Shown here: piece after piece, positions 1 through 64,000 of the stretch
Numbering within the stretch: position 1 is the first letter of the stretch
How the letters are laid out: the number at the start of each line of letters is the position of its first letter
From: Aquabacterium fontiphilum
GTDB taxonomy: Bacteria; Pseudomonadota; Gammaproteobacteria; Burkholderiales; Burkholderiaceae_C
Reading direction: 5' to 3'
NCBI RefSeq assembly: GCF_009909205.1
Contig: NZ_JAAAPN010000006.1
Coordinates: 124,001 to 188,000 of the forward strand
DNA length: 64,000 bases
Notes under the pieces: generated by a model
Database searches by the model: none
Seen by the model: only the letters and a program-made list of their open reading frames with translations
What the model was told of the DNA's origin: nothing
Position numbers and translations under genes: made by a program

Positions 1-1078
1 CGCCTGCCGCGGCGGCATTGGCCGAGGCATCGAGCCGGGCGCCCAGCCAGCCCGCGCCCGCGATCACCCGTTCGCGGATGGCGGCGGCGTTCTCGCCGAT
101 GCCCGCGGTGAACACGATGGCGTCCAGCCCGCCGAGGGTGGCGGCCAGCGCGCCCAGCTCCTGGCCGATGCGGTAGACGTACAGCGCCACCGCCTCCTGT
201 GCGGCGGGGTGGTCACTGGCCAGCAGCGCCCGCATGTCGGACGACAGACCCGACACACCGAGCAAGCCCGACTCCTGGTACAGCAGGCGTTCGATCTCGC
301 GCGCGCCCATGCCCTGCTCGTCCATCAGCCACAGCAGCACGCCGGCGTCGATGCTGCCGCAGCGCGTGCCCATGGGCAGCCCGTCCAGCGCGGTGAAGCC
401 CATGGTGGAAGCCACGCTGCGGCCGGCCTGCATGGCACACATGCTGGCGCCATTGCCCAGGTGCAGCACCACGGTGCGGCCCTGCGCAGCCCGCTCGTCC
501 AGCGCCGGCAGACGCGAGGCCACATACTCGTACGACAGGCCATGAAAGCCGTAACGGCGCACCCCGGCATCGTGATAGCGGCGTGGCAACGCGAAGCGCT
601 GGGCCAGCTCGGGCTGCCCGTGGTGAAACGCCGTGTCGAAGCAGCCCACCTGCGGCAGATCGGGCTGCAAGGCCATGAGGGCGCGCACGGGCGCCAGGTT
701 GTGCGGCTGGTGCAGCGGGGCCAGCGGCACGAGGGCGTCCAGTTCGCGCAGCACGGTCTCGTCGAGCCTCACGGGCCGGTGGTGGGCCACCCCACCATGC
801 ACGATGCGGTGGCCCACGGCGCCCAGGGTGTGCCCCTGCAGCCACTGCGGCATCAACGCCAGCACGCGGGCCAGCCCGTCAGCGTGCGACATGCGCTGCC
901 CTTCAGGCCAGCTGGACTCGGCCAGCACCCGACCGTCACCCGCCTGCACCTTCAGGCGCGGCGCGCGGCCCAGCTCTTCGAGCTTGCCGTGCACGAGCGG
1001 GCGTTCGGCCAGCGAGGCAAACAGCGAGAACTTCAGGCTCGACGAGCCCGCGTTGATGACGGCGATCGCGCGGTCCAT
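1..1078 (-). CDS. ackA: Acetate kinase, C-terminus cut by left edge
   Basis: Interconverts acetate plus ATP and acetyl phosphate in the cytoplasm. About 359 residues are visible. The start at 1078 gives MDRAIAVINAGSSSLKF, the N-terminal signature of the acetokinase family, with GAGGTGA as ribosome binding site. Further family motifs are GHRIVHGG, GFHGLSYEYV and HLGNGAS followed by the MGTRCGSIDAG loop. The extreme C-terminus, which carries the last catalytic glutamate, lies beyond the edge. It begins 9 bases after the stop of the phosphotransacetylase fusion gene, so the two are surely cotranscribed and form a Pta-Ack pathway. Propionate kinase is a less likely alternative. Confidence 0.95.
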   Translation of the reverse strand, partial: MDRAIAVINAGSSSLKFSLFASLAERPLVHGKLEELGRAPRLKVQAGDGRVLAESSWPEGQRMSHADGLARVLALMPQWLQGHTLGAVGHRIVHGGVAHHRPVRLDETVLRELDALVPLAPLHQPHNLAPVRALMALQPDLPQVGCFDTAFHHGQPELAQRFALPRRYHDAGVRRYGFHGLSYEYVASRLPALDERAAQGRTVVLHLGNGASMCAMQAGRSVASTMGFTALDGLPMGTRCGSIDAGVLLWLMDEQGMGAREIERLLYQESGLLGVSGLSSDMRALLASDHPAAQEAVALYVYRIGQELGALAATLGGLDAIVFTAGIGENAAAIRERVIAGAGWLGARLDASANAAAAG

Positions 1079-1087
1079 GGGCTCACC

Positions 1088-2503
1088 TCACTGGGGCCGC
1101 TGCGCCGCCGCCTGCGCCCGGGCGTGGGCCACCAGCTTGAGCACCGCCGCCGAAGCCAGGCGCATGCGCACCGAGTCGGCCCGGCTGGTCAGCACGATGG
1201 GTACCCGGGTGCCGAGCACGATGCCGGCGCTGTCGGCGCCCGCCAGATACTGCAGCTGCTTGGCCACCATGTTGCCCGCCTCCAGGTCGGGCACGACGAG
1301 GATGTCGGCCAGCCCTGCCACCTGTGAGCGGATCTTCTTCGTGCGGGCGGCCTCGACGCTGATGGCGTTGTCAAAGGCCAGCGGCCCGTCCACCAGCCCG
1401 CCGGTGATCTGTCCCCGGTCAGCCATCTTGCACAGCATGGCCGCATCGATGGTCGCCTGCATCGCCGGATTGACCGTCTCGACCGCCGCGAGGATGGCCA
1501 CCTTGGGCTCGGCCACACCCAGGATGTGGGCCAGGTCAATGGCGTTCTGCACGATGTCGACCTTGTCGCGGATGGACGGCGCGATGTTCACCGCCGCATC
1601 GGTGACCATCAGCATGCGGGGATAGGCCGGCACGTCCATCACGAACACATGGCTGATGCGCCGGCCGGTGCGCAGGCCGTGCGTGGCGTCCACCACGGCG
1701 CCCATCAACTCATCGGTGTGCAGGCTGCCCTTCATCAGGGCCTGCACCTCGCCGGCACGGGCCATGGCCACGGCGGCAGACGCCGCCGCGTGACTGTGCT
1801 CGGTGTCCACCAGGCGGTAGGGCGACAGGTCCCAGCCGGCTTCGGTGGCCACCGCGCGAATCTTGGCCTGCGGGCCCACGAGCACCGGCTCGATCAGCCC
1901 GTGGCGCGCAGCCTCCAGCGCGCCGGCCAGCGCCTCGCGATCGCAGGGGTGCACCACCGCGCAGACCACGGGCGGCTGGCCCTCGCAATGGCGAAAAAGC
2001 CGCGCGAACACGTCGTTGCGCCGCAGGATGACGCTGGACGTATCCCGGTGGTCGACCGTCAGATTGGACGCAGGCGCACGCACAGCCACCCGGCCCTTGA
2101 GCAAGGTGTCGTGACCGCGCGTGACATCGCAATCGAAGACAAGCCGGTCAGGCGGCTGCTTGTCGACCAGCGTGACTGTGGCCAGCAACTGGTCACCCAC
2201 GCTGGCCTGGCCGTCATAGACCAGCTCGTGCGACAGGATCACCGTGCCCGGCCCCGGCAGGCGGCGCTTGAGCACACCATGGATCAGCGCCTCGGCGCTC
2301 ACGCCCTCGCAAGCCGGCGGCACGCCCGGCAGAGCCCCGCGGACATCGTCGCTGCTGGTGAAGGGATTGGCGTCGCCCGACACCAGCGCGAGCAACTCGA
2401 CCTCATCCCGCGTCACGGTGTGGGCCACGGTCACGGTGTCACCCAGGGCGACCTGGTCGAAGGTGTGGTTGGTGAACGAGGTCATGGGAGAAGGACTGGT
2501 CAT
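1088..2503 (-). CDS. MaoC-like / phosphate acetyltransferase fusion protein
   Basis: A two-domain protein of 471 residues. Residues about 8-150 form a MaoC-like hotdog domain. Residues about 165-465 form a phosphate acetyl/butyryltransferase domain that interconverts acyl-CoA and acyl phosphate (motifs LMKGSLHTDELMGAV, HVFVMDVP, DGPLAFDNA, LVVPDLEAGN). Families of this build are annotated as bifunctional enoyl-CoA hydratase/phosphate acetyltransferase. The hydratase motif normally reads D-x-N-P-x-H, but here it is DANPFT: Asp44 is present while the catalytic His is Thr49, so hydratase activity is doubtful. I chose the start at 2503 because GGAG lies 8 bases upstream; in-frame ATGs at 2542 and 2485 are alternatives. 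Operon with ackA. Confidence 0.9.
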   Translation of the reverse strand: MTSPSPMTSFTNHTFDQVALGDTVTVAHTVTRDEVELLALVSGDANPFTSSDDVRGALPGVPPACEGVSAEALIHGVLKRRLPGPGTVILSHELVYDGQASVGDQLLATVTLVDKQPPDRLVFDCDVTRGHDTLLKGRVAVRAPASNLTVDHRDTSSVILRRNDVFARLFRHCEGQPPVVCAVVHPCDREALAGALEAARHGLIEPVLVGPQAKIRAVATEAGWDLSPYRLVDTEHSHAAASAAVAMARAGEVQALMKGSLHTDELMGAVVDATHGLRTGRRISHVFVMDVPAYPRMLMVTDAAVNIAPSIRDKVDIVQNAIDLAHILGVAEPKVAILAAVETVNPAMQATIDAAMLCKMADRGQITGGLVDGPLAFDNAISVEAARTKKIRSQVAGLADILVVPDLEAGNMVAKQLQYLAGADSAGIVLGTRVPIVLTSRADSVRMRLASAAVLKLVAHARAQAAAQRPQ

Positions 2504-2572
2504 GCAGAAGGCTCCATGCTGGTGAACGCCGGTGACAAGCATATGGCTTGCCCAGCGCCGTCTGCGGCCGGG

Positions 2573-2590
2573 ACCTGAGCAAACTCAGGT
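2573..2590. repeat. Inverted repeat between the acetate genes and nemR
   Basis: Arms ACCTGAG and CTCAGGT flank CAAA. The repeat lies in the 146-base divergent intergenic region, upstream of the phosphotransacetylase fusion gene. It could be a regulator site or a leader hairpin. No function is shown. Confidence 0.35.
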
Positions 2591-2614
2591 AAAGGACGCC
2601 CGAACCCGGGTCGC

Positions 2615-2643
2615 TTGCATTTTAAGACGACTGGTCATATTAT
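2615..2643 (+). promoter_or_regulatory. Sigma-70 promoter of nemR, probably leaderless
   Basis: TTGCAT (2615-2620) and TATTAT (2638-2643) are separated by exactly 17 bases. The expected transcription start, about 7 bases after the -10 box, falls on the A of the ATG at 2650. No Shine-Dalgarno sequence lies between the -10 box and the ATG, so the transcript is probably leaderless. Confidence 0.6.
2624..2638. promoter_or_regulatory. Putative NemR autoregulatory operator
   Basis: An imperfect inverted repeat, AAGAC then GACTG then GTCAT, sits inside the spacer between the -35 and -10 boxes of the nemR promoter, where bound repressor would block polymerase. It loosely resembles the E. coli NemR box (TAGAC and GTCTA half sites), although the spacing is one base shorter. 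Assignment is by position and partial similarity only. Confidence 0.4.
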
Positions 2644-2649
2644 TTACCC

Positions 2650-3267
2650 ATGCCCCGCACCGCCGACAAGACCGACATCCCCCGCCGCCTGACCGAAGCG
2701 GGTTACCTGCTGTTCAACCGCGACGGCTACAACGCCACGGGCATCCAGCAGATCACCGATCAGGCCGGCGTGCCCAAGGGCTCGTTCTACAACCACTTCG
2801 ACAGCAAAGAGGCCTTTGCCGCAGCCATCATCGGCCACTACGCCGAGTGGGTGGGCCAGGCCTGGGACGCGTGCCTGGCCGAAGCGCCAACGGAGCCCGT
2901 GGCCGCGCTGCGCCACCTGTTCACCCGCTTTGCCGAGCACCACGCGCGTCAGGGATGCCAGGGATGCCTCGTGGGCAACTTCGCGGCCGAGGTGGCTGAA
3001 TCCAGTCCACTGTGTCGCGAGGTGCTCCATGGCTGCCTGAGCGACTGGCGCGGCCGCCTGGCCGAGCTGATTGCGCAAGGCCAGGCCAGCGGCGCCCTGC
3101 GCACCGATGTGGCGCCCCACGATCTCGCCACCTTCTTCTGGGATGCCTGGGAGGGTGCCCTGCTGCGCATGAAGGTGGAGCAGCGCGTCCAGCCCCTGCA
3201 CGACACCGTCGCCCTGCTGCTGGACCACCTGCTGCGGCCCGTAGGCCCCGCGATGGTTCACACCTGA
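2650..3267 (+). CDS. nemR: TetR-family electrophile/hypochlorite-responsive repressor, NemR-like
   Basis: A cytoplasmic DNA-binding repressor of 205 residues. Residues about 12-58 are the TetR helix-turn-helix domain (ITDQAGVPKGSFYNHF), followed by a helical ligand domain. E. coli NemR senses bleach and electrophiles through Cys106 and Lys175. Here Cys106 lies in GCQGCLVGN and Lys175 in LLRMKVEQ at the same residue numbers, with an extra Cys103 nearby. The gene lies 90 bases upstream of a NemA-like ene-reductase on the same strand, reproducing the nemR-nemA arrangement. The ATG at 2650 has no ribosome binding site but sits where a leaderless message would begin. Another electrophile-sensing TetR regulator is the main alternative. 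Confidence 0.85.
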   Translation: MPRTADKTDIPRRLTEAGYLLFNRDGYNATGIQQITDQAGVPKGSFYNHFDSKEAFAAAIIGHYAEWVGQAWDACLAEAPTEPVAALRHLFTRFAEHHARQGCQGCLVGNFAAEVAESSPLCREVLHGCLSDWRGRLAELIAQGQASGALRTDVAPHDLATFFWDAWEGALLRMKVEQRVQPLHDTVALLLDHLLRPVGPAMVHT

Positions 3268-3357
3268 TCACCCTATCCGAGGGGTGGCGCCCACCCGGCC
3301 CCGCCCTGCCCCGCAACCTCGTCTTCTCACCCGAAGCACTTGATGAGCCCTGACCCC

Positions 3358-4455
3358 ATGAGCCACACCGAACGCACCCTGTACTCGCCCTTCCAACTGG
3401 GCCCCATCACCCTGGCCAACCGCATGGTGATGGCCCCGCTGACGCGCAACCGCGCCGAGCCCGGCAACGTGCCCGGCCCCATGACCATCGAGTACTACGC
3501 CCAACGCGCCAGCGTGGGCCTGATCATCGCCGAGGCCACCCAGGTGTCGGCCCAGGCCCAGGGCTACATCGCCACGCCGGGCCTGCACACGCCCGAGCAG
3601 ATCGCCGGCTGGAAGAAGGTGACCGACGAGGTGCATGCCCGCGGCGGCAAGATCTTCGTGCAGCTGTGGCACACGGGCCGCATGTCGCACACGGCCTTCC
3701 AGCCCGGCGAGAAAGCCCCCGTGGCCCCGTCGGCGGTGCGCGCCAACGCCAAGACCTACATCCCCGGCGCCGGCTATGTGGACACGTCTGAGCCACGCGC
3801 GCTGGAACTCAGCGAAATCGCCGGCATCGTCGATGACTTCCGCACCGCGGCTCGCCACGCCATCGAGGCCGGCTTTGACGGTGTCGAGATCCACGGCGCT
3901 CACGGCTACCTGATCGACGCTTTCTTGCGCGACGGCTCCAACAAGCGCACCGATGCCTACGGTGGCTCGATCGAGAACCGCGCGCGCTTCCTGGTTGAGG
4001 TGATGACCGCCGTGGTGGGCGAGATTGGCGCCGATCGCACCGGCATCCGCCTCTCGCCCGTGTCGCCTGTCAACGACTCCAGCGAATCGCAGCCGCAGCC
4101 CCTGTTCGAGCACGTGGTGCGCGAGCTGGAGAAGCTGCACCCGGTCTACATCCACGTGGTGGAGGGCTTCACTGGCGGCCCGCGTGACAACGCCCCCTTC
4201 GACTACGCTGCGCTGCGCAAGCTCTACAGCGGCGTCTGGATGGTGAACAACGGCTACGACAAGGCCATGGCCGAAGCCGCGGTGGCCGGTGGCCACGCCG
4301 ACCTGGTGTCCTTTGGTCGCCTGATGATCACCAACCCCGACCTGCCCCGCCGCTTCAAAGAAAACGCGCCCCTCAACGAGCTGTTCAAGGATGCGCCGCT
4401 GTATGGCGGTGTCGGCCCCCACGGCTACATCGATTACCCGGCGCTGCCCGCCTGA
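3358..4455 (+). CDS. nemA: NemA-like ene-reductase (Old Yellow Enzyme)
   Basis: An FMN-dependent cytoplasmic TIM-barrel enzyme that uses NAD(P)H to reduce activated alkenes, N-ethylmaleimide and nitro compounds. 365 residues, the usual length. The N-terminus (LYSPFQLGPITLANRMVMAPLTRNRA) places the FMN-binding strand. The substrate-binding His and catalytic region are in DGVEIHGAHGYLIDAFL, followed by NKRTDAYGGSIENR, and the phosphate-binding end is LVSFGRLMITNPDLPRR. The start is uncertain between 3343 and 3358; I use 3358, matching usual family N-termini. It follows nemR on the same strand and probably detoxifies the electrophiles NemR senses. A perfect terminator for this transcript lies at 4534-4556. 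Confidence 0.93.
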   Translation: MSHTERTLYSPFQLGPITLANRMVMAPLTRNRAEPGNVPGPMTIEYYAQRASVGLIIAEATQVSAQAQGYIATPGLHTPEQIAGWKKVTDEVHARGGKIFVQLWHTGRMSHTAFQPGEKAPVAPSAVRANAKTYIPGAGYVDTSEPRALELSEIAGIVDDFRTAARHAIEAGFDGVEIHGAHGYLIDAFLRDGSNKRTDAYGGSIENRARFLVEVMTAVVGEIGADRTGIRLSPVSPVNDSSESQPQPLFEHVVRELEKLHPVYIHVVEGFTGGPRDNAPFDYAALRKLYSGVWMVNNGYDKAMAEAAVAGGHADLVSFGRLMITNPDLPRRFKENAPLNELFKDAPLYGGVGPHGYIDYPALPA

Positions 4456-4458
4456 GAA

Positions 4459-4476
4459 GGCGCCGGTACCGGCGCC
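4459..4476. repeat. Perfect 18-base palindrome
   Basis: GGCGCCGGTACCGGCGCC lies in the 32-base gap between the convergent stops of the ene-reductase and the photolyase. It can form a strong stem but has no T-tract on either side, so it is not a classical intrinsic terminator. It may stabilise 3' ends. Confidence 0.5.
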
Positions 4477-4487
4477 ATCAACCCCAC

Positions 4488-6158
4488 TCAGCTCAGTTCG
4501 TCAAACAGACCGAGCTGAGGGCTGGGTGACACCAAGGACGCTTCGGCGTCCTTTTTCATGCGGGTGCGCGACGCGCTCGCGCCACGCGCGCGCGCCGGCC
4601 GCGTGGTCGATGGCAGACCACTCTTGCGTGAGCCATGCCGTGCCTGTACGCCGTCGGCCTCCCGCTGCGCCTCGGGCTGACGCCGCACGGCGGCCAATCG
4701 GGCCTTGGCCTCGCGCACCGCGCTCACCGGATCCACGATGGGCGGGGGGTAGTGGCTGCCGATCACACAGCCCGCCGCACGCTGCCCGGCCAGTGACAGC
4801 CGCCAGGGCTCGGCCAGGTGCTCGGTGGGCACCCCCGCCAACTCAGGCACCCAGCGCCGGATGAACACCCCCTCGGGGTCGTGCTCTTGCGCCTGCTTGG
4901 TGGGCGAATACACCCGCATGGTGTTGATGCCCGTGGTGCCCGATTGCATCTGCATCTGGCTCCAGTGGATGCCGGGCTCGAAGTCGATGAACTGGCGCGC
5001 CAGGTGCAGCCCAGGCTCGCGCCAGTGCAGCCACAGCGGGTAGGCCGCCACCGACACCAGCATGGCCCGCATGCGAAAGTTCAGCCAGCCCGTGGCATTC
5101 AGGCTGCGCATGCAGGCATCCACCATCGGAAAACCCGTCTCCCCCCGGCACCAGGCCTCAAAGCGCGCACGGTCGAAGTCGGGCTCGCGCAGGCCGTCAT
5201 ACGCCCGCGCAAAGTTCCGCCACTCGATCTCGGGCTCGGATTCCAGCTTTTGCATGAAGTGGCAATGCCAGCGCAAGCGCGAGGCAAAGCCTTGCAGGTG
5301 GTAGGCCAGATCACGGTCGCCGGGCTCGTCTCGTGCTCGCAAGGCGGCGATGCGCGCCTCGGTGGCCTGGTGCACGCACCGCATCGAGATCGAGCCAAAA
5401 CTCAGGTGGGCGCTCAAGCGGCTGCACCCGGCCTCGGCGGTCAGGGGGCTGGACAGGTGCTGCCGGTAGCCCCGGCTTCGGTGCAACAAGAAGCTGGCCA
5501 GATCGGCCCAGGCGGCGCGCTCGCCTGCGGGCAGCACAGGCACGTTGACGCGAGCCGTGGCCGGATGTCGCGCGGCCCAGCCCGGCACATGGGCAGCGGC
5601 CACGGACGCCAGCTCCGGCACACATTCAGGCGCAGCGCTGCCCAGCACGGCCCAGGCCACCCCCATCGGCGGACGCCAGCCATCCGGCATCGGCCACTCG
5701 GCGGCCGCCATGCGCGCCTCCCAGCGCGCGGCCCATCCGCTGCGCGCACGCAAGGCGCGGATCGCGCCCGTCTGCGCATGCTCCGTCCACACCACCGCCT
5801 GGCGGCGACACCAACGGGCCACCGCGCGGTCACGTTCATAGCTCCAGAACGGGCCGGTCTCTTCATGGCTGAGCAAGTCGGTGAAGGCCCATGCGCGGTG
5901 CACGGCCGCCAGCACATCGGTGGCCTCGCCCACACGCACCAGCAAGCGCAGGCCACGCCCGGCCAGGTCGGCCTGCAGTTCGGCCAGACAACGCTGCAGG
6001 TGGTGCAGATGACGCAGATCGAACTCGGGGCTTTCCAGCCAGGCCGGCTCCAACACGAACAGCGCCAAAGCCTCATCGGCATGCGCTGCCTGCGCCAGCG
6101 GCGCGTGGTCGCGCAGCCGCAGATCGCGTTTGAACCAGACCAGGGCACGTTGCATCAT
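4488..6158 (-). CDS. Cryptochrome/DNA photolyase family flavoprotein with a C-terminal tail
   Basis: A light-driven DNA repair enzyme or blue-light flavoprotein of 556 residues. It opens with MMQRALVWFKRDLRLRDHAPL, the photolyase alpha/beta antenna domain (residues about 3-135). The helical FAD domain follows, with HLSFGSIS, ASRLRWHCHF, ETGFPMVDACMRSL, GWLNFRMRAMLVS and HWSQMQMQSGTTGIN. The usual class I photolyase Gly-Thr-Gly-Asp FAD motif is replaced by the Thr-Thr-Gly-Ile-Asn form, so substrate specificity is not assigned. From about residue 490 the protein becomes a basic, low-complexity tail ending in QLGLFDELS, which matches a beta-clamp binding pentapeptide. The start at 6158 or 6155 follows family N-termini. 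Confidence 0.88.
   Translation of the reverse strand: MMQRALVWFKRDLRLRDHAPLAQAAHADEALALFVLEPAWLESPEFDLRHLHHLQRCLAELQADLAGRGLRLLVRVGEATDVLAAVHRAWAFTDLLSHEETGPFWSYERDRAVARWCRRQAVVWTEHAQTGAIRALRARSGWAARWEARMAAAEWPMPDGWRPPMGVAWAVLGSAAPECVPELASVAAAHVPGWAARHPATARVNVPVLPAGERAAWADLASFLLHRSRGYRQHLSSPLTAEAGCSRLSAHLSFGSISMRCVHQATEARIAALRARDEPGDRDLAYHLQGFASRLRWHCHFMQKLESEPEIEWRNFARAYDGLREPDFDRARFEAWCRGETGFPMVDACMRSLNATGWLNFRMRAMLVSVAAYPLWLHWREPGLHLARQFIDFEPGIHWSQMQMQSGTTGINTMRVYSPTKQAQEHDPEGVFIRRWVPELAGVPTEHLAEPWRLSLAGQRAAGCVIGSHYPPPIVDPVSAVREAKARLAAVRRQPEAQREADGVQARHGSRKSGLPSTTRPARARGASASRTRMKKDAEASLVSPSPQLGLFDELS
4534..4556 (+). terminator. Intrinsic terminator for nemR-nemA, inside the photolyase gene
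   Basis: A perfect stem AAGGACGC / GCGTCCTT closes a stable TTCG tetraloop and runs into five Ts on the plus strand. It lies 78 bases past the nemA stop and overlaps the antisense codons for the photolyase tail. The minus-strand transcript lacks a T-tract here, so termination should act only on the nemA side. Confidence 0.8.
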
Positions 6159-6262
6159 GACGGCATTGTCGGCAGCGCCGCCAGCACGTGGCCCAGCGCA
6201 CAGACGTGCGGCGGGCATGACGCCTTTTTGTCCCCGTCGACAACCTCCTGGCGTTGCGCCGC

Positions 6263-6291
6263 TTGACGTCCTAACCCGTTGTGGTTATCTT
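6263..6291 (+). promoter_or_regulatory. Sigma-70 promoter of the monooxygenase gene
   Basis: TTGACG (6263-6268) and TATCTT (6286-6291) with a 17-base spacer. Transcription should begin near 6298, leaving a leader of about 45 bases before the ATG at 6343, which has a GAGGAG ribosome binding site. It lies in the divergent gap with the photolyase. Confidence 0.65.
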
Positions 6292-6342
6292 GCGCACACA
6301 ATGACAAGGCGCGTTGTCAGAATGCGCCACGAGGAGACACAC

Positions 6343-7824
6343 ATGCACCCAAGCCCCGCCGAGGATCGGCGCGACTGGGAGGTGATCGTGGTGGGCGCCG
6401 GTTTCGCGGGCATCGCAGCGGGCGTCAAACTGCGCGAAGCCGGCATCCTTGACTTCATCGTCCTGGAGAAGGCCGATGACGTCGGTGGCGTCTGGCGCGA
6501 CAACACCTACCCGGGTTGCACCTGCGATGTGCCGTCCGCGCTGTACTCGTATTCCTTCGCGCCCAAGCCGGACTGGCAGCGCCTGTTTGCACCACAGGCC
6601 GAGATCCGCGCGTACCTGCAGGACATCGCCCGCCGCTTCCATGTGCGGCAACACACCCGCTTCCGGCACGAACTGCTGGCGGCCCGCTGGTCTGACGAAA
6701 CCGCACGCTGGCAGTTGGAGACCTCACAAGGCGGCTTCACCGCCCGCTTTGTCATCCTGGCTTGCGGGCCCATGCACGAGCCCGTGGTCCCGGCCATTCC
6801 AGGACTCGCTGATTTCCCCGGTACGGTGTTCCACTCGTCTCAGTGGCGACACGATCACGACCTGCGCGGCCGCCGGGTGGCCGTGATCGGTACCGGGGCT
6901 TCTGCCATCCAGTTCGTGCCAGCCATCCAGCCCACCGTCGGACACCTGACGGTCTTCCAGCGCACGCCGCAATGGATCCTGCCCAAGCTCGACCTCGGCA
7001 TCCCCCGAGCCGTGCAAGCGCTGTTCGAGCGGGTGCCGCTGATGCAGCGGCTGCTGCGAGACTCGGTCTATGGCACCTTCGAGGCGCTCAACGGCGGCAT
7101 CCGCCATCCGGCCGTCATGAAGCAGTTGCAACGCCTGGCGCGTCACAACATTCACCGCAGCGTGCGCGATCCAGCCCTGCGCGCAGCACTCACGCCCGAC
7201 TACATCGCCGGCTGCAAACGCATCCTGCAATCCAACAACTGGTATCCCGCGCTGGTTCAGCCCAACGTCACCCTGGTGCCGCACGGTGTGCAAGCCATCG
7301 AAGGCCACCGGGTCGTCGCCCAGGATGGCAGTCAGCACGAGGCAGACACCCTCATCCTGGGCACCGGCTTCGAGATCACGGCGCCGCCCATCGCACAGCG
7401 CATCCGGGGGCGCAGCGGCATCCCGGTGGCCCAGCGATGGGCCGGCAGTCCGGAAGGCTATCTGGGCACGATGGTCATGGACTGCCCGAACGCCTTTCTC
7501 ATGTTCGGACCCAACCTGGCCGTCAGCTCATCTGCAGTCATCATCATCGAGGCGCAACTGGCCTATGTGGTGGACGCGCTGAAGCAGGCCAGAGCCCAGC
7601 GCGTGCGCAGCATCGACGTCGACCCGCATCGCCACCGCCGCTACAACGCACAACTGCAGGCCGCGCTCCAGCACACCGTCTGGAACACCGGCGGCTGCCA
7701 GAGCTATTACCTGGACGCCAACGGACGCAACAGCACTGCCTGGCCATGGACGACCTTCGAGATGCGCCGACGATTGAGCCGCTTTCGCATGAGCGAGTAC
7801 GTCGTTCAGCACGAACCGACCTGA
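6343..7824 (+). CDS. Flavin-containing (Baeyer-Villiger type) monooxygenase
   Basis: An FAD- and NADPH-dependent cytoplasmic monooxygenase of 493 residues that should insert oxygen into a ketone to give an ester or lactone, though the substrate is unknown. Motifs in order: FAD Rossmann G18xG20xxG23 (VVGAGFAG), the DNTYPGC segment, the Baeyer-Villiger fingerprint F158xGxxxH164xxxW168 (FPGTVFHSSQW), NADPH Rossmann GTGASA at 183-188, and ILGTGFE near the C-terminus. The start at 6343 is fixed by GAGGAG six bases upstream. An Old Yellow Enzyme-like gene follows 94 bases later on the same strand, suggesting successive steps on one unsaturated or cyclic ketone. Other flavoprotein monooxygenases share the folds, but the fingerprint favours the Baeyer-Villiger group. 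Confidence 0.9.
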   Translation: MHPSPAEDRRDWEVIVVGAGFAGIAAGVKLREAGILDFIVLEKADDVGGVWRDNTYPGCTCDVPSALYSYSFAPKPDWQRLFAPQAEIRAYLQDIARRFHVRQHTRFRHELLAARWSDETARWQLETSQGGFTARFVILACGPMHEPVVPAIPGLADFPGTVFHSSQWRHDHDLRGRRVAVIGTGASAIQFVPAIQPTVGHLTVFQRTPQWILPKLDLGIPRAVQALFERVPLMQRLLRDSVYGTFEALNGGIRHPAVMKQLQRLARHNIHRSVRDPALRAALTPDYIAGCKRILQSNNWYPALVQPNVTLVPHGVQAIEGHRVVAQDGSQHEADTLILGTGFEITAPPIAQRIRGRSGIPVAQRWAGSPEGYLGTMVMDCPNAFLMFGPNLAVSSSAVIIIEAQLAYVVDALKQARAQRVRSIDVDPHRHRRYNAQLQAALQHTVWNTGGCQSYYLDANGRNSTAWPWTTFEMRRRLSRFRMSEYVVQHEPT

Positions 7825-7918
7825 CCGCCCCAGACCCTCTGCCGCGCTGTTGGCGCTTACCCACGCTCACCCGCACTCACCCGCTCCACCCTGTTCTTCC
7901 CTCCTCCCAGCGCCCCCC

Positions 7919-9205
7919 ATGAGCCACCACCCTGCGTCCGCCACAACATCGCCGGATCGATCCGCCACCGGCCTCGACCAAGCCTTCACGCTGTCACGCG
8001 GCCTCACCATCAAGAACCGCCTGGTCAAATCCGCCCTGCACGAATCCATGGGCGACAAGCAGGGGCGCCCGCGTGAATGCCTGTTGCCGCTCTACCGCGC
8101 CTGGGCGGACGGCGGCATCGGCCTGAGCATCACCGGCAACGTCATGGTCGACCAGCGCGCACGCAGCGAGCCCGGCAACGTGGTGGTCGAAGACGAACGC
8201 CACCTCGACTTTCTCAAGCGCTGGGCGCAGGCAGGCTCACGCAACGGCACGGCGCTGTGGATGCAGATCAACCACCCCGGCAAGCAGGCCATGGTCGGCC
8301 TCAACAAGGAGACCGTCGCGCCCTCGGCCATCCCCTTCAAGGCCGACTTGGCCCCGTTCTTCGCCACCCCGCGCGAGATGACGGAAGCCGAGATCGAAGA
8401 CGTGATCGCCCGGTTCGGCCGCACTGCGCGCATCGCCCAGGCAGCCGGCTTTGGCGGCGTGCAGATCCACGCGGCCCACGGCTACCTGATCAGCCAGTTC
8501 CTGTCGCCACACCACAACCGACGCACCGACGCGTGGGGCGGCAGCGCCGACAAGCGCCGCCGTTTCTTGATGGCCGTCTATCGCAGCATGCGCGAAGCTG
8601 TCGGGCCGGCGTTTCCGATCGGCATCAAGCTGAACTCGGCCGACTTCCAGCGGGGCGGCTTCAACGAGGCCGAGTCGATGGATGCCATCCTCGCCGTGGC
8701 CGAAGCCGGCATCGACATGGTCGAGATCTCGGGCGGCACCTACGAGGCGCCAGCCATGACCGGCTCGGAGGCCCCCGTCAAGGACAGCACCCGCCAGCGT
8801 GAGGCCTATTTCCTCGCCTTCGCCGAGCAGGTGCGTCGCCAGACCACGGTGCCGCTGATGGTCACGGGCGGCTTCCGTACTGTCGCCGGCATGCAGGCCG
8901 CCCTCGCCTCAGGCGACCTGGATTTCGTCGGCCTGGGCCGCCTGCTGTGCATCGACCCCGCCGTGCCGGAGCGCCTGCTGGCGGGACTGGACCCTCAGCA
9001 TGCCGTCTCACCCCGCATCAGCGGCATTGGCTACATCGACCGCTCACGCATGATGGAAGTGATCTGGTACAGCCATCAACTCATGCGCATTGCGCGCACC
9101 GGAGAGGCCCGCCCTGACGAGTCCGTGCTCAAGGTGGCCCTGGGATACCTCGTGGGCAATTTCCTCAAGGGCGAGTTCGGCCTGCCCAAGTTCCGCGCCA
9201 GTTGA
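7919..9205 (+). CDS. NADH:flavin oxidoreductase, Old Yellow Enzyme-like
   Basis: An FMN TIM-barrel oxidoreductase of 428 residues, longer than the NemA-like protein upstream. LTIKNRLVKSALHESMGD gives the FMN-binding start, FGGVQIHAAHGYLISQFLSP the catalytic His region, RRTDAWGGS a family signature, and VTGGFRT with LDFVGLGRLLCIDP the FMN phosphate site. The last 60 residues, past the barrel, carry a helical extension with no iron-sulfur cysteine cluster, which argues against a true 2,4-dienoyl-CoA reductase. The ATG at 7919 suits family N-termini; an upstream in-frame start at 7850 is weaker. Probably cotranscribed with the monooxygenase, consistent with reduction of an enone before or after Baeyer-Villiger oxidation. 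Substrate unknown. Confidence 0.88.
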   Translation: MSHHPASATTSPDRSATGLDQAFTLSRGLTIKNRLVKSALHESMGDKQGRPRECLLPLYRAWADGGIGLSITGNVMVDQRARSEPGNVVVEDERHLDFLKRWAQAGSRNGTALWMQINHPGKQAMVGLNKETVAPSAIPFKADLAPFFATPREMTEAEIEDVIARFGRTARIAQAAGFGGVQIHAAHGYLISQFLSPHHNRRTDAWGGSADKRRRFLMAVYRSMREAVGPAFPIGIKLNSADFQRGGFNEAESMDAILAVAEAGIDMVEISGGTYEAPAMTGSEAPVKDSTRQREAYFLAFAEQVRRQTTVPLMVTGGFRTVAGMQAALASGDLDFVGLGRLLCIDPAVPERLLAGLDPQHAVSPRISGIGYIDRSRMMEVIWYSHQLMRIARTGEARPDESVLKVALGYLVGNFLKGEFGLPKFRAS

Positions 9206-9210
9206 GGACC

Positions 9211-9243
9211 AGGTGAGCGCGAGGTGAGCGCCGGGTGAGCGCC
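9211..9243. repeat. Three tandem 11-base repeats
   Basis: AGGTGAGCGCG, AGGTGAGCGCC and GGGTGAGCGCC follow head to tail in the 57-base gap between convergent genes. Slippage origin is likely. No function is evident. Confidence 0.7.
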
Positions 9244-9262
9244 TGAGGCCTCGCCACCTCGG

Positions 9263-10486
9263 TCAATCGCAGCGCTCGACCGCCACCGCCGTGGCCTCGC
9301 CCCCACCGATGCACAGGCTGGCCACGCCACGGCGCAGGCCGTGGTGGCGCAGCGCGCCCAACAGGGTCACCAGAATGCGGGCGCCTGACGCGCCGATGGG
9401 GTGCCCCAGGGCGCAGGCGCCGCCATGCACGTTCACGCGCTCGTGGGGCAACGACAGCGCCTTCATCGCGGCCAGGGCCACCACGGCAAACGCCTCGTTG
9501 ATCTCCCACAGATCGACATCGGCCGTCGTCCAGCCCACACGGTCCAGCAGGCGCCGCATGGCACCCACGGGCGCCATGGTGAACCAGGCCGGGGCCTGCG
9601 CATGCGTGGCATGGCCGTGAATCACGGCCAACGGGGCCAGCCCGCGCACCTCGGCCTGCGAGCGGCGCATGAGCAGCAGCGCCGCAGCCCCGTCCGAGAT
9701 GGACGAGGCATTGGCCGCGGTGACGGTGCCATCCGGCGCGAAGGCCGGCTTGAGGGTCGGGATGCGCTCAAGCTGGGCCTTCAAGGGCTGCTCGTCGTGC
9801 GTGACCTCGATGGGCCCGCCCCGGCCAGCCACGCTCACCGGCGCCACCTCCCAATCAAAACGCCCCTCGCGGATCGCCTGCTGGGCGCGCACGGTAGAGG
9901 CCACGGCGTAGTCGTCCTGCTGCGCCCGGCTGAAACCGTGGTGTCGCGCGCACTCTTCGGCAAACGTGCCCATCAGGCGCCCACGCGTCTGCGATCCGTA
10001 GGCGTCTTCCAAGCCATCCAGAAACATGTGGTCCAGCATCTGGCCGTGGCCCAGGCGCTGGCCGCTGCGCGCCTTGGGCAGCAGGTAGGGCGCATTGCTC
10101 ATCGACTCCATGCCGCCAGCCAGGGCCCAGCCCATCGAGCCAGCCAGCAGCTGGTCGTGCGCCAGCATCACCGCCTTCATGCCCGAGCCACACACCTTGC
10201 TGACCCCTGTGCACGGCGTCCCCTCAGGCAGGCCTGCTTCCAAGGCCGCCTGGCGCGCAGGCGCCTGACCCAGACCGGCGGGCAGCACACAGCCCATCAG
10301 CACCTCGCCCTGCGCGGCCGATGCGTCATCGGGCCGCCAACCCGCACGGCCCAACGCGCCGCGCAAGGCCACGGCGCCCAAGGCTGGCGCGGTCAGCGAC
10401 GACAGGCTGCCCTGAAAGCCGCCCATCGGCGTGCGCGCCGCCGACACCACCACCACGGGGTCTGTGTTGCGTTCCATGGTGCTCAC
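9263..10486 (-). CDS. Acetyl-CoA C-acyltransferase (thiolase)
   Basis: Cleaves 3-ketoacyl-CoA or condenses two acetyl-CoA. 407 residues, a little longer than the usual 390-395. The nucleophile is Cys99 in [29 protein letters not shown] and CIGGGEATA supply the remaining active-site motifs. The start overlaps the stop of the enoyl-CoA hydratase gene as GTGA (GTG at 10486); an ATG at 10477 is an alternative. Tight coupling with the hydratase indicates a beta-oxidation or related acyl-CoA degradation pair. The sequence does not distinguish a degradative from a biosynthetic thiolase. Confidence 0.93.
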
Positions 10487-11271
10487 CGTTGGGTGAAGAC
10501 GGGCGGACGCTTGTCCAGGAAGGCCTGCATGCCTTCGCGCTGGTCCGCGGTGCCAAACAGCGAGTGGAACAGGTGGCGCTCGTAAGTCACCCCGTCGGAC
10601 AGGCCCGTCTCGAACGCACGGTTCACCGCCGCCTTGGCCATCATCACGCTGGGGCCGCTCATGGCACAGATCACGATCGCGGCCTCCAGGGCCTCATCCA
10701 GCAGCCGATCGGCCGGCACCACGCGCGAGACCAGCCCACTGCGCTCGGCCTCGGCTGCGTCGATCATGCGCCCGGTCAGCACCAGATCCATGGCCTTGGC
10801 CTTGCCGATGGCGCGTGGCAGACGTTGCGTGCCGCCCGCACCAGGGATGACCCCCAACTTGATCTCCGGCTGGCCGAAGCGGGCCGTGTCGGCTGCGATG
10901 ATCATGTCACACATCATTGCCAGCTCACAGCCGCCGCCCAGCGCAAAACCGGCCACCGCCGCGATCACCGGCTTGCGCACGCGGCGGATGGTCTCCCAGT
11001 TGTGCGTGACGAAGTCACCTTTGTAGGCATCCACGAAGCTCATCTGCGCCATGGCCGAGATGTCTGCGCCGGCCGCAAACGCCTTGGCGCTGCCTGTGAT
11101 GACGATGCAGCCGATGTCCTCGTCGGCATCGAATGCCAGCAGCGCCTCGCCCAGCTCGTTCATCAACTGGTCGTTCAGGGCGTTGAGCGCCTTCGGGCGG
11201 TTCAGCGTGATCAGGCCGGTGCGGCGGTCCCCCTCGCCACGCACCTCGGTCAGGATGGTCTCGAAAGCCAT
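10483..11271 (-). CDS. Enoyl-CoA hydratase
   Basis: A crotonase-fold enzyme of 262 residues that hydrates trans-2-enoyl-CoA. The oxyanion hole lies in [11 protein letters not shown] and [11 protein letters not shown], and both catalytic glutamates are present (CELAM and [19 protein letters not shown]). It is highly similar in build to the short-chain FadB1/EchA group. I place the start at 11271 because GAGGAG lies six bases upstream; the longer reading to 11292 lacks this. It lies 17 bases after the FHA-domain gene and overlaps the thiolase start, so all four genes from the protease down may form one transcript. Confidence 0.93.
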
Positions 11272-11288
11272 GGGCTGCTCCTCTACGG

Positions 11289-12332
11289 TCAATCTGCAAA
11301 ATCGCCGAGCGCGTCGTCCAGGTCGCCGCCTGTCGCTTCGGCCTCATCGCGACGCGCCCGCGCGTCCATTTCCGGGCGCCAGGCCCGCAGGTCTGCGGCC
11401 AGTGTCTCTACCGGTACCGGCGAGGCCAGTAGCCAACTGGGGGGCAACACGGTCGCAGCATAGGTCTCGGCAAACACGCTGCCCGTGGCCTGCTGGTTGA
11501 ACCAGCCCCGCAACCCGACGCCCGCGATGAACAGCGTCGCGAGGCCCGCAGCCAGAGCAGCGCGGTGGCCTGGCTGCAACACGCACAGATGCGCCCATAC
11601 CAGCCGGCACAGCACCGCCGCACCCACCCAGTCGGCCATGCGGGAAAGCACTGGCCACCCGAACATGAACGCCAGCGCTGGCAACGCCGCCACCACCGCA
11701 CTCCAGACCAGACCATGGATCAACGCCAACCGCAGGTGCGCCGCATACTGCAGGCGTCCCTGGAACAGCTTGCTGCCCAGCGACCACAACAGCGTCCAAC
11801 CCGCCACGACACCCGCCGTGATGAGCAGGCCAGACAGGTAGTCGCGCGCCGGCGTGCCGGGGTCCTGGTCGCGCCACATGTCCCAGAGCGTCCACAACAA
11901 GGTCAGCAGCGCCCAGGGCAACCAGCTGCGCCAGCCGGCCTGCCGCAGCACGGTCGCTTCAGCCACCGCGGCCTGCACCCCATGACGCCCCAATCGCCGC
12001 TCCGGTGCCACCGGATCCCCCGGCAAGCGCAACCGCAGACGCGTGTGGCCGAGACGCCAAACTGCGCCGGGCGGCAAGGGGCGCGACTCACCGGCCACGA
12101 GCGCCTTGGCCTCGATCAGGGCGCCATTGACCGTCTCGCCCACAGTGAGCACCGGGCCCGCCGCTTCCATGGTCAAGATGGCGTGCTCGGCCGCCGTGTA
12201 GGGATCATCCAGCCGAACATCGGCATCGAAAGCGCGACCAATCCGACACGGCCAGCTCTGCACAGGCCAGCTGTCCAACACCTGACCATGGGCATCAAGT
12301 TGCTCGATCAGCGCGACGGGGACGCGGTCCAT
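11289..12332 (-). CDS. FHA-domain integral membrane protein
   Basis: 347 residues. Residues about 22-105 look like a forkhead-associated phosphothreonine-binding domain: [23 protein letters not shown] carries the Gly-Arg and the downstream His, and [11 protein letters not shown] the later strand. Residues about 135-255 hold four to five hydrophobic helices (for example [17 protein letters not shown]), and the C-terminus is acidic. The start overlaps the protease gene by 25 bases, so the two are translationally coupled. FHA domains read Ser/Thr phosphorylation, but no kinase gene is in the window. The membrane part matches no family I can name. Confidence 0.75.
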
Positions 12333-13762
12333 CCAAACCCCTTGATGTACGACTCCGCCAGCTTCAGCGCATTGTCGAAGGCCACGCCCCGTGCGTCGAA
12401 CCGCCCCAGCACCCCGCCGGTTGGGTCATCCAGCGTGAGCGCCAGCACCGACACGTCGTACAGGCCAGGCAGCTTGCGATAGGCGCTCATGCACACCACG
12501 GCGCGCAAGGGCAGCCCACCGCTGCGCACATAGCGCTCACTGCAGCGCGCCGCCGTACGGTGGCGTCCACCCGCGAACGCCTCGTTCGCAAAGCTGGCCG
12601 ACACCTGCCGCGCATACCGCCACGGACCGAGGCTGCGGCCATCGTAGATCTCATGGCGCGTCGACAGCACGCCCGTCGACAGAAAGCCGCCGACGAACAC
12701 GCCCTGGTTCATGCTGCATTCAGACCGCTCGAAACGCAGGCCTTTGGTTTCTGCGGGGCTGCTCTGCCCCCAGCAGCGCATGAACACCTCTTGCGGCACC
12801 GGCACACGGTAGCGCGGGTGCCCGCTGCTGCGCCAGGGCAAGGACAGAAAACGCTGCGTGAGTCCCGCCTGATAGACCGCCAGCTGTCGCCCGATCTCGG
12901 GATACAGCGAGGCCGTCACCGGCCTGGCCTGACGGGCCCGCACGAGCAACGCCTGTGCGCGTTCCGCCGGAACCAGAAAGCTCACCTGCTGTCCATCCAG
13001 CCGTGTGGCGACGTTCACCCCGATCACGCGCCCCTGGGCATCCAGCGCCGGCCCACCGCTCATGCCAGGGTTCAGCGAACCACTGAAAAAGATGCTCGGC
13101 ACGTGGCTGCGCTCCACCATGCCGTTGTAAACGCCCTCGACCACCGCAAAGCCGACATCCAACGGGTGACCCAGCGAGTACAGATGCTCGCCCTGCTCCA
13201 ACGGCTGCCCACCATCACGGAACGCCAACCCGACCGCGCCACGCCCCTGCGCGCCCTTGCTGGTGGCGCCTCCCGATGCGACGGGCCGCAGCACCGCCAG
13301 ATCGTTGACCACGTCGACAGCCAGCAAGCGCAACTCGCCGTGACGCCCATCGACGCGGCTGAAGGTCAAGCGGAAACGATCCGGCTCCAGCGCCGCCTGG
13401 CTGACCACGTGGAAGTTGGTGACGACGTCGCCTCCGTCGGCAACCACAAAGCCCGAGCCGACCGAGGTCTGGCTGCCTTGCCCGACCAGCAGCGTGCGCA
13501 CCTGGACGAGATCGGCCCGTACGCGCTCATACAGGCGTTGAGCGGTGGAAGACAGTGGTTGCGCCGGTGGCGCCGACAGCCCGGGATCCTGCAGGACGGG
13601 CGGGGGCCGCATGGCAGGTTCACCCGCGCGTGCCGCTTCGGTCTGCGCCTGCACCGTGGCAGCCTGCATCCCAACGAAGACGGTCACAGCCAGCGCCCAC
13701 CGACGGGCTCGGGTCAGGTAGGAGCGAGGCGCACGCAGGCGGCCGATGAGCAGCATGCCCAC
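12308..13762 (-). CDS. Exported trypsin-like serine protease
   Basis: 484 residues. An N-terminal hydrophobic segment (residues about 20-38, ending ATVQAQ) looks like a signal peptide, so it acts in the periplasm or outside. The chymotrypsin-fold triad is complete: His118 in TNFHVV, Asp154 in NDLAVL and Ser235 in NPGMSGGPAL. There is no PDZ domain, unlike DegP/DegQ. Instead, about 220 residues follow with several Cys residues and no recognised family. It overlaps the FHA-domain gene by 25 bases. It may be a regulated envelope protease whose partner senses phosphorylation across the inner membrane; this is inferred from linkage. Start 13762 or 13756. Confidence 0.85.
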   Translation of the reverse strand: MGMLLIGRLRAPRSYLTRARRWALAVTVFVGMQAATVQAQTEAARAGEPAMRPPPVLQDPGLSAPPAQPLSSTAQRLYERVRADLVQVRTLLVGQGSQTSVGSGFVVADGGDVVTNFHVVSQAALEPDRFRLTFSRVDGRHGELRLLAVDVVNDLAVLRPVASGGATSKGAQGRGAVGLAFRDGGQPLEQGEHLYSLGHPLDVGFAVVEGVYNGMVERSHVPSIFFSGSLNPGMSGGPALDAQGRVIGVNVATRLDGQQVSFLVPAERAQALLVRARQARPVTASLYPEIGRQLAVYQAGLTQRFLSLPWRSSGHPRYRVPVPQEVFMRCWGQSSPAETKGLRFERSECSMNQGVFVGGFLSTGVLSTRHEIYDGRSLGPWRYARQVSASFANEAFAGGRHRTAARCSERYVRSGGLPLRAVVCMSAYRKLPGLYDVSVLALTLDDPTGGVLGRFDARGVAFDNALKLAESYIKGFGWTASPSR

Positions 13763-13830
13763 ATTCTAGGTGCGCGCCGGGATGCGCCGTGAATGGCGCA
13801 CGATGTGTCTCAATCTGAGCCCAAAACAAC

Positions 13831-13861
13831 AAAGGCCCGCAGCACGTGGCTGAGGGCCTTT
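13831..13861 (-). terminator. Intrinsic terminator after tRNA-fMet
   Basis: On the minus strand the stem AAAGGCCC / GGGCCTTT is followed by GTTGTTTTGG. It lies 13 bases past the CCA end of the tRNA and separates it from the protease gene. Confidence 0.8.
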
Positions 13862-13874
13862 GTCACCAATGACT

Positions 13875-13951
<77 letters not shown>

Positions 13952-13963
13952 GCAGAGAAAGAG

Positions 13964-13993
13964 ATTATGGCACGTTTTGATTTATCGTGTCTA
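13964..13993 (-). promoter_or_regulatory. Promoter of tRNA-fMet
   Basis: On the minus strand TAGACA (13988-13993), an 18-base AT-rich spacer and CATAAT (13964-13969). Transcription should start near 13957, about 6 bases before the mature tRNA 5' end. Confidence 0.6.
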
Positions 13994-14023
13994 CACCGTT
14001 GCGAAAAAATCTTTTGGTGTCCA

Positions 14024-14059
14024 TCAACAACAAAGCCCGCGGCTCGCGCACGCGGGCTT
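14024..14059 (-). terminator. Intrinsic terminator of the ribosomal alpha block
   Basis: On the minus strand the perfect 9-base stem AAGCCCGCG / CGCGGGCTT with a 9-base loop runs into TTGTTGTTG. It begins 35 bases past the rplQ stop and ends the long ribosomal transcript. Confidence 0.8.
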
Positions 14060-14093
14060 GTGCAGCATGGGCCAGGCCCACGCAGCGACGTGC

Positions 14094-14483
14094 TTACTCG
14101 GCAGCGGCTTCGGCAGCAGCTTCTTCGGTGCGCTCGACCAGCTCCATGTAGGCCATGGGGGCGTTGTCGCCCACGCGGAAGCCCATCTTCAGGATGCGGG
14201 TGTAGCCGCCCGGACGCTGCGCGAAGCGCGGGCCCAGCACGGTGAACAGCTTGGTCACGTTGTCGCGGTTGCGCAGACGGGCAAACGCCAGACGGCGGTT
14301 GGCCACGCTGTCTTCCTTGGCCAGCGTGATCAGCGGCTCAACGACGCGACGCAGTTCCTTGGCCTTCGGCACGGTGGTCTTGATGGCCTCATGTTCCAAC
14401 AGCGAGTTGGCCATGTTGCGCAGCATCGCCAGGCGGTGCGAAGTCGTGCGGTTCAGTTTACGGAGTCCGTGTCCGTGACGCAT
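14094..14483 (-). CDS. rplQ: 50S ribosomal protein L17
   Basis: A large-subunit protein near the peptide exit tunnel. 129 residues, opening [20 protein letters not shown], the universal L17 start, with [26 protein letters not shown] next. The C-terminus is an Ala/Glu-rich tail ([10 protein letters not shown]). Last gene of the block, downstream of rpoA as in most Proteobacteria, and followed by the terminator at 14024-14059. Confidence 0.98.
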
Positions 14484-14542
14484 GGTGCTTTCCTTTCCAT
14501 TTTAAAAACCGGCGGCCGTTTCAAGGTACCGCCGGGTGCACC

Positions 14543-14562
14543 GGACGCCCTCTGGGGCGTCC
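14543..14562 (-). other. Stem-loop between rpoA and rplQ
   Basis: An 8-base perfect stem, GGACGCCC / GGGCGTCC, with a 4-base loop in the 93-base gap. It lacks a T-tract on the transcribed strand, so it is more likely an RNA processing or stability element than a terminator. It could adjust the ratio of RpoA to L17. Confidence 0.45.
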
Positions 14563-14576
14563 ACCTTCAAAAAACT

Positions 14577-15572
14577 TCAGCGCTTGTCCAGGCCTTGGGG
14601 CGGCCAGGCTTCCAGACGGGAGCCCAGGGCCAGACCACGCGAGGCCAGCACTTCCTTGATCTCGTTGAGCGACTTGCGACCCAGGTTCGGGGTCTTGAGC
14701 AGTTCGGTCTCGGTACGCTGGATGAGGTCGCCGATGTAGTAGATGTTCTCGGCCTTGAGGCAGTTGGCCGAACGCACGGTGAGCTCGAGCTCGTCGACCG
14801 GGCGCAGCAGGATCGGGTCGAAGACCGGACCCGGTGCGGCGTAGTCGCCCGTGCCGCCACCCAGCGCGTCGGCAGGGCCTTCCAGCTGCGCGAACACAGC
14901 CAGTTGCTCGACCAGGATCTTCGCGGACATGCGGATCGCGTCCTCCGGCGAGATGGCGCCGTTGGTTTCGATCTCCATGACCAGCTTGTCCAGGTCGGTG
15001 CGCTGCTCCACGCGGGCGCTCTCGACGGTGTAGCTCACGCGCTTGACGGGCGAGAACGACGCGTCCAGCACGATACGGCCGATGGACTTGCTGCTCTCTT
15101 CGCCATAGCGACGCACGTTACCCGGCACATAACCACGGCCCTTCTCGACCTTGATCTGCATGTCGAGCTTGCCACCTTGCGACAGATGGGCAATGACGTG
15201 ATCGCGGTTGACGATCTCGACGTCATGCGGCGTCTGGATGTCGGCAGCCGTGACCGGGCCCTCGCCATCCTTGCGCAGCACCAGCGTGACTTCGTCGCGG
15301 TTGTGCAGACGGAACACCACGCCCTTGAGGTTCAGCATGATGTGAACCACGTCTTCCTGCACGCCATCGATGGCCGAGTACTCGTGCAGCACGCCGGCGA
15401 TCGTGACTTCCGTCGGCGCGAAACCCACCATCGACGACAGCAGCACGCGACGCAGCGCGTTGCCCAGCGTGTGACCATAGCCCCGCTCGAACGGCTCGAG
15501 CGTGACCTTGGCGCGGTGACCGCCGAGCGGCTCCACTTGGATGGCTTTGGGTTTCAGCAAATTGGTTTGCAT
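14577..15572 (-). CDS. rpoA: RNA polymerase alpha subunit
   Basis: 331 residues, typical length. The N-terminal assembly domain shows [18 protein letters not shown] and [21 protein letters not shown]. The C-terminal domain, which contacts UP elements and activators, has [22 protein letters not shown] and [21 protein letters not shown]. The gene lies between rpsD and rplQ as expected. The gap to rpsD is 149 bases, longer than in many relatives. Confidence 0.99.
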
Positions 15573-15721
15573 GAGGTCTTCCTGTCAATACCCTCGGCTC
15601 GTTACACCGATAAGGCTGCTGGACCAACCGGAACCACACTGGCTCCGGCCCTGAAAATCTGAATGCGGAAACGAGCAAGCGCGCACCGGCACCAGGCCAG
15701 CACGCGCCATGCGCGAACCGA

Positions 15722-16345
15722 TCAACGCGAATACAGTTCGACGATCAGCGATTCGTTGATGTCGGAGCCGAACTCGTCGCGGTCAGGCGACTTCTTGAAC
15801 GTGCCTTCCAGCTTGGCACCGTCCACTTGCACCCAGCTCGGCAGACCGATGGACTCGGCCAGCTTGAATGCTTCCTGCACGCGGGCCTGCTTCTTGGCCT
15901 TGTCGCGCACCGACACCACGTCACCCGACTTCACCAGGTACGACGGAATGTTCACGACTTCGCCGTTGACGACCACACCCTTGTGGCTCACCAACTGACG
16001 GGCTTCAGCGCGCGTCGAGGCAAAACCCATGCGGTACACCACGTTGTCCAGGCGCGATTCCAGCAGCAGCAGCAGGTTCAGGCCGGTGCTGCCCTTGCGG
16101 CGCTCGGCTTCAGCGAAGTAGCGGCGGAATTGCTTTTCCAGCACGCCGTACATGCGCTTGACCTTCTGCTTTTCACGCAGTTGCAGGCCGAAGTCAGAGG
16201 TGCGCGAGCCGGAGGTGCGACCGTGCTGGCCCGGCTTGGTGTCGAACTTGGCCTTGTCGCTGATGGGGCGACGGGCGCTCTTGAGGAACAGGTCGGTGCC
16301 TTCGCGGCGGGCCAGTTTGGCCTTGGGTCCGAGGTAACGTGCCAC
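15722..16345 (-). CDS. rpsD: 30S ribosomal protein S4
   Basis: Primary 16S rRNA-binding protein, 207 residues, starting [20 protein letters not shown]. The S4 RNA-binding domain is seen at [32 protein letters not shown]. In E. coli S4 also represses its own operon. Here a 272-base gap with a terminator-like hairpin separates it from rpsK, so rpsD-rpoA-rplQ may be expressed partly independently of the upstream genes. Confidence 0.99.
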
Positions 16346-16488
16346 GTTTCGTGTCCTTGTATGTCTGACGTCAGGGTCGCCTCGATGCGACCAGCCGACG
16401 CGAGTCTGCCAATACGGTTCGGCAAACAGTGGGCTTCAACAGATGTCGCCGCACGCGGGCCACAGACCCGCAGTCAGGCGACCACGAC

Positions 16489-16515
16489 AAAACTCGCCAT
16501 TGTACAGCGAGTTTT
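16489..16515. terminator. Bidirectional terminator-like hairpin between rpsK and rpsD
   Basis: The perfect 9-base stem AAAACTCGC / GCGAGTTTT has a 9-base loop. In either direction a T-run closes the stem. It sits in the 272-base rpsK-rpsD gap, 102 bases past rpsK, and could end or attenuate transcription inside the alpha block. No coding sequence is seen in the gap. Confidence 0.55.
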
Positions 16516-16617
16516 CAATCGAAAACCAAAACGGCTTTCGACAAAGCGAACACCCCGCCGACCGAACAGGCCAGCGAGGCGTGAGGCTTGCGATGCCAGC
16601 AGGCACCGCGACCGGCA

Positions 16618-17022
16618 TCAGATGCGGCGACGCTTCTGAGGGCGGCAGCCGTTGTGCGGCACGGGGGTCACATCCGAGATCGAGTTGATGCGGATGCCCA
16701 GCGAGGCCAGTGCACGAACCGACGACTCGCGGCCAGGACCGGGGCCCTTGATCTCGACGTCGAGGTTCTTGATGCCTTGCTCTTGAGCAGCGCGGCCGGC
16801 CACTTCAGCCGCCACCTGGGCTGCGAAGGGAGTCGACTTACGCGAGCCCTTGAAGCCCTGACCACCCGACGAAGCCCACGACAGGGCGTTGCCTTGACGG
16901 TCGGTGATGGTGATGATGGTGTTGTTGAACGATGCGTGCACGTGTGCAATGCCGTCCGCAATGTTCTTGCGGACCTTCTTGCTCACACGACGGGCAGCGC
17001 TGTTCGAAGGTGATTTAGCCAT
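16618..17022 (-). CDS. rpsK: 30S ribosomal protein S11
   Basis: Platform protein of the small subunit, 134 residues. [42 protein letters not shown] and [17 protein letters not shown] are the family motifs. The start at 17022 gives [19 protein letters not shown]. It lies 35 bases after rpsM. Confidence 0.99.
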
Positions 17023-17057
17023 GGTACTTTCTCTCGAACTCGGTCAAAGAAGCGCGA

Positions 17058-17420
17058 TCACTTCTTGCCAGCGATTGCCTTGCGCGGACCCTTGCGAGTA
17101 CGGGCGTTGGTGCGGGTGCGCTGACCGCGGCAGGGCAGGCCGCGGCGATGACGGAAGCCGCGGTAGCAGCCCAGGTCCATCAGGCGCTTGATGTTCATCG
17201 TGAGCTCGCGGCGCAGGTCACCTTCAATGGTGAGCTTGCCCACTTCTTCACGAAGCTTCTCCAGGTCGCTGTCGGTCAGTTCCTTGATCTTCTTGTTGAA
17301 GGGAATGCCTGCAGCCGTGCAGATCTTCTGCGCGGTGGTGCGACCAATGCCATAGATCGACGTCAAGCCAATTTCGGTGTGCTTGTGCGGCGGAATGTTG
17401 ATGCCAGCAATACGTGCCAT
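17058..17420 (-). CDS. rpsM: 30S ribosomal protein S13
   Basis: Head protein of the small subunit, contacting the 50S and P-site tRNA. 120 residues, [20 protein letters not shown], with [22 protein letters not shown] near the C-terminus. Between rpmJ and rpsK, the usual order. Confidence 0.99.
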
Positions 17421-17458
17421 AACGGTCCTCTGAACGCGTGTGTCGCCAGGTCAGGCGA

Positions 17459-17572
17459 TCAGCCTTGACGCTGCTTGTGACGCGGGTCGGTGCAGATCAC
17501 GCGAACCACGCCCTTGCGGCGGATGATTTTGCAATTACGGCACATCTTCTTGACGGATGCCGAGACTTTCAT
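17459..17572 (-). CDS. rpmJ: 50S ribosomal protein L36, zinc-binding form
   Basis: 37 residues, starting [15 protein letters not shown]. The Cys11-x-x-Cys14, Cys27 and His32 set of the zinc-binding form is intact. A strong site, CAGGAGAAG, precedes the ATG at 17572. The gene follows secY directly; infA, which sits between secY and rpmJ in some relatives, is not present. A hairpin lies just upstream of the ribosome binding site (17587-17604). Confidence 0.96.
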
Positions 17573-17586
17573 GGTCTTCTCCTGAA

Positions 17587-17604
17587 CCGTTGATCGCTCA
17601 ACGG
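17587..17604 (-). promoter_or_regulatory. Hairpin with GCGA tetraloop upstream of rpmJ
   Basis: On the minus strand CCGTTGA, loop GCGA (a GNRA tetraloop), then TCAACGG; the rpmJ ribosome binding site starts 3 bases later. Position and shape fit a translational control element for the downstream rpmJ-rpsM-rpsK genes. The binding protein, if any, is unknown. Confidence 0.45.
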
Positions 17605-17696
17605 AAATTCGCCCACGCTTCCGGGGTCACCAAACAACAGCTCACTTCGCCCGGAACACGATGCGAGCACGAGTCAAATCTTGCTCAGGTCGGGCC

Positions 17697-19007
17697 TCAG
17701 CCCGCCTTGAAATTCGCCTTCTTCAGCAGCGATTCATACTGCTGCGACATCACGTACGACTGCACCTGGGCCCAGAAGTCCATCGTGACGACCACGATGA
17801 TCAGCAGGGAAGTCCCGCCGAAGTAGAACGGTACGTTGTACTTCAGCACCAGGAACTCAGGCAGCAGACAGACTGCCGTGATGTAGAGCGCACCAACCAG
17901 GGTCAGACGAGCGAGGATCTTGTCGATGTAACGCGCCGTCTGGTCTCCCGGACGGATGCCCGGAATGAATGCACCACTCTTCTTCAGGTTGTCCGCCGTC
18001 TCTTTGCTGTTGAACACCAGCGCGGTGTAGAAGAAGCAGAAGAAGATGATGGCAACCGCATACAGGATCACATAGATCGGCTGACCCGGCGACAGCACTG
18101 CTGCCACATCCTTGAGCCAGCGCATGCTGTCACCCGTCGCAAACCAACCCACCGCCGTCGCCGGCAACAGGATGATCGACGAAGCAAAGATCGGCGGGAT
18201 CACACCGGCCATGTTGACCTTCAACGGCAGGTGCGACGACTGGCCACCATAGACCTTGTTGCCCACCTGACGCTTGGCGTAATTGACCAGGATCTTGCGT
18301 TGGCCCCGCTCGACGAACACCACGAAGTAGGTCACAGCGATCACCAGCGCCACGATGATCAACGCAGCGATGATGCTCATAGAACCCGTGCGGATCAGCT
18401 CGAACAAACCACCCAGCGCGCTCGGCAGACCTGCCACGATGCCTGCAAAGATCAGGATCGAGATGCCGTTGCCCAGACCCCGCTCGGTGATCTGCTCACC
18501 CAGCCACATCAGGAACATCGTGCCCGCCGTCAGACTGATCACAGCCGTCATGCGGAACCCGAAGCCCGGATCGATCACCAGACCCGGCGTGCCCTCCAGC
18601 GCCACGGCAATGCCGAAGGACTGAAACAGCGCCAGACCGAGCGTGGCGTAACGCGTGTACTGCGTGATCTTGCGACGGCCGGCTTCGCCTTCCTTCTTCA
18701 GCGCCTCAAGCGTCGGCACCACATAGCCCAGCATCTGCATGATGATGGACGCCGAGATGTACGGCATGATGCCGAGCGCGAAGACGGTGAAGCGCGACAG
18801 CGCCCCGCCCGAGAACATGTTGAACAGGTTCAGAATGCCGCCCGACTGGCCTTTGAACAGCTGCTGCAGCTGCGCCGGGTCGATACCGGGCACGGGGATA
18901 TGCGCCCCGATACGGTAAACGACCAGCGCCAGCAGCAGGAACACCAGCCGGCGTTGCAGATCGCCGAACTTGCCGCTCTTGGCCAGTTGGGTGGGTGAGG
19001 TTGCCAC
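17697..19007 (-). CDS. secY: Preprotein translocase subunit SecY
   Basis: The channel subunit of the Sec translocon in the inner membrane. 436 residues with ten hydrophobic helices. [39 protein letters not shown] (plug and helix 2) and the [19 protein letters not shown] stretch are hallmark motifs. It lies between rplO and rpmJ, the conserved place. Start at 19007, [20 protein letters not shown]. Confidence 0.99.
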
Positions 19008-19039
19008 GCTTCAGAATCCTGTTCGACAGACGTCCGGAA

Positions 19040-19474
19040 TCACTCGGCCAGGGAACCGCCGGCGGCCTCGATGGCAGCCTTGGCACCCGCCGTTGCACCG
19101 ATGCCCTTCAGAGACACCTTTGCACTCAGCTCGCCCGACTTGATGACCTTCACGTTCTTGGCGATCTGGGGCACCAGACCAGCCTGCTTCAGCACCAGGA
19201 TGTCGACCTCAGCCGCGCCCAGCGCCTGCAGCTCACCCAGGGTGATCTCGGCATTGAACTTCAGCAGGTGCGACTTGAAGCCGCGCTTGGGCAGACGGCG
19301 CTGCAGCGGCATCTGGCCGCCTTCGAAACCGACCTTGTGGTAGCCGCCAGCGCGGGACTTCTGACCCTTGTGGCCGCGGCCGCAGGTCTTGCCCAGGCCG
19401 GAGCCGATGCCACGGCCGACACGGCGCTTGGCATGCTTGGCGCCCTCGGAGGGCTTGATGGTATTGAGTTCCAT
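19040..19474 (-). CDS. rplO: 50S ribosomal protein L15
   Basis: 144 residues. [41 protein letters not shown] is the N-terminal RNA-binding extension. I start at 19474, where GGAGA lies five bases upstream; an in-frame ATG at 19489 lacks a site. Confidence 0.98.
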
Positions 19475-19497
19475 GGATTTCTCCAGCACGTGGCGCT

Positions 19498-19680
19498 TTA
19501 CAGCACCACCACCATGTAGCGAACCTTGTTGATCATGCCGCGCACCGCCGGGGTGTCTTCCAGGACTGCGGTGCTGTTCAGGCGACGCAGACCCAGGCCC
19601 TTGACGGTGGCACGGTGATCGGCCTTGGTACCGATCACGCTGCGAACCAGCTTGACCGTGATGGTTTTCTTCTCGCTCAT
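19498..19680 (-). CDS. rpmD: 50S ribosomal protein L30
   Basis: 60 residues, [18 protein letters not shown], with [21 protein letters not shown] as the family core. The start at 19680 has GGAG seven bases upstream and lies 13 bases after the rpsE stop. Confidence 0.97.
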
Positions 19681-19693
19681 CTCAGCGCTCCGT

Positions 19694-20212
19694 TCAGTTG
19701 AACAGTTGTTCAACGGTCAGACCACGCTTGGCAGCCACTTCGGCAGGCGTCGAAGCCTTCTTCAGGGCGTCCAGGGTGGCGCGAACCATGTTGTAAGGGT
19801 TCGACGAGCCCAGGCTCTTGGCCACGACATCGGTGATGCCCATGACTTCGAAGACGGCGCGCATCGGGCCGCCAGCAATGATGCCGGTACCAGCCGGTGC
19901 ACGAGCGATCAGCACCTTGGCAGCGCCGTGTTCGCCAGTCACGTTGTGGAACACGGAACCTTCCTTGAGCGGCACGCGCAGCATGTTGCGACGGGCTTGG
20001 TCCATGGCCTTTTGAACAGCCAGCGGCACTTCACGCGCCTTGCCCTTGCCCATGCCGATGCGGCCATCGCCGTCACCGACCACGGTGAGGGCAGCAAAAC
20101 CCATGATCCGACCGCCCTTGACCACCTTGGTCACGCGGTTCACCTGGATCATCTTCTCGCGCAGACCGTCGTCACGACCTTCGTCCGCGACCTTCGGTTG
20201 AAACTTAGCCAT
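19694..20212 (-). CDS. rpsE: 30S ribosomal protein S5
   Basis: 172 residues. The N-terminal double-stranded RNA-binding domain ([21 protein letters not shown]) is followed by the C-terminal domain ([21 protein letters not shown]). Involved in decoding fidelity. Order rplR-rpsE-rpmD is normal. Confidence 0.99.
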
Positions 20213-20239
20213 TTGGTATTCCTTCCGGTAGCAGACGGC

Positions 20240-20599
20240 TTAGAACTGGAGACCCGCTTCGCGAGCGGCATCGGCCAGCGCCTTGATGCGGCCGTGATAC
20301 TGGTAGCCGGCGCGGTCGAATGCGACCTTCTCGACGCCAGCAGCCTTCGCCTTCTCGGCAATGCGCTTGCCGATCAAGGCTGCAGCTTCGGCGTTGCCAC
20401 CGTTCTTGACCTGGTCGCGCACTTCCTTCTCTGCGGTCGAAGCCGAGGCGATCACCTTGGTGCCGTCGCCAGAGATGACGTTGGCGTAGATGTGCAGGTT
20501 CGAACGGTAGACCGTCAGACGCACGGCGCCTTGCAGGGCGATGCGAGCACGGGTCTGGCGCGCACGACGCAGGCGCTGTTCCTTCTTGCTGGTTGCCAT
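20240..20599 (-). CDS. rplR: 50S ribosomal protein L18
   Basis: 5S rRNA-binding protein, 119 residues, [20 protein letters not shown]. The C-terminus [27 protein letters not shown] is diagnostic. Confidence 0.98.
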
Positions 20600-20613
20600 G
20601 ATGAATCAGCTCC

Positions 20614-21147
20614 TTACTTCTTCTTGGTCTCTTTGAGGACCACGCGCTCGTCCGCATAGCGGATGCCCTTGCCCTTGTAAGGCTCGGGCGGACGGAACGC
20701 ACGCACTTCGGCAGCGATCTGACCGACGACCTGGCGGTTCGTGCCCTTGATCAGGATCTCAGTCTGAGACGGCGTCTCGACCTTGATGCCTTCAGGCATG
20801 TCCTTCACCACAGGGTGAGAGAAACCAATCTGCAGGTTCAGCTTCTGACCTTGAGCCTGGGCGCGGAAGCCCACGCCGACCAGGGTCAGCTTCTTCTCGA
20901 AGCCCTTGCTGACGCCGTTGACGTTGTTGGCCAGCAGCGCGCGGAAGGTGCCCGACATGGCGTCGGCTTCTGCACTCTCGTTGGCCGGAGCAACCTTCAG
21001 CACAGCACCATCCTGGGTCACGGACACCAGGGGGTTCAGCGGCAGGTTCAGGGAACCGAGGCCGCCCTTGACGGTCACGGCTTCGGGGGTGATCTTCACG
21101 TCCACACCTTGAGGGACGGCGATCGGCATTTTTCCAACGCGGGACAT
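20614..21147 (-). CDS. rplF: 50S ribosomal protein L6
   Basis: 177 residues. [19 protein letters not shown] opens the protein and [22 protein letters not shown] closes it, as in all bacterial L6. I start at 21147, preceded by GAGGAG; the open frame continues upstream to 21192 without support. Confidence 0.98.
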
Positions 21148-21163
21148 TGCGATTGCTCCTCGA

Positions 21164-21559
21164 TCAGGCGACGTAGCAGAGCACTTCGCCACCGATGCCG
21201 GCAGCGCGCGCCTTGCGGTCGGTCATGACACCCTTGGGGGTGGTCACGATGGCCACACCCAGGCCATTCATGACCTGAGGAATGTCGTGACGGCCCTTGT
21301 AGATGCGCAGACCGGGACGGGACACACGCTCGATGCGCTCGATGACCGGGCGACCTGCGTAGTACTTCAACGCGATTTCCAGCGTGGGCTTGGCAGCCTC
21401 GCCGGTGACGGCGAAACCGTCGATGTAGCCCTCGTCCTTCAGGACCTGGGCAATCGCGACCTTCAGCTTGGACGACGGCAGGGCAACGCTGGTCTTGTTG
21501 ACCATTTGCGCGTTGCGAATGCGTGTCAGCATGTCGGCGATGGGATCACTCATGCTCAT
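21164..21559 (-). CDS. rpsH: 30S ribosomal protein S8
   Basis: 131 residues, [18 protein letters not shown]. In E. coli S8 represses spc operon translation at an rplE site. Start 21559 lies seven bases after GGAG; a second ATG at 21553 is possible. Confidence 0.98.
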
Positions 21560-21589
21560 GGGAAAACTCCTGTTCGTGCCCGGCTGGGA

Positions 21590-21895
21590 TTACCAGCTCG
21601 CCTTGGTGACACCAGGGATGTCGCCAGCGAAAGCCAATTCACGGATCTTGGTACGGCCCAGGCCAAACTGGCGGAACGTACCGCGGGGACGACCGGTCAG
21701 GTTGCAGCGGTTGCGCAGACGGGTCGGGTTGGCGTTACGGGGCAGCTTCTGCAGTTCAAGACGAGCGGCGTAGCGCTCTTCTTCCGACTTGGAGGCGTCG
21801 TCGATGATGGCCTTCAGTTCGGCGTACTTCTTGGCGTACTTGGCAACCAGCTTTTCGCGCTTTTCTTCGCGCTGCTTCAGAGAGACTTTTGCCAC
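21590..21895 (-). CDS. rpsN: 30S ribosomal protein S14, zinc-free form
   Basis: 101 residues. Only one Cys remains in [20 protein letters not shown], so this is the long form without the zinc ribbon, in contrast to the zinc-binding L36 of the same block. Confidence 0.98.
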
Positions 21896-21903
21896 GATGT
21901 ACC

Positions 21904-22455
21904 TCAGTTCTTGAACGGGAACTTGAAAGCCTGCAGCAGGGCCTTGGCTTCTTCGTCGGTCTTGGCCGTCGTCGTGATGCTGATGTTCAGACCACGGATG
22001 GCATCGATCTTGTCGTACTCGATTTCCGGGAAGATGATCTGCTCTTTGACGCCGACGTTGTAGTTGCCGCGACCGTCAAACGAACGACCCGAAATACCAC
22101 GGAAGTCACGCACGCGGGGCAGCGAGATGGTGACGAAGCGGTCCAGGAATTCGTACATCGTCACGCCGCGCAGGGTGACCATGCAGCCGATGGGCACGTT
22201 TTCGCGGATTTTGAAACCGGCGATGGCCTTCTTGGACTTGGTGACCACGGGCTTCTGGCCGGCGATCTTGGTCAGGTCGCCCACGGCGTGGTCCATGACC
22301 TTCTTGTCCGAGACGGCTTCGGAGACACCCATGTTCAGGGTGATCTTCGTCAGGCGCGGCACTTCCATGATCGACTTGTAGCCGAACTGCTTCATCAGTT
22401 CGGGCACGATCTTTTCGCGGTAGATCTGCTGCAGGCGAGCTTGTTGTTGAGCCAT
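21904..22455 (-). CDS. rplE: 50S ribosomal protein L5
   Basis: 5S rRNA-binding protein of 183 residues. [19 protein letters not shown] and [20 protein letters not shown] are the core motifs. The start [18 protein letters not shown] at 22455 is preceded by GAGG; an in-frame TTG at 22470 overlapping rplX is unlikely. Confidence 0.98.
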
Positions 22456-22466
22456 GAGAAACCTCG

Positions 22467-22784
22467 TCAAGCCTTGATTTCTTCGCCGCTGGATTTGTAG
22501 ACGCGCACTTTCTTGCCGTCTTCCAGGAGCTTGATGCCGACGCGGTCAGCCTTGCCAGAAGCAGGGTTGAAAATCGCCACGTTGGACTGGTGGATCGGCA
22601 TGGTCTTGTCCACGATGCCGCCGGTGGTGCCCTTCAGGGGGTTGGGGCGCACGTGCTTCTTCACCACGTTCACACCATCGACCAGCACGTGGTCGACATC
22701 CACACGGGCAGCCACGGTGCCACGCTTGCCTTTGTCGCGACCGGTCAGAACGATGACCTGGTCGCCTTTGCGAATCTTGTTCAT
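22467..22784 (-). CDS. rplX: 50S ribosomal protein L24
   Basis: 105 residues. [22 protein letters not shown] is the KOW motif. An assembly initiator of the large subunit. 39 bases after rplN. Confidence 0.98.
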
Positions 22785-22823
22785 GAGAACGTCCTTTGCC
22801 TTACCTGACGGTGCACCGAGGGA

Positions 22824-23192
22824 TCAGAGGACCTCGGGGGCCAGCGACACGATCTTCATGAAGCGCTCGGTACGCAGTTCACGCGTGACCGGGCCGAAGA
22901 TGCGGGTGCCGATCGGCTCCAGCTTGGTGTTGAGCAGCACAGCGGCGTTGCCGTCGAACTTGATCAACGAGCCGTCCTGGCGACGCACGCCCTTGGCGGT
23001 GCGCACGACCACAGCGTTGTAGACCTCGCCCTTCTTGACGCGGCCACGCGGCGCAGCTTCCTTGATGCTGACCTTGATGATGTCGCCGATACCGGCGTAA
23101 CGACGCTTAGAGCCACCGAGCACCTTGATGCACATGACGCTCTTGGCACCCGTGTTGTCTGCGACGTCCAGTCGCGATTGCATTTGGATCAT
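22824..23192 (-). CDS. rplN: 50S ribosomal protein L14
   Basis: 122 residues, the standard length, [18 protein letters not shown]. It is the first gene of the ribosomal block here. rpsQ, which precedes it in an intact S10-spc arrangement, is absent and tldD occupies that side. A dedicated promoter lies about 200 bases upstream. Confidence 0.98.
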
Positions 23193-23384
23193 GGTGTACC
23201 CCAACTTGACTATTCGGCTGCACAAACCACTGCGCAACAACGAACCATCAGTCTTGGGCCCGTAGAACGGGCGGATCTGATCAAACAACCGGCTCCGAGA
23301 TTCCCCACCGCAGCCTCAACTGACTCCCGAAGGGGTCATCCAAGGTGGGCTTTGGGGCCAAAGCCATGCCGCTCAATCAGCGAA
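23193..23384 (-). promoter_or_regulatory. Untranslated leader of the spc-alpha transcript
   Basis: About 190 bases lie between the inferred transcription start and the rplN ATG. The leader contains a 6-base stem GCCCGT / ACGGGC with loop of three (23258-23272). No convincing reading frame is seen. Such a long leader is where ribosomal-protein feedback control could act. Confidence 0.45.
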
Positions 23385-23391
23385 GCCTTGC

Positions 23392-23421
23392 ATTATGCAC
23401 GGCTTTGCGCAAGCCGGTCAA
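23392..23421 (-). promoter_or_regulatory. Promoter of the rplN-rplQ block
   Basis: On the minus strand TTGACC (23416-23421), an 18-base spacer and CATAAT (23392-23397), starting 20 bases past the tldD stop. Near-consensus quality suits a ribosomal operon. Confidence 0.7.
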
Positions 23422-23440
23422 GGCCTGCGCGCAAAAAACA

Positions 23441-24901
23441 TCAGGCAGTGCCGCCTACCGTGAGGCCGTCGATGCGCAGGGTGGGCTGCCCCACCCCCAC
23501 GGGCACGCTCTGGCCTTCCTTGCCGCAGGTGCCTACCCCGCTGTCGAGCGCCAGATCGTTGCCAATCATGCTGACGCGGGTCATGGCGTCCGGACCGTTG
23601 CCAATCAGGGTGGCGCCCTTGACCGGGTACTGGATCTTGCCGTTTTCGACCCAATAGGCCTCGGAGGCGGAGAACACGAACTTGCCAGAGGTGATGTCGA
23701 CCTGGCCACCCCCGAAGTTGACGGCGTACAGGCCGCGGTCGAGTGAGGCGATGATTTCCTGCGGATCCTTGTCCCCAGCCAGCATGTAAGTGTTGGTCAT
23801 GCGGGGCATGGGCAGGTGGGCGTAGCTCTCGCGACGGCCGTTGCCCGTGCGGGCCACTTTCATCAGGCGAGCGTTGGTGGCGTCTTGGATGTAACCGCGC
23901 AGGATGCCGTCTTCGATGAGCACATTGCGCTGGCTGACATGGCCTTCGTCGTCGATGTTGAGCGAGCCACGGCGGTCGGGCAGCGTGCCGTCGTCCAGCA
24001 CCGTGACGCCCTTGGCGGCCACGCGCTGACCAATGCGGCCGGCGTAAACGCTGGAGCCCTTGCGGTTGAAGTCGCCCTCCAGCCCGTGGCCGACGGCCTC
24101 GTGCAGCAGCACGCCGGGCCAGCCGTTGCCCAGCACCACGGTCATCTCTCCTGCGGGCGCGGGGCGCGACTCGAGGTTGACCAGCGCCGCGTGGACAGCC
24201 TGATCGACGTATTGCTGGGCGATGTCAGGCGTGAAGTACGACAGGTCGTGACGGCCGCCACCACCGGAGGAGCCCACCTCGCGGCGACCGTTTTGTTCGG
24301 CGATCACGGTCACGGACAGCCGGATCAGGGGGCGAACGTCGGCAGCCAGGGTGCCGTCGGCACGCGCGACGAGGACGACGTCGTACTCGCAGCCCAGGCC
24401 GGCCATGACCTGCACAACGCGCGGATCCTTGGCACGGGCGCGGCGCTCGACGTCTTCGAGCAGGGCCACCTTGGCTGCACTGTCCATGGAAGCGATGGGG
24501 TCGAAGCCGCCATACAGGCTGCGGCTGGCGGCCACCTCGTGCGCGCCGACCTTGACGCGACGGCTCTGGCCGGCCGCCGCGATGGTGCGCACCGTGCGCG
24601 CTGCGTCCAGCAGGGCGGCCTCGGAGATGTCGTCGGAGTAGGCAAACGCCGTCTTCTCGCCGGCGATGGCCCGCACGCCCACGCCCTGGTCAATGCCAAA
24701 GCTGCCGGACTTGACGATGCCTTCTTCCAGGCTCCAGCCTTCGCTGCGCGTGTACTGGAAGTACAGGTCCGCGTCGTCGATGCGGTGCTCGGTGATGAGG
24801 CGCAGCGCCTTGAGCAGGGTGGACTCGTCCAGACCGAAAGGATCCAGCAGGTACTGGCGGGCGGTCTGGAGACGGGCAAGGGTGGCGTCGACGGCGATCA
24901 T
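23441..24901 (-). CDS. tldD: Metalloprotease TldD
   Basis: Catalytic subunit of the TldD/TldE (PmbA) heterodimeric protease that unfolds and trims peptides, for example antitoxins and RiPP precursors. 486 residues. The zinc motif HExxxH is intact in [13 protein letters not shown], with a Cys ligand region in [16 protein letters not shown] at the C-terminus. No pmbA gene lies in the window. It starts 33 bases after the lipase foldase stop and may be read through from it. Confidence 0.97.
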
Positions 24902-24934
24902 GCGTAGATTGTAGGCACCGTCGCGCCAATGTGC

Positions 24935-25867
24935 TCACAACTTGAGCAAGGCCTGCACGCGCAGGTGCTCTTCATCCTTGAAGTGTTGCTCGACGTAGCC
25001 GGCCATCTGCTGGCGGCGCTGTACATCGGACAGGCCCGCGCTGGCCTGCAGACGGTCCCACTCCTTGCGGGCAGCCGACAGGCGGCGCTCCCAGTCAGCC
25101 CACTCTTCGTCAACCTTGGCCAGGCGCGCGGCGGCTTCGGGGCCGTAGCGGGCCACGCGCTCGGCGTGGACGGCGGCCGGATCCTTGCCGGGCGCCATCT
25201 GCGGGACGGGCTCGCCCGGATCGGGCGGCGGGGGCATGCCCGACTGGATCTGCGCGTACATGCGCTCGAAATTGGCTTCTTCGTCGGCGTAGAAGGCCTT
25301 CGCCCATTCGTCGCCCAGGACCTGGCGCCGCTGCGCACGCAGATCGGCCAGCACGGGCATCCAGGTGTGCAATTGCTCTTGCTGAAAGGCGGTGCGGGGC
25401 TTGTAGCTGCGCACCTGCAGGTAGCGGTCCCAGATGCCCATGACGTCGCCCGCCAGCTTGGCACCCACGTCGCGCTCTGCCTCATCGGCCACCAGCGTGC
25501 GGATCGCGCTCATGGGCACCTCACCGATCGCCAGCAGGTAGTACTCAAAACGGCCACGCAGGCCGGCACAAGGTTGGAGCGCCTCGCCACGCACACACCA
25601 CTCGCCATGGGGTTCGGTGCCGGCAAACGAGCCTTCCTTGAACAGCTTGTGGCGCACCTGCGCGGCCGACATGGGCGCGCCCTGCGCATTGCCGTCTGCA
25701 GCGGCCTGCCCGTCCGTGCCAACGCCGGAGCGAATCATGCCCCAGCCGTCGCCCGCCTGGCCAGCGACAGACTCCTGCCCTGCCCGGTCCTGCAACCAAG
25801 CCCAACCGGCACCGGCTGTCAGCACCACGCCAACGGCCGCTGCCACCATCCATCCACGCTGCAGCAT
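24935..25867 (-). CDS. lifO: Lipase-specific foldase (Lif chaperone)
   Basis: A membrane-anchored periplasmic steric chaperone that folds secreted family I lipases. 310 residues. One N-terminal helix (MLQRGWMVAAAVGVVLTAGAGW) anchors it, a variable linker follows, then the helical lipase-binding domain. The family signature Rx1x2FDYxL...GE appears as RGRFEYYLLAIGE, with Glu in place of the usual Asp. The start at 25867 has AAAGGA upstream. It lies immediately downstream of two lipase genes, its certain clients. A strong hairpin (25900-25922) in the gap may set its lower expression. Confidence 0.93.
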   Translation of the reverse strand: MLQRGWMVAAAVGVVLTAGAGWAWLQDRAGQESVAGQAGDGWGMIRSGVGTDGQAAADGNAQGAPMSAAQVRHKLFKEGSFAGTEPHGEWCVRGEALQPCAGLRGRFEYYLLAIGEVPMSAIRTLVADEAERDVGAKLAGDVMGIWDRYLQVRSYKPRTAFQQEQLHTWMPVLADLRAQRRQVLGDEWAKAFYADEEANFERMYAQIQSGMPPPPDPGEPVPQMAPGKDPAAVHAERVARYGPEAAARLAKVDEEWADWERRLSAARKEWDRLQASAGLSDVQRRQQMAGYVEQHFKDEEHLRVQALLKL

Positions 25868-25899
25868 GGCTTGTCCTTTTCTCTCACAGGTTCGACATC

Positions 25900-25922
25900 G
25901 CGCCCGCTGACCAGGCGGGCGC
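25900..25922 (-). other. GC-rich stem-loop between lipase 1 and the foldase
   Basis: An 8-base perfect stem, GCGCCCGC / GCGGGCGC, with a 7-base loop. No T-tract follows, so partial attenuation or protection of the lipase mRNA 3' end is more likely than full termination. A second, longer pairing (25922-25928 with 25957-25963) overlaps its edge. Confidence 0.5.
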
Positions 25923-25969
25923 ACCGGGAGGTCAGCCTGCCAGGGACAGGCGACACCCCGGTGACATCA

Positions 25970-26923
25970 TCACAGACCGGCGTTCTTCAGACGCGTGGCG
26001 TGCTGGATGTAGAAGGCCACGGGATCCGGTGCATCCTTGCCAATGGTGCCCAGTACGTGGTTGATCTGGTCCAGGTGGTTCCAGGGATAGTCGTCACGGA
26101 TGACCCGGCCCCAGTGGCTGGAGCAGCGCGACACCAGACCGTCGTTGGGCTCGTCCTTGAAGTAGGTGGCCGTGCCGGCGAGGATGGCATCGGAGATGTC
26201 CCAGCCGTTGGTCTTCACGGCGGTGCCCGAGAACGAGTACCAGCGCATGGCGTTGCCACGGATGCTGGCTTGCTCGGGGCCCTGGCCGCAGGGGGTGGTG
26301 GGCGCGGCCGTGGGGAACTTGGCATTGAACTCCGCAGAGCCTTCGGTGCTCAGGGCCTTCAGCGCCGTCAGCAGGTCGGTGTCCGAGGTGGTCTTGTTGC
26401 CGGTGAGCCATGAGATCAGCTTCAGGCCGAAGGTGGCGGCCTGGTCGAAGCCACCGCCCGGGGTGGTGTTGGCGCCGATCTCGTCAGCGACCTTGCTGCC
26501 GAAGTGGGTGCCTGCCATGGTGCTGACGCTGGCAACCATGTGCGGCACGGTGCCGGCAGCGTAACGCACGGTCGGGCCGCCATGGCTGTGACCGAACAGG
26601 TTGAACTTGGTGACGCCGTCCGCGGCGGCCCACTGCTTCATTTGCTGGATCAGCTCTTCACCGCGGAACTCGGTGGTCTGCGAAGGGTTCACCGACGCGA
26701 TGTACACGGTGGCGCCTTGCCTGCGCAGGTTGCCAGGGATGTCGTAGAAGTAATTGACAGCGCCCAGGATGTTGTCAAAGCCGATGAAGCCATGCACCAG
26801 CACGATGGGGTGCTTGGTCTTGGCCGGCTTGGTGAACAGGTTGAGCAACTGGGCTTGGGCTGGCACGGCGCAGGCCAGGGTGGCTGCGGCTGCCAGAGCG
26901 GAACACAAGGTACGGGTCTTCAT
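25970..26923 (-). CDS. Secreted triacylglycerol lipase, copy 1
   Basis: 317 residues of the foldase-dependent Burkholderia/Pseudomonas lipase family, secreted by the type II route. The signal peptide is MKTRTLCSALAAAATLACAVPAQA. The oxyanion strand is HPIVLVHGFIGFDN, the nucleophile Ser lies in GHSHGG, the catalytic Asp in PNDGLVS and the His in WNHLDQIN. Two Cys (TTPCGQG and VSRCSSH) match the family disulfide. About nine in ten mature residues equal copy 2. Start 26923 follows GAGAG. Separated from copy 2 by a terminator, so it needs its own promoter; none is clear. Confidence 0.93.
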   Translation of the reverse strand: MKTRTLCSALAAAATLACAVPAQAQLLNLFTKPAKTKHPIVLVHGFIGFDNILGAVNYFYDIPGNLRRQGATVYIASVNPSQTTEFRGEELIQQMKQWAAADGVTKFNLFGHSHGGPTVRYAAGTVPHMVASVSTMAGTHFGSKVADEIGANTTPGGGFDQAATFGLKLISWLTGNKTTSDTDLLTALKALSTEGSAEFNAKFPTAAPTTPCGQGPEQASIRGNAMRWYSFSGTAVKTNGWDISDAILAGTATYFKDEPNDGLVSRCSSHWGRVIRDDYPWNHLDQINHVLGTIGKDAPDPVAFYIQHATRLKNAGL

Positions 26924-27110
26924 GGTCTCTCTCCTCGATCAGTGAAGCGGGGTGTGCGGTGTGCACTGGCTCATTTATATGTGTCGCGTTAAATGCACAA
27001 CTTAGCGTTCACCCTGATTTCCCGGGTCTGTCCCGCCCTGTGTTCAAGCGTCCCCAAACGGGTTAACCCACCTCTCCGGGCTAGCCCATACCGGCGGCGT
27101 GGCCCCAATG

Positions 27111-27140
27111 AAAAAGCGGTCTGCGCATGACACAGACCGC
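27111..27140 (-). terminator. Intrinsic terminator after lipase copy 2
   Basis: On the minus strand stem GCGGTCTG / CAGACCGC with a 9-base loop runs directly into TTTTT. It lies 36 bases past the copy 2 stop, making that gene a separate transcript. Confidence 0.85.
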
Positions 27141-27175
27141 CTTTCCCGGGTAGGCAGCAGCCCACCCTCAGTGCA

Positions 27176-28138
27176 TCACAGGCCAGCCCACTTCAGGCGG
27201 TTGGCATGCTGCACGTAGAACGCAACCGGATCCGGCGCATCCTTGCCGATGGCGCCGAGCACCTGGTTGATTTCGTCCAGGTGGTTCCAAGGGTAGTTGT
27301 CGCGGATGACCTTGCCCCAGCGGCTGGAACAGCGGCCGACCAGACCGTCGTTGGCCTCATCACCGAAGTAGGTGGCGGTGCCGGCGAGGATGGGATCCGA
27401 CACGTCCCAGCCATTGGTCTTCACGGCAGTGCCCGAGAACGAGTACCAACGAATGGCATTGCCGCGGATGCTGGCCTGCTCGGGGCCCTGACCACAGGGG
27501 GTGGTCGGTGCGGCAGTCGGGAACTTCGCGTTGAAGGCGGCCGAGCCTTCGCTGCTCAGGGCCTTCAGCGCGGTCAGCAGGTCGGTGTCGGAAGTGGTCT
27601 TGTTGCCGGTCAGCCAGGAGATCAGCTTCAGGCCCGCCGTGGCGGTCTGGTCAAAGCCGCCGCCGGGGGTGGTGCCCGCCAGCACGACATCAGCGACCTT
27701 GCTGCCGAAATGGGTGCCGGCCATGGTGCTGACGCTGGCGACCATCTGCGGGACGGTGCCCGCGGCGTAGCGTACGGTCGGGCCACCGTGGCTGTGTCCG
27801 ATCAGGTTGAACTTGGTGACGCCGTCGGCGGCGGCCCACTGCTTCATCTGCTGGATCAGCTCTTCGCCACGGAACTCCGTGGTCTGCGACGGGTTCACCG
27901 ACGCGATGTAGACGGTCGCGCCTTCCTTGCGCAGGTTGCCCGGGATGTCATAGAAGTAATTGACGACGCCGGCGATGTTGTCAAAGCCAATGAAGCCGTG
28001 GACCAGCACGATCGGGTGCTTCGTCTTGGCGGGCTTGGTGAACAGGTTGAGCAGCTGCGCCTGGGCGGGGGCCGCGCACACGAGCGCGGCCGTGGCGGCC
28101 AAGGCCGAGCACGCCAGGCGTGCGGAACGGAAGGTCAT
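27176..28138 (-). CDS. Secreted triacylglycerol lipase, copy 2
   Basis: 320 residues, a tandem paralogue of copy 1 with the same active-site motifs (GHSHGG, NDGLVG, WNHLDEIN) and disulfide cysteines. The signal peptide differs in sequence (MTFRSARLACSALAATAALVCAAPAQA) while the mature start QLLNLFTKPAKTKHPIVLVH is identical. The most different patch is VADVVLAGTTPG against VADEIGANTTPG. It is flanked by its own terminator and by an upstream palindromic site (28170-28192), so it is regulated separately. It must rely on the single foldase gene downstream. Confidence 0.93.
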   Translation of the reverse strand: MTFRSARLACSALAATAALVCAAPAQAQLLNLFTKPAKTKHPIVLVHGFIGFDNIAGVVNYFYDIPGNLRKEGATVYIASVNPSQTTEFRGEELIQQMKQWAAADGVTKFNLIGHSHGGPTVRYAAGTVPQMVASVSTMAGTHFGSKVADVVLAGTTPGGGFDQTATAGLKLISWLTGNKTTSDTDLLTALKALSSEGSAAFNAKFPTAAPTTPCGQGPEQASIRGNAIRWYSFSGTAVKTNGWDVSDPILAGTATYFGDEANDGLVGRCSSRWGKVIRDNYPWNHLDEINQVLGAIGKDAPDPVAFYVQHANRLKWAGL

Positions 28139-28169
28139 GGGTCTCTCTCCTCAGAACGAAGGCAACATT

Positions 28170-28192
28170 CATCACGTGAAAATCACGTGATG
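28170..28192. promoter_or_regulatory. Palindromic operator upstream of lipase copy 2
   Basis: Ten-base arms CATCACGTGA and TCACGTGATG are separated by AAA, and each arm contains the 8-base palindrome TCACGTGA. It lies 31 bases upstream of the lipase start, just after a TATAAC box at about 28194-28199, where a repressor would block initiation. No copy lies before lipase copy 1. The regulator is unknown. Confidence 0.6.
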
Positions 28193-28305
28193 ACGTTATA
28201 CGTACTTCGTTAATGCGATGAGCCCGTGTCAACCCTGGTTTTGGCGGACACTCGCCCCGCCTGCCAGCCACCTGTCGTCAAAGGGCGCGCCGCGTCGCGC
28301 GGGCG

Positions 28306-29217
28306 TCACGCTCCGGCGTCACGTGCCTGTTGCGCCAGCTCGTACAGCTGCTTGCGGGGCAGGCCGGTGAGATCGGCCATCAAACCCGCCGCCTGCTTGA
28401 CGGGCAGGTGCGCAGCCAGCGCCTGCAGCACAGCCGCCTGGGCGGGGCTCAGCGTCGGTGCGTCAACCACGGCGGGCGCAAGGCGCGCGTGCGCCACGAT
28501 CACGTACTCGCCCCGCTCGCGATGCGGGTCGGCCTGCAGCCATGCCGGCCAGTCCGCCGCCGTGAGCGTGACCACTTCCTCGAACTGTTTGGTGAGTTCG
28601 CGCGCCAGCGTCACCCGGCTGTCGGGCGCACGCCGGGCCCAGGCCTGCGCGAGTGCAGCGATGCGGTGCGGCGCCTCGAACAGCACGATGCTGTCGCCGC
28701 CGCGCGCCCCCGCCCCGACGGCGATGTCGAGCGCCGCATCACGGGCGCCCCCCTTGGCGGGCAGGAAACCGAGGAACCGGAAGCCCTGCGCCGTAACGTC
28801 GCCCGCCGCCGACAAGGCCGTGGTCACACTGGAGGGCCCGGGCAACGGTACGACGCGATACCCAGATTCGCGCACAGTCGCGACCAAGCGTGCGCCGGGA
28901 TCGGACACCGCCGGGGTGCCCGCATCGCTGACATAGGCCACCCGGTGACCATCGGCGAGCGCCGCCACCACGCCAGCGGCAGCTTCGGCTTCGTTGTGCT
29001 CATGCAAGGCCATCAGGCGCTTGTCGAGCCCCAGCAGGCGCAGCAAGCCGCCGGTGACGCGGGTGTCCTCGCACGCCACCACGTCGGCCAGCGCCAGCAC
29101 CTGCACGGCACGCAGGCTGACATCGGCCAGGTTGCCGATGGGCGTGGGCACGAGGTAAAGCGCACCTTTGGGATACTGTTGACCCCCGGCCACCTGTTGG
29201 GCCGCCTGGAGCAGCAT
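28306..29217 (-). CDS. rsmI: 16S rRNA (cytidine1402-2'-O)-methyltransferase
   Basis: A SAM-dependent enzyme that 2'-O-methylates C1402 in the ribosomal P site. 303 residues. LYLVPTPIGNLADVSLRAV, the EDTRVTGGLL segment, ALHEHNEAE and VAYVSDAGTPAVSDPG are family motifs. The start at 29217 leaves a single base between it and the TTG start of the divergent yraN; a GTG at 29235 is an alternative that would overlap yraN. Divergent pairing with yraN-diaA-dolP is conserved with E. coli. Confidence 0.95.
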   Translation of the reverse strand: MLLQAAQQVAGGQQYPKGALYLVPTPIGNLADVSLRAVQVLALADVVACEDTRVTGGLLRLLGLDKRLMALHEHNEAEAAAGVVAALADGHRVAYVSDAGTPAVSDPGARLVATVRESGYRVVPLPGPSSVTTALSAAGDVTAQGFRFLGFLPAKGGARDAALDIAVGAGARGGDSIVLFEAPHRIAALAQAWARRAPDSRVTLARELTKQFEEVVTLTAADWPAWLQADPHRERGEYVIVAHARLAPAVVDAPTLSPAQAAVLQALAAHLPVKQAAGLMADLTGLPRKQLYELAQQARDAGA

Positions 29218-29218
29218 C

Positions 29219-29608
29219 TTGGCATCAAAGGTCACGACGACATCCCTGGGAGAAAGAGGTGAGTCGCGGGCGCTGGCGTACCTGCAGTCCCGCGGCTGGA
29301 CATTGCTGGCCCGCAATTATCGGGTGGCCCGCGGCCCGTCCAGACGCGGCGCAGAAATCGATCTCATCATGCAGGAACCCGACGGCACCGTGGTGTTCGT
29401 CGAGGTGCGGCAGCGGCATGGCCGCGCGCACGGGGGTGCCGCGGCATCGGTTTCGTACAGCAAGCAGCGCGCTTGCATCCTGGGCGCGCAGCATTACCTG
29501 CAGCGCTGGCCCACGGCGTGGCCGCCCTGTCGCTTCGATGTCGTGGCCATCGACGGCGACCACTTGCAGTGGATTCCGGCCGCCTTCGACGCCTCGGCGG
29601 CGGGCTGA
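29219..29608 (+). CDS. yraN: YraN family (UPF0102) endonuclease-like protein
   Basis: A small protein of 129 residues with an endonuclease-like fold, of uncertain cellular role. GERGESRALAYLQSRGW and ARNYRV form the start, followed by AEIDLIMQ and VVFVEVRQR. These give the Asp and Glu of a PD-(D/E)xK site, with Arg where Lys is usual. The start is probably the TTG at 29219, with GGAG eight bases upstream; no ATG is available before the conserved region. It lies six bases before the diaA-like gene. Confidence 0.9.
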   Translation: MASKVTTTSLGERGESRALAYLQSRGWTLLARNYRVARGPSRRGAEIDLIMQEPDGTVVFVEVRQRHGRAHGGAAASVSYSKQRACILGAQHYLQRWPTAWPPCRFDVVAIDGDHLQWIPAAFDASAAG

Positions 29609-29614
29609 CTTATC

Positions 29615-30205
29615 ATGCCGCCCATGTCGGAATCCCCGTTTCAACAGGCCTTCGTGCAGCAGCCCATGCTGGAAGCGGCGGACTGGCTGTATCAGTCCTC
29701 CGAGCGGCTGGCGCTGCAACTGAACTACGCGGCGCAGGCCATCATCCACTCCGTGACGGCCGGCGGCCGGGTGCTGTGCGCAGGCGAGGCCGAAGCGCAA
29801 TGGCTGGCCAGCCAGGCGGCCCAGGGCCTGATGCGCGGTGTAGGCCGTGAACGCCCACCGCTGGCCGCCATGCACCTGCAGGCGCCGGCCCACCCGGATG
29901 CCCCCTCCCTGGATCAGCAAGTCCGGGCCTGGGGCCACCCGGGTGACATCTGGCTGGCGTTCTCATTGGAGCGCGACGAAGCCGACCTGCGCGCCGCCAC
30001 CGCGTCGGCCAGGGAACTCGACATGACGCTGGTGGTCTTCACCGGAGAGTCGGCTCAGACGCTAGGCCCCCTGCTGCGCGACACCGACGTGTGGGTGCCA
30101 CTGCCCTGCGCACACGCAGGCACCCTGTTTGCCGTGGCATGGCTGGCCCTCGATGGCCTGTGCCATGCCGTGGACACCTGTTTATTAGGAGATGCTGCCG
30201 GATGA
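29615..30205 (+). CDS. diaA: SIS-domain protein, DiaA/phosphoheptose isomerase-like
   Basis: 196 residues with a single SIS alpha/beta domain. In E. coli DiaA binds DnaA and promotes replication initiation. Here the phosphosugar-binding loop, usually Gly-Asn-Gly-Gly-Ser like, reads CAGEAEAQWLAS and the second Ser/Thr loop reads FTGESAQT, so sugar isomerase activity is unlikely. The position between yraN and a dolP gene matches E. coli, supporting the DiaA assignment. The stop overlaps the dolP start (ATGA). Start 29615 or 29624; neither has a clear ribosome binding site. An inactive isomerase-like protein of other function is possible. Confidence 0.75.
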   Translation: MPPMSESPFQQAFVQQPMLEAADWLYQSSERLALQLNYAAQAIIHSVTAGGRVLCAGEAEAQWLASQAAQGLMRGVGRERPPLAAMHLQAPAHPDAPSLDQQVRAWGHPGDIWLAFSLERDEADLRAATASARELDMTLVVFTGESAQTLGPLLRDTDVWVPLPCAHAGTLFAVAWLALDGLCHAVDTCLLGDAAG

Positions 30206-30918
30206 CCCGTTTGACGCCCCCTTGCCCCACCCGCCGCACGCTGACCGCCGGCATCACGCCACGCCTGGCCACCCGAGTGGCCATGGGCCTGACGGCCGCG
30301 ACGCTGGCCGTCGCCAGCCTGACGGCCTGCGCACCGCTGGTGCTGGGCACCGCCGTGGGCGGCGCAATGATGGCCACCGACCGTCGGACGTCGGGCGCGC
30401 TGGTCGAGGACAAGGCCATCCAGCTCAAGGCCAGCAACCGCATCCGTGAAGTGCTCAGCGACCGCGGCCGCGTGAGCGTCAACGCCTACAACCGCCGCGT
30501 GCTGATCACCGGAGAGGTGCCCACCGAAGCCGATCGGGCCGCCGTGGCTTCGGCCGTGGCGGCCGTGGAAAACGTCAACGGCGTGGTCAACGAACTGGTG
30601 GTCGGGCCGGCGGCCACGCTCTCCACCCGCTCGTCGGACGCCGTGCTGGCGACCAAGGTGCGCGCCACCCTGGTCGATGCGCGTGACCTGATGTCCAACG
30701 CTTTCGATGTGGTGGTGGCCCGTGGCGAGGTCTACCTGATGGGCATCGTGACCGAACGCGAGGCACGCAGCGCCTCTGAACTGGTGTCGACCATCTCGGG
30801 CGTGCGCCGCGTGGTCAAGGTGTTCGAGTACATCAGCGAGGACGAATTGGCCGGACGTCTGCCACGCCCGGCGCCGGGCAGCTCGCTGCCGGCGCCTTCG
30901 GGTTCATCGGCGCCCTGA
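30202..30918 (+). CDS. dolP: BON-domain outer-membrane lipoprotein DolP
   Basis: 238 residues. The signal peptide ends in the lipobox SLTAC (residues about 40-44). Two BON domains follow (residues about 72-140 and 150-220; VLITGEVPTEADR and VYLMGIVTEREARSA), then a Pro/Ser-rich tail. In E. coli DolP supports outer-membrane integrity at division sites. The start at 30202 overlaps the upstream stop and has AGGAG about 11 bases before it. Last gene of the yraN-diaA-dolP operon. Confidence 0.92.
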   Translation: MTRLTPPCPTRRTLTAGITPRLATRVAMGLTAATLAVASLTACAPLVLGTAVGGAMMATDRRTSGALVEDKAIQLKASNRIREVLSDRGRVSVNAYNRRVLITGEVPTEADRAAVASAVAAVENVNGVVNELVVGPAATLSTRSSDAVLATKVRATLVDARDLMSNAFDVVVARGEVYLMGIVTEREARSASELVSTISGVRRVVKVFEYISEDELAGRLPRPAPGSSLPAPSGSSAP

Positions 30919-30936
30919 CGGAAGGCCCGGACGGGC

Positions 30937-31866
30937 TCAGCGCAGACGCTTGATCAGGCTGGAGGTGTCCAGCCGGCCCGCCCCCTGGGCCTGCAGATCG
31001 CCATAAAACTGGTCGACCAGGGCCGTGACCGGCAGGCGCGCTCCCTGGCGGCGTGCTTCATCGAGCACCAGCCCGAGGTCCTTGCGCATCCAGTCGACGG
31101 CAAAGCCGAAATCGAACCGGTCCTCGAGCATCGTGGGACCGCGGTTGAGCATCTGCCAGCTGCTGGCCGCGCCCTGGCCGATGACGTGCAACACGGCCGC
31201 CATGTCCAGGCCGGCTCGTTCGCCAAAGGCCAAGCCCTCGGCCAGGCCTTGCAGCAAGCCGGCCACGCAAATCTGATTGACCATCTTGGCCAGTTGGCCC
31301 GCGCCCGCGCCGCCCAGCAGTGTGACGGCACGCGCGTACGCGCCCACGATGGGCTCGATTCGCGCAAAGGCATCGGCCTGACCGCCGCACATCACCGTCA
31401 GTGTGCCCTGCTCGGCGCCGACATTGCCGCCTGAGACGGGCGCATCGACCCAATGCACGCCACGCTCGTCGCACGCTGCATGCATTTGCCGCGCCAGGTT
31501 GGCCGACGTGGTGGTGTGGTCAACCACGATGGCGCCGGGCGCCAGGGTCGCCAGCGCGCCATCGGCCGGGCCACCCGGCAGCCCCTCACCGAGCAGCACC
31601 TGCCGAACGTCGTCGTCACGGCCCACACACAGCAGCACGATCTGCGCGCCACAGGCGGCATCCGCCGGGCTCAGCGCCACCCGCCCGCCATGCGCCTGAT
31701 GCCAGGCCTCAGCCTTGGCCGCCGTGCGGTTGAACACGGCCATGGTGTGGCCGGCTCGCGCGAGATGGGCAGCCATCGCCGCCCCCATCGTGCCCAGACC
31801 GATGAAGGCCAGAGGCTGCGGCGCGACCGCCGCGTAGGGCTTGTCGGCAATCCGCATCGCGCTCAC
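30937..31866 (-). CDS. NAD(P)-dependent beta-hydroxyacid dehydrogenase
   Basis: 309 residues of the 3-hydroxyisobutyrate / tartronate semialdehyde reductase family. The nucleotide site is FIGLGTMGAAMAAHLARAGH, the substrate loop is DAPVSGGNVGAEQGTLTVM, and the catalytic Lys lies in GAGQLAKMVNQI. The exact substrate is not evident. The start overlaps the pilU stop as GTGA (31866); an ATG at 31857 is also possible. The coupling with pilU is tight, yet no functional link to pili is known. Confidence 0.9.
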   Translation of the reverse strand: MSAMRIADKPYAAVAPQPLAFIGLGTMGAAMAAHLARAGHTMAVFNRTAAKAEAWHQAHGGRVALSPADAACGAQIVLLCVGRDDDVRQVLLGEGLPGGPADGALATLAPGAIVVDHTTTSANLARQMHAACDERGVHWVDAPVSGGNVGAEQGTLTVMCGGQADAFARIEPIVGAYARAVTLLGGAGAGQLAKMVNQICVAGLLQGLAEGLAFGERAGLDMAAVLHVIGQGAASSWQMLNRGPTMLEDRFDFGFAVDWMRKDLGLVLDEARRQGARLPVTALVDQFYGDLQAQGAGRLDTSSLIKRLR

Positions 31867-32999
31867 ATCACCTTGAGATGCTCGGTGCCTTCGGACAGGT
31901 CACGGTTGCGCGCGCGCTCGCTTTGCAGCTTGATCTGCAAACGCAGGTCATTGACGGAGTCGGCGTTGCGCAGTGCGTCTTCGTAGGTCACGTCGTTGCC
32001 CTCGTACAAGTCGAACAGCGCCTGGTCGAAGGTCTGCATGCCCAACTCGCGGGACTTCTTCATGATCTCCTTGATCTCGCCGACCTGCCCCTGGAAGATC
32101 ATGTCCGAGATCAGGGGCGAGTTCAGCATGATCTCGACAGCAGCCACCCGACCCTTGCCCTCCTGGCGAGGCAACAGGCGCTGCGACACCATGGACTTGA
32201 GGTTGAGCGACAGGTCCATCAGCAGCTGGGTACGGCGCTCTTCGGGGAAGAAGTTGATGATGCGGTCCAGCGCCTGGTTGGCGCTGTTGGCGTGCAAGGT
32301 GGCCATGCACAGGTGGCCGGTCTCGGCAAACTGCACGGCGTGCTCCATGGTCTCGCGGTCACGGATCTCACCCATCAGAATGACGTCGGGCGCCTGACGC
32401 AGCGTGTTCTTGAGCGCCATCTCCCACCCGTCGGTGTCGATGCCGATCTCGCGCTGGGTGACGATGCTGTTCTTGTGAGGGTGCACGAACTCGACCGGGT
32501 CTTCCAGCGTGATGATGTGGCCGTAGGAGTTCTCGTTGCGGTAGTCGACCATGGCCGCCAGCGTGGTCGACTTGCCCGAGCCGGTGGCACCGACCATGAT
32601 GACCAGTCCGCGCTTGGTCATGGCGACTTCCTTCAGGATCTGCGGCAAACCCAGACCGTCAATGGTGGGCAGTTGTTGCGGGATCACCCGAAGCACCAGC
32701 CCGACGTGGCCCTGCTGGATGAACGCATTGACCCGGAAACGGCCAATCCCGGACGGGCTGATGGCAAAGTTGCACTCCTTGGTGCGCTCAAATTCAGCGG
32801 CCTGCTTGTCGTTCATGATGACGCGGGCCAGCGCCATCGTGTGCTGCGAGCTCAGGGGCTGGGGCGAGACCTTGGTGACCTTGCCGTCAACCTTGATGGC
32901 CGGTGGAAAGTCGGCCGTGAGGAACAGGTCGGAGCCGCCGCGCGCCACCATCAGGCGCAGGAGGTCGTTGATGAACTTGGATGCCTGATCGCGTTCCAT
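31863..32999 (-). CDS. pilU: Type IV pilus retraction ATPase PilU
   Basis: A cytoplasmic accessory retraction motor of twitching pili. 378 residues. Walker A GATGSGKST at 137-145, the Asp box LEDPVEFVHPH, Walker B DVILMGEIRDRETM and the His box region TGHLCMATLHANSA are complete. It follows pilT by 40 bases; the pair is the standard retraction operon. Confidence 0.97.
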   Translation of the reverse strand: MERDQASKFINDLLRLMVARGGSDLFLTADFPPAIKVDGKVTKVSPQPLSSQHTMALARVIMNDKQAAEFERTKECNFAISPSGIGRFRVNAFIQQGHVGLVLRVIPQQLPTIDGLGLPQILKEVAMTKRGLVIMVGATGSGKSTTLAAMVDYRNENSYGHIITLEDPVEFVHPHKNSIVTQREIGIDTDGWEMALKNTLRQAPDVILMGEIRDRETMEHAVQFAETGHLCMATLHANSANQALDRIINFFPEERRTQLLMDLSLNLKSMVSQRLLPRQEGKGRVAAVEIMLNSPLISDMIFQGQVGEIKEIMKKSRELGMQTFDQALFDLYEGNDVTYEDALRNADSVNDLRLQIKLQSERARNRDLSEGTEHLKVM

Positions 33000-33039
33000 G
33001 GTGGTGATGCCCTGAAGTCAGAAAACGACGCCCGCTGCG

Positions 33040-34083
33040 TCAGCCCGGGAAGTTCTCGGGGATCTTGGCGCGCGAGCGGGCCTCGGACGCCGAAATGATG
33101 TTGCGGCGGACGAGATCGGCCAGGTTCTGGTCGAGCGTCTGCATGCCCACGCTGTTGCCGGTCTGGATGGACGAATACATCTGCGCCACCTTGTTCTCAC
33201 GGATCAGGTTGCGGATGGCGGGGGTGCCGATCATGATTTCGTGGGCAGCCACCCGGCCGTTGCCGTCCTTGGTCTTGCACAGCGTCTGAGAAATGACGGC
33301 CTGCAGCGACTCGGACAGCATGGCGCGCACCATGTCCTTCTCGGCCGCGGGGAAGACGTCGACGATCCGGTCGATGGTCTTAGCCGCGCTGGAGGTGTGC
33401 AGGGTGCCGAAGACGAGGTGACCAGTTTCCGCCGCCGTCAGCGCCAGGCGGATGGTTTCCAGATCGCGCATTTCGCCCACGAGGATAGCGTCCGGGTCTT
33501 CACGCAGCGCCGAGCGCAGCGCGTTGGAGAAGCTCAGCGTGTGCGGGCCAACCTCGCGTTGGTTGATCAGACACTTCTTGGATTCGTGCACGAACTCGAT
33601 CGGGTCTTCGACGGTCAGGATGTGGCCGTACTCGTGTTCATTGAGGTGGTTGACCATGGCCGCCAGCGTGGTCGACTTGCCCGAGCCGGTGGGGCCGGTG
33701 ACCAGCACCAGACCGCGGGGCTTGAGCGCCAGCTCCTGGAACACCTTGGGCGCGTTGAGCTGCTCCAGCGTGAGGATCTTCGATGGAATGGTGCGGAACA
33801 CCGCGCCGGAGCCCCGGCTCTGGTTGAAGGCGTTGACCCGAAAGCGCGCCAGCCCCTGGATCTCGAACGAGAAGTCGCACTCGAGCGTCTCTTCGTAGTG
33901 CTTGCGCTGCGAGTCGTTCATGATGTCGTACACCATGTCGTGGACCTGCTTGTGGTCCAGCGGGTCGACGTTGATGCGCCGCACGTCGCCATGCACCCGG
34001 ATCATCGGGGGCAGGCCCGCGGACAGATGGAGGTCGGATGCCTTGTTCTTGACCGCGAAGGCCAGCAGCTGGGTGATATCCAT
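33040..34083 (-). CDS. pilT: Type IV pilus retraction ATPase PilT
   Basis: The main hexameric retraction motor. 347 residues. Walker A GPTGSGKST at 130-138, VEDPIEFVHESKKCLINQRE, Walker B DAILVGEMRDLETI, TGHLVFGTLHTSSAAKTIDR, and the AIRNLIRENKVAQMYSSIQTG motif needed for retraction. Divergent from yggS with only 36 bases between, the usual neighbour. No pilus structural genes lie in the window. Confidence 0.98.
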   Translation of the reverse strand: MDITQLLAFAVKNKASDLHLSAGLPPMIRVHGDVRRINVDPLDHKQVHDMVYDIMNDSQRKHYEETLECDFSFEIQGLARFRVNAFNQSRGSGAVFRTIPSKILTLEQLNAPKVFQELALKPRGLVLVTGPTGSGKSTTLAAMVNHLNEHEYGHILTVEDPIEFVHESKKCLINQREVGPHTLSFSNALRSALREDPDAILVGEMRDLETIRLALTAAETGHLVFGTLHTSSAAKTIDRIVDVFPAAEKDMVRAMLSESLQAVISQTLCKTKDGNGRVAAHEIMIGTPAIRNLIRENKVAQMYSSIQTGNSVGMQTLDQNLADLVRRNIISASEARSRAKIPENFPG

Positions 34084-34119
34084 GGATGATGTGAGGGTGT
34101 ACGACAGAGCGACCCCATT

Positions 34120-34806
34120 ATGGCGACGATCCCTGACCGCCTACAACGAGTGAGAGACAGGATAAGCCAGGCTTGTTCACGATTTGGGCGACCAGACGAC
34201 AGCGTGACGCTGCTGGCGGTGAGCAAGACGTTTCCAGGCGTAACCGTGCGCGAAGCTTTTGCCGCCGGCCAACGCCGGTTCGGCGAGAACTACGTGCAGG
34301 AGGGCGTGACCAAGATCGCCGAACTGGCCGACCTGCGGGCCGAGATCGAATGGCACATGATCGGCCCGGTGCAGAGCAACAAGACCCGGGTGGTCGCCGA
34401 ACACTTCGACTGGGTGCACACGGTTGACCGGTTGAAGGTGGCCGAGCGGCTCAGCGCCCAGCGCCCTGCCGACTTGCGGCCGCTGCAGGTGTGCGTGCAG
34501 GTCAACACCAGCGGCGAGGCCAGCAAGAGTGGCGTGGCGCCAGCCGAGGCCCTGGCACTGGCCCGGACGGTGGCGGCACTGCCTCGACTGCAGTTGCGCG
34601 GCGTCATGGCCCTACCCGCGCCCAGCGTCGATCCAGCCGTGCAACGGGCGGAACTGGCTGCTGTGCGGGCCGTCTATGACGACCTGCGGGCCGCAGGCTT
34701 GCCGCTGGACACACTGTCCATGGGCATGAGCCAGGATCTGGAAACCGCCATCGAACTGGGGTCTACCCTGGTCAGGGTGGGTACGGCCCTATTTGGACAG
34801 CGCTGA
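34120..34806 (+). CDS. yggS: Pyridoxal phosphate homeostasis protein, YggS family
   Basis: A PLP-binding TIM-barrel protein with no known catalysis. 228 residues. The PLP Lys lies in LLAVSKTFP, then FGENYVQEG, WHMIGPVQSNK, VNTSGEASKSG and LSMGMSQDLETAIELGST. It usually clusters with proC; here a two-component system lies between them. Confidence 0.96.
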   Translation: MATIPDRLQRVRDRISQACSRFGRPDDSVTLLAVSKTFPGVTVREAFAAGQRRFGENYVQEGVTKIAELADLRAEIEWHMIGPVQSNKTRVVAEHFDWVHTVDRLKVAERLSAQRPADLRPLQVCVQVNTSGEASKSGVAPAEALALARTVAALPRLQLRGVMALPAPSVDPAVQRAELAAVRAVYDDLRAAGLPLDTLSMGMSQDLETAIELGSTLVRVGTALFGQR

Positions 34807-34841
34807 GGAGGCACTACCATCTCGGTCGAAAGAGACACGGT

Positions 34842-35582
34842 ATGGAAGTCACCCGAGCGCCCCACTATCTGCTGGTCGATGACCACAGCCTGATCCGGGA
34901 AGGCATGATGCAGGCCATCCGCAGCCTGGATCCGCATGCCCGTTTTTCGCAGGCCAACAGCCTGCAGTCGGCGCTTGCGCTGCTGGAGGCGCCTTCGGAC
35001 GAACCCATCGACGTGGTGCTGCTCGACCTGGGTCTGCCCGACAGCCGGGGCATCGCCACGTTGCAGGCCGTCCGCCAGGCTGCGCCCATGCAGCGCATCG
35101 GCATCATCACCGGTCACAGCGACGTACAGATCGCGCTGGAGTGCATCCACCACGGCGCGTCGTGTTTCATTCCCAAACTCGCCGAGATCGATGGGTTCAT
35201 GAACGCGCTGAAGGCGCTGGTCGAAGGCCGGCTGCACTTCCCTTCCGAACTGCTGTCCACCAGCGAGGTCAACTGGCCGACGCCCGAAGAAGAATCCCAG
35301 CCACGGGTCATCCGCCTGACGCCGCGTCAGAAAGACGTACTGCAGTGGATCCTCAAGGGCTGCACCAACCAGGCCATTGCCTCGGCCCTGGGCATCAGCG
35401 CCGAGACGGTCAAGCTGCATGTGAGCGCCATCTTCCGCGCCTACGGCGTGCACAGTCGCACGCAGCTGGTGCTGCTGTGCTCGCACAGCCCCGGCGTGCT
35501 GGCCCGCACCGAGGGCGACGGCAGCAGCCAGCCCATGCCCCTCGATGGCCCGGATGACCCGCTGAGAGAAAGCGTGGCGTGA
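34842..35582 (+). CDS. LuxR/NarL-family response regulator
   Basis: 246 residues. The receiver domain (residues 8-125) has Asp13/Asp14, phospho-acceptor Asp62 in VVLLDLGLPD and Lys112 in CFIPKL. A C-terminal LuxR helix-turn-helix (residues about 158-215, LTPRQKDVLQWILKGCTNQAIASALGISAETVK) binds DNA. Its stop overlaps the GTG start of the kinase gene, so the pair is a two-component system. Targets are unknown. Confidence 0.92.
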   Translation: MEVTRAPHYLLVDDHSLIREGMMQAIRSLDPHARFSQANSLQSALALLEAPSDEPIDVVLLDLGLPDSRGIATLQAVRQAAPMQRIGIITGHSDVQIALECIHHGASCFIPKLAEIDGFMNALKALVEGRLHFPSELLSTSEVNWPTPEEESQPRVIRLTPRQKDVLQWILKGCTNQAIASALGISAETVKLHVSAIFRAYGVHSRTQLVLLCSHSPGVLARTEGDGSSQPMPLDGPDDPLRESVA

Positions 35583-36853
35583 GCCTGCTGCGCCGGTCGC
35601 TTCGCGGGATGTCCCCGCTTGAAGCCCGGATCGACCTCCAGATGCTGCAAGACAGCTGGCGCACCTCGCCCAGCTCGCTGGTCGGCCAGGCGGTGGCGCT
35701 TGTGGCCCTGTTGTGGATCGTGCGCAGCTGGCCGCTGGCGACCTGGACGTGGCTGCTGCCCGGTCTGGGCCTGATGCTGCTCTGGACGGGCGTGGCGCTC
35801 GCCTCCAGGCACTTCCGCCGCTTCGGCATCGCCCGCTCGGGCTATGGCCGCTGGCGCATGGGGCTGTTGGGCTGGCATGCGCTGCAAAGCCTGCTGTGGG
35901 GCATGCTGGCCGTGGGGCTGCTGGGCGTGGCTGGCCTGGAGTGGCGCCTGACCCTGGTGGCCGGCGTGATCGTCTACGGCTACACGTTGATGCTGGTGAC
36001 CGTGCACGATTGGGGCGCGGCCTTCACCGGCAGCGCCCCCCTGATGGTGCTGACCACCGCCAAGCTGCTGGCCATGCGCAGCTCCAGCGCGACCTACCTC
36101 GCGCTCGTGCTCGTGGTCTCACTGGTGACCTGTCTGGCCGTGTCGCTCGGCATCAGTCGCCGGCTGCGCGAAGGCATGCTGCTGCGCCACGAGAACGCCG
36201 ATCTGGTGCTGCAGTTGCGCGATGAGATCAACAAGGTCACCCAGGCCAAGGCGCGCGCTGAACAGGCCGACCAGCAAAAGAGCGAGTTTTTCGCCTCGGC
36301 CAGCCATGATCTGCGCCAGCCACTGCATGTGCTGGCCTTGCTGACCAACGCGCTGCGCGGCTGGGTGGAGCCCGAGCACGGGCGCCCACTGCTGGACAAG
36401 ATGCAGACGGCGCTGGCCTCGATCAGTGGCATGTTCGAGCGCATGTTCGACCTGGCGCGTCTGGATGCACAGCGCATCGATTACCAGACCGAGGCACGGC
36501 CGCTTGCGGAGCTGTGGCACAAGCTCGACCCCGAGTTCTCGGTGCTGTGTCAGCACAAGGGCCTGACCTGGCAACTCGAACCAACAAGTGAGTGGGTACT
36601 CACAGACCCGCACGTGCTGGAGCGCATCTTGCGCAACCTGTTGAACAACGCGGTGCGCTACACCACGGAGGGCACCGTCCGGCTGCGCGCTCGGGCCCGC
36701 GGGCCCTGGGTGATCTGCCAAGTGTGGGACACCGGCATTGGCATCGACCGCCAGCACCGCCACCGCATCTTCGAGGATTACTTCCAGGCCAGCAACGCGG
36801 GACGCCTGAGCAGCGAGGGCCTGGGCCTGGGGTTGGCCGTGGGCGGCGACTGA
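35579..36853 (+). CDS. Sensor histidine kinase, receiver domain lost by frameshift
   Basis: 424 residues as read. Five to six N-terminal membrane helices (residues about 35-190) form the sensor, then a coiled coil. The phospho-acceptor is His243 in SASHDLRQPLH. The ATPase domain has N357 in LRNLLNNAVRYT, DTGIG at 384-388 and GLGLGLA at 414-420. The frame then closes early as VGGD-stop. A single missing T at about 36842 explains this: restoring it rejoins a receiver domain in the +1 frame and gives about 638 residues. The kinase core is complete, so autophosphorylation may persist. Start GTG 35579 overlaps the regulator stop; ATG at 35609 is an alternative. Confidence 0.85.
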   Translation: MSLLRRSLRGMSPLEARIDLQMLQDSWRTSPSSLVGQAVALVALLWIVRSWPLATWTWLLPGLGLMLLWTGVALASRHFRRFGIARSGYGRWRMGLLGWHALQSLLWGMLAVGLLGVAGLEWRLTLVAGVIVYGYTLMLVTVHDWGAAFTGSAPLMVLTTAKLLAMRSSSATYLALVLVVSLVTCLAVSLGISRRLREGMLLRHENADLVLQLRDEINKVTQAKARAEQADQQKSEFFASASHDLRQPLHVLALLTNALRGWVEPEHGRPLLDKMQTALASISGMFERMFDLARLDAQRIDYQTEARPLAELWHKLDPEFSVLCQHKGLTWQLEPTSEWVLTDPHVLERILRNLLNNAVRYTTEGTVRLRARARGPWVICQVWDTGIGIDRQHRHRIFEDYFQASNAGRLSSEGLGLGLAVGGD

Positions 36854-37494
36854 GCCTGCTGGGCCCCACCCCCGTGCGCGTGCTGTCGCGCAAGGGGCGC
36901 GGCTCGGTGTTCTCGGTGCGGCTGCCAAGGCTGGTACCGGTGGCCCCGGAGGCCACCCGTGCGCTGGCCGAAGTCGAGGCCGGCCACACATCCGCATCCG
37001 CATCCGCGCCGTCACGCACCCCGACACCGCCCCCGCGATCCGGCCCCGGCGTCGTCGTGCTGATCGACGACGATCCTGCCGTACGCGAAGGCACGGCGCT
37101 GGTGCTGGCGCAGGCTGGCTGGCTGACTGCCGCAGCAGGCACCCCGGACGGGGCTGTCGAAGCCGTCGCCAGCCTGCAAGCTCGTGGCGAGATGCCAGAA
37201 GGCGACATGCCGGTTGCGCTGATCAGCGACCACCGACTGGGCTTGCCGATCGACGGGCTGGACGTGCTGCGCAGCCTGCGCTACGAGTTTGGCGACGACT
37301 TGCCTGCCTTTCTGATCACCGGCGACACGTCCGTCGCGCTGGCCGAGCGCGCGCGCACCGCCCGTGTGACCGTGCTGCCCAAACCCGTTCAGGTGACGCA
37401 ACTGACCGAGGCACTGGCCCACATCAGGCATGATGACGGGCATGAGCAACGCGACTTCTCTCCCGACCTCTCACCCCAGCGCACCGGCCATTGA
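36842..37494 (+). pseudogene. Displaced C-terminal receiver domain of the hybrid kinase
   Basis: In the frame one base out of register from the kinase, translation continues as RLSLLGPTPVRVLSRKGRGSVFSV, the normal end of an ATPase domain. A Ser/Pro linker follows, then a full receiver domain (VVLIDDDPAVREG, phospho-acceptor Asp in ALISDHRLG, Lys in VLPKPV). No start codon with a ribosome binding site serves it alone. It is therefore the severed C-terminus of the hybrid kinase, by mutation or sequencing error. It overlaps the proC start by about 53 bases. Confidence 0.75.
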
Positions 37495-38296
37495 GATGGC
37501 CTTCATCGGTGGCGGCAACATGGCCACCGCCATCATCGGCGGCCTGCTGCGCCAGGGCCGCGCGGCCGCCAGCATCCTGGTGGTCGACCCCTCGCCTGAA
37601 CAGCGTGCCCGCCTGGCGGCCGACCTGGGCGTGGTGTGCGCCGACGCGCCGGACGCCCGCCTCGGCCAGGCCCGCACGGTGGTGTGGGCCGTCAAGCCGC
37701 AACAGTTCAAGGCCGCCGCGCAGGCCTGCGCCACGCTCACCGGCCAGGCGCTGCACTACAGCGTGATGGCCGGGCTGCGCACCGACGACATGGCACGCCT
37801 GCTGGGCAGCGCGCGCATCGTTCGTGCCATGCCCAACACCCCGGCCCTTGTGGGCCAAGGGATGACCGGCCTGTATGCCCGGCCGGAGGTCGGCGACGCC
37901 GAGCGCGCCAACATCGAGGCCATGGTGCAGCCCACGGGCCAGGCCATGTGGGTGGCCCAAGAGGCCGACCTCGACGCCGTGACGGCCGTGTCCGGATCGG
38001 GCCCGGCTTATGTGTTTTTCTTCATCGAAGCCATGATGCAGGCCGCGCAGGACATGGGGCTGAGCGCCGAGCAGGGCCGCCAGCTGGCACTGGCCACCTT
38101 TGCTGGCGCCACGGCGCTGGCGGCGCAGTCCGCCGAACCCCCTGCCGTGCTGCGTGAGCGCGTCACCTCGAAGGGCGGCACCACCTACGCCGCCATCAGC
38201 CACCTGCAGCAGGCCAATGTGCAGGCCAGTTTTGTGGCCGCCATGCGCGCGGCCCAGCGGCGCGCCGCCGAACTGGGCGACGAGTTCGGCCGCTGA
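37442..38296 (+). CDS. proC: Pyrroline-5-carboxylate reductase
   Basis: The last step of proline synthesis, NAD(P)H-dependent. 284 residues. MAFIGGGNMATAIIGGLL is the Rossmann motif, with RAMPNTPALVGQGMTGL and the SGSGPAYVFFFIEAM and RERVTSKGGTT motifs downstream. I use the ATG at 37442, giving a 22-residue extension common in relatives. An ATG at 37496 directly at the Rossmann strand is possible and would sit 1 base past the kinase receiver stop. Confidence 0.96.
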   Translation: MSNATSLPTSHPSAPAIEMAFIGGGNMATAIIGGLLRQGRAAASILVVDPSPEQRARLAADLGVVCADAPDARLGQARTVVWAVKPQQFKAAAQACATLTGQALHYSVMAGLRTDDMARLLGSARIVRAMPNTPALVGQGMTGLYARPEVGDAERANIEAMVQPTGQAMWVAQEADLDAVTAVSGSGPAYVFFFIEAMMQAAQDMGLSAEQGRQLALATFAGATALAAQSAEPPAVLRERVTSKGGTTYAAISHLQQANVQASFVAAMRAAQRRAAELGDEFGR

Positions 38297-38338
38297 GCGA
38301 CGGCCCCTCGGGGCTCGACTCGGCGTAACGCCGCTCAG
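38293..38338. other. Nested inverted repeats between convergent proC and ubiA
   Basis: Outer arms CTGAGCG and CGCTCAG enclose GCCC/GGGC and CGGCG/CGCCG hairpins, and the structure covers both stop codons in the 38-base gap. It may act as a shared 3' end. No T-tract is present, so it is not a standard terminator. Confidence 0.35.
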
Positions 38339-39237
38339 TTGAGCCAGGCGGGTAAGGTGGCTTCGGCCGCCACGCCCAGCCACACCGTCATGCCCAGCCA
38401 GTGGTTGAGCCGGAAGGCCTGAAAGCAGGCCTCGCGCGCGCGGCCACGGATCAACCAGCCGTGGTACAGCGCCTGTGCGCCTGCGGCGGCGAGCCCCAGG
38501 GCGTACCAGCCGCCATTCAGCCCCATCTGAATGCCGGCAATCGCCCAGCAGCCGATGCACAGCGCATAAAAGGCCATGACACCGGCGACATCGAAGCGGC
38601 CCAGCGTGATCGCCGACGTGCGGATGCCAATCTTGAGGTCGTCGTTGCGGTCGACCATCGCGTACTCGGTGTCGTAGGCCAGCACCCAGGCCAGGTTACC
38701 CAGCAGCAACCAGCCCACCACGGCCGGCACCTCGCCTTGCACTGCCGTGAACGCCATTGGGATGCCGAAGCTGAACGCCACGCCCAGCACCGCCTGCGGC
38801 ATTGCGAAGAAGCGCTTGGTGAAGGGGTAGAAAACCGTCACGGCCAACGCGCCGAATGACCACAGAATGGTGGGTACATTGGTGGTGAGCACCAGCGCAA
38901 AGGCCACGAGCGACAGCGCCGCGCCCACGGCCAGCGCCTCTTTCACCGACAACCGACCGCTGGTGATGGGCCGCTGCGCGGTGCGGGCCACATGGCGGTC
39001 GACATCGCGGTCGGCGACATCGTTGACCGCGCAACCGGCGCTGCGCATCAGGATGGTGCCCGCGGTGAACACGCCCAGCAGGTGCCAGCCCGGGAAGCCC
39101 CCCGCCGCCAGCCACAGCGCCATCCACGTGGGCCACAACAGCAGCAGCCAGCCCTGCGGCCGATCCCAGCGGATCAGATCCAGGTACAGGGCCAGACGGT
39201 GCGACAAGCTCAGGGACACGGCAGGGGAAGCAGGCAT
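38335..39237 (-). CDS. ubiA: 4-hydroxybenzoate octaprenyltransferase
   Basis: An inner-membrane prenyltransferase of ubiquinone synthesis. 300 residues with about eight helices. Both Asp-rich motifs are present: [15 protein letters not shown] and [34 protein letters not shown] is the usual N-terminal segment. Confidence 0.97.
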
Positions 39238-39317
39238 GACGGGCTGGCATTATCGCGTCACACTTGACGCGTAAGCTTGTCGGTTTCCATCGTTGCCATC
39301 CTCACCTGCACGCCACC

Positions 39318-40076
39318 ATGACGACCCTGCTGATGTACGAACGCGTTGTGCCCGTCAACCGCGATGCCCACCGCACCTGGCGCATCCGACCGGGCGCCCA
39401 CAAGCTGGCCTTTGCCCGCGCCACCAATTCCGTGCTGCTGGCCGGCACCGAGTTGCCGCTGGCCGCGCTCGACTACCCGTGCGTGTTCGTGCAGGCCGAC
39501 GAAGGCATCACGATGGTGGCTGTGATCGGCCTGCGCGACCACGAGAACCTGATGCTGGACGAGGCAGGCAACTGGGCGGCACACAGTTACGTGCCGGCCT
39601 TCGTGCGGCGCTACCCCTTCGTGCTGGCCACCGAAGCGGGGCAAGACGCGATGACCGTCTGCCTGGATGAGGCCTTTGAAGGCTTCAACTCCGAGGAGGG
39701 CGAAGCGCTGTTCACCGCCGAGGGCGAGGAGACGCCCTACCTGGCTCAGCTCAAACAGTTCCTGCTGGCCTACCACCAGGACATGACGGCCACGGCGCGC
39801 TTCGCCACCCGCCTCAACGAGCTGGGCCTGCTGGTGGATCGCAGCATCGACGCCGACCTGGCCGGCAACAAGCTCACGCTCAATGGCTTCAAGGTGGTCG
39901 ACGAGGCACGTCTGCGCGCGCTGTCGCCCGAAGTGGTCCACGAACTGTTCAGCTCAGGCGCACTGGGCTGGATCCATGCCCACCTGCTGTCGCTGAACAA
40001 CGTGACCCGGCTGGGGGCACGGCTGGCGCAGCGGCTGCAGGCCGACGCACCGCCGGCCACAGGCCCGGTGCACTGA
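39318..40076 (+). CDS. SapC-family protein
   Basis: 252 residues. It opens MTTLLMYERVVPVNRDAHRTW and contains YVPAFVRRYPFVLA, the core of the SapC family named after a Caulobacter S-layer-related gene. No signal peptide or membrane helix is seen, so it is cytoplasmic. Role unknown; no S-layer gene accompanies it. It lies convergent with the efflux operon and divergent from ubiA. Start 39318 follows the family; the frame is open upstream to 39264. Confidence 0.88.
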   Translation: MTTLLMYERVVPVNRDAHRTWRIRPGAHKLAFARATNSVLLAGTELPLAALDYPCVFVQADEGITMVAVIGLRDHENLMLDEAGNWAAHSYVPAFVRRYPFVLATEAGQDAMTVCLDEAFEGFNSEEGEALFTAEGEETPYLAQLKQFLLAYHQDMTATARFATRLNELGLLVDRSIDADLAGNKLTLNGFKVVDEARLRALSPEVVHELFSSGALGWIHAHLLSLNNVTRLGARLAQRLQADAPPATGPVH

Positions 40077-40081
40077 GCCCA

Positions 40082-41644
40082 TCAGGGCGCCGATGTGGCT
40101 GCAGCGGCCTGCGCCCCGGTTTGCGCCTCGGTGGCCCAGCCACCGCCCAGCGCCTTGTAGACGGCGATGTGGGCCTGCTGGCGGGCCAGTTGGGCGCCGA
40201 TCAGTGCCTGCTGTGCAGCAAACAGCGCGCGCTGTGCATCAAGCAGGTCCAGCTGGCTGGCCACGCCCGTTTCATAGCGCAACGTGGACAAACGCAAGCG
40301 CGCGGCCTCGGCTTCGGCCTGCGCGCGTTGGGCGGCAGCCTGCTCGGCATAGCTCTGACGCGCCACCAGCGCATCGGCCGCCTCGCGGAAAGCGCCCTGG
40401 ATGGCCTGGTCGTACTGCGCCACGGCAATGTCGCGCTGCACCTCGGCCACGGCCACATTGGCACGCGCCCGGCCCGCATCGAAGATGGGCAGGCTGATCG
40501 AGGGGGCAAAGCTCCATGCGCTGCGGCCGTCGTCAAACAGGCCCGACAGCGAATCGCTGACCACGCCGGCGCTGGCCGTCAGCGCGATGCGCGGAAAGCG
40601 GGCCGCGCGGGCCGCTCCGATGTTGGCATTGGCCGCCAGCAGGGCCTGCTCGGCCTGGGCGATGTCGGGACGCTGCAGCAACACCTCGGACGACATGCCC
40701 ACCGGCAGCTCGGCCAGATCGGGCCACAGCGCGGCGCTCACCCACTGCTGGGACTGCGCCTGGGCCTGCGCCAGATCGCCAAGCTGGCCGGCTGCAGGCA
40801 GCGGAGGCAGCGTGACCGCGGGCGGCAGCGCCGATTCCGGCACGGCGGTGCCCACGAGCACTTGCAGCGCGTTCAGATCCTGCTGCCACTGGCGCTGCGC
40901 CTGCGCGCGCGCCACACGTGCCGCCTCGACCAGCGACTGCGCCGAGCGCAGCTCCAGCTCGTTGAGCACGCCGTTGTCAAACTTGAGCTGCTGCAGGCGA
41001 AGCGAGGCCTGACGGGTCTCCAGCGTCTGCTCGGCCAGGGCGAGCTGCCAGCGGTCAGCCCACAAGGTGTAGTAGGTGCTCGCCACGGCCGACACCAGGC
41101 TGTTGTGCACAGCGCGGCGATTGGCCTCAGAGCCCAGCACCTGTGCGGCGGCGGCCTCGGTCAGCGCGCGCACGCGCCCGAACAGATCGAGCTCGAAGGC
41201 CGAGACGGTGATGCCGCCATTGACCACGGTGCTGATGTCATAAGGCGGCTGCGCGCTCGGCTGGCGCGTGCCGCTGATGACGGCGTTCAGCGTGGGCAGG
41301 CGCTCGGCCCGCTGGATCTGATAAGCCGCCTGCAGGCGGTCGATGTTGAGCGCGGCCACCCGCAGGTCGCGGTTGTGCGCCAGCGACAGGCGGATCAGCT
41401 GCTGCAAGCGCGGATCGGGGAAATAGCGCGTCCAGGGCACATCGGCTACCGACATGGCCGCAGCTGCTGCGCCCGCCGTGCCATCTTGTGCCACCACCGG
41501 GGTCGCGCTGGGCAGGCGGTCAGGCACGGCCATGGCGGGCCGCTGGTAGTCGGGTGTCACCGCGCAGCCGGCCAAGGCCGCGGCTGCCAGCACAGCCATC
41601 AGCGCGCCAGGGGCACGACGGGCCTCACGCTTGGGATGATTCAT
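40082..41644 (-). CDS. RND efflux outer-membrane lipoprotein, OprM/NodT family
   Basis: The TolC-like outer-membrane exit duct. 520 residues. The signal peptide ends in lipobox AALAGC, followed by VTPDYQRP, the typical NodT start. Two repeated outer-membrane-factor regions contain DLFGRVRALTEAA and FPRIALTASAG. The start at 41644 has AGGAG upstream and overlaps the pump gene by 20 bases. Last gene of the efflux operon. Confidence 0.95.
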   Translation of the reverse strand: MNHPKREARRAPGALMAVLAAAALAGCAVTPDYQRPAMAVPDRLPSATPVVAQDGTAGAAAAAMSVADVPWTRYFPDPRLQQLIRLSLAHNRDLRVAALNIDRLQAAYQIQRAERLPTLNAVISGTRQPSAQPPYDISTVVNGGITVSAFELDLFGRVRALTEAAAAQVLGSEANRRAVHNSLVSAVASTYYTLWADRWQLALAEQTLETRQASLRLQQLKFDNGVLNELELRSAQSLVEAARVARAQAQRQWQQDLNALQVLVGTAVPESALPPAVTLPPLPAAGQLGDLAQAQAQSQQWVSAALWPDLAELPVGMSSEVLLQRPDIAQAEQALLAANANIGAARAARFPRIALTASAGVVSDSLSGLFDDGRSAWSFAPSISLPIFDAGRARANVAVAEVQRDIAVAQYDQAIQGAFREAADALVARQSYAEQAAAQRAQAEAEAARLRLSTLRYETGVASQLDLLDAQRALFAAQQALIGAQLARQQAHIAVYKALGGGWATEAQTGAQAAAATSAP

Positions 41645-44600
41645 GAGCAGGCTCCTGGGTACGGGGCTGGGGGCGGCCAGGGAAGACACGCCGCACCACC
41701 ACGAAAAAGACGGGAACGAGAAAGACCGCCAGCAAGGTGGCCGAGATCATGCCACCCATCACGCCGGTGCCGATGGCACGCTGGCTGGCAGAGCCCGCGC
41801 CCGAGGCAATCACCAGCGGCAGCACGCCCAGGATGAAGGCCATCGACGTCATGATGATGGGCCTGAAGCGCAGTCGACAGGCCGTGATCGTGGCCTCCAT
41901 CAGGCTCATGCCCTTGTCCTGCAGTTCGCGCGCGAACTCGATGATCAGAATCGCGTTCTTGGCCGACAGGCCGATGATGGTGATCAGACCCACCTTGAAG
42001 AACACGTCGTTGGGCAAGCCCCGCAGATTGGCGCCCAGCACCGCGCCCAGCACGCCCAGCGGCACCACGAGCAGCACCGCAAACGGAATGGACCAGCTCT
42101 CGTACAGCGCCGCCAGACACAGGAACACCGCCAGCAGCGAGAAGGCCAGCAGGAATGCCGCCTGGTCGCCCGAGAGGCGCTCTTCGCGTGACAGCCCTGT
42201 CCATTCCACGCCGATGCCGGCCGGCAATTGGGCCGCCAGTGCTTCCATCTCGGCCATGGCCTGGCCGGTGCTGTAGCCCGCCGCCGCATCGCCCGAGATG
42301 CGCATGGTGGGATAACCGTTGTAGCGCACCGCCTGCATCTGGCCCGTCACCCAGCGCGTCGTGGCAAATGCCGACAGGGGTACCGGCTGACCCGCACTGT
42401 TGGGCGCCGTCATGCGCAGCACCTGTTCGGGCTGCATGCGGTCTTTGGCATCAGCCTGCACCACCACACGCTGCATGCGACCCTCGTTGGGGAAGTCGTT
42501 CACATAGGTCGAGCCCAGGCCGGACGACAGCGTCGCATTGATGGCATCAATGCCCACGCCCAGTGCCTGCGCGCGGTCGCGGTCAATGTCGATCTGCAAC
42601 TGCGGGGCGTCTTCCAGACCGTCGGGCCGCAGGCCGGTCACCACCTTGCTCTGGCCAGCCATGCCCAACAACTGGTTGCGCGCGGCCAGCAGCGCCTCGT
42701 GCCCCAGTCCACCCCGATCCTGCAGACGCAGCGAGAAGCCGGTGGCGTTGCCCAGTTCGCGGATGGCCGGCGGGGCCAGCGGAAAGATGAAGGCGTCGCG
42801 AATGCCCATCAGCGCCCCAAACGCACGGCCCGCCAGGGCCTGGGCCGACTGCCCCTCGCCGGTGCGCTCGGACCAGTCCTTCAGCGTGACGAAGGCCAGC
42901 GCAGCGTTCTGCCCCGTGCCAGAGAAACTGAAGCCCACCACACCAACCATCGACTCGACCTCGGGTTGCTTGAGGAAGAAGCCTTCGACCTGCTTGATCA
43001 CCTCTTCCGTGCGGTTGGAGGTGGCGCCCGGCGGCAGCTGGATATTGACAATCAGGTTGCCCTGGTCTTCATTGGGCAGGAAGGACGTCGGCATGCGCAT
43101 CGCCATCCAGCCCATGGCCGCCACGATGGCCAGATAGACCAGCATCATGCGGCCGCTGCGCTGCAGCAGACGGGTCGTCCAGCGCGTGTAGCCTTCCGTC
43201 GTGCGATTGAAGCGGCGGTTGAACCAGCCGAAGAAGCCCTTGCGCTCATGGTGGTTCGGGTCGGCCGGTTTGAGGAAGGTGGCACACAGCGCGGGCGTGA
43301 GCGACAACGCCAGCAGCGCCGAAAACGCCATGGAGGTGGCCAGCGACAGGCTGAACTGCCGGTAGATGTTGCCCACCGAGCCGGCGAAAAAGGCCATGGG
43401 GATGAACACCGACACCAGCACCACGGTGATGCCAATGATGGCCCCGCTGATCTGGCCCATGGCCTTGCGCGTGGCCTGCAGCGGCGGCAAGCCTTCTTCG
43501 ACCATGATGCGCTCGACGTTCTCGACCACCACGATGGCGTCGTCCACCAGGATGCCGATGGCCAGTACCAGACCGAACATGGTCAGCACGTTGATCGAGA
43601 AACCCGCCACCAGCATCACCCCAAAGGTACCCAGCAACGCCACAGGCACCACCAGCGTCGGGATCAGCGTGTAGCGGATGTTCTGCAGGAACAGGTACAT
43701 CACGAGGAACACCAGCAGCACCGCCTCGAACAGCGTCTGCACCACCTGGCCGATGGACAGCTTGACGAAGCCGGAGGTGTCGTACGGCACGTTGTAGTCC
43801 ATGCCCTCCGGGAAGAAGCGCTTGAGCGCGTCCATGCGGTCGCGCACGGCCTGGGCCGACTCCAGCGCATTGCCCGTGGGCGACAGCTGCAAGCCCATGC
43901 CCACGGCCGGCACGCCGTTGAGCCGCGCGTAGGTGCCGTAGGTCTGGGCGCCCAGCTCGATCCGGGCCACATCCTTGAGGCGCACGGTGGCGCCGTTGCG
44001 CTGCGCGCGCAGCACGACGTCGCCAAAGGCCTCGACCGATTCGAGCTGGCCCTTGACCACCACGGTGGCCGACATGGTCTGCTCGGACATGTTGGGCCGC
44101 TCGCCAATGCCACCGGCCGACACCAGCGCGTTCTGGGCGCGGATGGCGGCATTGACATCCGCAAAGCTCAGGCCAAAGGACTGCAGCTTGGCCGGATCCA
44201 CCCAGATGCGCATGGCGCGCTCGGAGCCGAAGAGCTGCACCTGGCCCACGCCCGGCACGCGCTGCAGCTCCGGCACGATGTTGCGCGCGGCATAGTCGCC
44301 CAGCGCCACCGGGTCGTACGCCGGGTTGCTGGACGACAGCATCACGAACATCAGAAAGTTGCTGCGTGATTTGTCCACGCGCACGCCCTGCTGTGTCACC
44401 GCCGAGGGCAGGCGCGGCGTGGCGCGCGACAGGCGATTCTGGATGTCGACCTGGGCCAACTCCACATCGGTGCCGGTTTCAAACGTGACCGTGATCTGGG
44501 CCTGACCGTTGGCCTGGCTGACCGACTCCATGTAGGCCAGACCGGGCGAGCCGTTGAGCTCTTGCTCGATCACGCTGACCACCGTCTCGTCCAGCACGCG

Positions 44601-44762
44601 GGCCGACGCACCGGGGTAGGTCGCGGTGATCACGATGGCCGGAGGCGCCACCGTGGGGTATTGCGACACGGGCAGCTGGGTGATGGCCACCCCGCCAAAC
44701 ACCATGATGAACAACGCGATCACCCACGCGAAGACGGGGCGGTTGATGAAGAACTGGGCCAT
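41625..44762 (-). CDS. RND multidrug efflux permease, HAE1 (AcrB/MexB) family
   Basis: A trimeric inner-membrane proton/drug antiporter. 1045 residues, twelve helices and two large periplasmic loops. MAQFFINRPVFAWVIALFIM is the family N-terminus. The proton relay Asp pair lies in GILVDDAIVVVENVER, and GLSAKNAILIIEFAREL marks the second half. It lies 10 bases after the adaptor gene. Its likely substrates are hydrophobic drugs, solvents or bile-type amphiphiles, inferred from the family. Confidence 0.97.
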   Translation of the reverse strand: MAQFFINRPVFAWVIALFIMVFGGVAITQLPVSQYPTVAPPAIVITATYPGASARVLDETVVSVIEQELNGSPGLAYMESVSQANGQAQITVTFETGTDVELAQVDIQNRLSRATPRLPSAVTQQGVRVDKSRSNFLMFVMLSSSNPAYDPVALGDYAARNIVPELQRVPGVGQVQLFGSERAMRIWVDPAKLQSFGLSFADVNAAIRAQNALVSAGGIGERPNMSEQTMSATVVVKGQLESVEAFGDVVLRAQRNGATVRLKDVARIELGAQTYGTYARLNGVPAVGMGLQLSPTGNALESAQAVRDRMDALKRFFPEGMDYNVPYDTSGFVKLSIGQVVQTLFEAVLLVFLVMYLFLQNIRYTLIPTLVVPVALLGTFGVMLVAGFSINVLTMFGLVLAIGILVDDAIVVVENVERIMVEEGLPPLQATRKAMGQISGAIIGITVVLVSVFIPMAFFAGSVGNIYRQFSLSLATSMAFSALLALSLTPALCATFLKPADPNHHERKGFFGWFNRRFNRTTEGYTRWTTRLLQRSGRMMLVYLAIVAAMGWMAMRMPTSFLPNEDQGNLIVNIQLPPGATSNRTEEVIKQVEGFFLKQPEVESMVGVVGFSFSGTGQNAALAFVTLKDWSERTGEGQSAQALAGRAFGALMGIRDAFIFPLAPPAIRELGNATGFSLRLQDRGGLGHEALLAARNQLLGMAGQSKVVTGLRPDGLEDAPQLQIDIDRDRAQALGVGIDAINATLSSGLGSTYVNDFPNEGRMQRVVVQADAKDRMQPEQVLRMTAPNSAGQPVPLSAFATTRWVTGQMQAVRYNGYPTMRISGDAAAGYSTGQAMAEMEALAAQLPAGIGVEWTGLSREERLSGDQAAFLLAFSLLAVFLCLAALYESWSIPFAVLLVVPLGVLGAVLGANLRGLPNDVFFKVGLITIIGLSAKNAILIIEFARELQDKGMSLMEATITACRLRFRPIIMTSMAFILGVLPLVIASGAGSASQRAIGTGVMGGMISATLLAVFLVPVFFVVVRRVFPGRPQPRTQEPAHESSQA

Positions 44763-44772
44763 GGCCTGCCCC

Positions 44773-46083
44773 TTAACCTTGCGCGGCAGACGCAGCGGAG
44801 GCAGCCGGGGCCGCGGGCGCGGAGGCGGCTGGCGGCGTCCACGGCACCGGCTTGGCCTTCATGCCGGGCGCCATCAGCTTCTGGAACCCATCGACCATGA
44901 CCTGTTCGCCAGCCTTCAGGCCGTCAAGCACCACCCAATCGGTGCCCTGTGACTGGCCCAGCTTGACCGGCCGCACGCTGACCGAGCCGTCGGCCGCCAC
45001 CACGCGCACCGTGTCACCCGAGCCCTGCCGGCTGACCGCCTGTTGCGGGATCAGGAAACCGCCTTCGGCCCGACCCTGCTCGATCTGCACACGCACATAC
45101 AGGCCCGGCAGCAGGGCGCCCTGCGGGTTGGGCACTTCGGCGCGCAGGCTGACCTGGCCGGAAGCCGGATCGACGGTCAGGTCCGTGAACAACAGGCGGG
45201 CGGGCTGGGAATACAGCGAGCCGTCTTCCAGCCGGATGCGCACCTGGGCGCCCGAGGCACCGGCCGACTTGATCTGGCCAGCCGCCATCGCGCGCTTGAG
45301 CGCCATGACTTCGGAGGCCGACTGCGTGATGTTGACGTAAAGGGTATCGGTCTGCTGGATCACGGCCAGCTGCGTCGCTTCGCCCTGACCCACCAGCGCG
45401 CCCTCGGTGACCAGCGCCCGGCCGATGCGACCGCTGATCGGCGCACGCACGGCTGCGTGGTCAAGCTGAATGCGCGCCTGGCGTACGGCCGCCTTGGCCG
45501 CAGCCACCTCGGCCTGCGCCTGACGCTGCGCCACCTGCGCGTTGAGGAATTCTTGCGGGCTGATGGCCTTCGCTTCTTTCAGCGGCTCGTAGCGGGCCAG
45601 CAGTGCCGCGGCCTGGGCCTGCTGTGCCTCGGCACGCGCCTGACTGGCCAGCGCGCTGTCCAGGGCGGCCTGGTAGGTCGCCGGATCGATCGTGAACAGC
45701 GACTGGCCCGCCTTGACCAGCCCCCCTTCGGTGAACAGCCGCTGCTGCACCACGCCCGCCACCCGCGCCCGCACCTCGGCCGTGCGGATGGGCTCCAGAC
45801 GGCCGGGCAGGTCGACCAGCAGCGGCACGCTCTGCGCCTGCACGGTGACCACGCCCACCGGCACCGCCGGCGGGCCACCCGCGCCTTGTTGCGCGGCAGG
45901 CTTGTCCGAGCCGCTGCAGCCGGTCAGCAAAGCCGCCGCCAGCGCGCACAGCGCCAACACGCCGATGGCGTCACCCGTCCATCCCCACGACCAGCGGCGC
46001 GATGCGGGCTGGCGGGCTGGCTCTGCCGCGGCATGGTCAGGAGCAGCCTCGAAGACATCAAGGGACGGGCGCAGGTTGGGCAT
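44773..46083 (-). CDS. RND efflux periplasmic adaptor, AcrA/MexA family
   Basis: A membrane fusion protein of 436 residues linking pump and duct. The signal peptide and lipobox ALLTGC (residues about 49-61 region) make it an inner-membrane lipoprotein. It shows the lipoyl/barrel-sandwich start LPGRLEPIRTAEVRARVAGVV and the coiled-coil hairpin. MPNLRPSLDV at 46083 is chosen; the frame is open to 46281 but would cross the operator and the divergent repressor gene. About 40 residues precede the signal helix, more than usual. Confidence 0.93.
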   Translation of the reverse strand: MPNLRPSLDVFEAAPDHAAAEPARQPASRRWSWGWTGDAIGVLALCALAAALLTGCSGSDKPAAQQGAGGPPAVPVGVVTVQAQSVPLLVDLPGRLEPIRTAEVRARVAGVVQQRLFTEGGLVKAGQSLFTIDPATYQAALDSALASQARAEAQQAQAAALLARYEPLKEAKAISPQEFLNAQVAQRQAQAEVAAAKAAVRQARIQLDHAAVRAPISGRIGRALVTEGALVGQGEATQLAVIQQTDTLYVNITQSASEVMALKRAMAAGQIKSAGASGAQVRIRLEDGSLYSQPARLLFTDLTVDPASGQVSLRAEVPNPQGALLPGLYVRVQIEQGRAEGGFLIPQQAVSRQGSGDTVRVVAADGSVSVRPVKLGQSQGTDWVVLDGLKAGEQVMVDGFQKLMAPGMKAKPVPWTPPAASAPAAPAASAASAAQG

Positions 46084-46118
46084 GGCGGTATTCCGACTTA
46101 TTCTGATTTCGGTAGAAT

Positions 46119-46140
46119 ATACATACACGCTTGTATGTAT
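46119..46140. promoter_or_regulatory. TetR repressor operator for the efflux operon
   Basis: A perfect inverted repeat: arms ATACATACA and TGTATGTAT with spacer CGCT. It lies in the 106-base divergent region and closely resembles the AcrR/TtgR operators built on TACATACA and TGTATGTA. Both promoters would be covered. Confidence 0.8.
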
Positions 46141-46189
46141 CTTGTGACCTCGGCAGCAATCCCGACTGAAAAGCAAGGACAATCCCGTC

Positions 46190-46801
46190 ATGCGCCGCAC
46201 CAAAGAAGCCGCCCTGCACACCCGCGAAGCCCTGCTCGACGCGGCCGAGGCCCTGTTCGCCGAACAGGGGGTGTCGCGCACGACCCTGCAGCAGATCGCC
46301 GAGCGCGCTGGCCTGACCCGCGGCGCGGTTTACTGGCATTTCGAGGACAAGGCCGCGCTGTTCAACGCGATGATGTCGCGCACCACACTGCCGATGGAAG
46401 AAGCGCTGCAGGGAATGGGCGAGGCGCCCGAGCCGCCGCTGGATGTGCTGCGCCGCCTTGCCGAAGACGCCTTGCGGCGCATCGCACACGACCCGCGCAC
46501 ACGACGCGTGTTCGAGATCGCCACCCACAAGGTCGAGTATGTGGATGAGTTGGCCGCCGTGCGCGATCGGCACCTGCAAGTCCAGACGGGCTGCCAGGCG
46601 CACATCCTGGACTGCTTCCGCCGGGCGCAGGCGCTGGGTCACATTCGCCCCGACGTGGACTGCGCGGTGGCAGCACTGGCCCACCACGCCCAGATCGACG
46701 GCCTGATCCAGATGTGGATGCTCCACCCCGCGCGCTTTGATCTCGTGGACATGGGGCTGCGCAGCCTGGATCTGTTTGTCGACGGCCTGCGCATGCGCTG
46801 A
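46190..46801 (+). CDS. TetR-family efflux repressor, AcrR/TtgR type
   Basis: 203 residues. MRRTKEAALHTREALLDAAEALF and LQQIAERAGLTRGAVYWHFEDKAALF form the helix-turn-helix of the AcrR/TtgR subgroup. The ligand domain follows. Divergent from the adaptor-pump-duct operon with the inverted repeat between them, so it represses the pump and itself until a substrate binds. Confidence 0.93.
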   Translation: MRRTKEAALHTREALLDAAEALFAEQGVSRTTLQQIAERAGLTRGAVYWHFEDKAALFNAMMSRTTLPMEEALQGMGEAPEPPLDVLRRLAEDALRRIAHDPRTRRVFEIATHKVEYVDELAAVRDRHLQVQTGCQAHILDCFRRAQALGHIRPDVDCAVAALAHHAQIDGLIQMWMLHPARFDLVDMGLRSLDLFVDGLRMR

Positions 46802-47467
46802 TCAGGCCCGGGCGACCAAGCCGTCGGAGCTTTCGTCCAGCCCTGCATCTTCCTGCAGGTGGCGGTCGTCCGCCCACGACAACATGGTGAACCCCTGCGG
46901 CGTGAACAGCAGGCGGTTGATGGTCGCGTTGGTCACGGCCCAACTGCGCGGCACCGACAAGCCCACACCGTTGGCGGCACGATAAAAGCAATCGAGCACG
47001 CCACCGTGGGCCACCAGCGCGATGGTCTGACCGGCATGGGCAGCCGCCAGGCGGGTGGCGGCATCCAGGCAGCGCGCGTAGAAGGCCTGCAACGTCTCGC
47101 CACCGGGCGGGCCGAACTCGGGGTCACGCGCGCGCCAGCGGCGCGCACCCTCTGGCCAACGCGCGGCGATCTCATCGTGCGTCAGCCCCTCCATCTCGCC
47201 GAAGTGGCGCTCGCGCAATGCCAGATCGGGCGTCACCCGCACACCATTGGCCGCGCCGATGGCCAGCGCCGTGTCGTGAGCACGCTGCAGGTCGCTGCTG
47301 TAGACGGCGGCCAGGGGCTCGTCGGCGAGGGCCGCCCCGAGTCTTGCCGCCTGCCATCGGCCCTTGTCGTTCAGCGGGATGTCGATGTGGCCCTGGATGC
47401 GGGATTCGCGATTCCAGGCCGTCTCGCCATGGCGGATGACCAACACGCGGGTGATGTCTTGCTGCAT
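46802..47467 (-). CDS. Histidine phosphatase (phosphoglycerate-mutase-like)
   Basis: 221 residues. The catalytic RHGETAWN motif and the second His in LVAHGGVLDCFYRA are present. This clade (GpmB/CobC-like) contains phosphatases of diverse small substrates rather than true mutases. The start at 47467 is chosen from family alignment; no strong ribosome binding site is seen. Convergent with the TetR repressor, sharing the end without a gap. Confidence 0.88.
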   Translation of the reverse strand: MQQDITRVLVIRHGETAWNRESRIQGHIDIPLNDKGRWQAARLGAALADEPLAAVYSSDLQRAHDTALAIGAANGVRVTPDLALRERHFGEMEGLTHDEIAARWPEGARRWRARDPEFGPPGGETLQAFYARCLDAATRLAAAHAGQTIALVAHGGVLDCFYRAANGVGLSVPRSWAVTNATINRLLFTPQGFTMLSWADDRHLQEDAGLDESSDGLVARA

Positions 47468-47510
47468 GACGGGATCATGCATCAGCCATGCTGCACTGCA
47501 CAACCCCGAT

Positions 47511-47873
47511 TCAGACGCCCCAGACGATGGGCCGGTTTTCAGCCATGGCGCGCTCGATCATCCGGATCAGGGGCCAGGCCCGCTGCCGCAAGGTGACCGG
47601 CTCGTCGGCGAAGGCCGTTTCGCGTGCCACGGGCTCGTCATCTTCCTCGCCCGCGAGCTTGTCCACCGGCAGGGCCCGCGGCTCGGCCGGCTCATTGCCC
47701 GTCTCGGCGTCGTGACTGGCGGCCTGCAACGTCGCCAGCGCGGCGGCCATGTCTTTCGGCTCAAGAATGCCAGGCTCGGACGCCGTCTTGCCGATCATGC
47801 CAAGCAAGGCCTCGGCTGAGGCGTTGAGCATGACCAGATCCGCGGCCGCTTGCGATTTGAAGGTAACAGGCAT
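47511..47873 (-). CDS. DUF1840 protein
   Basis: 120 residues, MPVTFKSQAAADLVML, with IGKTASEPGILEP and PLIRMIERAMAENRPIVWGV, matching the betaproteobacterial DUF1840 family. Cytoplasmic and function unknown. The last 46 bases upstream separate it from the coiled-coil gene, and readthrough is possible. Confidence 0.9.
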   Translation of the reverse strand: MPVTFKSQAAADLVMLNASAEALLGMIGKTASEPGILEPKDMAAALATLQAASHDAETGNEPAEPRALPVDKLAGEEDDEPVARETAFADEPVTLRQRAWPLIRMIERAMAENRPIVWGV

Positions 47874-47919
47874 GCGACCAGTTTAGCGCGCAGGGCCGTC
47901 GCCCGCCGGTGCAAGCCCC

Positions 47920-48594
47920 TCACGGGCTCAGGCGTTCCTGCTCCAGCCAGCGCGCGGCCTCCAGGCGATCGACCCAGCGCTCGGCCACGTTGTCGAGTGT
48001 CACGCGCCCGATGCCGGCAAAGGGCTCCAGGCGGGCCAGGGTTTCCTTGGGACGGTCGCTGCGGTACAGCTCGATGGCATCCCGCCCCACCTGATAGAGC
48101 TGCTGGTTGCGCTTCTCAAGCACGGCCTGGGCCTGGGTGCTGCGCTCCAGCCGCGCGCGCACGGCGGCCAGCGTGCGCTGCTGCTCGGCCAGCTCGGCGG
48201 CCTGGGCAGCCTGCTTGTCCTGGGCGGCGGCCAGTTCGTCCTTCACGCGCTGCAGTTCGGCTTCCAGTTCACTCACGCGGGCCTGGGCCGCGCGAGCCTG
48301 GGCCTGCGCGCCCGCCACGCGGCTGGCTTGCGCCCGCGAGCTCGCCTCAGCAGCCTGCTTGTCGCTCATCAGCTTCGCCTTCTCGGCATCCAGTGCGGCC
48401 TTGTCCTGCTGCAGGGTGGCAGCTTCCTGCTGCGCAGCGCGCAAGGCTTGCTGCGTTCGGCGCAGGGCCTCTCGTTCGCGGCTGCCCTTGTCCTGCGCCT
48501 GGGCGGGCTGCATCAGCGCCCCTGTCAGCAGCACACTGGTCAGCAGGCCGGTGAGCAGGGCACCCAGGGCGGCAGTCAGACGGGTATCACGCAT
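47920..48594 (-). CDS. Exported coiled-coil protein of the exoprotein cluster
   Basis: 224 residues. The signal peptide reads MRDTRLTAALGALLTGLLTSVLLTG, cleaved near AQAQ. Residues about 38-160 are a continuous Ala/Gln/Glu heptad coiled coil, and a short globular C-terminus ends the protein (VGRDAIELYRSDRPKETLARLEPF). No enzymatic motif. It lies 11 bases after the porin gene, so it belongs to the same transcript. The coiled coil may span or brace the periplasm, as an inference. Confidence 0.8.
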   Translation of the reverse strand: MRDTRLTAALGALLTGLLTSVLLTGALMQPAQAQDKGSREREALRRTQQALRAAQQEAATLQQDKAALDAEKAKLMSDKQAAEASSRAQASRVAGAQAQARAAQARVSELEAELQRVKDELAAAQDKQAAQAAELAEQQRTLAAVRARLERSTQAQAVLEKRNQQLYQVGRDAIELYRSDRPKETLARLEPFAGIGRVTLDNVAERWVDRLEAARWLEQERLSP

Positions 48595-48605
48595 GGCGGG
48601 CCTCC

Positions 48606-50357
48606 TCAGAAGCGGGCGTTGAGTTCAAGCTGAATCACATCGATGCGCTGGCGGGCGCTGCTGAGGGTGGGCACCTGCTGGCCGTCGATCGTTTCGGTGC
48701 GGCCGTCTGTCAGGTTGCGGGTACTGGTCACGCGCAGGCCGACCGATGTGCGCGGGCCGATGAAGTAACTGCCGCCCAGGGTCCAACCGGTGTAGTTGGT
48801 TCCGCCCAGATGCCAGGTGGTGTCGGTGAAGGCATCCACCCAGGCGTCGCGTTCGAAATGGCGCCAGCCCAGATAGGCCGACCAGTCGCCACGCAACTCC
48901 TGCTTGGGCGAGCCGATCTGCAGGCGGGCCTGCCAGGCAGTGGTTTTCTTCGCCAGGTCGATGTCGGCGCCCGGTTGCGCACGGCGACGGATGTCGGCCA
49001 AGTCAAAGCCGGTGTTCTCGATCACGTCCACGCTGCCGCGCACGTTGAGCCCTTCCCAGCCCTGGTAGGTGTAAGCCAGGCTGAGCGTGAGCGGACGGAA
49101 CCTGCTGGCCAGGCCCCACACGGGCGCGACGGCCGTACCACCCACTGCCTGCGTGCGGCTCTGATTGATGCGCACGAGGGTGTTGCCTCGCTGGCGCACA
49201 GCACGCTTGTACTCGCTGCCCAGGTAGCTCGAATCTGCCGAAGCAAAGGAGCCGACATCGTTGGGGTAGCGTGCGTCGAAGCGACCCTCGATGTGACGGA
49301 AGTCGTAGTAGCCCAGCCCGATGTCGAACTGCGCGTTCTCAGCCGGCTTGAACTGGGCCCCCACCTGCGCGCCATACAGCCAGCTGTCAGAGGTGTCGCT
49401 CGCAAACTCGATCAATGGGAAGGCGCCTGCCGTCACGAACACCTTGTTGGCGTCGTTGAAGGCATGGCTGGCCTTGACTGCCGCACCGTCGAAGTTGATG
49501 TCGTCCGGCCAGATCAGGTCGCCGCCAAAATAGGGGCTGGCAAAGCGCCCGGCCATGGCGGTGATGTCGGGTGTGTAGGCCTGCCACTGGATCCAGGCGC
49601 GGTCCAGCTGCACGCTGTACTTGCTGAAGTTGCCGTTGCTGCCGCCCAGGGTCTGCGAGGTGGACACGGCCTGGGCGTTGCCCGTGCTCAGGCGCACACC
49701 GGCCTTGAAGCCATAGGCCAGGTCGCTTGTCAGCCCGAAGCGGGCCCGCAGCGTCATGCGGTTGCGGCGGTCTTGCGTGTTGGTGAGGTCAGGCGACCAG
49801 GCCAACGGACCTTCGAAGGCCGGGTCGTTCTGATACGCAAAGCCGAAATCCTCAGCAGCCGACACGTTGCGCTTGTCCCAGTCCTCCGACTGATACCGCA
49901 CCCGCACATCGCCTTCCAGCGTGATGCGGTTGAGCCAGGAGGGCAAGGCGCCGGGCTGGCCCCAGCGCTCGGTTCGGGCCTGGGCGAGCACCTCCTGCTT
50001 GATCTCGTCACGCATCTGCTGGCGCACCGTCTCGGGCACATAGGGCACCCGGATCACGCCGGGCCGGCGTTCGCTCCCCGCTTCGGCCGGCGTGGGGGGC
50101 ATGGGGGCCGCAGCCGCCTGTGCGGATTGGCGCAACAGCTGATCGGCCTTCTCCTGCGACAAGAGGCCGCCATCGACCAGTGCCTTGATCAGGTTGAGCG
50201 TGGTGGCGCGCAGGCGCTCCAGCTCGGCGCGCTCGTCAGCGTGGGCCTGCAGCGGCACGAAGGCGCAGCACAGGGCGGCTGCGGCCGCCGCGGTGGCCGT
50301 GGCAGGGCGAAGGCGGAACATCAGTCGGGACAACGTGGGACGCATGGTGGTCTTCAT
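48606..50357 (-). CDS. Putative outer-membrane porin of the exoprotein cluster
   Basis: 583 residues. The signal peptide ends at LQAHADE. The mature N-terminus is a short helical coil (ELERLRATTLNLIKALVDGGLLSQEKADQLL), as in the putative-porin (Porin_5) family, and the rest is amphipathic beta-barrel ending RIDVIQLELNARF with a C-terminal Phe. It lies 60 bases after the tonB-like gene and 11 before the coiled-coil gene. It is not a TonB-dependent receptor: no plug domain is seen. It may provide an outer-membrane partner for the TonB-like protein. Confidence 0.85.
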   Translation of the reverse strand: MKTTMRPTLSRLMFRLRPATATAAAAAALCCAFVPLQAHADERAELERLRATTLNLIKALVDGGLLSQEKADQLLRQSAQAAAAPMPPTPAEAGSERRPGVIRVPYVPETVRQQMRDEIKQEVLAQARTERWGQPGALPSWLNRITLEGDVRVRYQSEDWDKRNVSAAEDFGFAYQNDPAFEGPLAWSPDLTNTQDRRNRMTLRARFGLTSDLAYGFKAGVRLSTGNAQAVSTSQTLGGSNGNFSKYSVQLDRAWIQWQAYTPDITAMAGRFASPYFGGDLIWPDDINFDGAAVKASHAFNDANKVFVTAGAFPLIEFASDTSDSWLYGAQVGAQFKPAENAQFDIGLGYYDFRHIEGRFDARYPNDVGSFASADSSYLGSEYKRAVRQRGNTLVRINQSRTQAVGGTAVAPVWGLASRFRPLTLSLAYTYQGWEGLNVRGSVDVIENTGFDLADIRRRAQPGADIDLAKKTTAWQARLQIGSPKQELRGDWSAYLGWRHFERDAWVDAFTDTTWHLGGTNYTGWTLGGSYFIGPRTSVGLRVTSTRNLTDGRTETIDGQQVPTLSSARQRIDVIQLELNARF

Positions 50358-50417
50358 TTCAAAAGTTCAAACGGCCTGTGCGGGCATAAGCGGGCGTGTG
50401 CGGGCCTGCGCAGCGCA

Positions 50418-51134
50418 TCAGCCACTGATCGGATCGACCGACAGACGCAGTTCCATGGGCTGGGGCAGGCCGGCCGGCGGCACCAGGCGAAAGCCTTTGC
50501 TGGCATCGGCCATGGCGCTGCGCACGCGGTCTTCGGCCGCACGGTCGTTGAGGCCCAGCACCTCGAAGCGTTCAATGCGGCCCTGCGGCCCCACCCACAC
50601 CTGCAGTCGGGCGCCCAGACGCACGATGTCCTTGGGCAGCGCCCGATCAAGCTCCGACTTGAGCAACTGCTGCGCGCTGCGGGCATAGAAGGTGTATTTG
50701 GCTCGGTCAGAGGCGCTGGGCGCGCCGCCGGCACCGCTGCCCACCGGGCCACCCTGATACTCGCTGGTGATGGTGCCTGAGCGGAAGGCGCTGGGCCCAT
50801 CGCCCGCGGGGCCATCCATCTTCAGGGCCTCGGCCTGCTGCGGCGGGGGCGTGTCGACCTGCTTGGGCTGCTCGGTCTGCACCACCTGCTTGGGCTCTTC
50901 CTTGGGAGGCTCGGGCTTATCTTCCTTCGGCGGCGGCGGTGGCGGCGGCGGGGTGTCGGGCAGCACGGCAATCTTCACCGTCTGGCGACCGACTGGCTTG
51001 CTGCCGCCCTTGCCCATCAGCGCGTGGATGCCCCAGCCCATCAGGGCCATCAGCAACAGGCCCACCAGCCACGGCAGTGCACGTTGCCAGACAGGCGCAC
51101 TTTGAGAGCGGTGTGCAGGTGCAGCCATGCTCAT
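50418..51134 (-). CDS. TonB-like energy transducer
   Basis: 238 residues. One N-terminal membrane anchor (WQRALPWLVGLLLMALMGWG), a Pro-rich periplasmic spacer with a run of eight prolines and Lys/Glu-Pro repeats, then a TonB C-terminal-like domain (KSELDRALPKDIVRLGARLQVWVGPQGRIERFEV). The start at 51134 overlaps the ExbD stop as ATGA. Together with ExbB and ExbD it should transmit proton-motive force to an outer-membrane partner. Confidence 0.88.
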   Translation of the reverse strand: MSMAAPAHRSQSAPVWQRALPWLVGLLLMALMGWGIHALMGKGGSKPVGRQTVKIAVLPDTPPPPPPPPKEDKPEPPKEEPKQVVQTEQPKQVDTPPPQQAEALKMDGPAGDGPSAFRSGTITSEYQGGPVGSGAGGAPSASDRAKYTFYARSAQQLLKSELDRALPKDIVRLGARLQVWVGPQGRIERFEVLGLNDRAAEDRVRSAMADASKGFRLVPPAGLPQPMELRLSVDPISG

Positions 51135-51532
51135 GTCCCGATGCGCGAGGTCACGAGGCCCATGGGCACCTCGATCTTGTTGCACAGGTCGATCACCTCG
51201 ACCACCCTGGCGTACTGCGTGCGCGCGTCGCCCTTGATGGCCACGCTCATCTTGGGATCGGCGGCCTTGGCCTGCAGCAGCTGCGCCTCCAGTTGCGCCA
51301 GCGTGACGCTGACGCCGTTGGCCATCAACGTGCCGTCGGGCAGTACCTGCACGATGCGCAGGTCATGCTGCTCGGTGCTGGGCTTGTTGCTGGGCTTGGG
51401 CAGGTTGATGGACAGGCCCTGCACCGAGGCCGTCGTCATCAGAATGAACACCACGAGCAGCACATAGGCCAGATCCAGCATCGGCGTGACGTTGATGCTG
51501 TCATAGGGCTTGGTTTCGTTTTGAACCTGCAT
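51131..51532 (-). CDS. ExbD-family protein, second copy
   Basis: 133 residues. A single membrane helix, INVTPMLDLAYVLLVVFILM, contains the proton-carrying Asp. The periplasmic domain carries the family end with SVAIKGDARTQYARVVEVIDLC. It lies 9 bases after the first ExbD and overlaps the tonB-like start. Confidence 0.92.
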   Translation of the reverse strand: MQVQNETKPYDSINVTPMLDLAYVLLVVFILMTTASVQGLSINLPKPSNKPSTEQHDLRIVQVLPDGTLMANGVSVTLAQLEAQLLQAKAADPKMSVAIKGDARTQYARVVEVIDLCNKIEVPMGLVTSRIGT

Positions 51533-51541
51533 GGGGCCGTC

Positions 51542-51949
51542 TCACTGCATGCGTTTGGTGGCCAGGCCGATCTCGGTGATGTCGAGCCGCTTGGCGATTT
51601 CGAGCACGGCCATCACCTTCTCGTACTGGGCAGCGGCATCGGCCTTGAGCACCACCGGCAGGTTGGGGTTGGCTGCCTTGTACTGGGCCAGGCTGGTCTG
51701 CAGCTCGTCCAGGCTCACCGGATAGGCGTCCAGATAGACCTGCCCCTCTGCCGTGATGGTGATGCCGCGCGTCTGCGGCTTGGCCAGATTGCCCGCCGCC
51801 TGGGTCAGCGGGGGCGAGACCTTGACGCCCTGCACTGAGGCCGTCGTCATGATGATGAAGACCACCAGCAGCACATAAGCCAGATCGAGCATGGGCGTGA
51901 CGTTGATGTCGTCATACGCCTGCAGATCGCCCTTGAGGTCTCCGGCCAT
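51542..51949 (-). CDS. ExbD-family protein, first copy
   Basis: 135 residues with the helix INVTPMLDLAYVLLVVFIIM and its channel Asp. Its periplasmic domain differs from copy 2 (LPVVLKADAAAQYEKVMAVLEIAK). Two different ExbDs beside one ExbB suggest a mixed channel. Confidence 0.92.
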   Translation of the reverse strand: MAGDLKGDLQAYDDINVTPMLDLAYVLLVVFIIMTTASVQGVKVSPPLTQAAGNLAKPQTRGITITAEGQVYLDAYPVSLDELQTSLAQYKAANPNLPVVLKADAAAQYEKVMAVLEIAKRLDITEIGLATKRMQ

Positions 51950-51989
51950 ATCTTGCTCCGTTGCCTTGCTACGTTGCGCCTGCGCCAGA

Positions 51990-53684
51990 TCAGCGTGCGC
52001 CGTGGGTCTCGGCCACGCGCGTCACGAACTCGTCGACAAAGATGGCCATGTCGGACGAGATGTTCTTGATGCGCGCAGCCAGGTAGTTGTAGCCAAACAG
52101 CGCCGGGATCGCGACCGCCAGGCCGGCCACGGTGGCCAGCAGCGCCGCGGCAATGCCCGGGGCAATCGCATTGACGTTCACATCCCCCGCGGCCGCAATG
52201 GCTGCAAAGGTGATCATCACGCCCACGACCGTGCCCAGCAGACCCAGGAAAGGGCCGCCCGAGATGGCAATGGTCAACAACACGATCTTGCTGTTGAGCG
52301 TGTGGCTTTCGCGGATCAGGTCGGCATCGACCGCGGCCTTGACGGCATCGATCGACGCTCCCGACAGCGGCGCAGCACCGGGCTGGCCGACATCGCGCTT
52401 TTGCAGCTCGCGCAGGCCGGCGGCATACAGGCGGGCCAGCGGTGCGTGCGGTACATCGCCGGCCTGCACCGTCATCACGTCGCGAGCGCTACGGAAGGCT
52501 TCGAGGAAGCGGGAGTTGTCCTTGTCTGCACGGACAACCAGCATCGTCTTGTCGTACATGACCCACGCGGCGATCACGAACATCACGGCCAGGATCACGA
52601 TGACCACCCAGGCGTCGACCGTCAGGTTGTCAATCAGGATCTGGAAATGACCCGGCTCTTCGCTGGACGCGGCGGCCGATTCTTCCGTCTGCGTCACGGC
52701 CATGACCAGCTTGGCATCGGCGCTCTGCGCAGCATGCATCAGCCGCACATGCTCAGCGCTGCGCACGGTGGACGCCAGCTCAAGCTGGTCCAGCAAGCCG
52801 CTGTAGCTGCTGCCCAGCACAACCTCAGCCGCAAACGGCTGGCCGGCGTCGGCCACATCGGCCTCGGCCGCCTTGGCACCGTTGACGTACAGCGTGGCCT
52901 TGCCACTGCCCAGCGTGAGCGCCACATGGGCCCAGGCGGACGCGGGCAGCTCGCCCCCGGCCACCGTCGTGTCACCCAGTCGCGCCACGATCTGCGCGCC
53001 CTGCAACGCCAGCTCAAGCGGGCCGTGGCGCAAGACTGTGCCGGCCGTCGCTGGCTTGATCCACATCGCCACGCTATAAGGCCCGGTTGAAGGGGCCACA
53101 GGCTGGTCGCCCATGTCCAAAGCGACAGGCTGTTGACCATCCAGTCGCAGCGCGGCGCCGATCATGCCGTTGGCTTCACGATTCACAGCGACGGCCGATC
53201 TGCGCTGCCCCGTCACATCGGCCGTCGGGCCATTGTTCTCGGCGAACATGAATGCCGCCGTTGTCTGGTCATCGAACAACGCGGGCGAGCTCACCTCCGC
53301 GGCAGCCTGCTCATTGCCAGCATAGACATACACCTGGTTCTGATCACTGGCCGGCATGACGGAGGGCAGCTGAACCCAGATCACAGCCAGTTCATTGGCG
53401 CCATCAAAGCGCTCGACCCAGAACTTCAGTGGTGTCTTGTCGTCGGCAGCGACCACGCGCAGGTCGCTGCCATCGGGCTTGGCACCCAGGAAATCAAAGT
53501 TGCCCGAATGCAGTCGAACCGGCACCACCACCCCGCTGAGGGCCTGCGTGGTCTGGACACCTTGTTGCGTGGTGTTGAGCGTGACTTGCGTGCGTTGTTG
53601 CCAGTCGCTGTTCCACCAGGCGCTGGCCAGACCCGGCCAGGCCACGCAAGCCGCAAAGAGGGCGAGCACATGTTTGCGCATCAT
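51990..53684 (-). CDS. DUF2341-LamG-ExbB fusion, proton channel with periplasmic lectin-like domain
   Basis: 564 residues in three parts. A signal peptide (residues 1-22) is followed by a DUF2341 domain (about 23-125, starting WWNSDWQQRTQVTL) and a LamG/concanavalin-like domain (about 195-305, YSVAMWIKPATAG and AWAHVALTLG). A membrane helix (359-377) then leads into an ExbB/TolQ proton-channel core (about 380-564) with two further helices, LGLLGTVVGVMITFAAIA and GIAAALLATVAGLAVAIPALFGYN. ExbB normally lacks any such periplasmic domain. It lies 111 bases after the exoprotein gene and 40 before the first ExbD gene. The lectin-like part could bind the exoprotein or cell-wall sugars. Confidence 0.9.
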   Translation of the reverse strand: MMRKHVLALFAACVAWPGLASAWWNSDWQQRTQVTLNTTQQGVQTTQALSGVVVPVRLHSGNFDFLGAKPDGSDLRVVAADDKTPLKFWVERFDGANELAVIWVQLPSVMPASDQNQVYVYAGNEQAAAEVSSPALFDDQTTAAFMFAENNGPTADVTGQRRSAVAVNREANGMIGAALRLDGQQPVALDMGDQPVAPSTGPYSVAMWIKPATAGTVLRHGPLELALQGAQIVARLGDTTVAGGELPASAWAHVALTLGSGKATLYVNGAKAAEADVADAGQPFAAEVVLGSSYSGLLDQLELASTVRSAEHVRLMHAAQSADAKLVMAVTQTEESAAASSEEPGHFQILIDNLTVDAWVVIVILAVMFVIAAWVMYDKTMLVVRADKDNSRFLEAFRSARDVMTVQAGDVPHAPLARLYAAGLRELQKRDVGQPGAAPLSGASIDAVKAAVDADLIRESHTLNSKIVLLTIAISGGPFLGLLGTVVGVMITFAAIAAAGDVNVNAIAPGIAAALLATVAGLAVAIPALFGYNYLAARIKNISSDMAIFVDEFVTRVAETHGAR

Positions 53685-53796
53685 TGACTACTTTCCATCG
53701 ATCGGTTCATCGGCCCGTCACGGTGGCCCCGCCTGCCCGGATCACGACCGGACGCGGCATCTTGGGCAACGCCCGTGACAGGATCACGACAGCCCT

Positions 53797-56700
53797 TCAG
53801 GGCTGACGCTTTTTCTTCTCTTCTTCGTCTTCTTCGTCACCGCCGAAGCCCAGGAAATCCAGCAGCAGGCGGCGGCGCGGTGTCGCGGCCGATTTGCTGT
53901 TTTCATCGGCCTGGGCCGGACCGGCCGCGGTGGCAGATTGACCCAGATCGCCCACGCCCGTGGCCGCGTTGCCGACCACCGGCGGCGGCGCCACGTTGCC
54001 ACCCGGTATCTGGATGTCGTTGCCGCCCACGATCACCGGCGCGTCCAGCGTCAGGCTGCCCGAGGTTTTGATCCCAGCCTCACCCGCGTTGATCTCGCCG
54101 CGGGGCGCGAACAGGTAGAGGCGGCTGTCGGCGTCCAGCGTGGCAATGCCCGAGCCCGAGAACGAGCCCGTGGTGTCGACCTGCAGCTGGCCGTCGACGA
54201 TGCGGAACACCGGCGCGGGCGCACCGATCACCGTCTTGGAACCCTTGCCTGCATCGATGTTGCCGTTGCTGGCCCACAGCAGCATGTCGCCCGACTTCAC
54301 CACGAACACCCGCGACTGGTTGACCTCGATGCTGTCGCGCACCACGCCGGCAATGCTGCCGCCCGACGTGGTCACGATGCCGAGGCCCGCTGCCACAGTC
54401 GAATCGACCGTGCCGGTCAGGCGACCCACGTTCATGCCGCCATGCGGCGTCATCACCGTGATGTCGCTGTTCTGCTGCGTCTTGATGCTGCTGGAGCCCA
54501 TGCGCAGGCTGCTGTTGGGCTTGCTGCCGGGGAAGACCGTGGCCAGCGCGCTCATGCCCCGCTGATAGGCATCCAGCTTGGCCTCGCCCGGCGGCTGCTT
54601 GGCAGCCGCCGAACCGGAGGCAATCAATTCGCGCTTGAGCACGGTGTTGGCAAACAGCAGACGATGCTCGGCGCCCAGCTCGGCAAAGCGCTGCAGGGCG
54701 GCGTCGGCCGTGAGGCCCTGTTCGCCCGTGCGCCGCGCGACATAGCTGATCAATGCCTGCACTTGTGCGCCATCGCGCTGTGCGGCCATCGCAAGGGCCG
54801 TGCTGCGTTGCACGTCGGCTGCCACGGCCTGCTGCCAGGCCGGCGCGAGGATGTGCCCGATCAGCGCGCCTTGCTCGCGCGCCGGCAGCTTGTCGAGCAA
54901 GGCCGTCGCCGCCGCCTGGTCCAGGGCTGGCTTGGCCTCACGCCCCTGCATGAAGCTCAGGACGGCCTGCTCGTAGGCGCCATCGCCCACCAAGGCACGG
55001 GCGCGCGCCAACTGCTGAGCGAAAGGCGCGCTGGCGTAAGCCTGTGCCTCGTCCGAGCCCAGCGTGGGCACCGCCTCACCCGCCTGCGCGGCGCGAAGCT
55101 GCGCATACAGGTCGGCCGCCCAATCGGCCACACCGGCACCGCCCAGCAGATGGAAGTAGCGCGCCTCGGCTTGGCCGTAATCGGCTGCTCCCGGCCTGAC
55201 ACCCGCCAGCACCGTCAGGCTCGCGCTGCCTTCGGGCAAGGCACCGTTCTCGCGGTTGCCACTGGTCTCCAGACCGCCGGCCAGCGCGTTGTTCACGTCA
55301 CGCCCTGCCACCACGAGCACATCGCCCGGGCCGCGCACCACGGCCCGGCCTGCAGCCGAGACCATGTTGACGTCGCGGCCGGCCTGAATCAGCGTGAGCT
55401 CGTTGGCGCCCTGGTGCTGTGCCACGAAGCCCGGCAGGTTGACATCGCGCCCGGCGATGATGCGTGCCGCATCGCCCAATTCGGCACGCAGGCTCACGTC
55501 GCCTTGCTCGGCCACCAGCCGGATCGGCTCGCGCCGGCCCTTTTCTGTGCTGCCGGGCTGCACCATGTTGCCATTGGCGTCCGCAGAGTCCAGGCGTCCG
55601 ACGACCGCATCGTTGCTGCCCATCCAGACCACGCCATTGCCGTAGAGCGACTCGGGTGCCACGTTGACCGACCGCACCGTCAGGTCCTGCGCGGCGAGCA
55701 CGCTGAGTCGTGCCCCGTTGTCCTGGGGCATCTGATTCAGGCGCGCGGCCAGGATGCTGCCCGTGGGCGCTGCCAGCAGGCTGTCAGAGGGCAGCAGGCC
55801 AACCGTGGCACGGGTCGACGCCACATCTGGCGGCAGCACGTCGTGGAGCAGCAGGTCGCCCGATACCGCCACCAGCGACAGGCTGGCATCACGGCCCAGG
55901 CCGGTGATGCCGAACGAGCGGTTGCTGTCGTTGGTGCCATCGCCGCGCTCATGCAGACCCGCTTCGGTGATCAGGTCGACCAACGCGTCCTGAGCGGCGC
56001 GCATCGTCACCTGGGTGTTCTCATACAGCAGCGAGGCACCACCGCGTTCTGCGGTGCCATCGATGTTGAGGCCCGCCGTGATGCGCGCTGTCTGGCCACC
56101 CACCTTGGTCATCAGGCCGGCGATGTTGCCGTCGGCCTGAACCTGAACGCTGCCGCCCCCGTAGCGGCGCACCACGCCGGCGGCGTCCTTGTAGCCACTG
56201 GTGGCCGTCACGAAGCCCATGTTGTGCACATCGGCGCCGGCCTGGGCCCGGATGTCGCCGCCCCCAAACGTGGCCACGCCCATGTTGAACAGGTCATAGC
56301 GACTCCACCACGACTGGCTCTTGCTGCTGCTCACATCGGATTTGTGGAAGGTCCAGTCGCTGACAAAGCTGGGCGTCGTGATGACCTCGGTCCGCACGCT
56401 GCCGCCCGCCTGGATGGCAATGCTGCCGCCGTCGCGCATGAAAGGCGTCTGCCGGGTGGCGTTGATGCCCGCCCCGCGGGTGATGAGGTCGCGATGCAGC
56501 GCCGCGCTGGTCGGGTTGCCTTGGCCGAAACCCAGCGCACCGGGCGCTTCCAGCTCGTTGGCAAGTCGCCCTGTGGTGTAGACCGTGGCCTGGTCGTTTT
56601 CCAGCACCACATCACCAGCTGCCGCCACGCGGATGTCCCCGGTGGTGCTGCGCACAAACACCTTGGCCGCACCGCCCACATCGCCGATGCGCACGCTGCC

Positions 56701-59700
56701 GTCGCGGTCCGCGCGGGTGCGCATCACATCGGCGCTGTCCAGATCGGCCCCCGCGACCAGGTTGATGCTGGCGCCGGCGCCGATCGGCAGATCAGCCGGG
56801 GCCACGCGCAAGGCATTGTTGATCGTGGTGTTGGCTGCCGTGCTGGTCTGGGCCGTGCCCGGCAGCGGGCCGTTGATGAAACCGCCGCTCAGGCTTGCCT
56901 GGATGCCCAGGTGGCCTGCGGTGCGCACGGTGAGGTCAAACGGCGTGTCGGTGCTGGCCTGCACAACGAACTGGCTGCCGCTGGACTGGCGCACCAGCTG
57001 CGTCAGGTTCCACGCCGTGCTCAGGGTCAGGTCTTCGGCGGACTGCAGCACCTGAGCCGACTGGATGGCCCGGGTCGCACCTGCGGCGCGCCCGTTGAGC
57101 ACCTGGTTCAGCGTGTCTTGCGTGGCGGCAGCGCGCTGGAAGGCCTCGCTGCGCGCCTTGACGGCGTTGAGCTGCGCCTGCCCCAGATCGGACACCTCAT
57201 TGCGCTCCTCGCCTTGCACCGTCACCCTTGCCAGGCCAGTGAGCTCGGCTGCCACGGCGGCCACTTTCACATTGCCCGCGCCGGTGGCCGCGTCGGCATC
57301 GGCCGGATCGCGCAGGCCCGCGCGCAGTGTCAGGCTGCCCCCTTGACCGCCTGTGCCGCCGCTCGCCTTGACCGTGCCGCCTGCCTGCAGGCGCACCACG
57401 CCGTCACGGCTGGCCAGGCGGATGTCGCCGCCCGTCTGGCCTGCGCCTGTGGCCGACGCGTCGATCAGGGCGCCCGTCGGCGCCGTGTCCGTCGCGCCCT
57501 GCCCCAACACCAGATCGCCGGCCGCGCTGACCTGCACGCGCCCGCCTCGGGCGCCCGACGCATCCAGCTGGCCATGGATCACCACCTGGCCCCCGGCCTC
57601 GGCATCTGCCGGGCGGTCGGCCACCAGCGTGATCTCTTGTGCCCGCAGCGTCTTGCCTTCCGACAGCGTCAGCCCTTGGCCATCGCGTTGGTGCACCGTC
57701 CACTGCTGGGTGGCGTTGTGGCGCACCGGCCCGCCCGCCCCCTCAGCCGCGCGCTGTGCTGCGCCAGCAAGGCGGTCCACGAGCGCGTCCAGACCCGAGC
57801 CGCTGTGGGCATCGACCGTGAGCGTGCCACCGCGTTGCCCGGCATCAGACAGCAAGCGGATATCGCCCTCCACCGTCACCTGTCCTTGTTGCGCAATCAG
57901 GCGCACCTCGCCCGCATCGGCGCCCGCCACACCGGCGGCGGCCGAGGCGCTGAGCACCGCGCCCTGCGCCAGATGAACACTGCCCGCATCGGCCTTGGCC
58001 TGGATCAGGCCGGCAGCGATCGGCACCTTCACGCCATCGACCGTCCAGACGTGGCCATCGGCGCGTGTGGCCGACCCAGCGGCCAGCACCACATCGCCCG
58101 TGGTCGCCTGCAGCGTGACGCTGCCCGCACGGGCGTCGATGACGCCGCCCTGTTCGACCGACGCCCCGCGCAAGCCGATCCGGGCCCCCAGGCCCGGGGT
58201 GGCGGCGTTGATGCCGGTGGCCTGTGTGGAGGTCGGCGTGGACGCCTGCACCGATGGCGCCGGCACGCCAGCGACCCTCACGCGGCCCGAACCCGCGTCG
58301 AGCTGTCCCACGGCCGCAGCGGCGGCCGTGATGGAGCGCGCCGACACCGTCAGGTCACCGTCGGCCGTCAGACCGGAAGTGAGCGCGCGGTGCTGCGTGC
58401 GCACCGTGAAGTTAATGCCGTCTTCGGTGCGCGCATCGGCATAGCCGTCGCTGCGCGCCTGCGTGACCAAGGCGGTCTCAGCGACACGGCGGCTGGCGAA
58501 CACCACGCTGCCGGCGGCGTCCAGCTCGGTCTGGCCTGCCCCGTTGAGCGCGGTCACACCATCGCGGAACCAGATGTGCCCGTCCTGCCCCGCTTCGCCG
58601 GTGGCGCGCAGCGTGAGCGCGGCCGTACCACCGGCCACGGTGCCGGTCACGCCGGTCGTGTTGCTCAGGCCAACGGAGCCGGCCGTGATCACGTTGCGCC
58701 CACCTGCGGCTTGGCGCAGTTCGGGCGTGTCCAGCGTCAGCGCCTGACGCACCGACAGGTCGGCCCCGTCCGCCAGCGTGATGCCGCCAAAGGCGCGCAC
58801 CGTCAACCGGTCAGCCTGGGCCAGCTGGTCCAGCAGCTGACCGCTCAGCACCAGGGCGCGCTCGGCCTCTCCATCCGCCGCGCCTGGCCCCAACTGCCCG
58901 ACATGCACCTGGTCGGCCGCGATCACCACGGCCTTGGCCTGCAAGGCGGCACTGCCCGCCACCTGCGTGCTGCGCGTGCCCTCCACCACGAGGCTGCCGC
59001 CGGCCAGCGTGCTGCCTGCGCCCACGCTGACTTCGCCGCGCTCACGCGACAAAGACTGCGCTTCGGTTGCGGTGCGGCGGCTGGCCACCTTGCTGTCGGT
59101 GCTCACGCGCACCAGGGCGCCATCGCCCTGCACCGTGATGTCCTCTGCGGAGCCCGACGTGGCCGCTGCGCGGATCACCGCGCCATCCTTCACCGCGACA
59201 CGCTCGGTGCCCGCCAGAATGACATCGCCCAGCGTGAGCGCGCTCGCTGCGTCGTTGGCCAGCGTCACCTCGGTGGCGCGCACATCGATCAGGCGGCTGC
59301 CATCGGCCGCCTGCGTGCTGCGCAAGCCGCCGACCAGCAGCGAGTCGACCCCCGTACGATTGAGTTGCCCGACATCGAGCAGCAGCGTGTCACCCGCCTG
59401 CGCGGTCGTCAGCGTGCCCCCGACCTGAATCTTGCCGGATGCCACGTTGAGCTCGCCCCCGCGCCCGTCCTTGGCGCGCTTGAACGCCAGATCGCCCGCC
59501 AGGCTCACCTTCTGCGCGGCGATGTTCAGCGTGCCGGCATCCATGGCGCGCCGGGGCGCCGCCACGCCGTTGCGATCGGCTTGCGCGTTCAACAGGTTGT
59601 CGAACGTGGTGGTCGTGATCTCACTGAAGCGCAAGGCCTGATCCCGCGTCAGCACCTCGAAGCTTGCCGCAGGCGCGGCGGGCAAAGCGCCACCCACCGT

Positions 59701-62700
59701 GCCCACGCTGGCACCCACCCGCACGGCACCGTTGGCCTGCGTGATGGCTTGGCCCATGGCCAGCGGTGTGTTGTCAGCCGTGCGGCGGATCAGGTAGCCG
59801 CCTGCCAGCAAGGCATAGCGTGCCGGCAGGACGGTGTAGGTGCCGGCCGGCACCGGGCCGCCCTCGCCAAAGGTGATCTGGCGCGAGGCGCGCGTGTCGA
59901 GCACGCTGTCAGTCAGCCCCGACTGGGCCAGCAGGTCCGGGTCGATGCCGCCCAGGCCCTTGACGCTCGGGACGATGGCAAAAGTGCCCGTCTCGAACGT
60001 GCCCTGGAAGATGTCTCGGCTGCCACCTGGGCCCGGCACGAACTCCCACCCCACGAGTTGGCCACCGGCCGACAGGTCAAGCTGGGCGCCGGCGGCGACC
60101 GTGACCGCGCCGCCCGTGGCGTCCAGCGTGATCGTCTTGGCCGGTGGCGCGCTGATCTCGCTGCCATTGAGCGACCATCGGGTGCCGCCTTCGGTGGTCG
60201 TGCCATAGGGCACGATCAGGCCATCACCCGAGACCGACACCCGTGCGCGCTCGGTCAGCGTGATGCTGGGCGCCTGGAGCTCGATCTGACCAAAGGGCGC
60301 CCGCAGCACGCCGTCGACGGTGATGGCGTCGGCCTTCAGCGTCAGGCTGCCACCAGCAGACAAAGGCGCTGGCGCCTGAGGATGGCCGCCCTGCACCGTG
60401 ATGGCCTGCGCCCCCGCAGGCCCGCCCGCGGCGACCAGTGCATACCGCGTGGCCGTGGCCACGTTCACCTGCGGCGCGTCCAGCGTGACCTGCCTCGCCG
60501 CCGTCGTCAGGCTGCCATCGCGGCGCGATGCCGACAGCGCATGGAAGCGGATCTCGTGCTGCGCCTTCAGCGTGAGCGCATCGACGCCCTGCGTCGTGTG
60601 GATGCCAGACACGTCGACCACGCCGCCTTCGAGCGTAAGCTGGCCGCCTCCACCCGTGGCCGCCGCGGGTGCCTGGGTCTGCGTGTGGGTGCGGGCCAGA
60701 CGGCCTGCTGCGGCAAAGCGGGCCGAGCCGCCGTCGCGAACAGCCAGCGTGGGCGCGTCCAGCGTCATGTCGCCGGCCACCCCGAGGTTCACCGTGCCCA
60801 CCGAGGCAATCTCGTCGCTTGACGACAATCGCAAGTGCGCGAAGCCGCCCGCCTGGATGGCGTCGGCCGACACGCGCAAACTGCCGGGCTGGGTGGCCGA
60901 GGCCACCGCCTGCTGCTGCACGACGAGGCTGGCCACCGGGCGCAGGCTGCTGCCACCATCGGTGATGGTCAGACCCAGGCTACCGCCTTGCGCCCCAGCG
61001 CCACCGGCGCGCGCTTGCAGATCGGCCGACAACGCTGCGCCGCCCGCGCCCACGGCCACGCTGATGTGCCCCCCGTCCGACGCCACATCGGCGCGGCGCG
61101 TGCGCACCGCCCCGCTCGCGGCCTGGGTGCGCACGTCGATGCGCGCCTGGGTGCCATTGGCCGTCAGTTGCGCCTGCTGGACGCCCCCCGTGCCGTCCAC
61201 CGTCTGCTGGAACACCACCGGTGTGGTGGCAGCCAGGTTCTCGGCCGCGCGCACCTCGATGCGCCCGCCGGCCAGCACCTCGCCGAACCGCTGATCACCC
61301 ACATTGGTGGCCGACAGCAGCGTGGTGCCGGAGACATCGAGATGGGCGCGGCTGCCGAATCGGTAGATGCCTGTGGCACGCGCATCGACCTCGGTCGTGC
61401 TGTCCGTGCCCACCAGTGCGGTGGTGATGGTGCCGCCCGCCGCGCGCACCGTGCCATCGACCACCAAGGCCTTGCCACCACTCAGGGTGACGCTGCCGCG
61501 CGGCCCGGCATCCACCACACTGCCTTCTGACACGGTCAGCGCGCCATTGAGGGCCGCGGCGCCGCCCGCGTTGTCGCGGTACCCAGACGAGCGCAGGGCC
61601 AGCGTGCGCGTGGGCGCCAGGTTGTCAGCCTGCACGATCATGTCGACGCGATCGGCCAACCGGCTGCCGGTGGCGGCGCTGAGCAGACTGGTCCGGGCCT
61701 GCCATTGGCCCACCTGAGGCCGAATGCGGGCATCGGCGGCCACCGTCGTGCGCCGTACGCCATCGAGATCGAACTGCGTGAAGCCGCCCTGATGGAAGAA
61801 GGCGCTGCCGAGCACGAGGCCATCGACTACATCGCCCTGGCGCAGGGCGGGGCCGCTGCCCACGATGTCCAACTCACCCACTTTGAGCGTCAGCTTGCCG
61901 CTACGGGCATCGCCCACATCGTTGAACGCCTTGACCAGCGTGCCGGCCAGCGCGTGGCCGCGGAGCGTGGCGTCGAGGTGGACGGCATCGAAACGGCCAT
62001 CGCGCGCGGCCGCCTCGGCGTTGGCTGACAAGGTGATGTCACCCGCCCGCGTGCCACGCACCGTGGCATTGGGCGCCACCGTGGCACCCCCGGACACATC
62101 GATGGCCGAACCCGACTGCAGGTCCAGGCCCGCGGCAGAGCGCAGGCTGACACTGCCGCCCGCCACCGCGCCGCCGGCTTGCACACCATCACGCCGCTGG
62201 TTGACCACATCCCCCGCCACATCGATGCGGCGGCCCGCGGCCAGCGTGATGCCCCCCGCCTCAGGAACAGTCGGCAGCACCGAGGCGGTTTGAACCGACA
62301 CCGCTGCCCCGGCGCCGGTGATGTCCCCGCCGAGGTAGACGCCCTCGTCACCCGCTGCGTGAACCGTCAGGCGACCGGCCCGCTGCAGGCGCAGGTGCGC
62401 GCCATCATCGATGCGTACACTGCCCGCAGAGGCGACGCTGATTTCGCCCGCACCGCTGAGGTTGAACCAGTCTGCCGAAATGCTGGTGCGGCCAGGCAAC
62501 GGTGCAGCCAGCGGATCGGCCCACAGATCGGACGGCGGCTGTGCCGCGCCTGGCGCACGCACGGTCAGCCCGTTGAGCAGGTTGCCCTGCATGCTCAGGC
62601 CCAGGCGCACAGCGGCCTGCGCAGCACGTGCATCGAGGCCAGCCCGTTGGCGAGCGCCTTGTTGCACCTCGGCACGCACGCTGCCGTCGAGCACGGCCGA

Positions 62701-64000
62701 GGGGGCATGGATGGTGAGACGGCCGCCATCACCGCCCTGAACATAGCCCGCCTCGACGCGGCTGCTGGCTGCAACCGGCTGAACCTTGTTGCCGAAACGC
62801 GTGGCGTCGGCAGGCTGGTAGCCCGACACGGCCACCACCTGCACATCGGTACGGGCGTTGTTGACGGTGTAGGCCTTGCCATCTGCGCCCAGCAGGCGCG
62901 TGGGGCTGACGACAGCCTCGGTGAACGTCACCTTGCCGCCGGACACATCGATCTGGCTGCCCTGCTGCAGCAGCACGCCGCCCGTGGCCACCAGGCTGAC
63001 CTGCCCGCCCTTGGCCATGCGCTCACCCGCTGTGGTCTGGATGCCGTCCTTGTAGCCCTGGTGCGTGGCTGCCTCCAATACCGCGGGCGCGCTGCGCGTG
63101 TCGTAGGTGACCTTGGTGTCCTTGAGCGCGCCGTCCTTGAGGAAAGGGTTGCTCGCCAGGTCGCCATTGCGGATGAGCTCGGTGGTCACGAAGTGACGCG
63201 CCACCGAGGCGGTGGTGTCCACCGTACCCGACACATCGATGACCGCGCCCTTGCCCATCACGAAGCGGCCCTCTCCGGCTGCAGCGCCCAGGTAGGCCGT
63301 GTTCACCGCACCAAGATCGTTGACCAAGGGGTCGTAGTTGGGCACCAGCTCGGCCCGCACATTCACATTCGCTGCGGGCGCCGTGATGCGCGCGCCGTCC
63401 AGTCCGTCTCGTCCGCCTTCCATCACGATGTGCTGGCCACCCAGCTCAATGCGTGACATCGTCATCTGCACCGAACCGCTGGACGCCTGGCTGTTGTCGG
63501 CGGCCACTTCGATGCGGCTGCCGGCCGTGAGCGTGAGCGTGCCCGCCGATTCGGCACGCACGTCGTCGCCTGCGCCCACGCCCGAACGGGCGAGCAGGAA
63601 GACCGAGCCGTTCTCTTGCACACTCGTCGTGGCCCGGATGCGGCCGGCCTGGCGCACGGTGTGGGCCATCAGCGTCGCGTTGCCGCGCTCGGTCAGGATC
63701 TGCCCCAGGTTGTGCACTTCACCGTCTTGGTTGTCCACCTCGAACAGAAAGCCGCGCAGAACCGACAGGTTGGGGTTGACCTCAGAGGCGAACAGCTTCT
63801 CTCGGTCCGGTGTCTTGATGTAGACCGCTTCGCCACCCAACAAGGCAGTCTGCCCGCCCGGCGTGGTGATCTCGCCAGCGTTCTCGACCTTGCGGGCCAT
63901 CAGCCAGACGCGGCCGCCCGAGGGAGTCGTGATCTTGGCGCCCTGCTCCACCAGGACATAGTTGTCAGGGTGATCGAAAGTGACCAGGTCGTCGTCGGAC
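53797..64000 (-). CDS. Giant filamentous-haemagglutinin-family exoprotein, N-terminus beyond right edge
   Basis: At least 3,384 codons and open through the right edge; the GTG at 63951 is not the start. The visible N-terminal part is the end of the haemagglutination/two-partner-secretion region (GGQTALLGGEAVYIKTPD, NLGQILTERGNATLMAHTVRQ). Thousands of residues of Gly/Ala/Val/Ser-rich beta-helix follow, of the GGxVxLxA and AGRDVN type. I see no cysteine. The C-terminal region fits DUF3739 (AGRDVNLPGFVAQHQGANELTLIQAGRDVNM), is interrupted by a helical stretch (residues about 2905-3140), then returns to beta-helix and ends in a charged tail, DEEDEEEKKKRQP. No terminator lies before the ExbB-fusion gene. 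No TpsB transporter is visible in the window. Confidence 0.93.
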   Translation of the reverse strand, partial: SDDDLVTFDHPDNYVLVEQGAKITTPSGGRVWLMARKVENAGEITTPGGQTALLGGEAVYIKTPDREKLFASEVNPNLSVLRGFLFEVDNQDGEVHNLGQILTERGNATLMAHTVRQAGRIRATTSVQENGSVFLLARSGVGAGDDVRAESAGTLTLTAGSRIEVAADNSQASSGSVQMTMSRIELGGQHIVMEGGRDGLDGARITAPAANVNVRAELVPNYDPLVNDLGAVNTAYLGAAAGEGRFVMGKGAVIDVSGTVDTTASVARHFVTTELIRNGDLASNPFLKDGALKDTKVTYDTRSAPAVLEAATHQGYKDGIQTTAGERMAKGGQVSLVATGGVLLQQGSQIDVSGGKVTFTEAVVSPTRLLGADGKAYTVNNARTDVQVVAVSGYQPADATRFGNKVQPVAASSRVEAGYVQGGDGGRLTIHAPSAVLDGSVRAEVQQGARQRAGLDARAAQAAVRLGLSMQGNLLNGLTVRAPGAAQPPSDLWADPLAAPLPGRTSISADWFNLSGAGEISVASAGSVRIDDGAHLRLQRAGRLTVHAAGDEGVYLGGDITGAGAAVSVQTASVLPTVPEAGGITLAAGRRIDVAGDVVNQRRDGVQAGGAVAGGSVSLRSAAGLDLQSGSAIDVSGGATVAPNATVRGTRAGDITLSANAEAAARDGRFDAVHLDATLRGHALAGTLVKAFNDVGDARSGKLTLKVGELDIVGSGPALRQGDVVDGLVLGSAFFHQGGFTQFDLDGVRRTTVAADARIRPQVGQWQARTSLLSAATGSRLADRVDMIVQADNLAPTRTLALRSSGYRDNAGGAAALNGALTVSEGSVVDAGPRGSVTLSGGKALVVDGTVRAAGGTITTALVGTDSTTEVDARATGIYRFGSRAHLDVSGTTLLSATNVGDQRFGEVLAGGRIEVRAAENLAATTPVVFQQTVDGTGGVQQAQLTANGTQARIDVRTQAASGAVRTRRADVASDGGHISVAVGAGGAALSADLQARAGGAGAQGGSLGLTITDGGSSLRPVASLVVQQQAVASATQPGSLRVSADAIQAGGFAHLRLSSSDEIASVGTVNLGVAGDMTLDAPTLAVRDGGSARFAAAGRLARTHTQTQAPAAATGGGGQLTLEGGVVDVSGIHTTQGVDALTLKAQHEIRFHALSASRRDGSLTTAARQVTLDAPQVNVATATRYALVAAGGPAGAQAITVQGGHPQAPAPLSAGGSLTLKADAITVDGVLRAPFGQIELQAPSITLTERARVSVSGDGLIVPYGTTTEGGTRWSLNGSEISAPPAKTITLDATGGAVTVAAGAQLDLSAGGQLVGWEFVPGPGGSRDIFQGTFETGTFAIVPSVKGLGGIDPDLLAQSGLTDSVLDTRASRQITFGEGGPVPAGTYTVLPARYALLAGGYLIRRTADNTPLAMGQAITQANGAVRVGASVGTVGGALPAAPAASFEVLTRDQALRFSEITTTTFDNLLNAQADRNGVAAPRRAMDAGTLNIAAQKVSLAGDLAFKRAKDGRGGELNVASGKIQVGGTLTTAQAGDTLLLDVGQLNRTGVDSLLVGGLRSTQAADGSRLIDVRATEVTLANDAASALTLGDVILAGTERVAVKDGAVIRAAATSGSAEDITVQGDGALVRVSTDSKVASRRTATEAQSLSRERGEVSVGAGSTLAGGSLVVEGTRSTQVAGSAALQAKAVVIAADQVHVGQLGPGAADGEAERALVLSGQLLDQLAQADRLTVRAFGGITLADGADLSVRQALTLDTPELRQAAGGRNVITAGSVGLSNTTGVTGTVAGGTAALTLRATGEAGQDGHIWFRDGVTALNGAGQTELDAAGSVVFASRRVAETALVTQARSDGYADARTEDGINFTVRTQHRALTSGLTADGDLTVSARSITAAAAAVGQLDAGSGRVRVAGVPAPSVQASTPTSTQATGINAATPGLGARIGLRGASVEQGGVIDARAGSVTLQATTGDVVLAAGSATRADGHVWTVDGVKVPIAAGLIQAKADAGSVHLAQGAVLSASAAAGVAGADAGEVRLIAQQGQVTVEGDIRLLSDAGQRGGTLTVDAHSGSGLDALVDRLAGAAQRAAEGAGGPVRHNATQQWTVHQRDGQGLTLSEGKTLRAQEITLVADRPADAEAGGQVVIHGQLDASGARGGRVQVSAAGDLVLGQGATDTAPTGALIDASATGAGQTGGDIRLASRDGVVRLQAGGTVKASGGTGGQGGSLTLRAGLRDPADADAATGAGNVKVAAVAAELTGLARVTVQGEERNEVSDLGQAQLNAVKARSEAFQRAAATQDTLNQVLNGRAAGATRAIQSAQVLQSAEDLTLSTAWNLTQLVRQSSGSQFVVQASTDTPFDLTVRTAGHLGIQASLSGGFINGPLPGTAQTSTAANTTINNALRVAPADLPIGAGASINLVAGADLDSADVMRTRADRDGSVRIGDVGGAAKVFVRSTTGDIRVAAAGDVVLENDQATVYTTGRLANELEAPGALGFGQGNPTSAALHRDLITRGAGINATRQTPFMRDGGSIAIQAGGSVRTEVITTPSFVSDWTFHKSDVSSSKSQSWWSRYDLFNMGVATFGGGDIRAQAGADVHNMGFVTATSGYKDAAGVVRRYGGGSVQVQADGNIAGLMTKVGGQTARITAGLNIDGTAERGGASLLYENTQVTMRAAQDALVDLITEAGLHERGDGTNDSNRSFGITGLGRDASLSLVAVSGDLLLHDVLPPDVASTRATVGLLPSDSLLAAPTGSILAARLNQMPQDNGARLSVLAAQDLTVRSVNVAPESLYGNGVVWMGSNDAVVGRLDSADANGNMVQPGSTEKGRREPIRLVAEQGDVSLRAELGDAARIIAGRDVNLPGFVAQHQGANELTLIQAGRDVNMVSAAGRAVVRGPGDVLVVAGRDVNNALAGGLETSGNRENGALPEGSASLTVLAGVRPGAADYGQAEARYFHLLGGAGVADWAADLYAQLRAAQAGEAVPTLGSDEAQAYASAPFAQQLARARALVGDGAYEQAVLSFMQGREAKPALDQAAATALLDKLPAREQGALIGHILAPAWQQAVAADVQRSTALAMAAQRDGAQVQALISYVARRTGEQGLTADAALQRFAELGAEHRLLFANTVLKRELIASGSAAAKQPPGEAKLDAYQRGMSALATVFPGSKPNSSLRMGSSSIKTQQNSDITVMTPHGGMNVGRLTGTVDSTVAAGLGIVTTSGGSIAGVVRDSIEVNQSRVFVVKSGDMLLWASNGNIDAGKGSKTVIGAPAPVFRIVDGQLQVDTTGSFSGSGIATLDADSRLYLFAPRGEINAGEAGIKTSGSLTLDAPVIVGGNDIQIPGGNVAPPPVVGNAATGVGDLGQSATAAGPAQADENSKSAATPRRRLLLDFLGFGGDEEDEEEKKKRQP

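Follow-up and report, generated by a model that had tools for sequence, protein, structure and literature searches.

A Pdt-type two-partner secretion locus with its own Ton motor in Aquabacterium fontiphilum and a possible proton-driven hold on the exoprotein tail

The stretch of Aquabacterium fontiphilum DNA analysed here (the window, 64,000 nucleotides) carries a set of seven genes, all of them confirmed on the minus strand (Table 1). A sequence-only reading of the same DNA had listed an exoprotein, a DUF2341-LamG-ExbB fusion, two ExbDs, a TonB-like protein, a porin and a coiled-coil protein in this order, and every one of them was found. In transcription order the coordinates give intergenic spacings of 112, 40, 9, −4, 60 and 11 bases, which differ from that reading in the first value alone (111). 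Pfam scores in the window are 92.5 bits for DUF3739, 98.6 for MotA_ExbB, 53.9 for DUF2341, 51.0 for Laminin_G_3, 90.3 and 86.0 for the two ExbDs and 489.9 for Porin_5; the coiled-coil protein has no Pfam match above cut-off. The tonB-like gene starts with ATG, and an alternative GTG start lies at 51185. Its product in the window has no Pfam match, neither to TonB_2 nor to TonB_C, and is assigned to TonB because relatives match these domains (TonB_2 in 21 and TonB_C in 10 of 25 aligned members, E<=0.05). Compared with the PDB, the profile of this family finds TonB and TolA at E 0.04–0.7 only. An Rfam scan of 40000–64000 returned no match. Outside the window, beyond tpsB, lie a PstS-like gene and type II secretion genes, the latter adjoined by a GDPD gene.

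Table 1. Features of the locus in the window.
Feature	Positions	Strand	Remarks
tpsA, filamentous-haemagglutinin-like exoprotein	53797..64000	-	stop at 53797, continues beyond window end; TPS domain N-terminal, DUF3739 C-terminal
tpsA-exbB gap	53685..53796	-	TGTCAC-type repeat, 11-base spacing
exbB fusion	51990..53684	-	signal-peptide-like start, DUF2341, LamG, then MotA/TolQ/ExbB channel
exbD paralogue D1	51542..51949	-	Pfam ExbD
exbD paralogue D2	51131..51532	-	Pfam ExbD
tonB-like	50418..51134	-	single hydrophobic stretch at the N-terminus, spacer rich in proline, then an end of TonB_2/TonB_C type, as relatives show the domain
Porin_5 gene	48606..50357	-	N-terminal helices with RVPYVPE-type peptide, then ~16-strand barrel
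exported coiled-coil protein	47920..48594	-	C-terminal stretch conserved; closes the gene set

The tpsA gene starts at contig position 188662, beyond the window, and encodes 3621 amino acids in full length, with an N-terminal TPS domain (PF05860) at 83.7 bits (cut-off 33.5). Likewise outside the window, tpsB ends 15 bases before this start, and its product carries POTRA_2 (68.7 bits) and ShlB (79.1 bits) domains. Hence, the locus holds a complete two-partner secretion (TPS, type Vb) system. Secretion of TpsA by TpsB is predicted, and with TpsB present proton power is not obviously required for translocation.

The locus is almost certainly a Pdt-type two-partner secretion system with its own Ton motor. 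The prototype is the Pseudomonas aeruginosa cluster pdtA-phdA-pdtB-exbB2-exbD2-tonB4-PA0696-PA0697 of the PUMA3/VreI regulon (PMC2729926, PMC4971064, PMC7035377; all papers are cited here from excerpts). Its gene association has been in print since 2009 (PMC2729926), and its Ton part was termed uncharacterised in 2020 (PMC7035377). The sequence-only reading had stated that no function is described for this combination. As far as the literature seen extends, this holds for the function, but the combination itself is published as pdtA/pdtB-exbB2-exbD2-tonB4-PA0696. The window contains every member of the type: DUF3739 TpsA, DUF2341-ExbB, ExbD, a TonB-like protein, Porin_5 and a small exported protein, with TpsB just beyond its end. 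Domains were compared with a Klebsiella plasmid cluster, which encodes this type of fusion along with Porin_5 and a DUF3739 exoprotein in the published P. aeruginosa order, minus the hxc, lap and phdA genes. For P. aeruginosa itself the comparison covered ExbB, with 36% identity over 605 columns between the window protein and the DUF2341 protein that gene order suggests to be PA0693.

Distribution across genomes places the association of these genes far above chance. In a class sample of 274 genomes, DUF3739 exceeds the cut-off in 18 (excluding G223, with a match under cut-off). Full-length Porin_5 occurs in all 18 of these and in 1/256 others (Fisher 3e-27), partial matches (E 2e-34 or weaker) being excluded as other porins. 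DUF2341, taken as the mark of the proton-channel fusion, occurs in 17/18 against 7/256 (1e-20); the 17 include G101, where the match lies in a 1632-residue frame on a separate contig and may not be a fusion, and of the 7 matches in genomes lacking DUF3739, most are in frames that differ in size. The TPS domain itself is found in 94 of the 274 genomes, and among these full-length Porin_5 accompanies DUF3739 in 16/16 and is present in 1/78 without it (4e-17); two DUF3739 genomes (G070, G221) have tpsA frames cut short and no TPS match, which accounts for the 16/78 split. For ExbD and TonB the check covered the loci themselves. Within the genus, the fusion is present in 33/33 DUF3739 genomes, and the 6 genomes without it all lack DUF3739; 2 further genomes have the fusion and no DUF3739 match. 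In two loci (L033, L043) the profiles missed tpsA, and a genome search found DUF3739 adjoining exbB in both. The strict joint occurrence of DUF3739 exoprotein and full-length porin, over the 274 genomes as well as among the 94 with a TPS domain, is new here. The earlier claim that the exoprotein belongs with the fusion and the porin is borne out by these counts; rare co-occurrence, named beforehand as a refutation, was tested and not found.

The Ton module might work for another outer-membrane receptor and merely be co-expressed with the TPS pair. Separate promoters of pdtA and of phdA-pdtB-exbB2D2-tonB4 in P. aeruginosa (PMC4971064), the signals within the tpsA-exbB gap described below and the two genus genomes with a fusion and no DUF3739 match are consistent with such mere co-regulation. 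It is nonetheless rather unlikely, given the near-exclusive co-occurrence over the 274 genomes, the joint absence within the genus and a membership that stays constant although gene order varies among the loci.

On the minus strand after tpsA the window holds no terminator-like site with a T-run, in agreement with the earlier observation that no terminator is visible. Terminator-like sites in 46700–64000 number 7 versus 6.7 in shuffles, and 0 sigma-70 promoters were found there versus 0.9 expected. Among 30 gaps of the tpsA-exbB type with 60–330 bases (the window and 29 relatives), 9 contain a perfect stem of at least 8 bp versus 0.4 expected, the window not being one of them. The TGTCAC-type repeat is found in the window gap and in close relatives, and may represent a PhoB box or a second promoter. 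A single transcript of the whole set is putative, as the gap contains this repeat and 9/30 gaps contain stems. With a relaxed pattern (GTCAY, 11-base period), written after inspection of some gaps, 10/30 gaps score at least 9/10 versus 1.1 expected, and period 11 stands out among periods 6–30; the signal falls to background (3 gaps) once the window and six relatives are omitted. Over 2.02 million bases of relatives, PHO boxes are not enriched (9 matches of at least 12/14 versus 6 in shuffles), and therefore no general Pho control is claimed.

In the ExbB fusion, T485 and T518 are invariant among 14 aligned sequences, and the membrane aspartate of ExbD is kept in 150/150 sequences aligned without selecting on it. 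Judging by ExbB topology, the DUF2341-LamG part would be periplasmic. The D1 and D2 ExbDs derive from one old duplication, which is a new finding. The transmembrane helix of TonB contains a histidine. In the alignment of the TonB-like family (n=25) no histidine occupies an invariant or near-invariant column, several rows beginning past the helix. An ExbB, two ExbDs and a surface fibre might also make up a motor that drives the fibre along the cell in the manner of adhesin-based gliding, and the AglRQS motor likewise has two ExbD-type subunits. We consider such motility extremely improbable: GltJ, with a cut-off of 450 bits, reaches 16 bits in the TonB-like protein and 22 elsewhere in the genome, and 26/80 loci carry just one ExbD. 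Absence of a GldM match shows little, since that search gave no signal anywhere, including the control. The analogy with adhesin-based gliding motors in the sequence-only reading thus found no gene support in the searches, which covered GltJ and GldM.

The porin is modelled as a barrel of ~16 strands without a plug (pLDDT 82). The RVPYVPE-type peptide in its N-terminal helices is present in 80/82 frames. A TonB-dependent transporter consists of a 22-strand barrel with an N-terminal plug, and on the model the porin was rejected as a candidate for this class. Its best fold match is the Veillonella attachment porin OmpM1 (PDB 8byt, 15% identity).

The main rival to a force on TpsA is TonB-linked uptake of phosphate compounds. 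In this HxuABC-like scheme, type II-secreted enzymes release phosphate compounds, which the cell-bound TpsA fibre binds or helps to cleave, and the product enters through the porin, which the TonB-like protein gates or recharges, so that proton power is spent on uptake and not on TpsA. HxuA is a precedent for a TpsA paired with a TonB-dependent transporter (PMC5422565), and the homologous Pseudomonas cluster is expressed in phosphate starvation via PhoB and VreI (PMC7035377, PMC4971064). In P. fluorescens SBW25 a haemagglutinin-like gene of 4083 aa is grouped with the Hxc type II system and a secreted DING protein related to PstS (PMC2225411), an arrangement matched in Aquabacterium by the TPS, the PstS-like gene and the type II secretion genes. 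Near-invariant arginines on the porin's first strands, the phosphate porins OprP and OprO among its fold matches, the GDPD gene and the PHO-like repeat in the gap point in the same direction. The PstS-like call comes from PBP_like_2 matches in 2/12 members (best 3.8e-5) and has moderate backing from a profile comparison with PstS (hhalign E 3e-4, probability 38%), to be read against E 0.004 for the best of five control profiles (exbB), within a factor of ~10. The AlphaFold model of this protein, built from 6 sequences, has a pLDDT of 34. With a porin that is no TonB-dependent transporter and best resembles an attachment porin, no enrichment of PHO boxes over all loci, and the conserved TpsA tail left unexplained, we consider nutrient capture possible but doubtful.

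The tail in question ends the window TpsA with LLLDFLGFG and charged residues. A strict pattern of this C-terminal peptide fits 60/84 DUF3739 TpsAs (59/83 distinct tails, L012 and L103 being one record, through which one porin and one ExbD are also double-counted), frames cut by the locus end being omitted. It fits 25/3950 internal windows, 9/3950 shuffles and 0/16 complete TpsAs picked for absence of a DUF3739 match at that place. Both this pattern and that of the porin peptide were written after viewing the sequences, and the proteins are mutual relatives. A C-terminal peptide common to DUF3739 exoproteins and absent from 16 other TpsAs has been observed here for the first time.

Based on this dataset, we hypothesize that the Ton motor exerts a proton-driven force on the periplasmic tail of the exoprotein, a tentative proposal that we find plausible while leaning slightly against it. 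TpsB would export TpsA N-terminus first and without need for proton power, and the DUF3739 region with the conserved end peptide would remain in the periplasm. C-terminal tails of HMW1, HxuA and CdrA are described as remaining periplasmic (PMC5422565). At the sequence level, tpsB and a DUF3739-type tpsA are direct neighbours, and the rest of the set (coiled coil, stalked porin, TonB-like protein, ExbDs and ExbB fusion) is inherited with this pair. Against such a force on the tail count the 24/84 tails that fail the strict form, the missing TonB_2 and TonB_C matches in the window protein, the two genus genomes with a fusion alone and the separate pdtA promoter of P. aeruginosa. Insertion mutants of P. 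aeruginosa in tpsA, tpsB, PA0695 (tonB homologue) and PA0696 equalled the parent in zebrafish virulence (PMC2729926), which neither helps nor excludes this mechanism. The neighbouring type II secretion, PstS-like and GDPD genes point to phosphate scavenging rather than to a force on the tail.

Force might also serve as signal and not as work, with the Ton module sensing what state the TPS port or fibre is in and informing regulators, VreA-VreR-VreI for example. On plasmids of Klebsiella and Methylosinus, and in Pseudomonas (PMC2729926), the cluster has receptor-like, sigma and FecR-like genes next to it. The whole window genome, however, is without a FecR (VreR-type) match, a new observation, and nevertheless has the module complete, and we regard envelope sensing as quite improbable.

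A review of two-partner secretion asks what drives TpsA, the outer membrane having no energy source (PMC5422565). A TpsA class accompanied by a full-length porin in 18/18 sampled class genomes, and by DUF2341 in 17, bears on this question. In its widest form, which is speculative and rather doubtful, our proposal would extend proton power to an entire branch of type V secretion: the C-terminal peptide of DUF3739 exoproteins, resembling a TonB box, would be pulled by a private Ton motor and a stalked porin so that the surface fibre is held, stretched or freed. If true, this would be a Ton system acting outward, with the cell's own exported protein as cargo. The strict linkage and the common tail peptide, together with hosts like Aquabacterium, which is not known to be a pathogen, bring the question within reach of simple deletions, and two undefined domains, DUF3739 and DUF2341-on-ExbB, gain one common context.

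The P. aeruginosa Pdt system and the Aquabacterium locus share a TPS pair with a giant exoprotein, a DUF2341-LamG ExbB, ExbD, a TonB-like protein, a putative porin, a small exported protein and type II secretion genes nearby. Unlike P. aeruginosa, Aquabacterium has tpsB, tpsA and exbB contiguous, two ExbDs and a LuxR gene upstream; its genome lacks a FecR match, whereas P. aeruginosa has VreA-VreI-VreR (PUMA3). The porin block is followed in P. aeruginosa by YbjN, a PpiC-type isomerase and LysR, in Aquabacterium (below 47920) by DUF1840 and a histidine phosphatase. In the gliding motors AglRQS of Myxococcus and GldLM of Flavobacterium, a surface adhesin system is likewise linked with a proton channel from this superfamily, but Aquabacterium has no GltJ above cut-off. 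OmpM1 of Veillonella shares with the porin model a barrel plus a helical stalk; the Aquabacterium porin differs in having no SLH domain among its Pfam matches and in its place within a Ton-TPS locus. In Haemophilus HxuCBA, a TpsA retained at the surface likewise has a genetic tie to an outer-membrane protein linked to TonB; this protein, HxuC, is a TonB-dependent transporter (PMC5422565), and Aquabacterium has instead a ~16-strand porin with a private ExbB-ExbD-TonB.

The Aquabacterium locus is, by its gene content, a complete two-partner secretion (TPS) system with a private Ton set, that is, an ExbB fusion, two ExbDs and a TonB-like protein. Gene and Pfam calls give, in transcription order on the minus strand, the giant exoprotein gene tpsA, the gene of a DUF2341-LamG-ExbB fusion, two exbD genes, a TonB-like gene, a Porin_5 gene and an exported coiled-coil gene, spaced by 112, 40, 9, -4, 60 and 11 bases. 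The complete TpsA comprises 3621 residues. The outer-membrane partner gene tpsB, encoding POTRA_2 and ShlB domains, lies 15 bases upstream of tpsA. Farther upstream on the same strand are genes for a 494-aa exported protein, a PEP-CTERM protein, a LuxR-type regulator and type II secretion components (secretin, E, F, G), with a glycerophosphodiester phosphodiesterase gene beyond these on the opposite strand. Below the coiled-coil gene, the next genes encode a DUF1840 protein and a histidine phosphatase. Ordinary RND-type efflux genes (outer-membrane efflux protein, AcrB-type transporter, membrane fusion protein) occupy 40082-46801 of the window, with a divergent TetR-family gene.

Features of the locus, in window positions unless marked otherwise (source genome 3.65 Mb in 37 contigs; window = contig 6, 124001-188000)
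Feature	Position	Strand	Remarks
tpsA	stop 53797, open at window end; start contig position 188662	-	TPS domain near N-terminus, DUF3739 near C-terminus
DUF2341-LamG-ExbB fusion	51990-53684	-	Pfam
ExbD, first	51542-51949	-	Pfam
ExbD, second	51131-51532	-	Pfam
TonB-like gene	50418-51134 (from ATG)	-	
Porin_5 gene	48606-50357	-	Pfam
Exported coiled-coil gene	47920-48594	-	
Candidate PstS-like 494-aa exported protein and PEP-CTERM protein	L006:3507-5787 (named locus)	-	upstream of tpsB

The sequence-only reading had pointed to a single transcript for these genes. This is doubtful: the pdtA gene and the phdA-pdtB-exbB2 block of Pseudomonas aeruginosa have separate promoters (PMC4971064); the 112-base gap between tpsA and exbB contains the repeat CTGTCGT-GATC-CTGTCAC; and several relatives show strong hairpins after tpsA. 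The repeat closely resembles the consensus that PMC2225411 gives for the Pho box, and the gaps of close relatives contain TGTCAC repeats with the same 11-base period. General Pho control is not claimed. A PHO-like box (11/14) is also found at L006:16195-16212, between the divergent gspG (type II) and glycerophosphodiester phosphodiesterase genes; chance alone would give about one box of this quality every 20 kb. A FecR search of the whole genome gave no match, so the VreR part of the VreA-VreI-VreR (PUMA3) scheme is missing there.

Association of the exoprotein with the Ton set was examined at two depths. An even sample of 274 genomes from the class contained 18 in which DUF3739 scored above cut-off. 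Full-length Porin_5 (E below 1e-100) is present in 18/18 of these versus 1/256 others (Fisher 3e-27), and DUF2341 in 17/18 versus 7/256 (Fisher 1e-20); excluding the window's genome yields 4e-26 and 1e-19, respectively, all co-occurrence p-values in this work being too small owing to the relatedness of the genomes. In the 17 class genomes with both domains, DUF3739 and DUF2341 lie at most 3 kb apart in 13 and at most 25 kb apart in 3, and in G101 DUF2341 is on a different contig, in an oddly sized frame. The TPS domain by itself, found in 94 of the 274 genomes, does not bring the Ton module: full-length Porin_5 accompanies it in 16/16 genomes with DUF3739 versus 1/78 without (Fisher 4e-17), and the TPS frame of that single genome (G104) has only 272 residues. 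In two class genomes, TPS-domain matches fall in open frames as long as 29,206 residues (G053:C1:290030-290788, plus strand) and 18,106 residues (G106:C1:301724-302407, minus strand); these exoproteins are unusually large.

This linkage recurs within the genus. Of 41 genomes, 35 carry the fusion and 33 DUF3739, all 33 being inside the 35; the 6 genomes without the fusion also lack DUF3739 (p 6e-6), and two fragmented genomes, G294 and G314, carry the fusion and show no DUF3739 match. The pairs are on one contig in 32 cases, 278-6488 bases apart, and split between contigs in 1. Two genus members carry a second fusion copy, 40-41% identical (G282:C467:1391-3094; G303:C78:93916-95616).

A profile scan of genome contigs confirmed 565 loci, the best 80 of which were named. 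In these best 80, exbB was recognised in 80, exbD in 80, the TonB-like gene in 74, the porin in 72, the coiled coil in 67 and tpsA in 72. The block from exbB to the coiled coil is incomplete in 14 of the 80; 12 of these stop at or just past the last recognised gene, and the other two are L044, without a recognised coiled coil, and L105, without a recognised porin. Where tpsA went unrecognised (8 of the 80), DUF3739 was found in 5/5 genomes searched (L034, L038 and L105 left out), adjoining exbB in L033 and in L043, the locus of Aquabacterium commune DSM 11901. The position of the block varies: after tpsA, after tpsB, before tpsB, or 14-23 kb off. Two ExbD copies are present in 54 of the best 80 loci and one in 26. 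First and second copies are separated almost perfectly in the ExbD tree (54/55 per side, support 0.99-1.0), so that one old duplication accounts for them. The membrane aspartate is conserved in 150/150 ExbDs from a collection made without regard to this residue.

At the C-terminal end of DUF3739 exoproteins, an Ala/Ser-rich linker is followed by a short peptide, (T/S)V(E/D)(V/F)(L/I)GFG, which reads LLLDFLGFG in the TpsA of the window. The strict pattern, composed after viewing the tails, occurs in the last 110 residues of 60/84 DUF3739 TpsAs (59/83 distinct), in 25/3950 internal windows and 9/3950 shuffled tails, and in 0/16 complete TpsAs from places where DUF3739 gave no match (20 fetched, 4 dropped because the fetched stretch cut them).

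An AlphaFold model of the porin (50 sequences, pLDDT 82) displays N-terminal helices and about 16 strands. In the PDB it matches the attachment porin OmpM1 of Veillonella best (E 4e-13); OprP and OprO are among the porins ranked lower. A conserved RVPYVPE-type peptide, just ahead of the third helix, is present in 80/82 frames (relaxed pattern). A TonB-dependent transporter is ruled out by the model, which has no plug and the wrong strand number. The TonB-like protein is proline-rich, with a TonB_2 end in 21/25 members. By ExbB topology, the DUF2341-LamG part would be periplasmic, since it lies upstream of the channel's first helix.

Gene content, homology, linkage and conserved peptides are established; the mechanism is proposed tentatively. 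TpsA would exit through TpsB, N-terminus first. C-termini of other TpsAs (HMW1, HxuA, CdrA) are described as staying in the periplasm (PMC5422565), and the DUF3739 tail may thus be within reach of the TonB-like protein. In our preferred reading, the proton-driven Ton set may act on this tail, or on the adjacent porin stalk, to hold or release the fibre. The strongest rival, uptake of phosphate compounds, is in our view somewhat less likely. It is favoured by expression of the Pseudomonas cluster under phosphate starvation (PMC7035377, PMC4971064) and by P. fluorescens SBW25, where Hxc, a PstS-related secreted protein and a 4083-aa haemagglutinin-like gene lie side by side (PMC2225411). Aquabacterium offers a parallel in its type II genes, 494-aa protein and TPS genes, and sequence lends moderate support to this protein being PstS-like. 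A profile places it in the fetched stretches of 12/17 class genomes (only an edge piece in G262), and type II genes occur in at least 8 of the best 80 of 565 loci, an undercount because fetched flanks end at 10 kb.

The combination of TPS, Ton set and porin is already in print for P. aeruginosa, whose VreI regulon includes pdtA, phdA, pdtB, exbB2, exbD2, tonB4, the putative porin PA0696, PA0697, YbjN, PpiC and LysR genes; the same source describes exbB2-exbD2-tonB4 as a putative TonB system yet to be characterised (PMC7035377). TPS genes, exbBD and PA0696 homologues were reported to accompany PUMA3 in several genera in 2009, and a zebrafish test of the Ton part had no effect (PMC2729926); other tests of this part were not found in the literature searched, nor was DUF3739 (subscription papers being outside its scope). 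DUF2341 turned up in six papers of this literature, one of which notes it on ExbB-like proteins and calls it a domain of unknown function (PMC12505986). The P. aeruginosa family P0289 (904 member sequences), by gene order probably PA0693, is the same fusion, 36% identical to the ExbB of the window over 605 alignment columns. A Pdt-type cluster is also carried by the Klebsiella quasipneumoniae plasmid pKqq_SB98_1 (114727-152472; L108): a receptor-like gene, sigma factor, FecR-like gene, haemagglutinin, ShlB, ExbB, ExbD and TonB, then porin, small protein, YbjN, isomerase, a small gene and a LysR gene. Leaving aside hxc, lap and phdA, this is the published P. aeruginosa order. The plasmid's ExbB is likewise fused to DUF2341 and LamG; TPS and DUF3739 domains are both present in the exoprotein, the porin matches Porin_5 (685 bits), and the TonB exceeds the TonB_C and TonB_2 cut-offs. 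The plasmid is typed as conjugative, and the system can thus move between families. We assign the Aquabacterium locus, with high confidence, to the known Pdt-type cluster (pdtA-pdtB-exbB2-exbD2-tonB4-PA0696 and homologues) as a variant.
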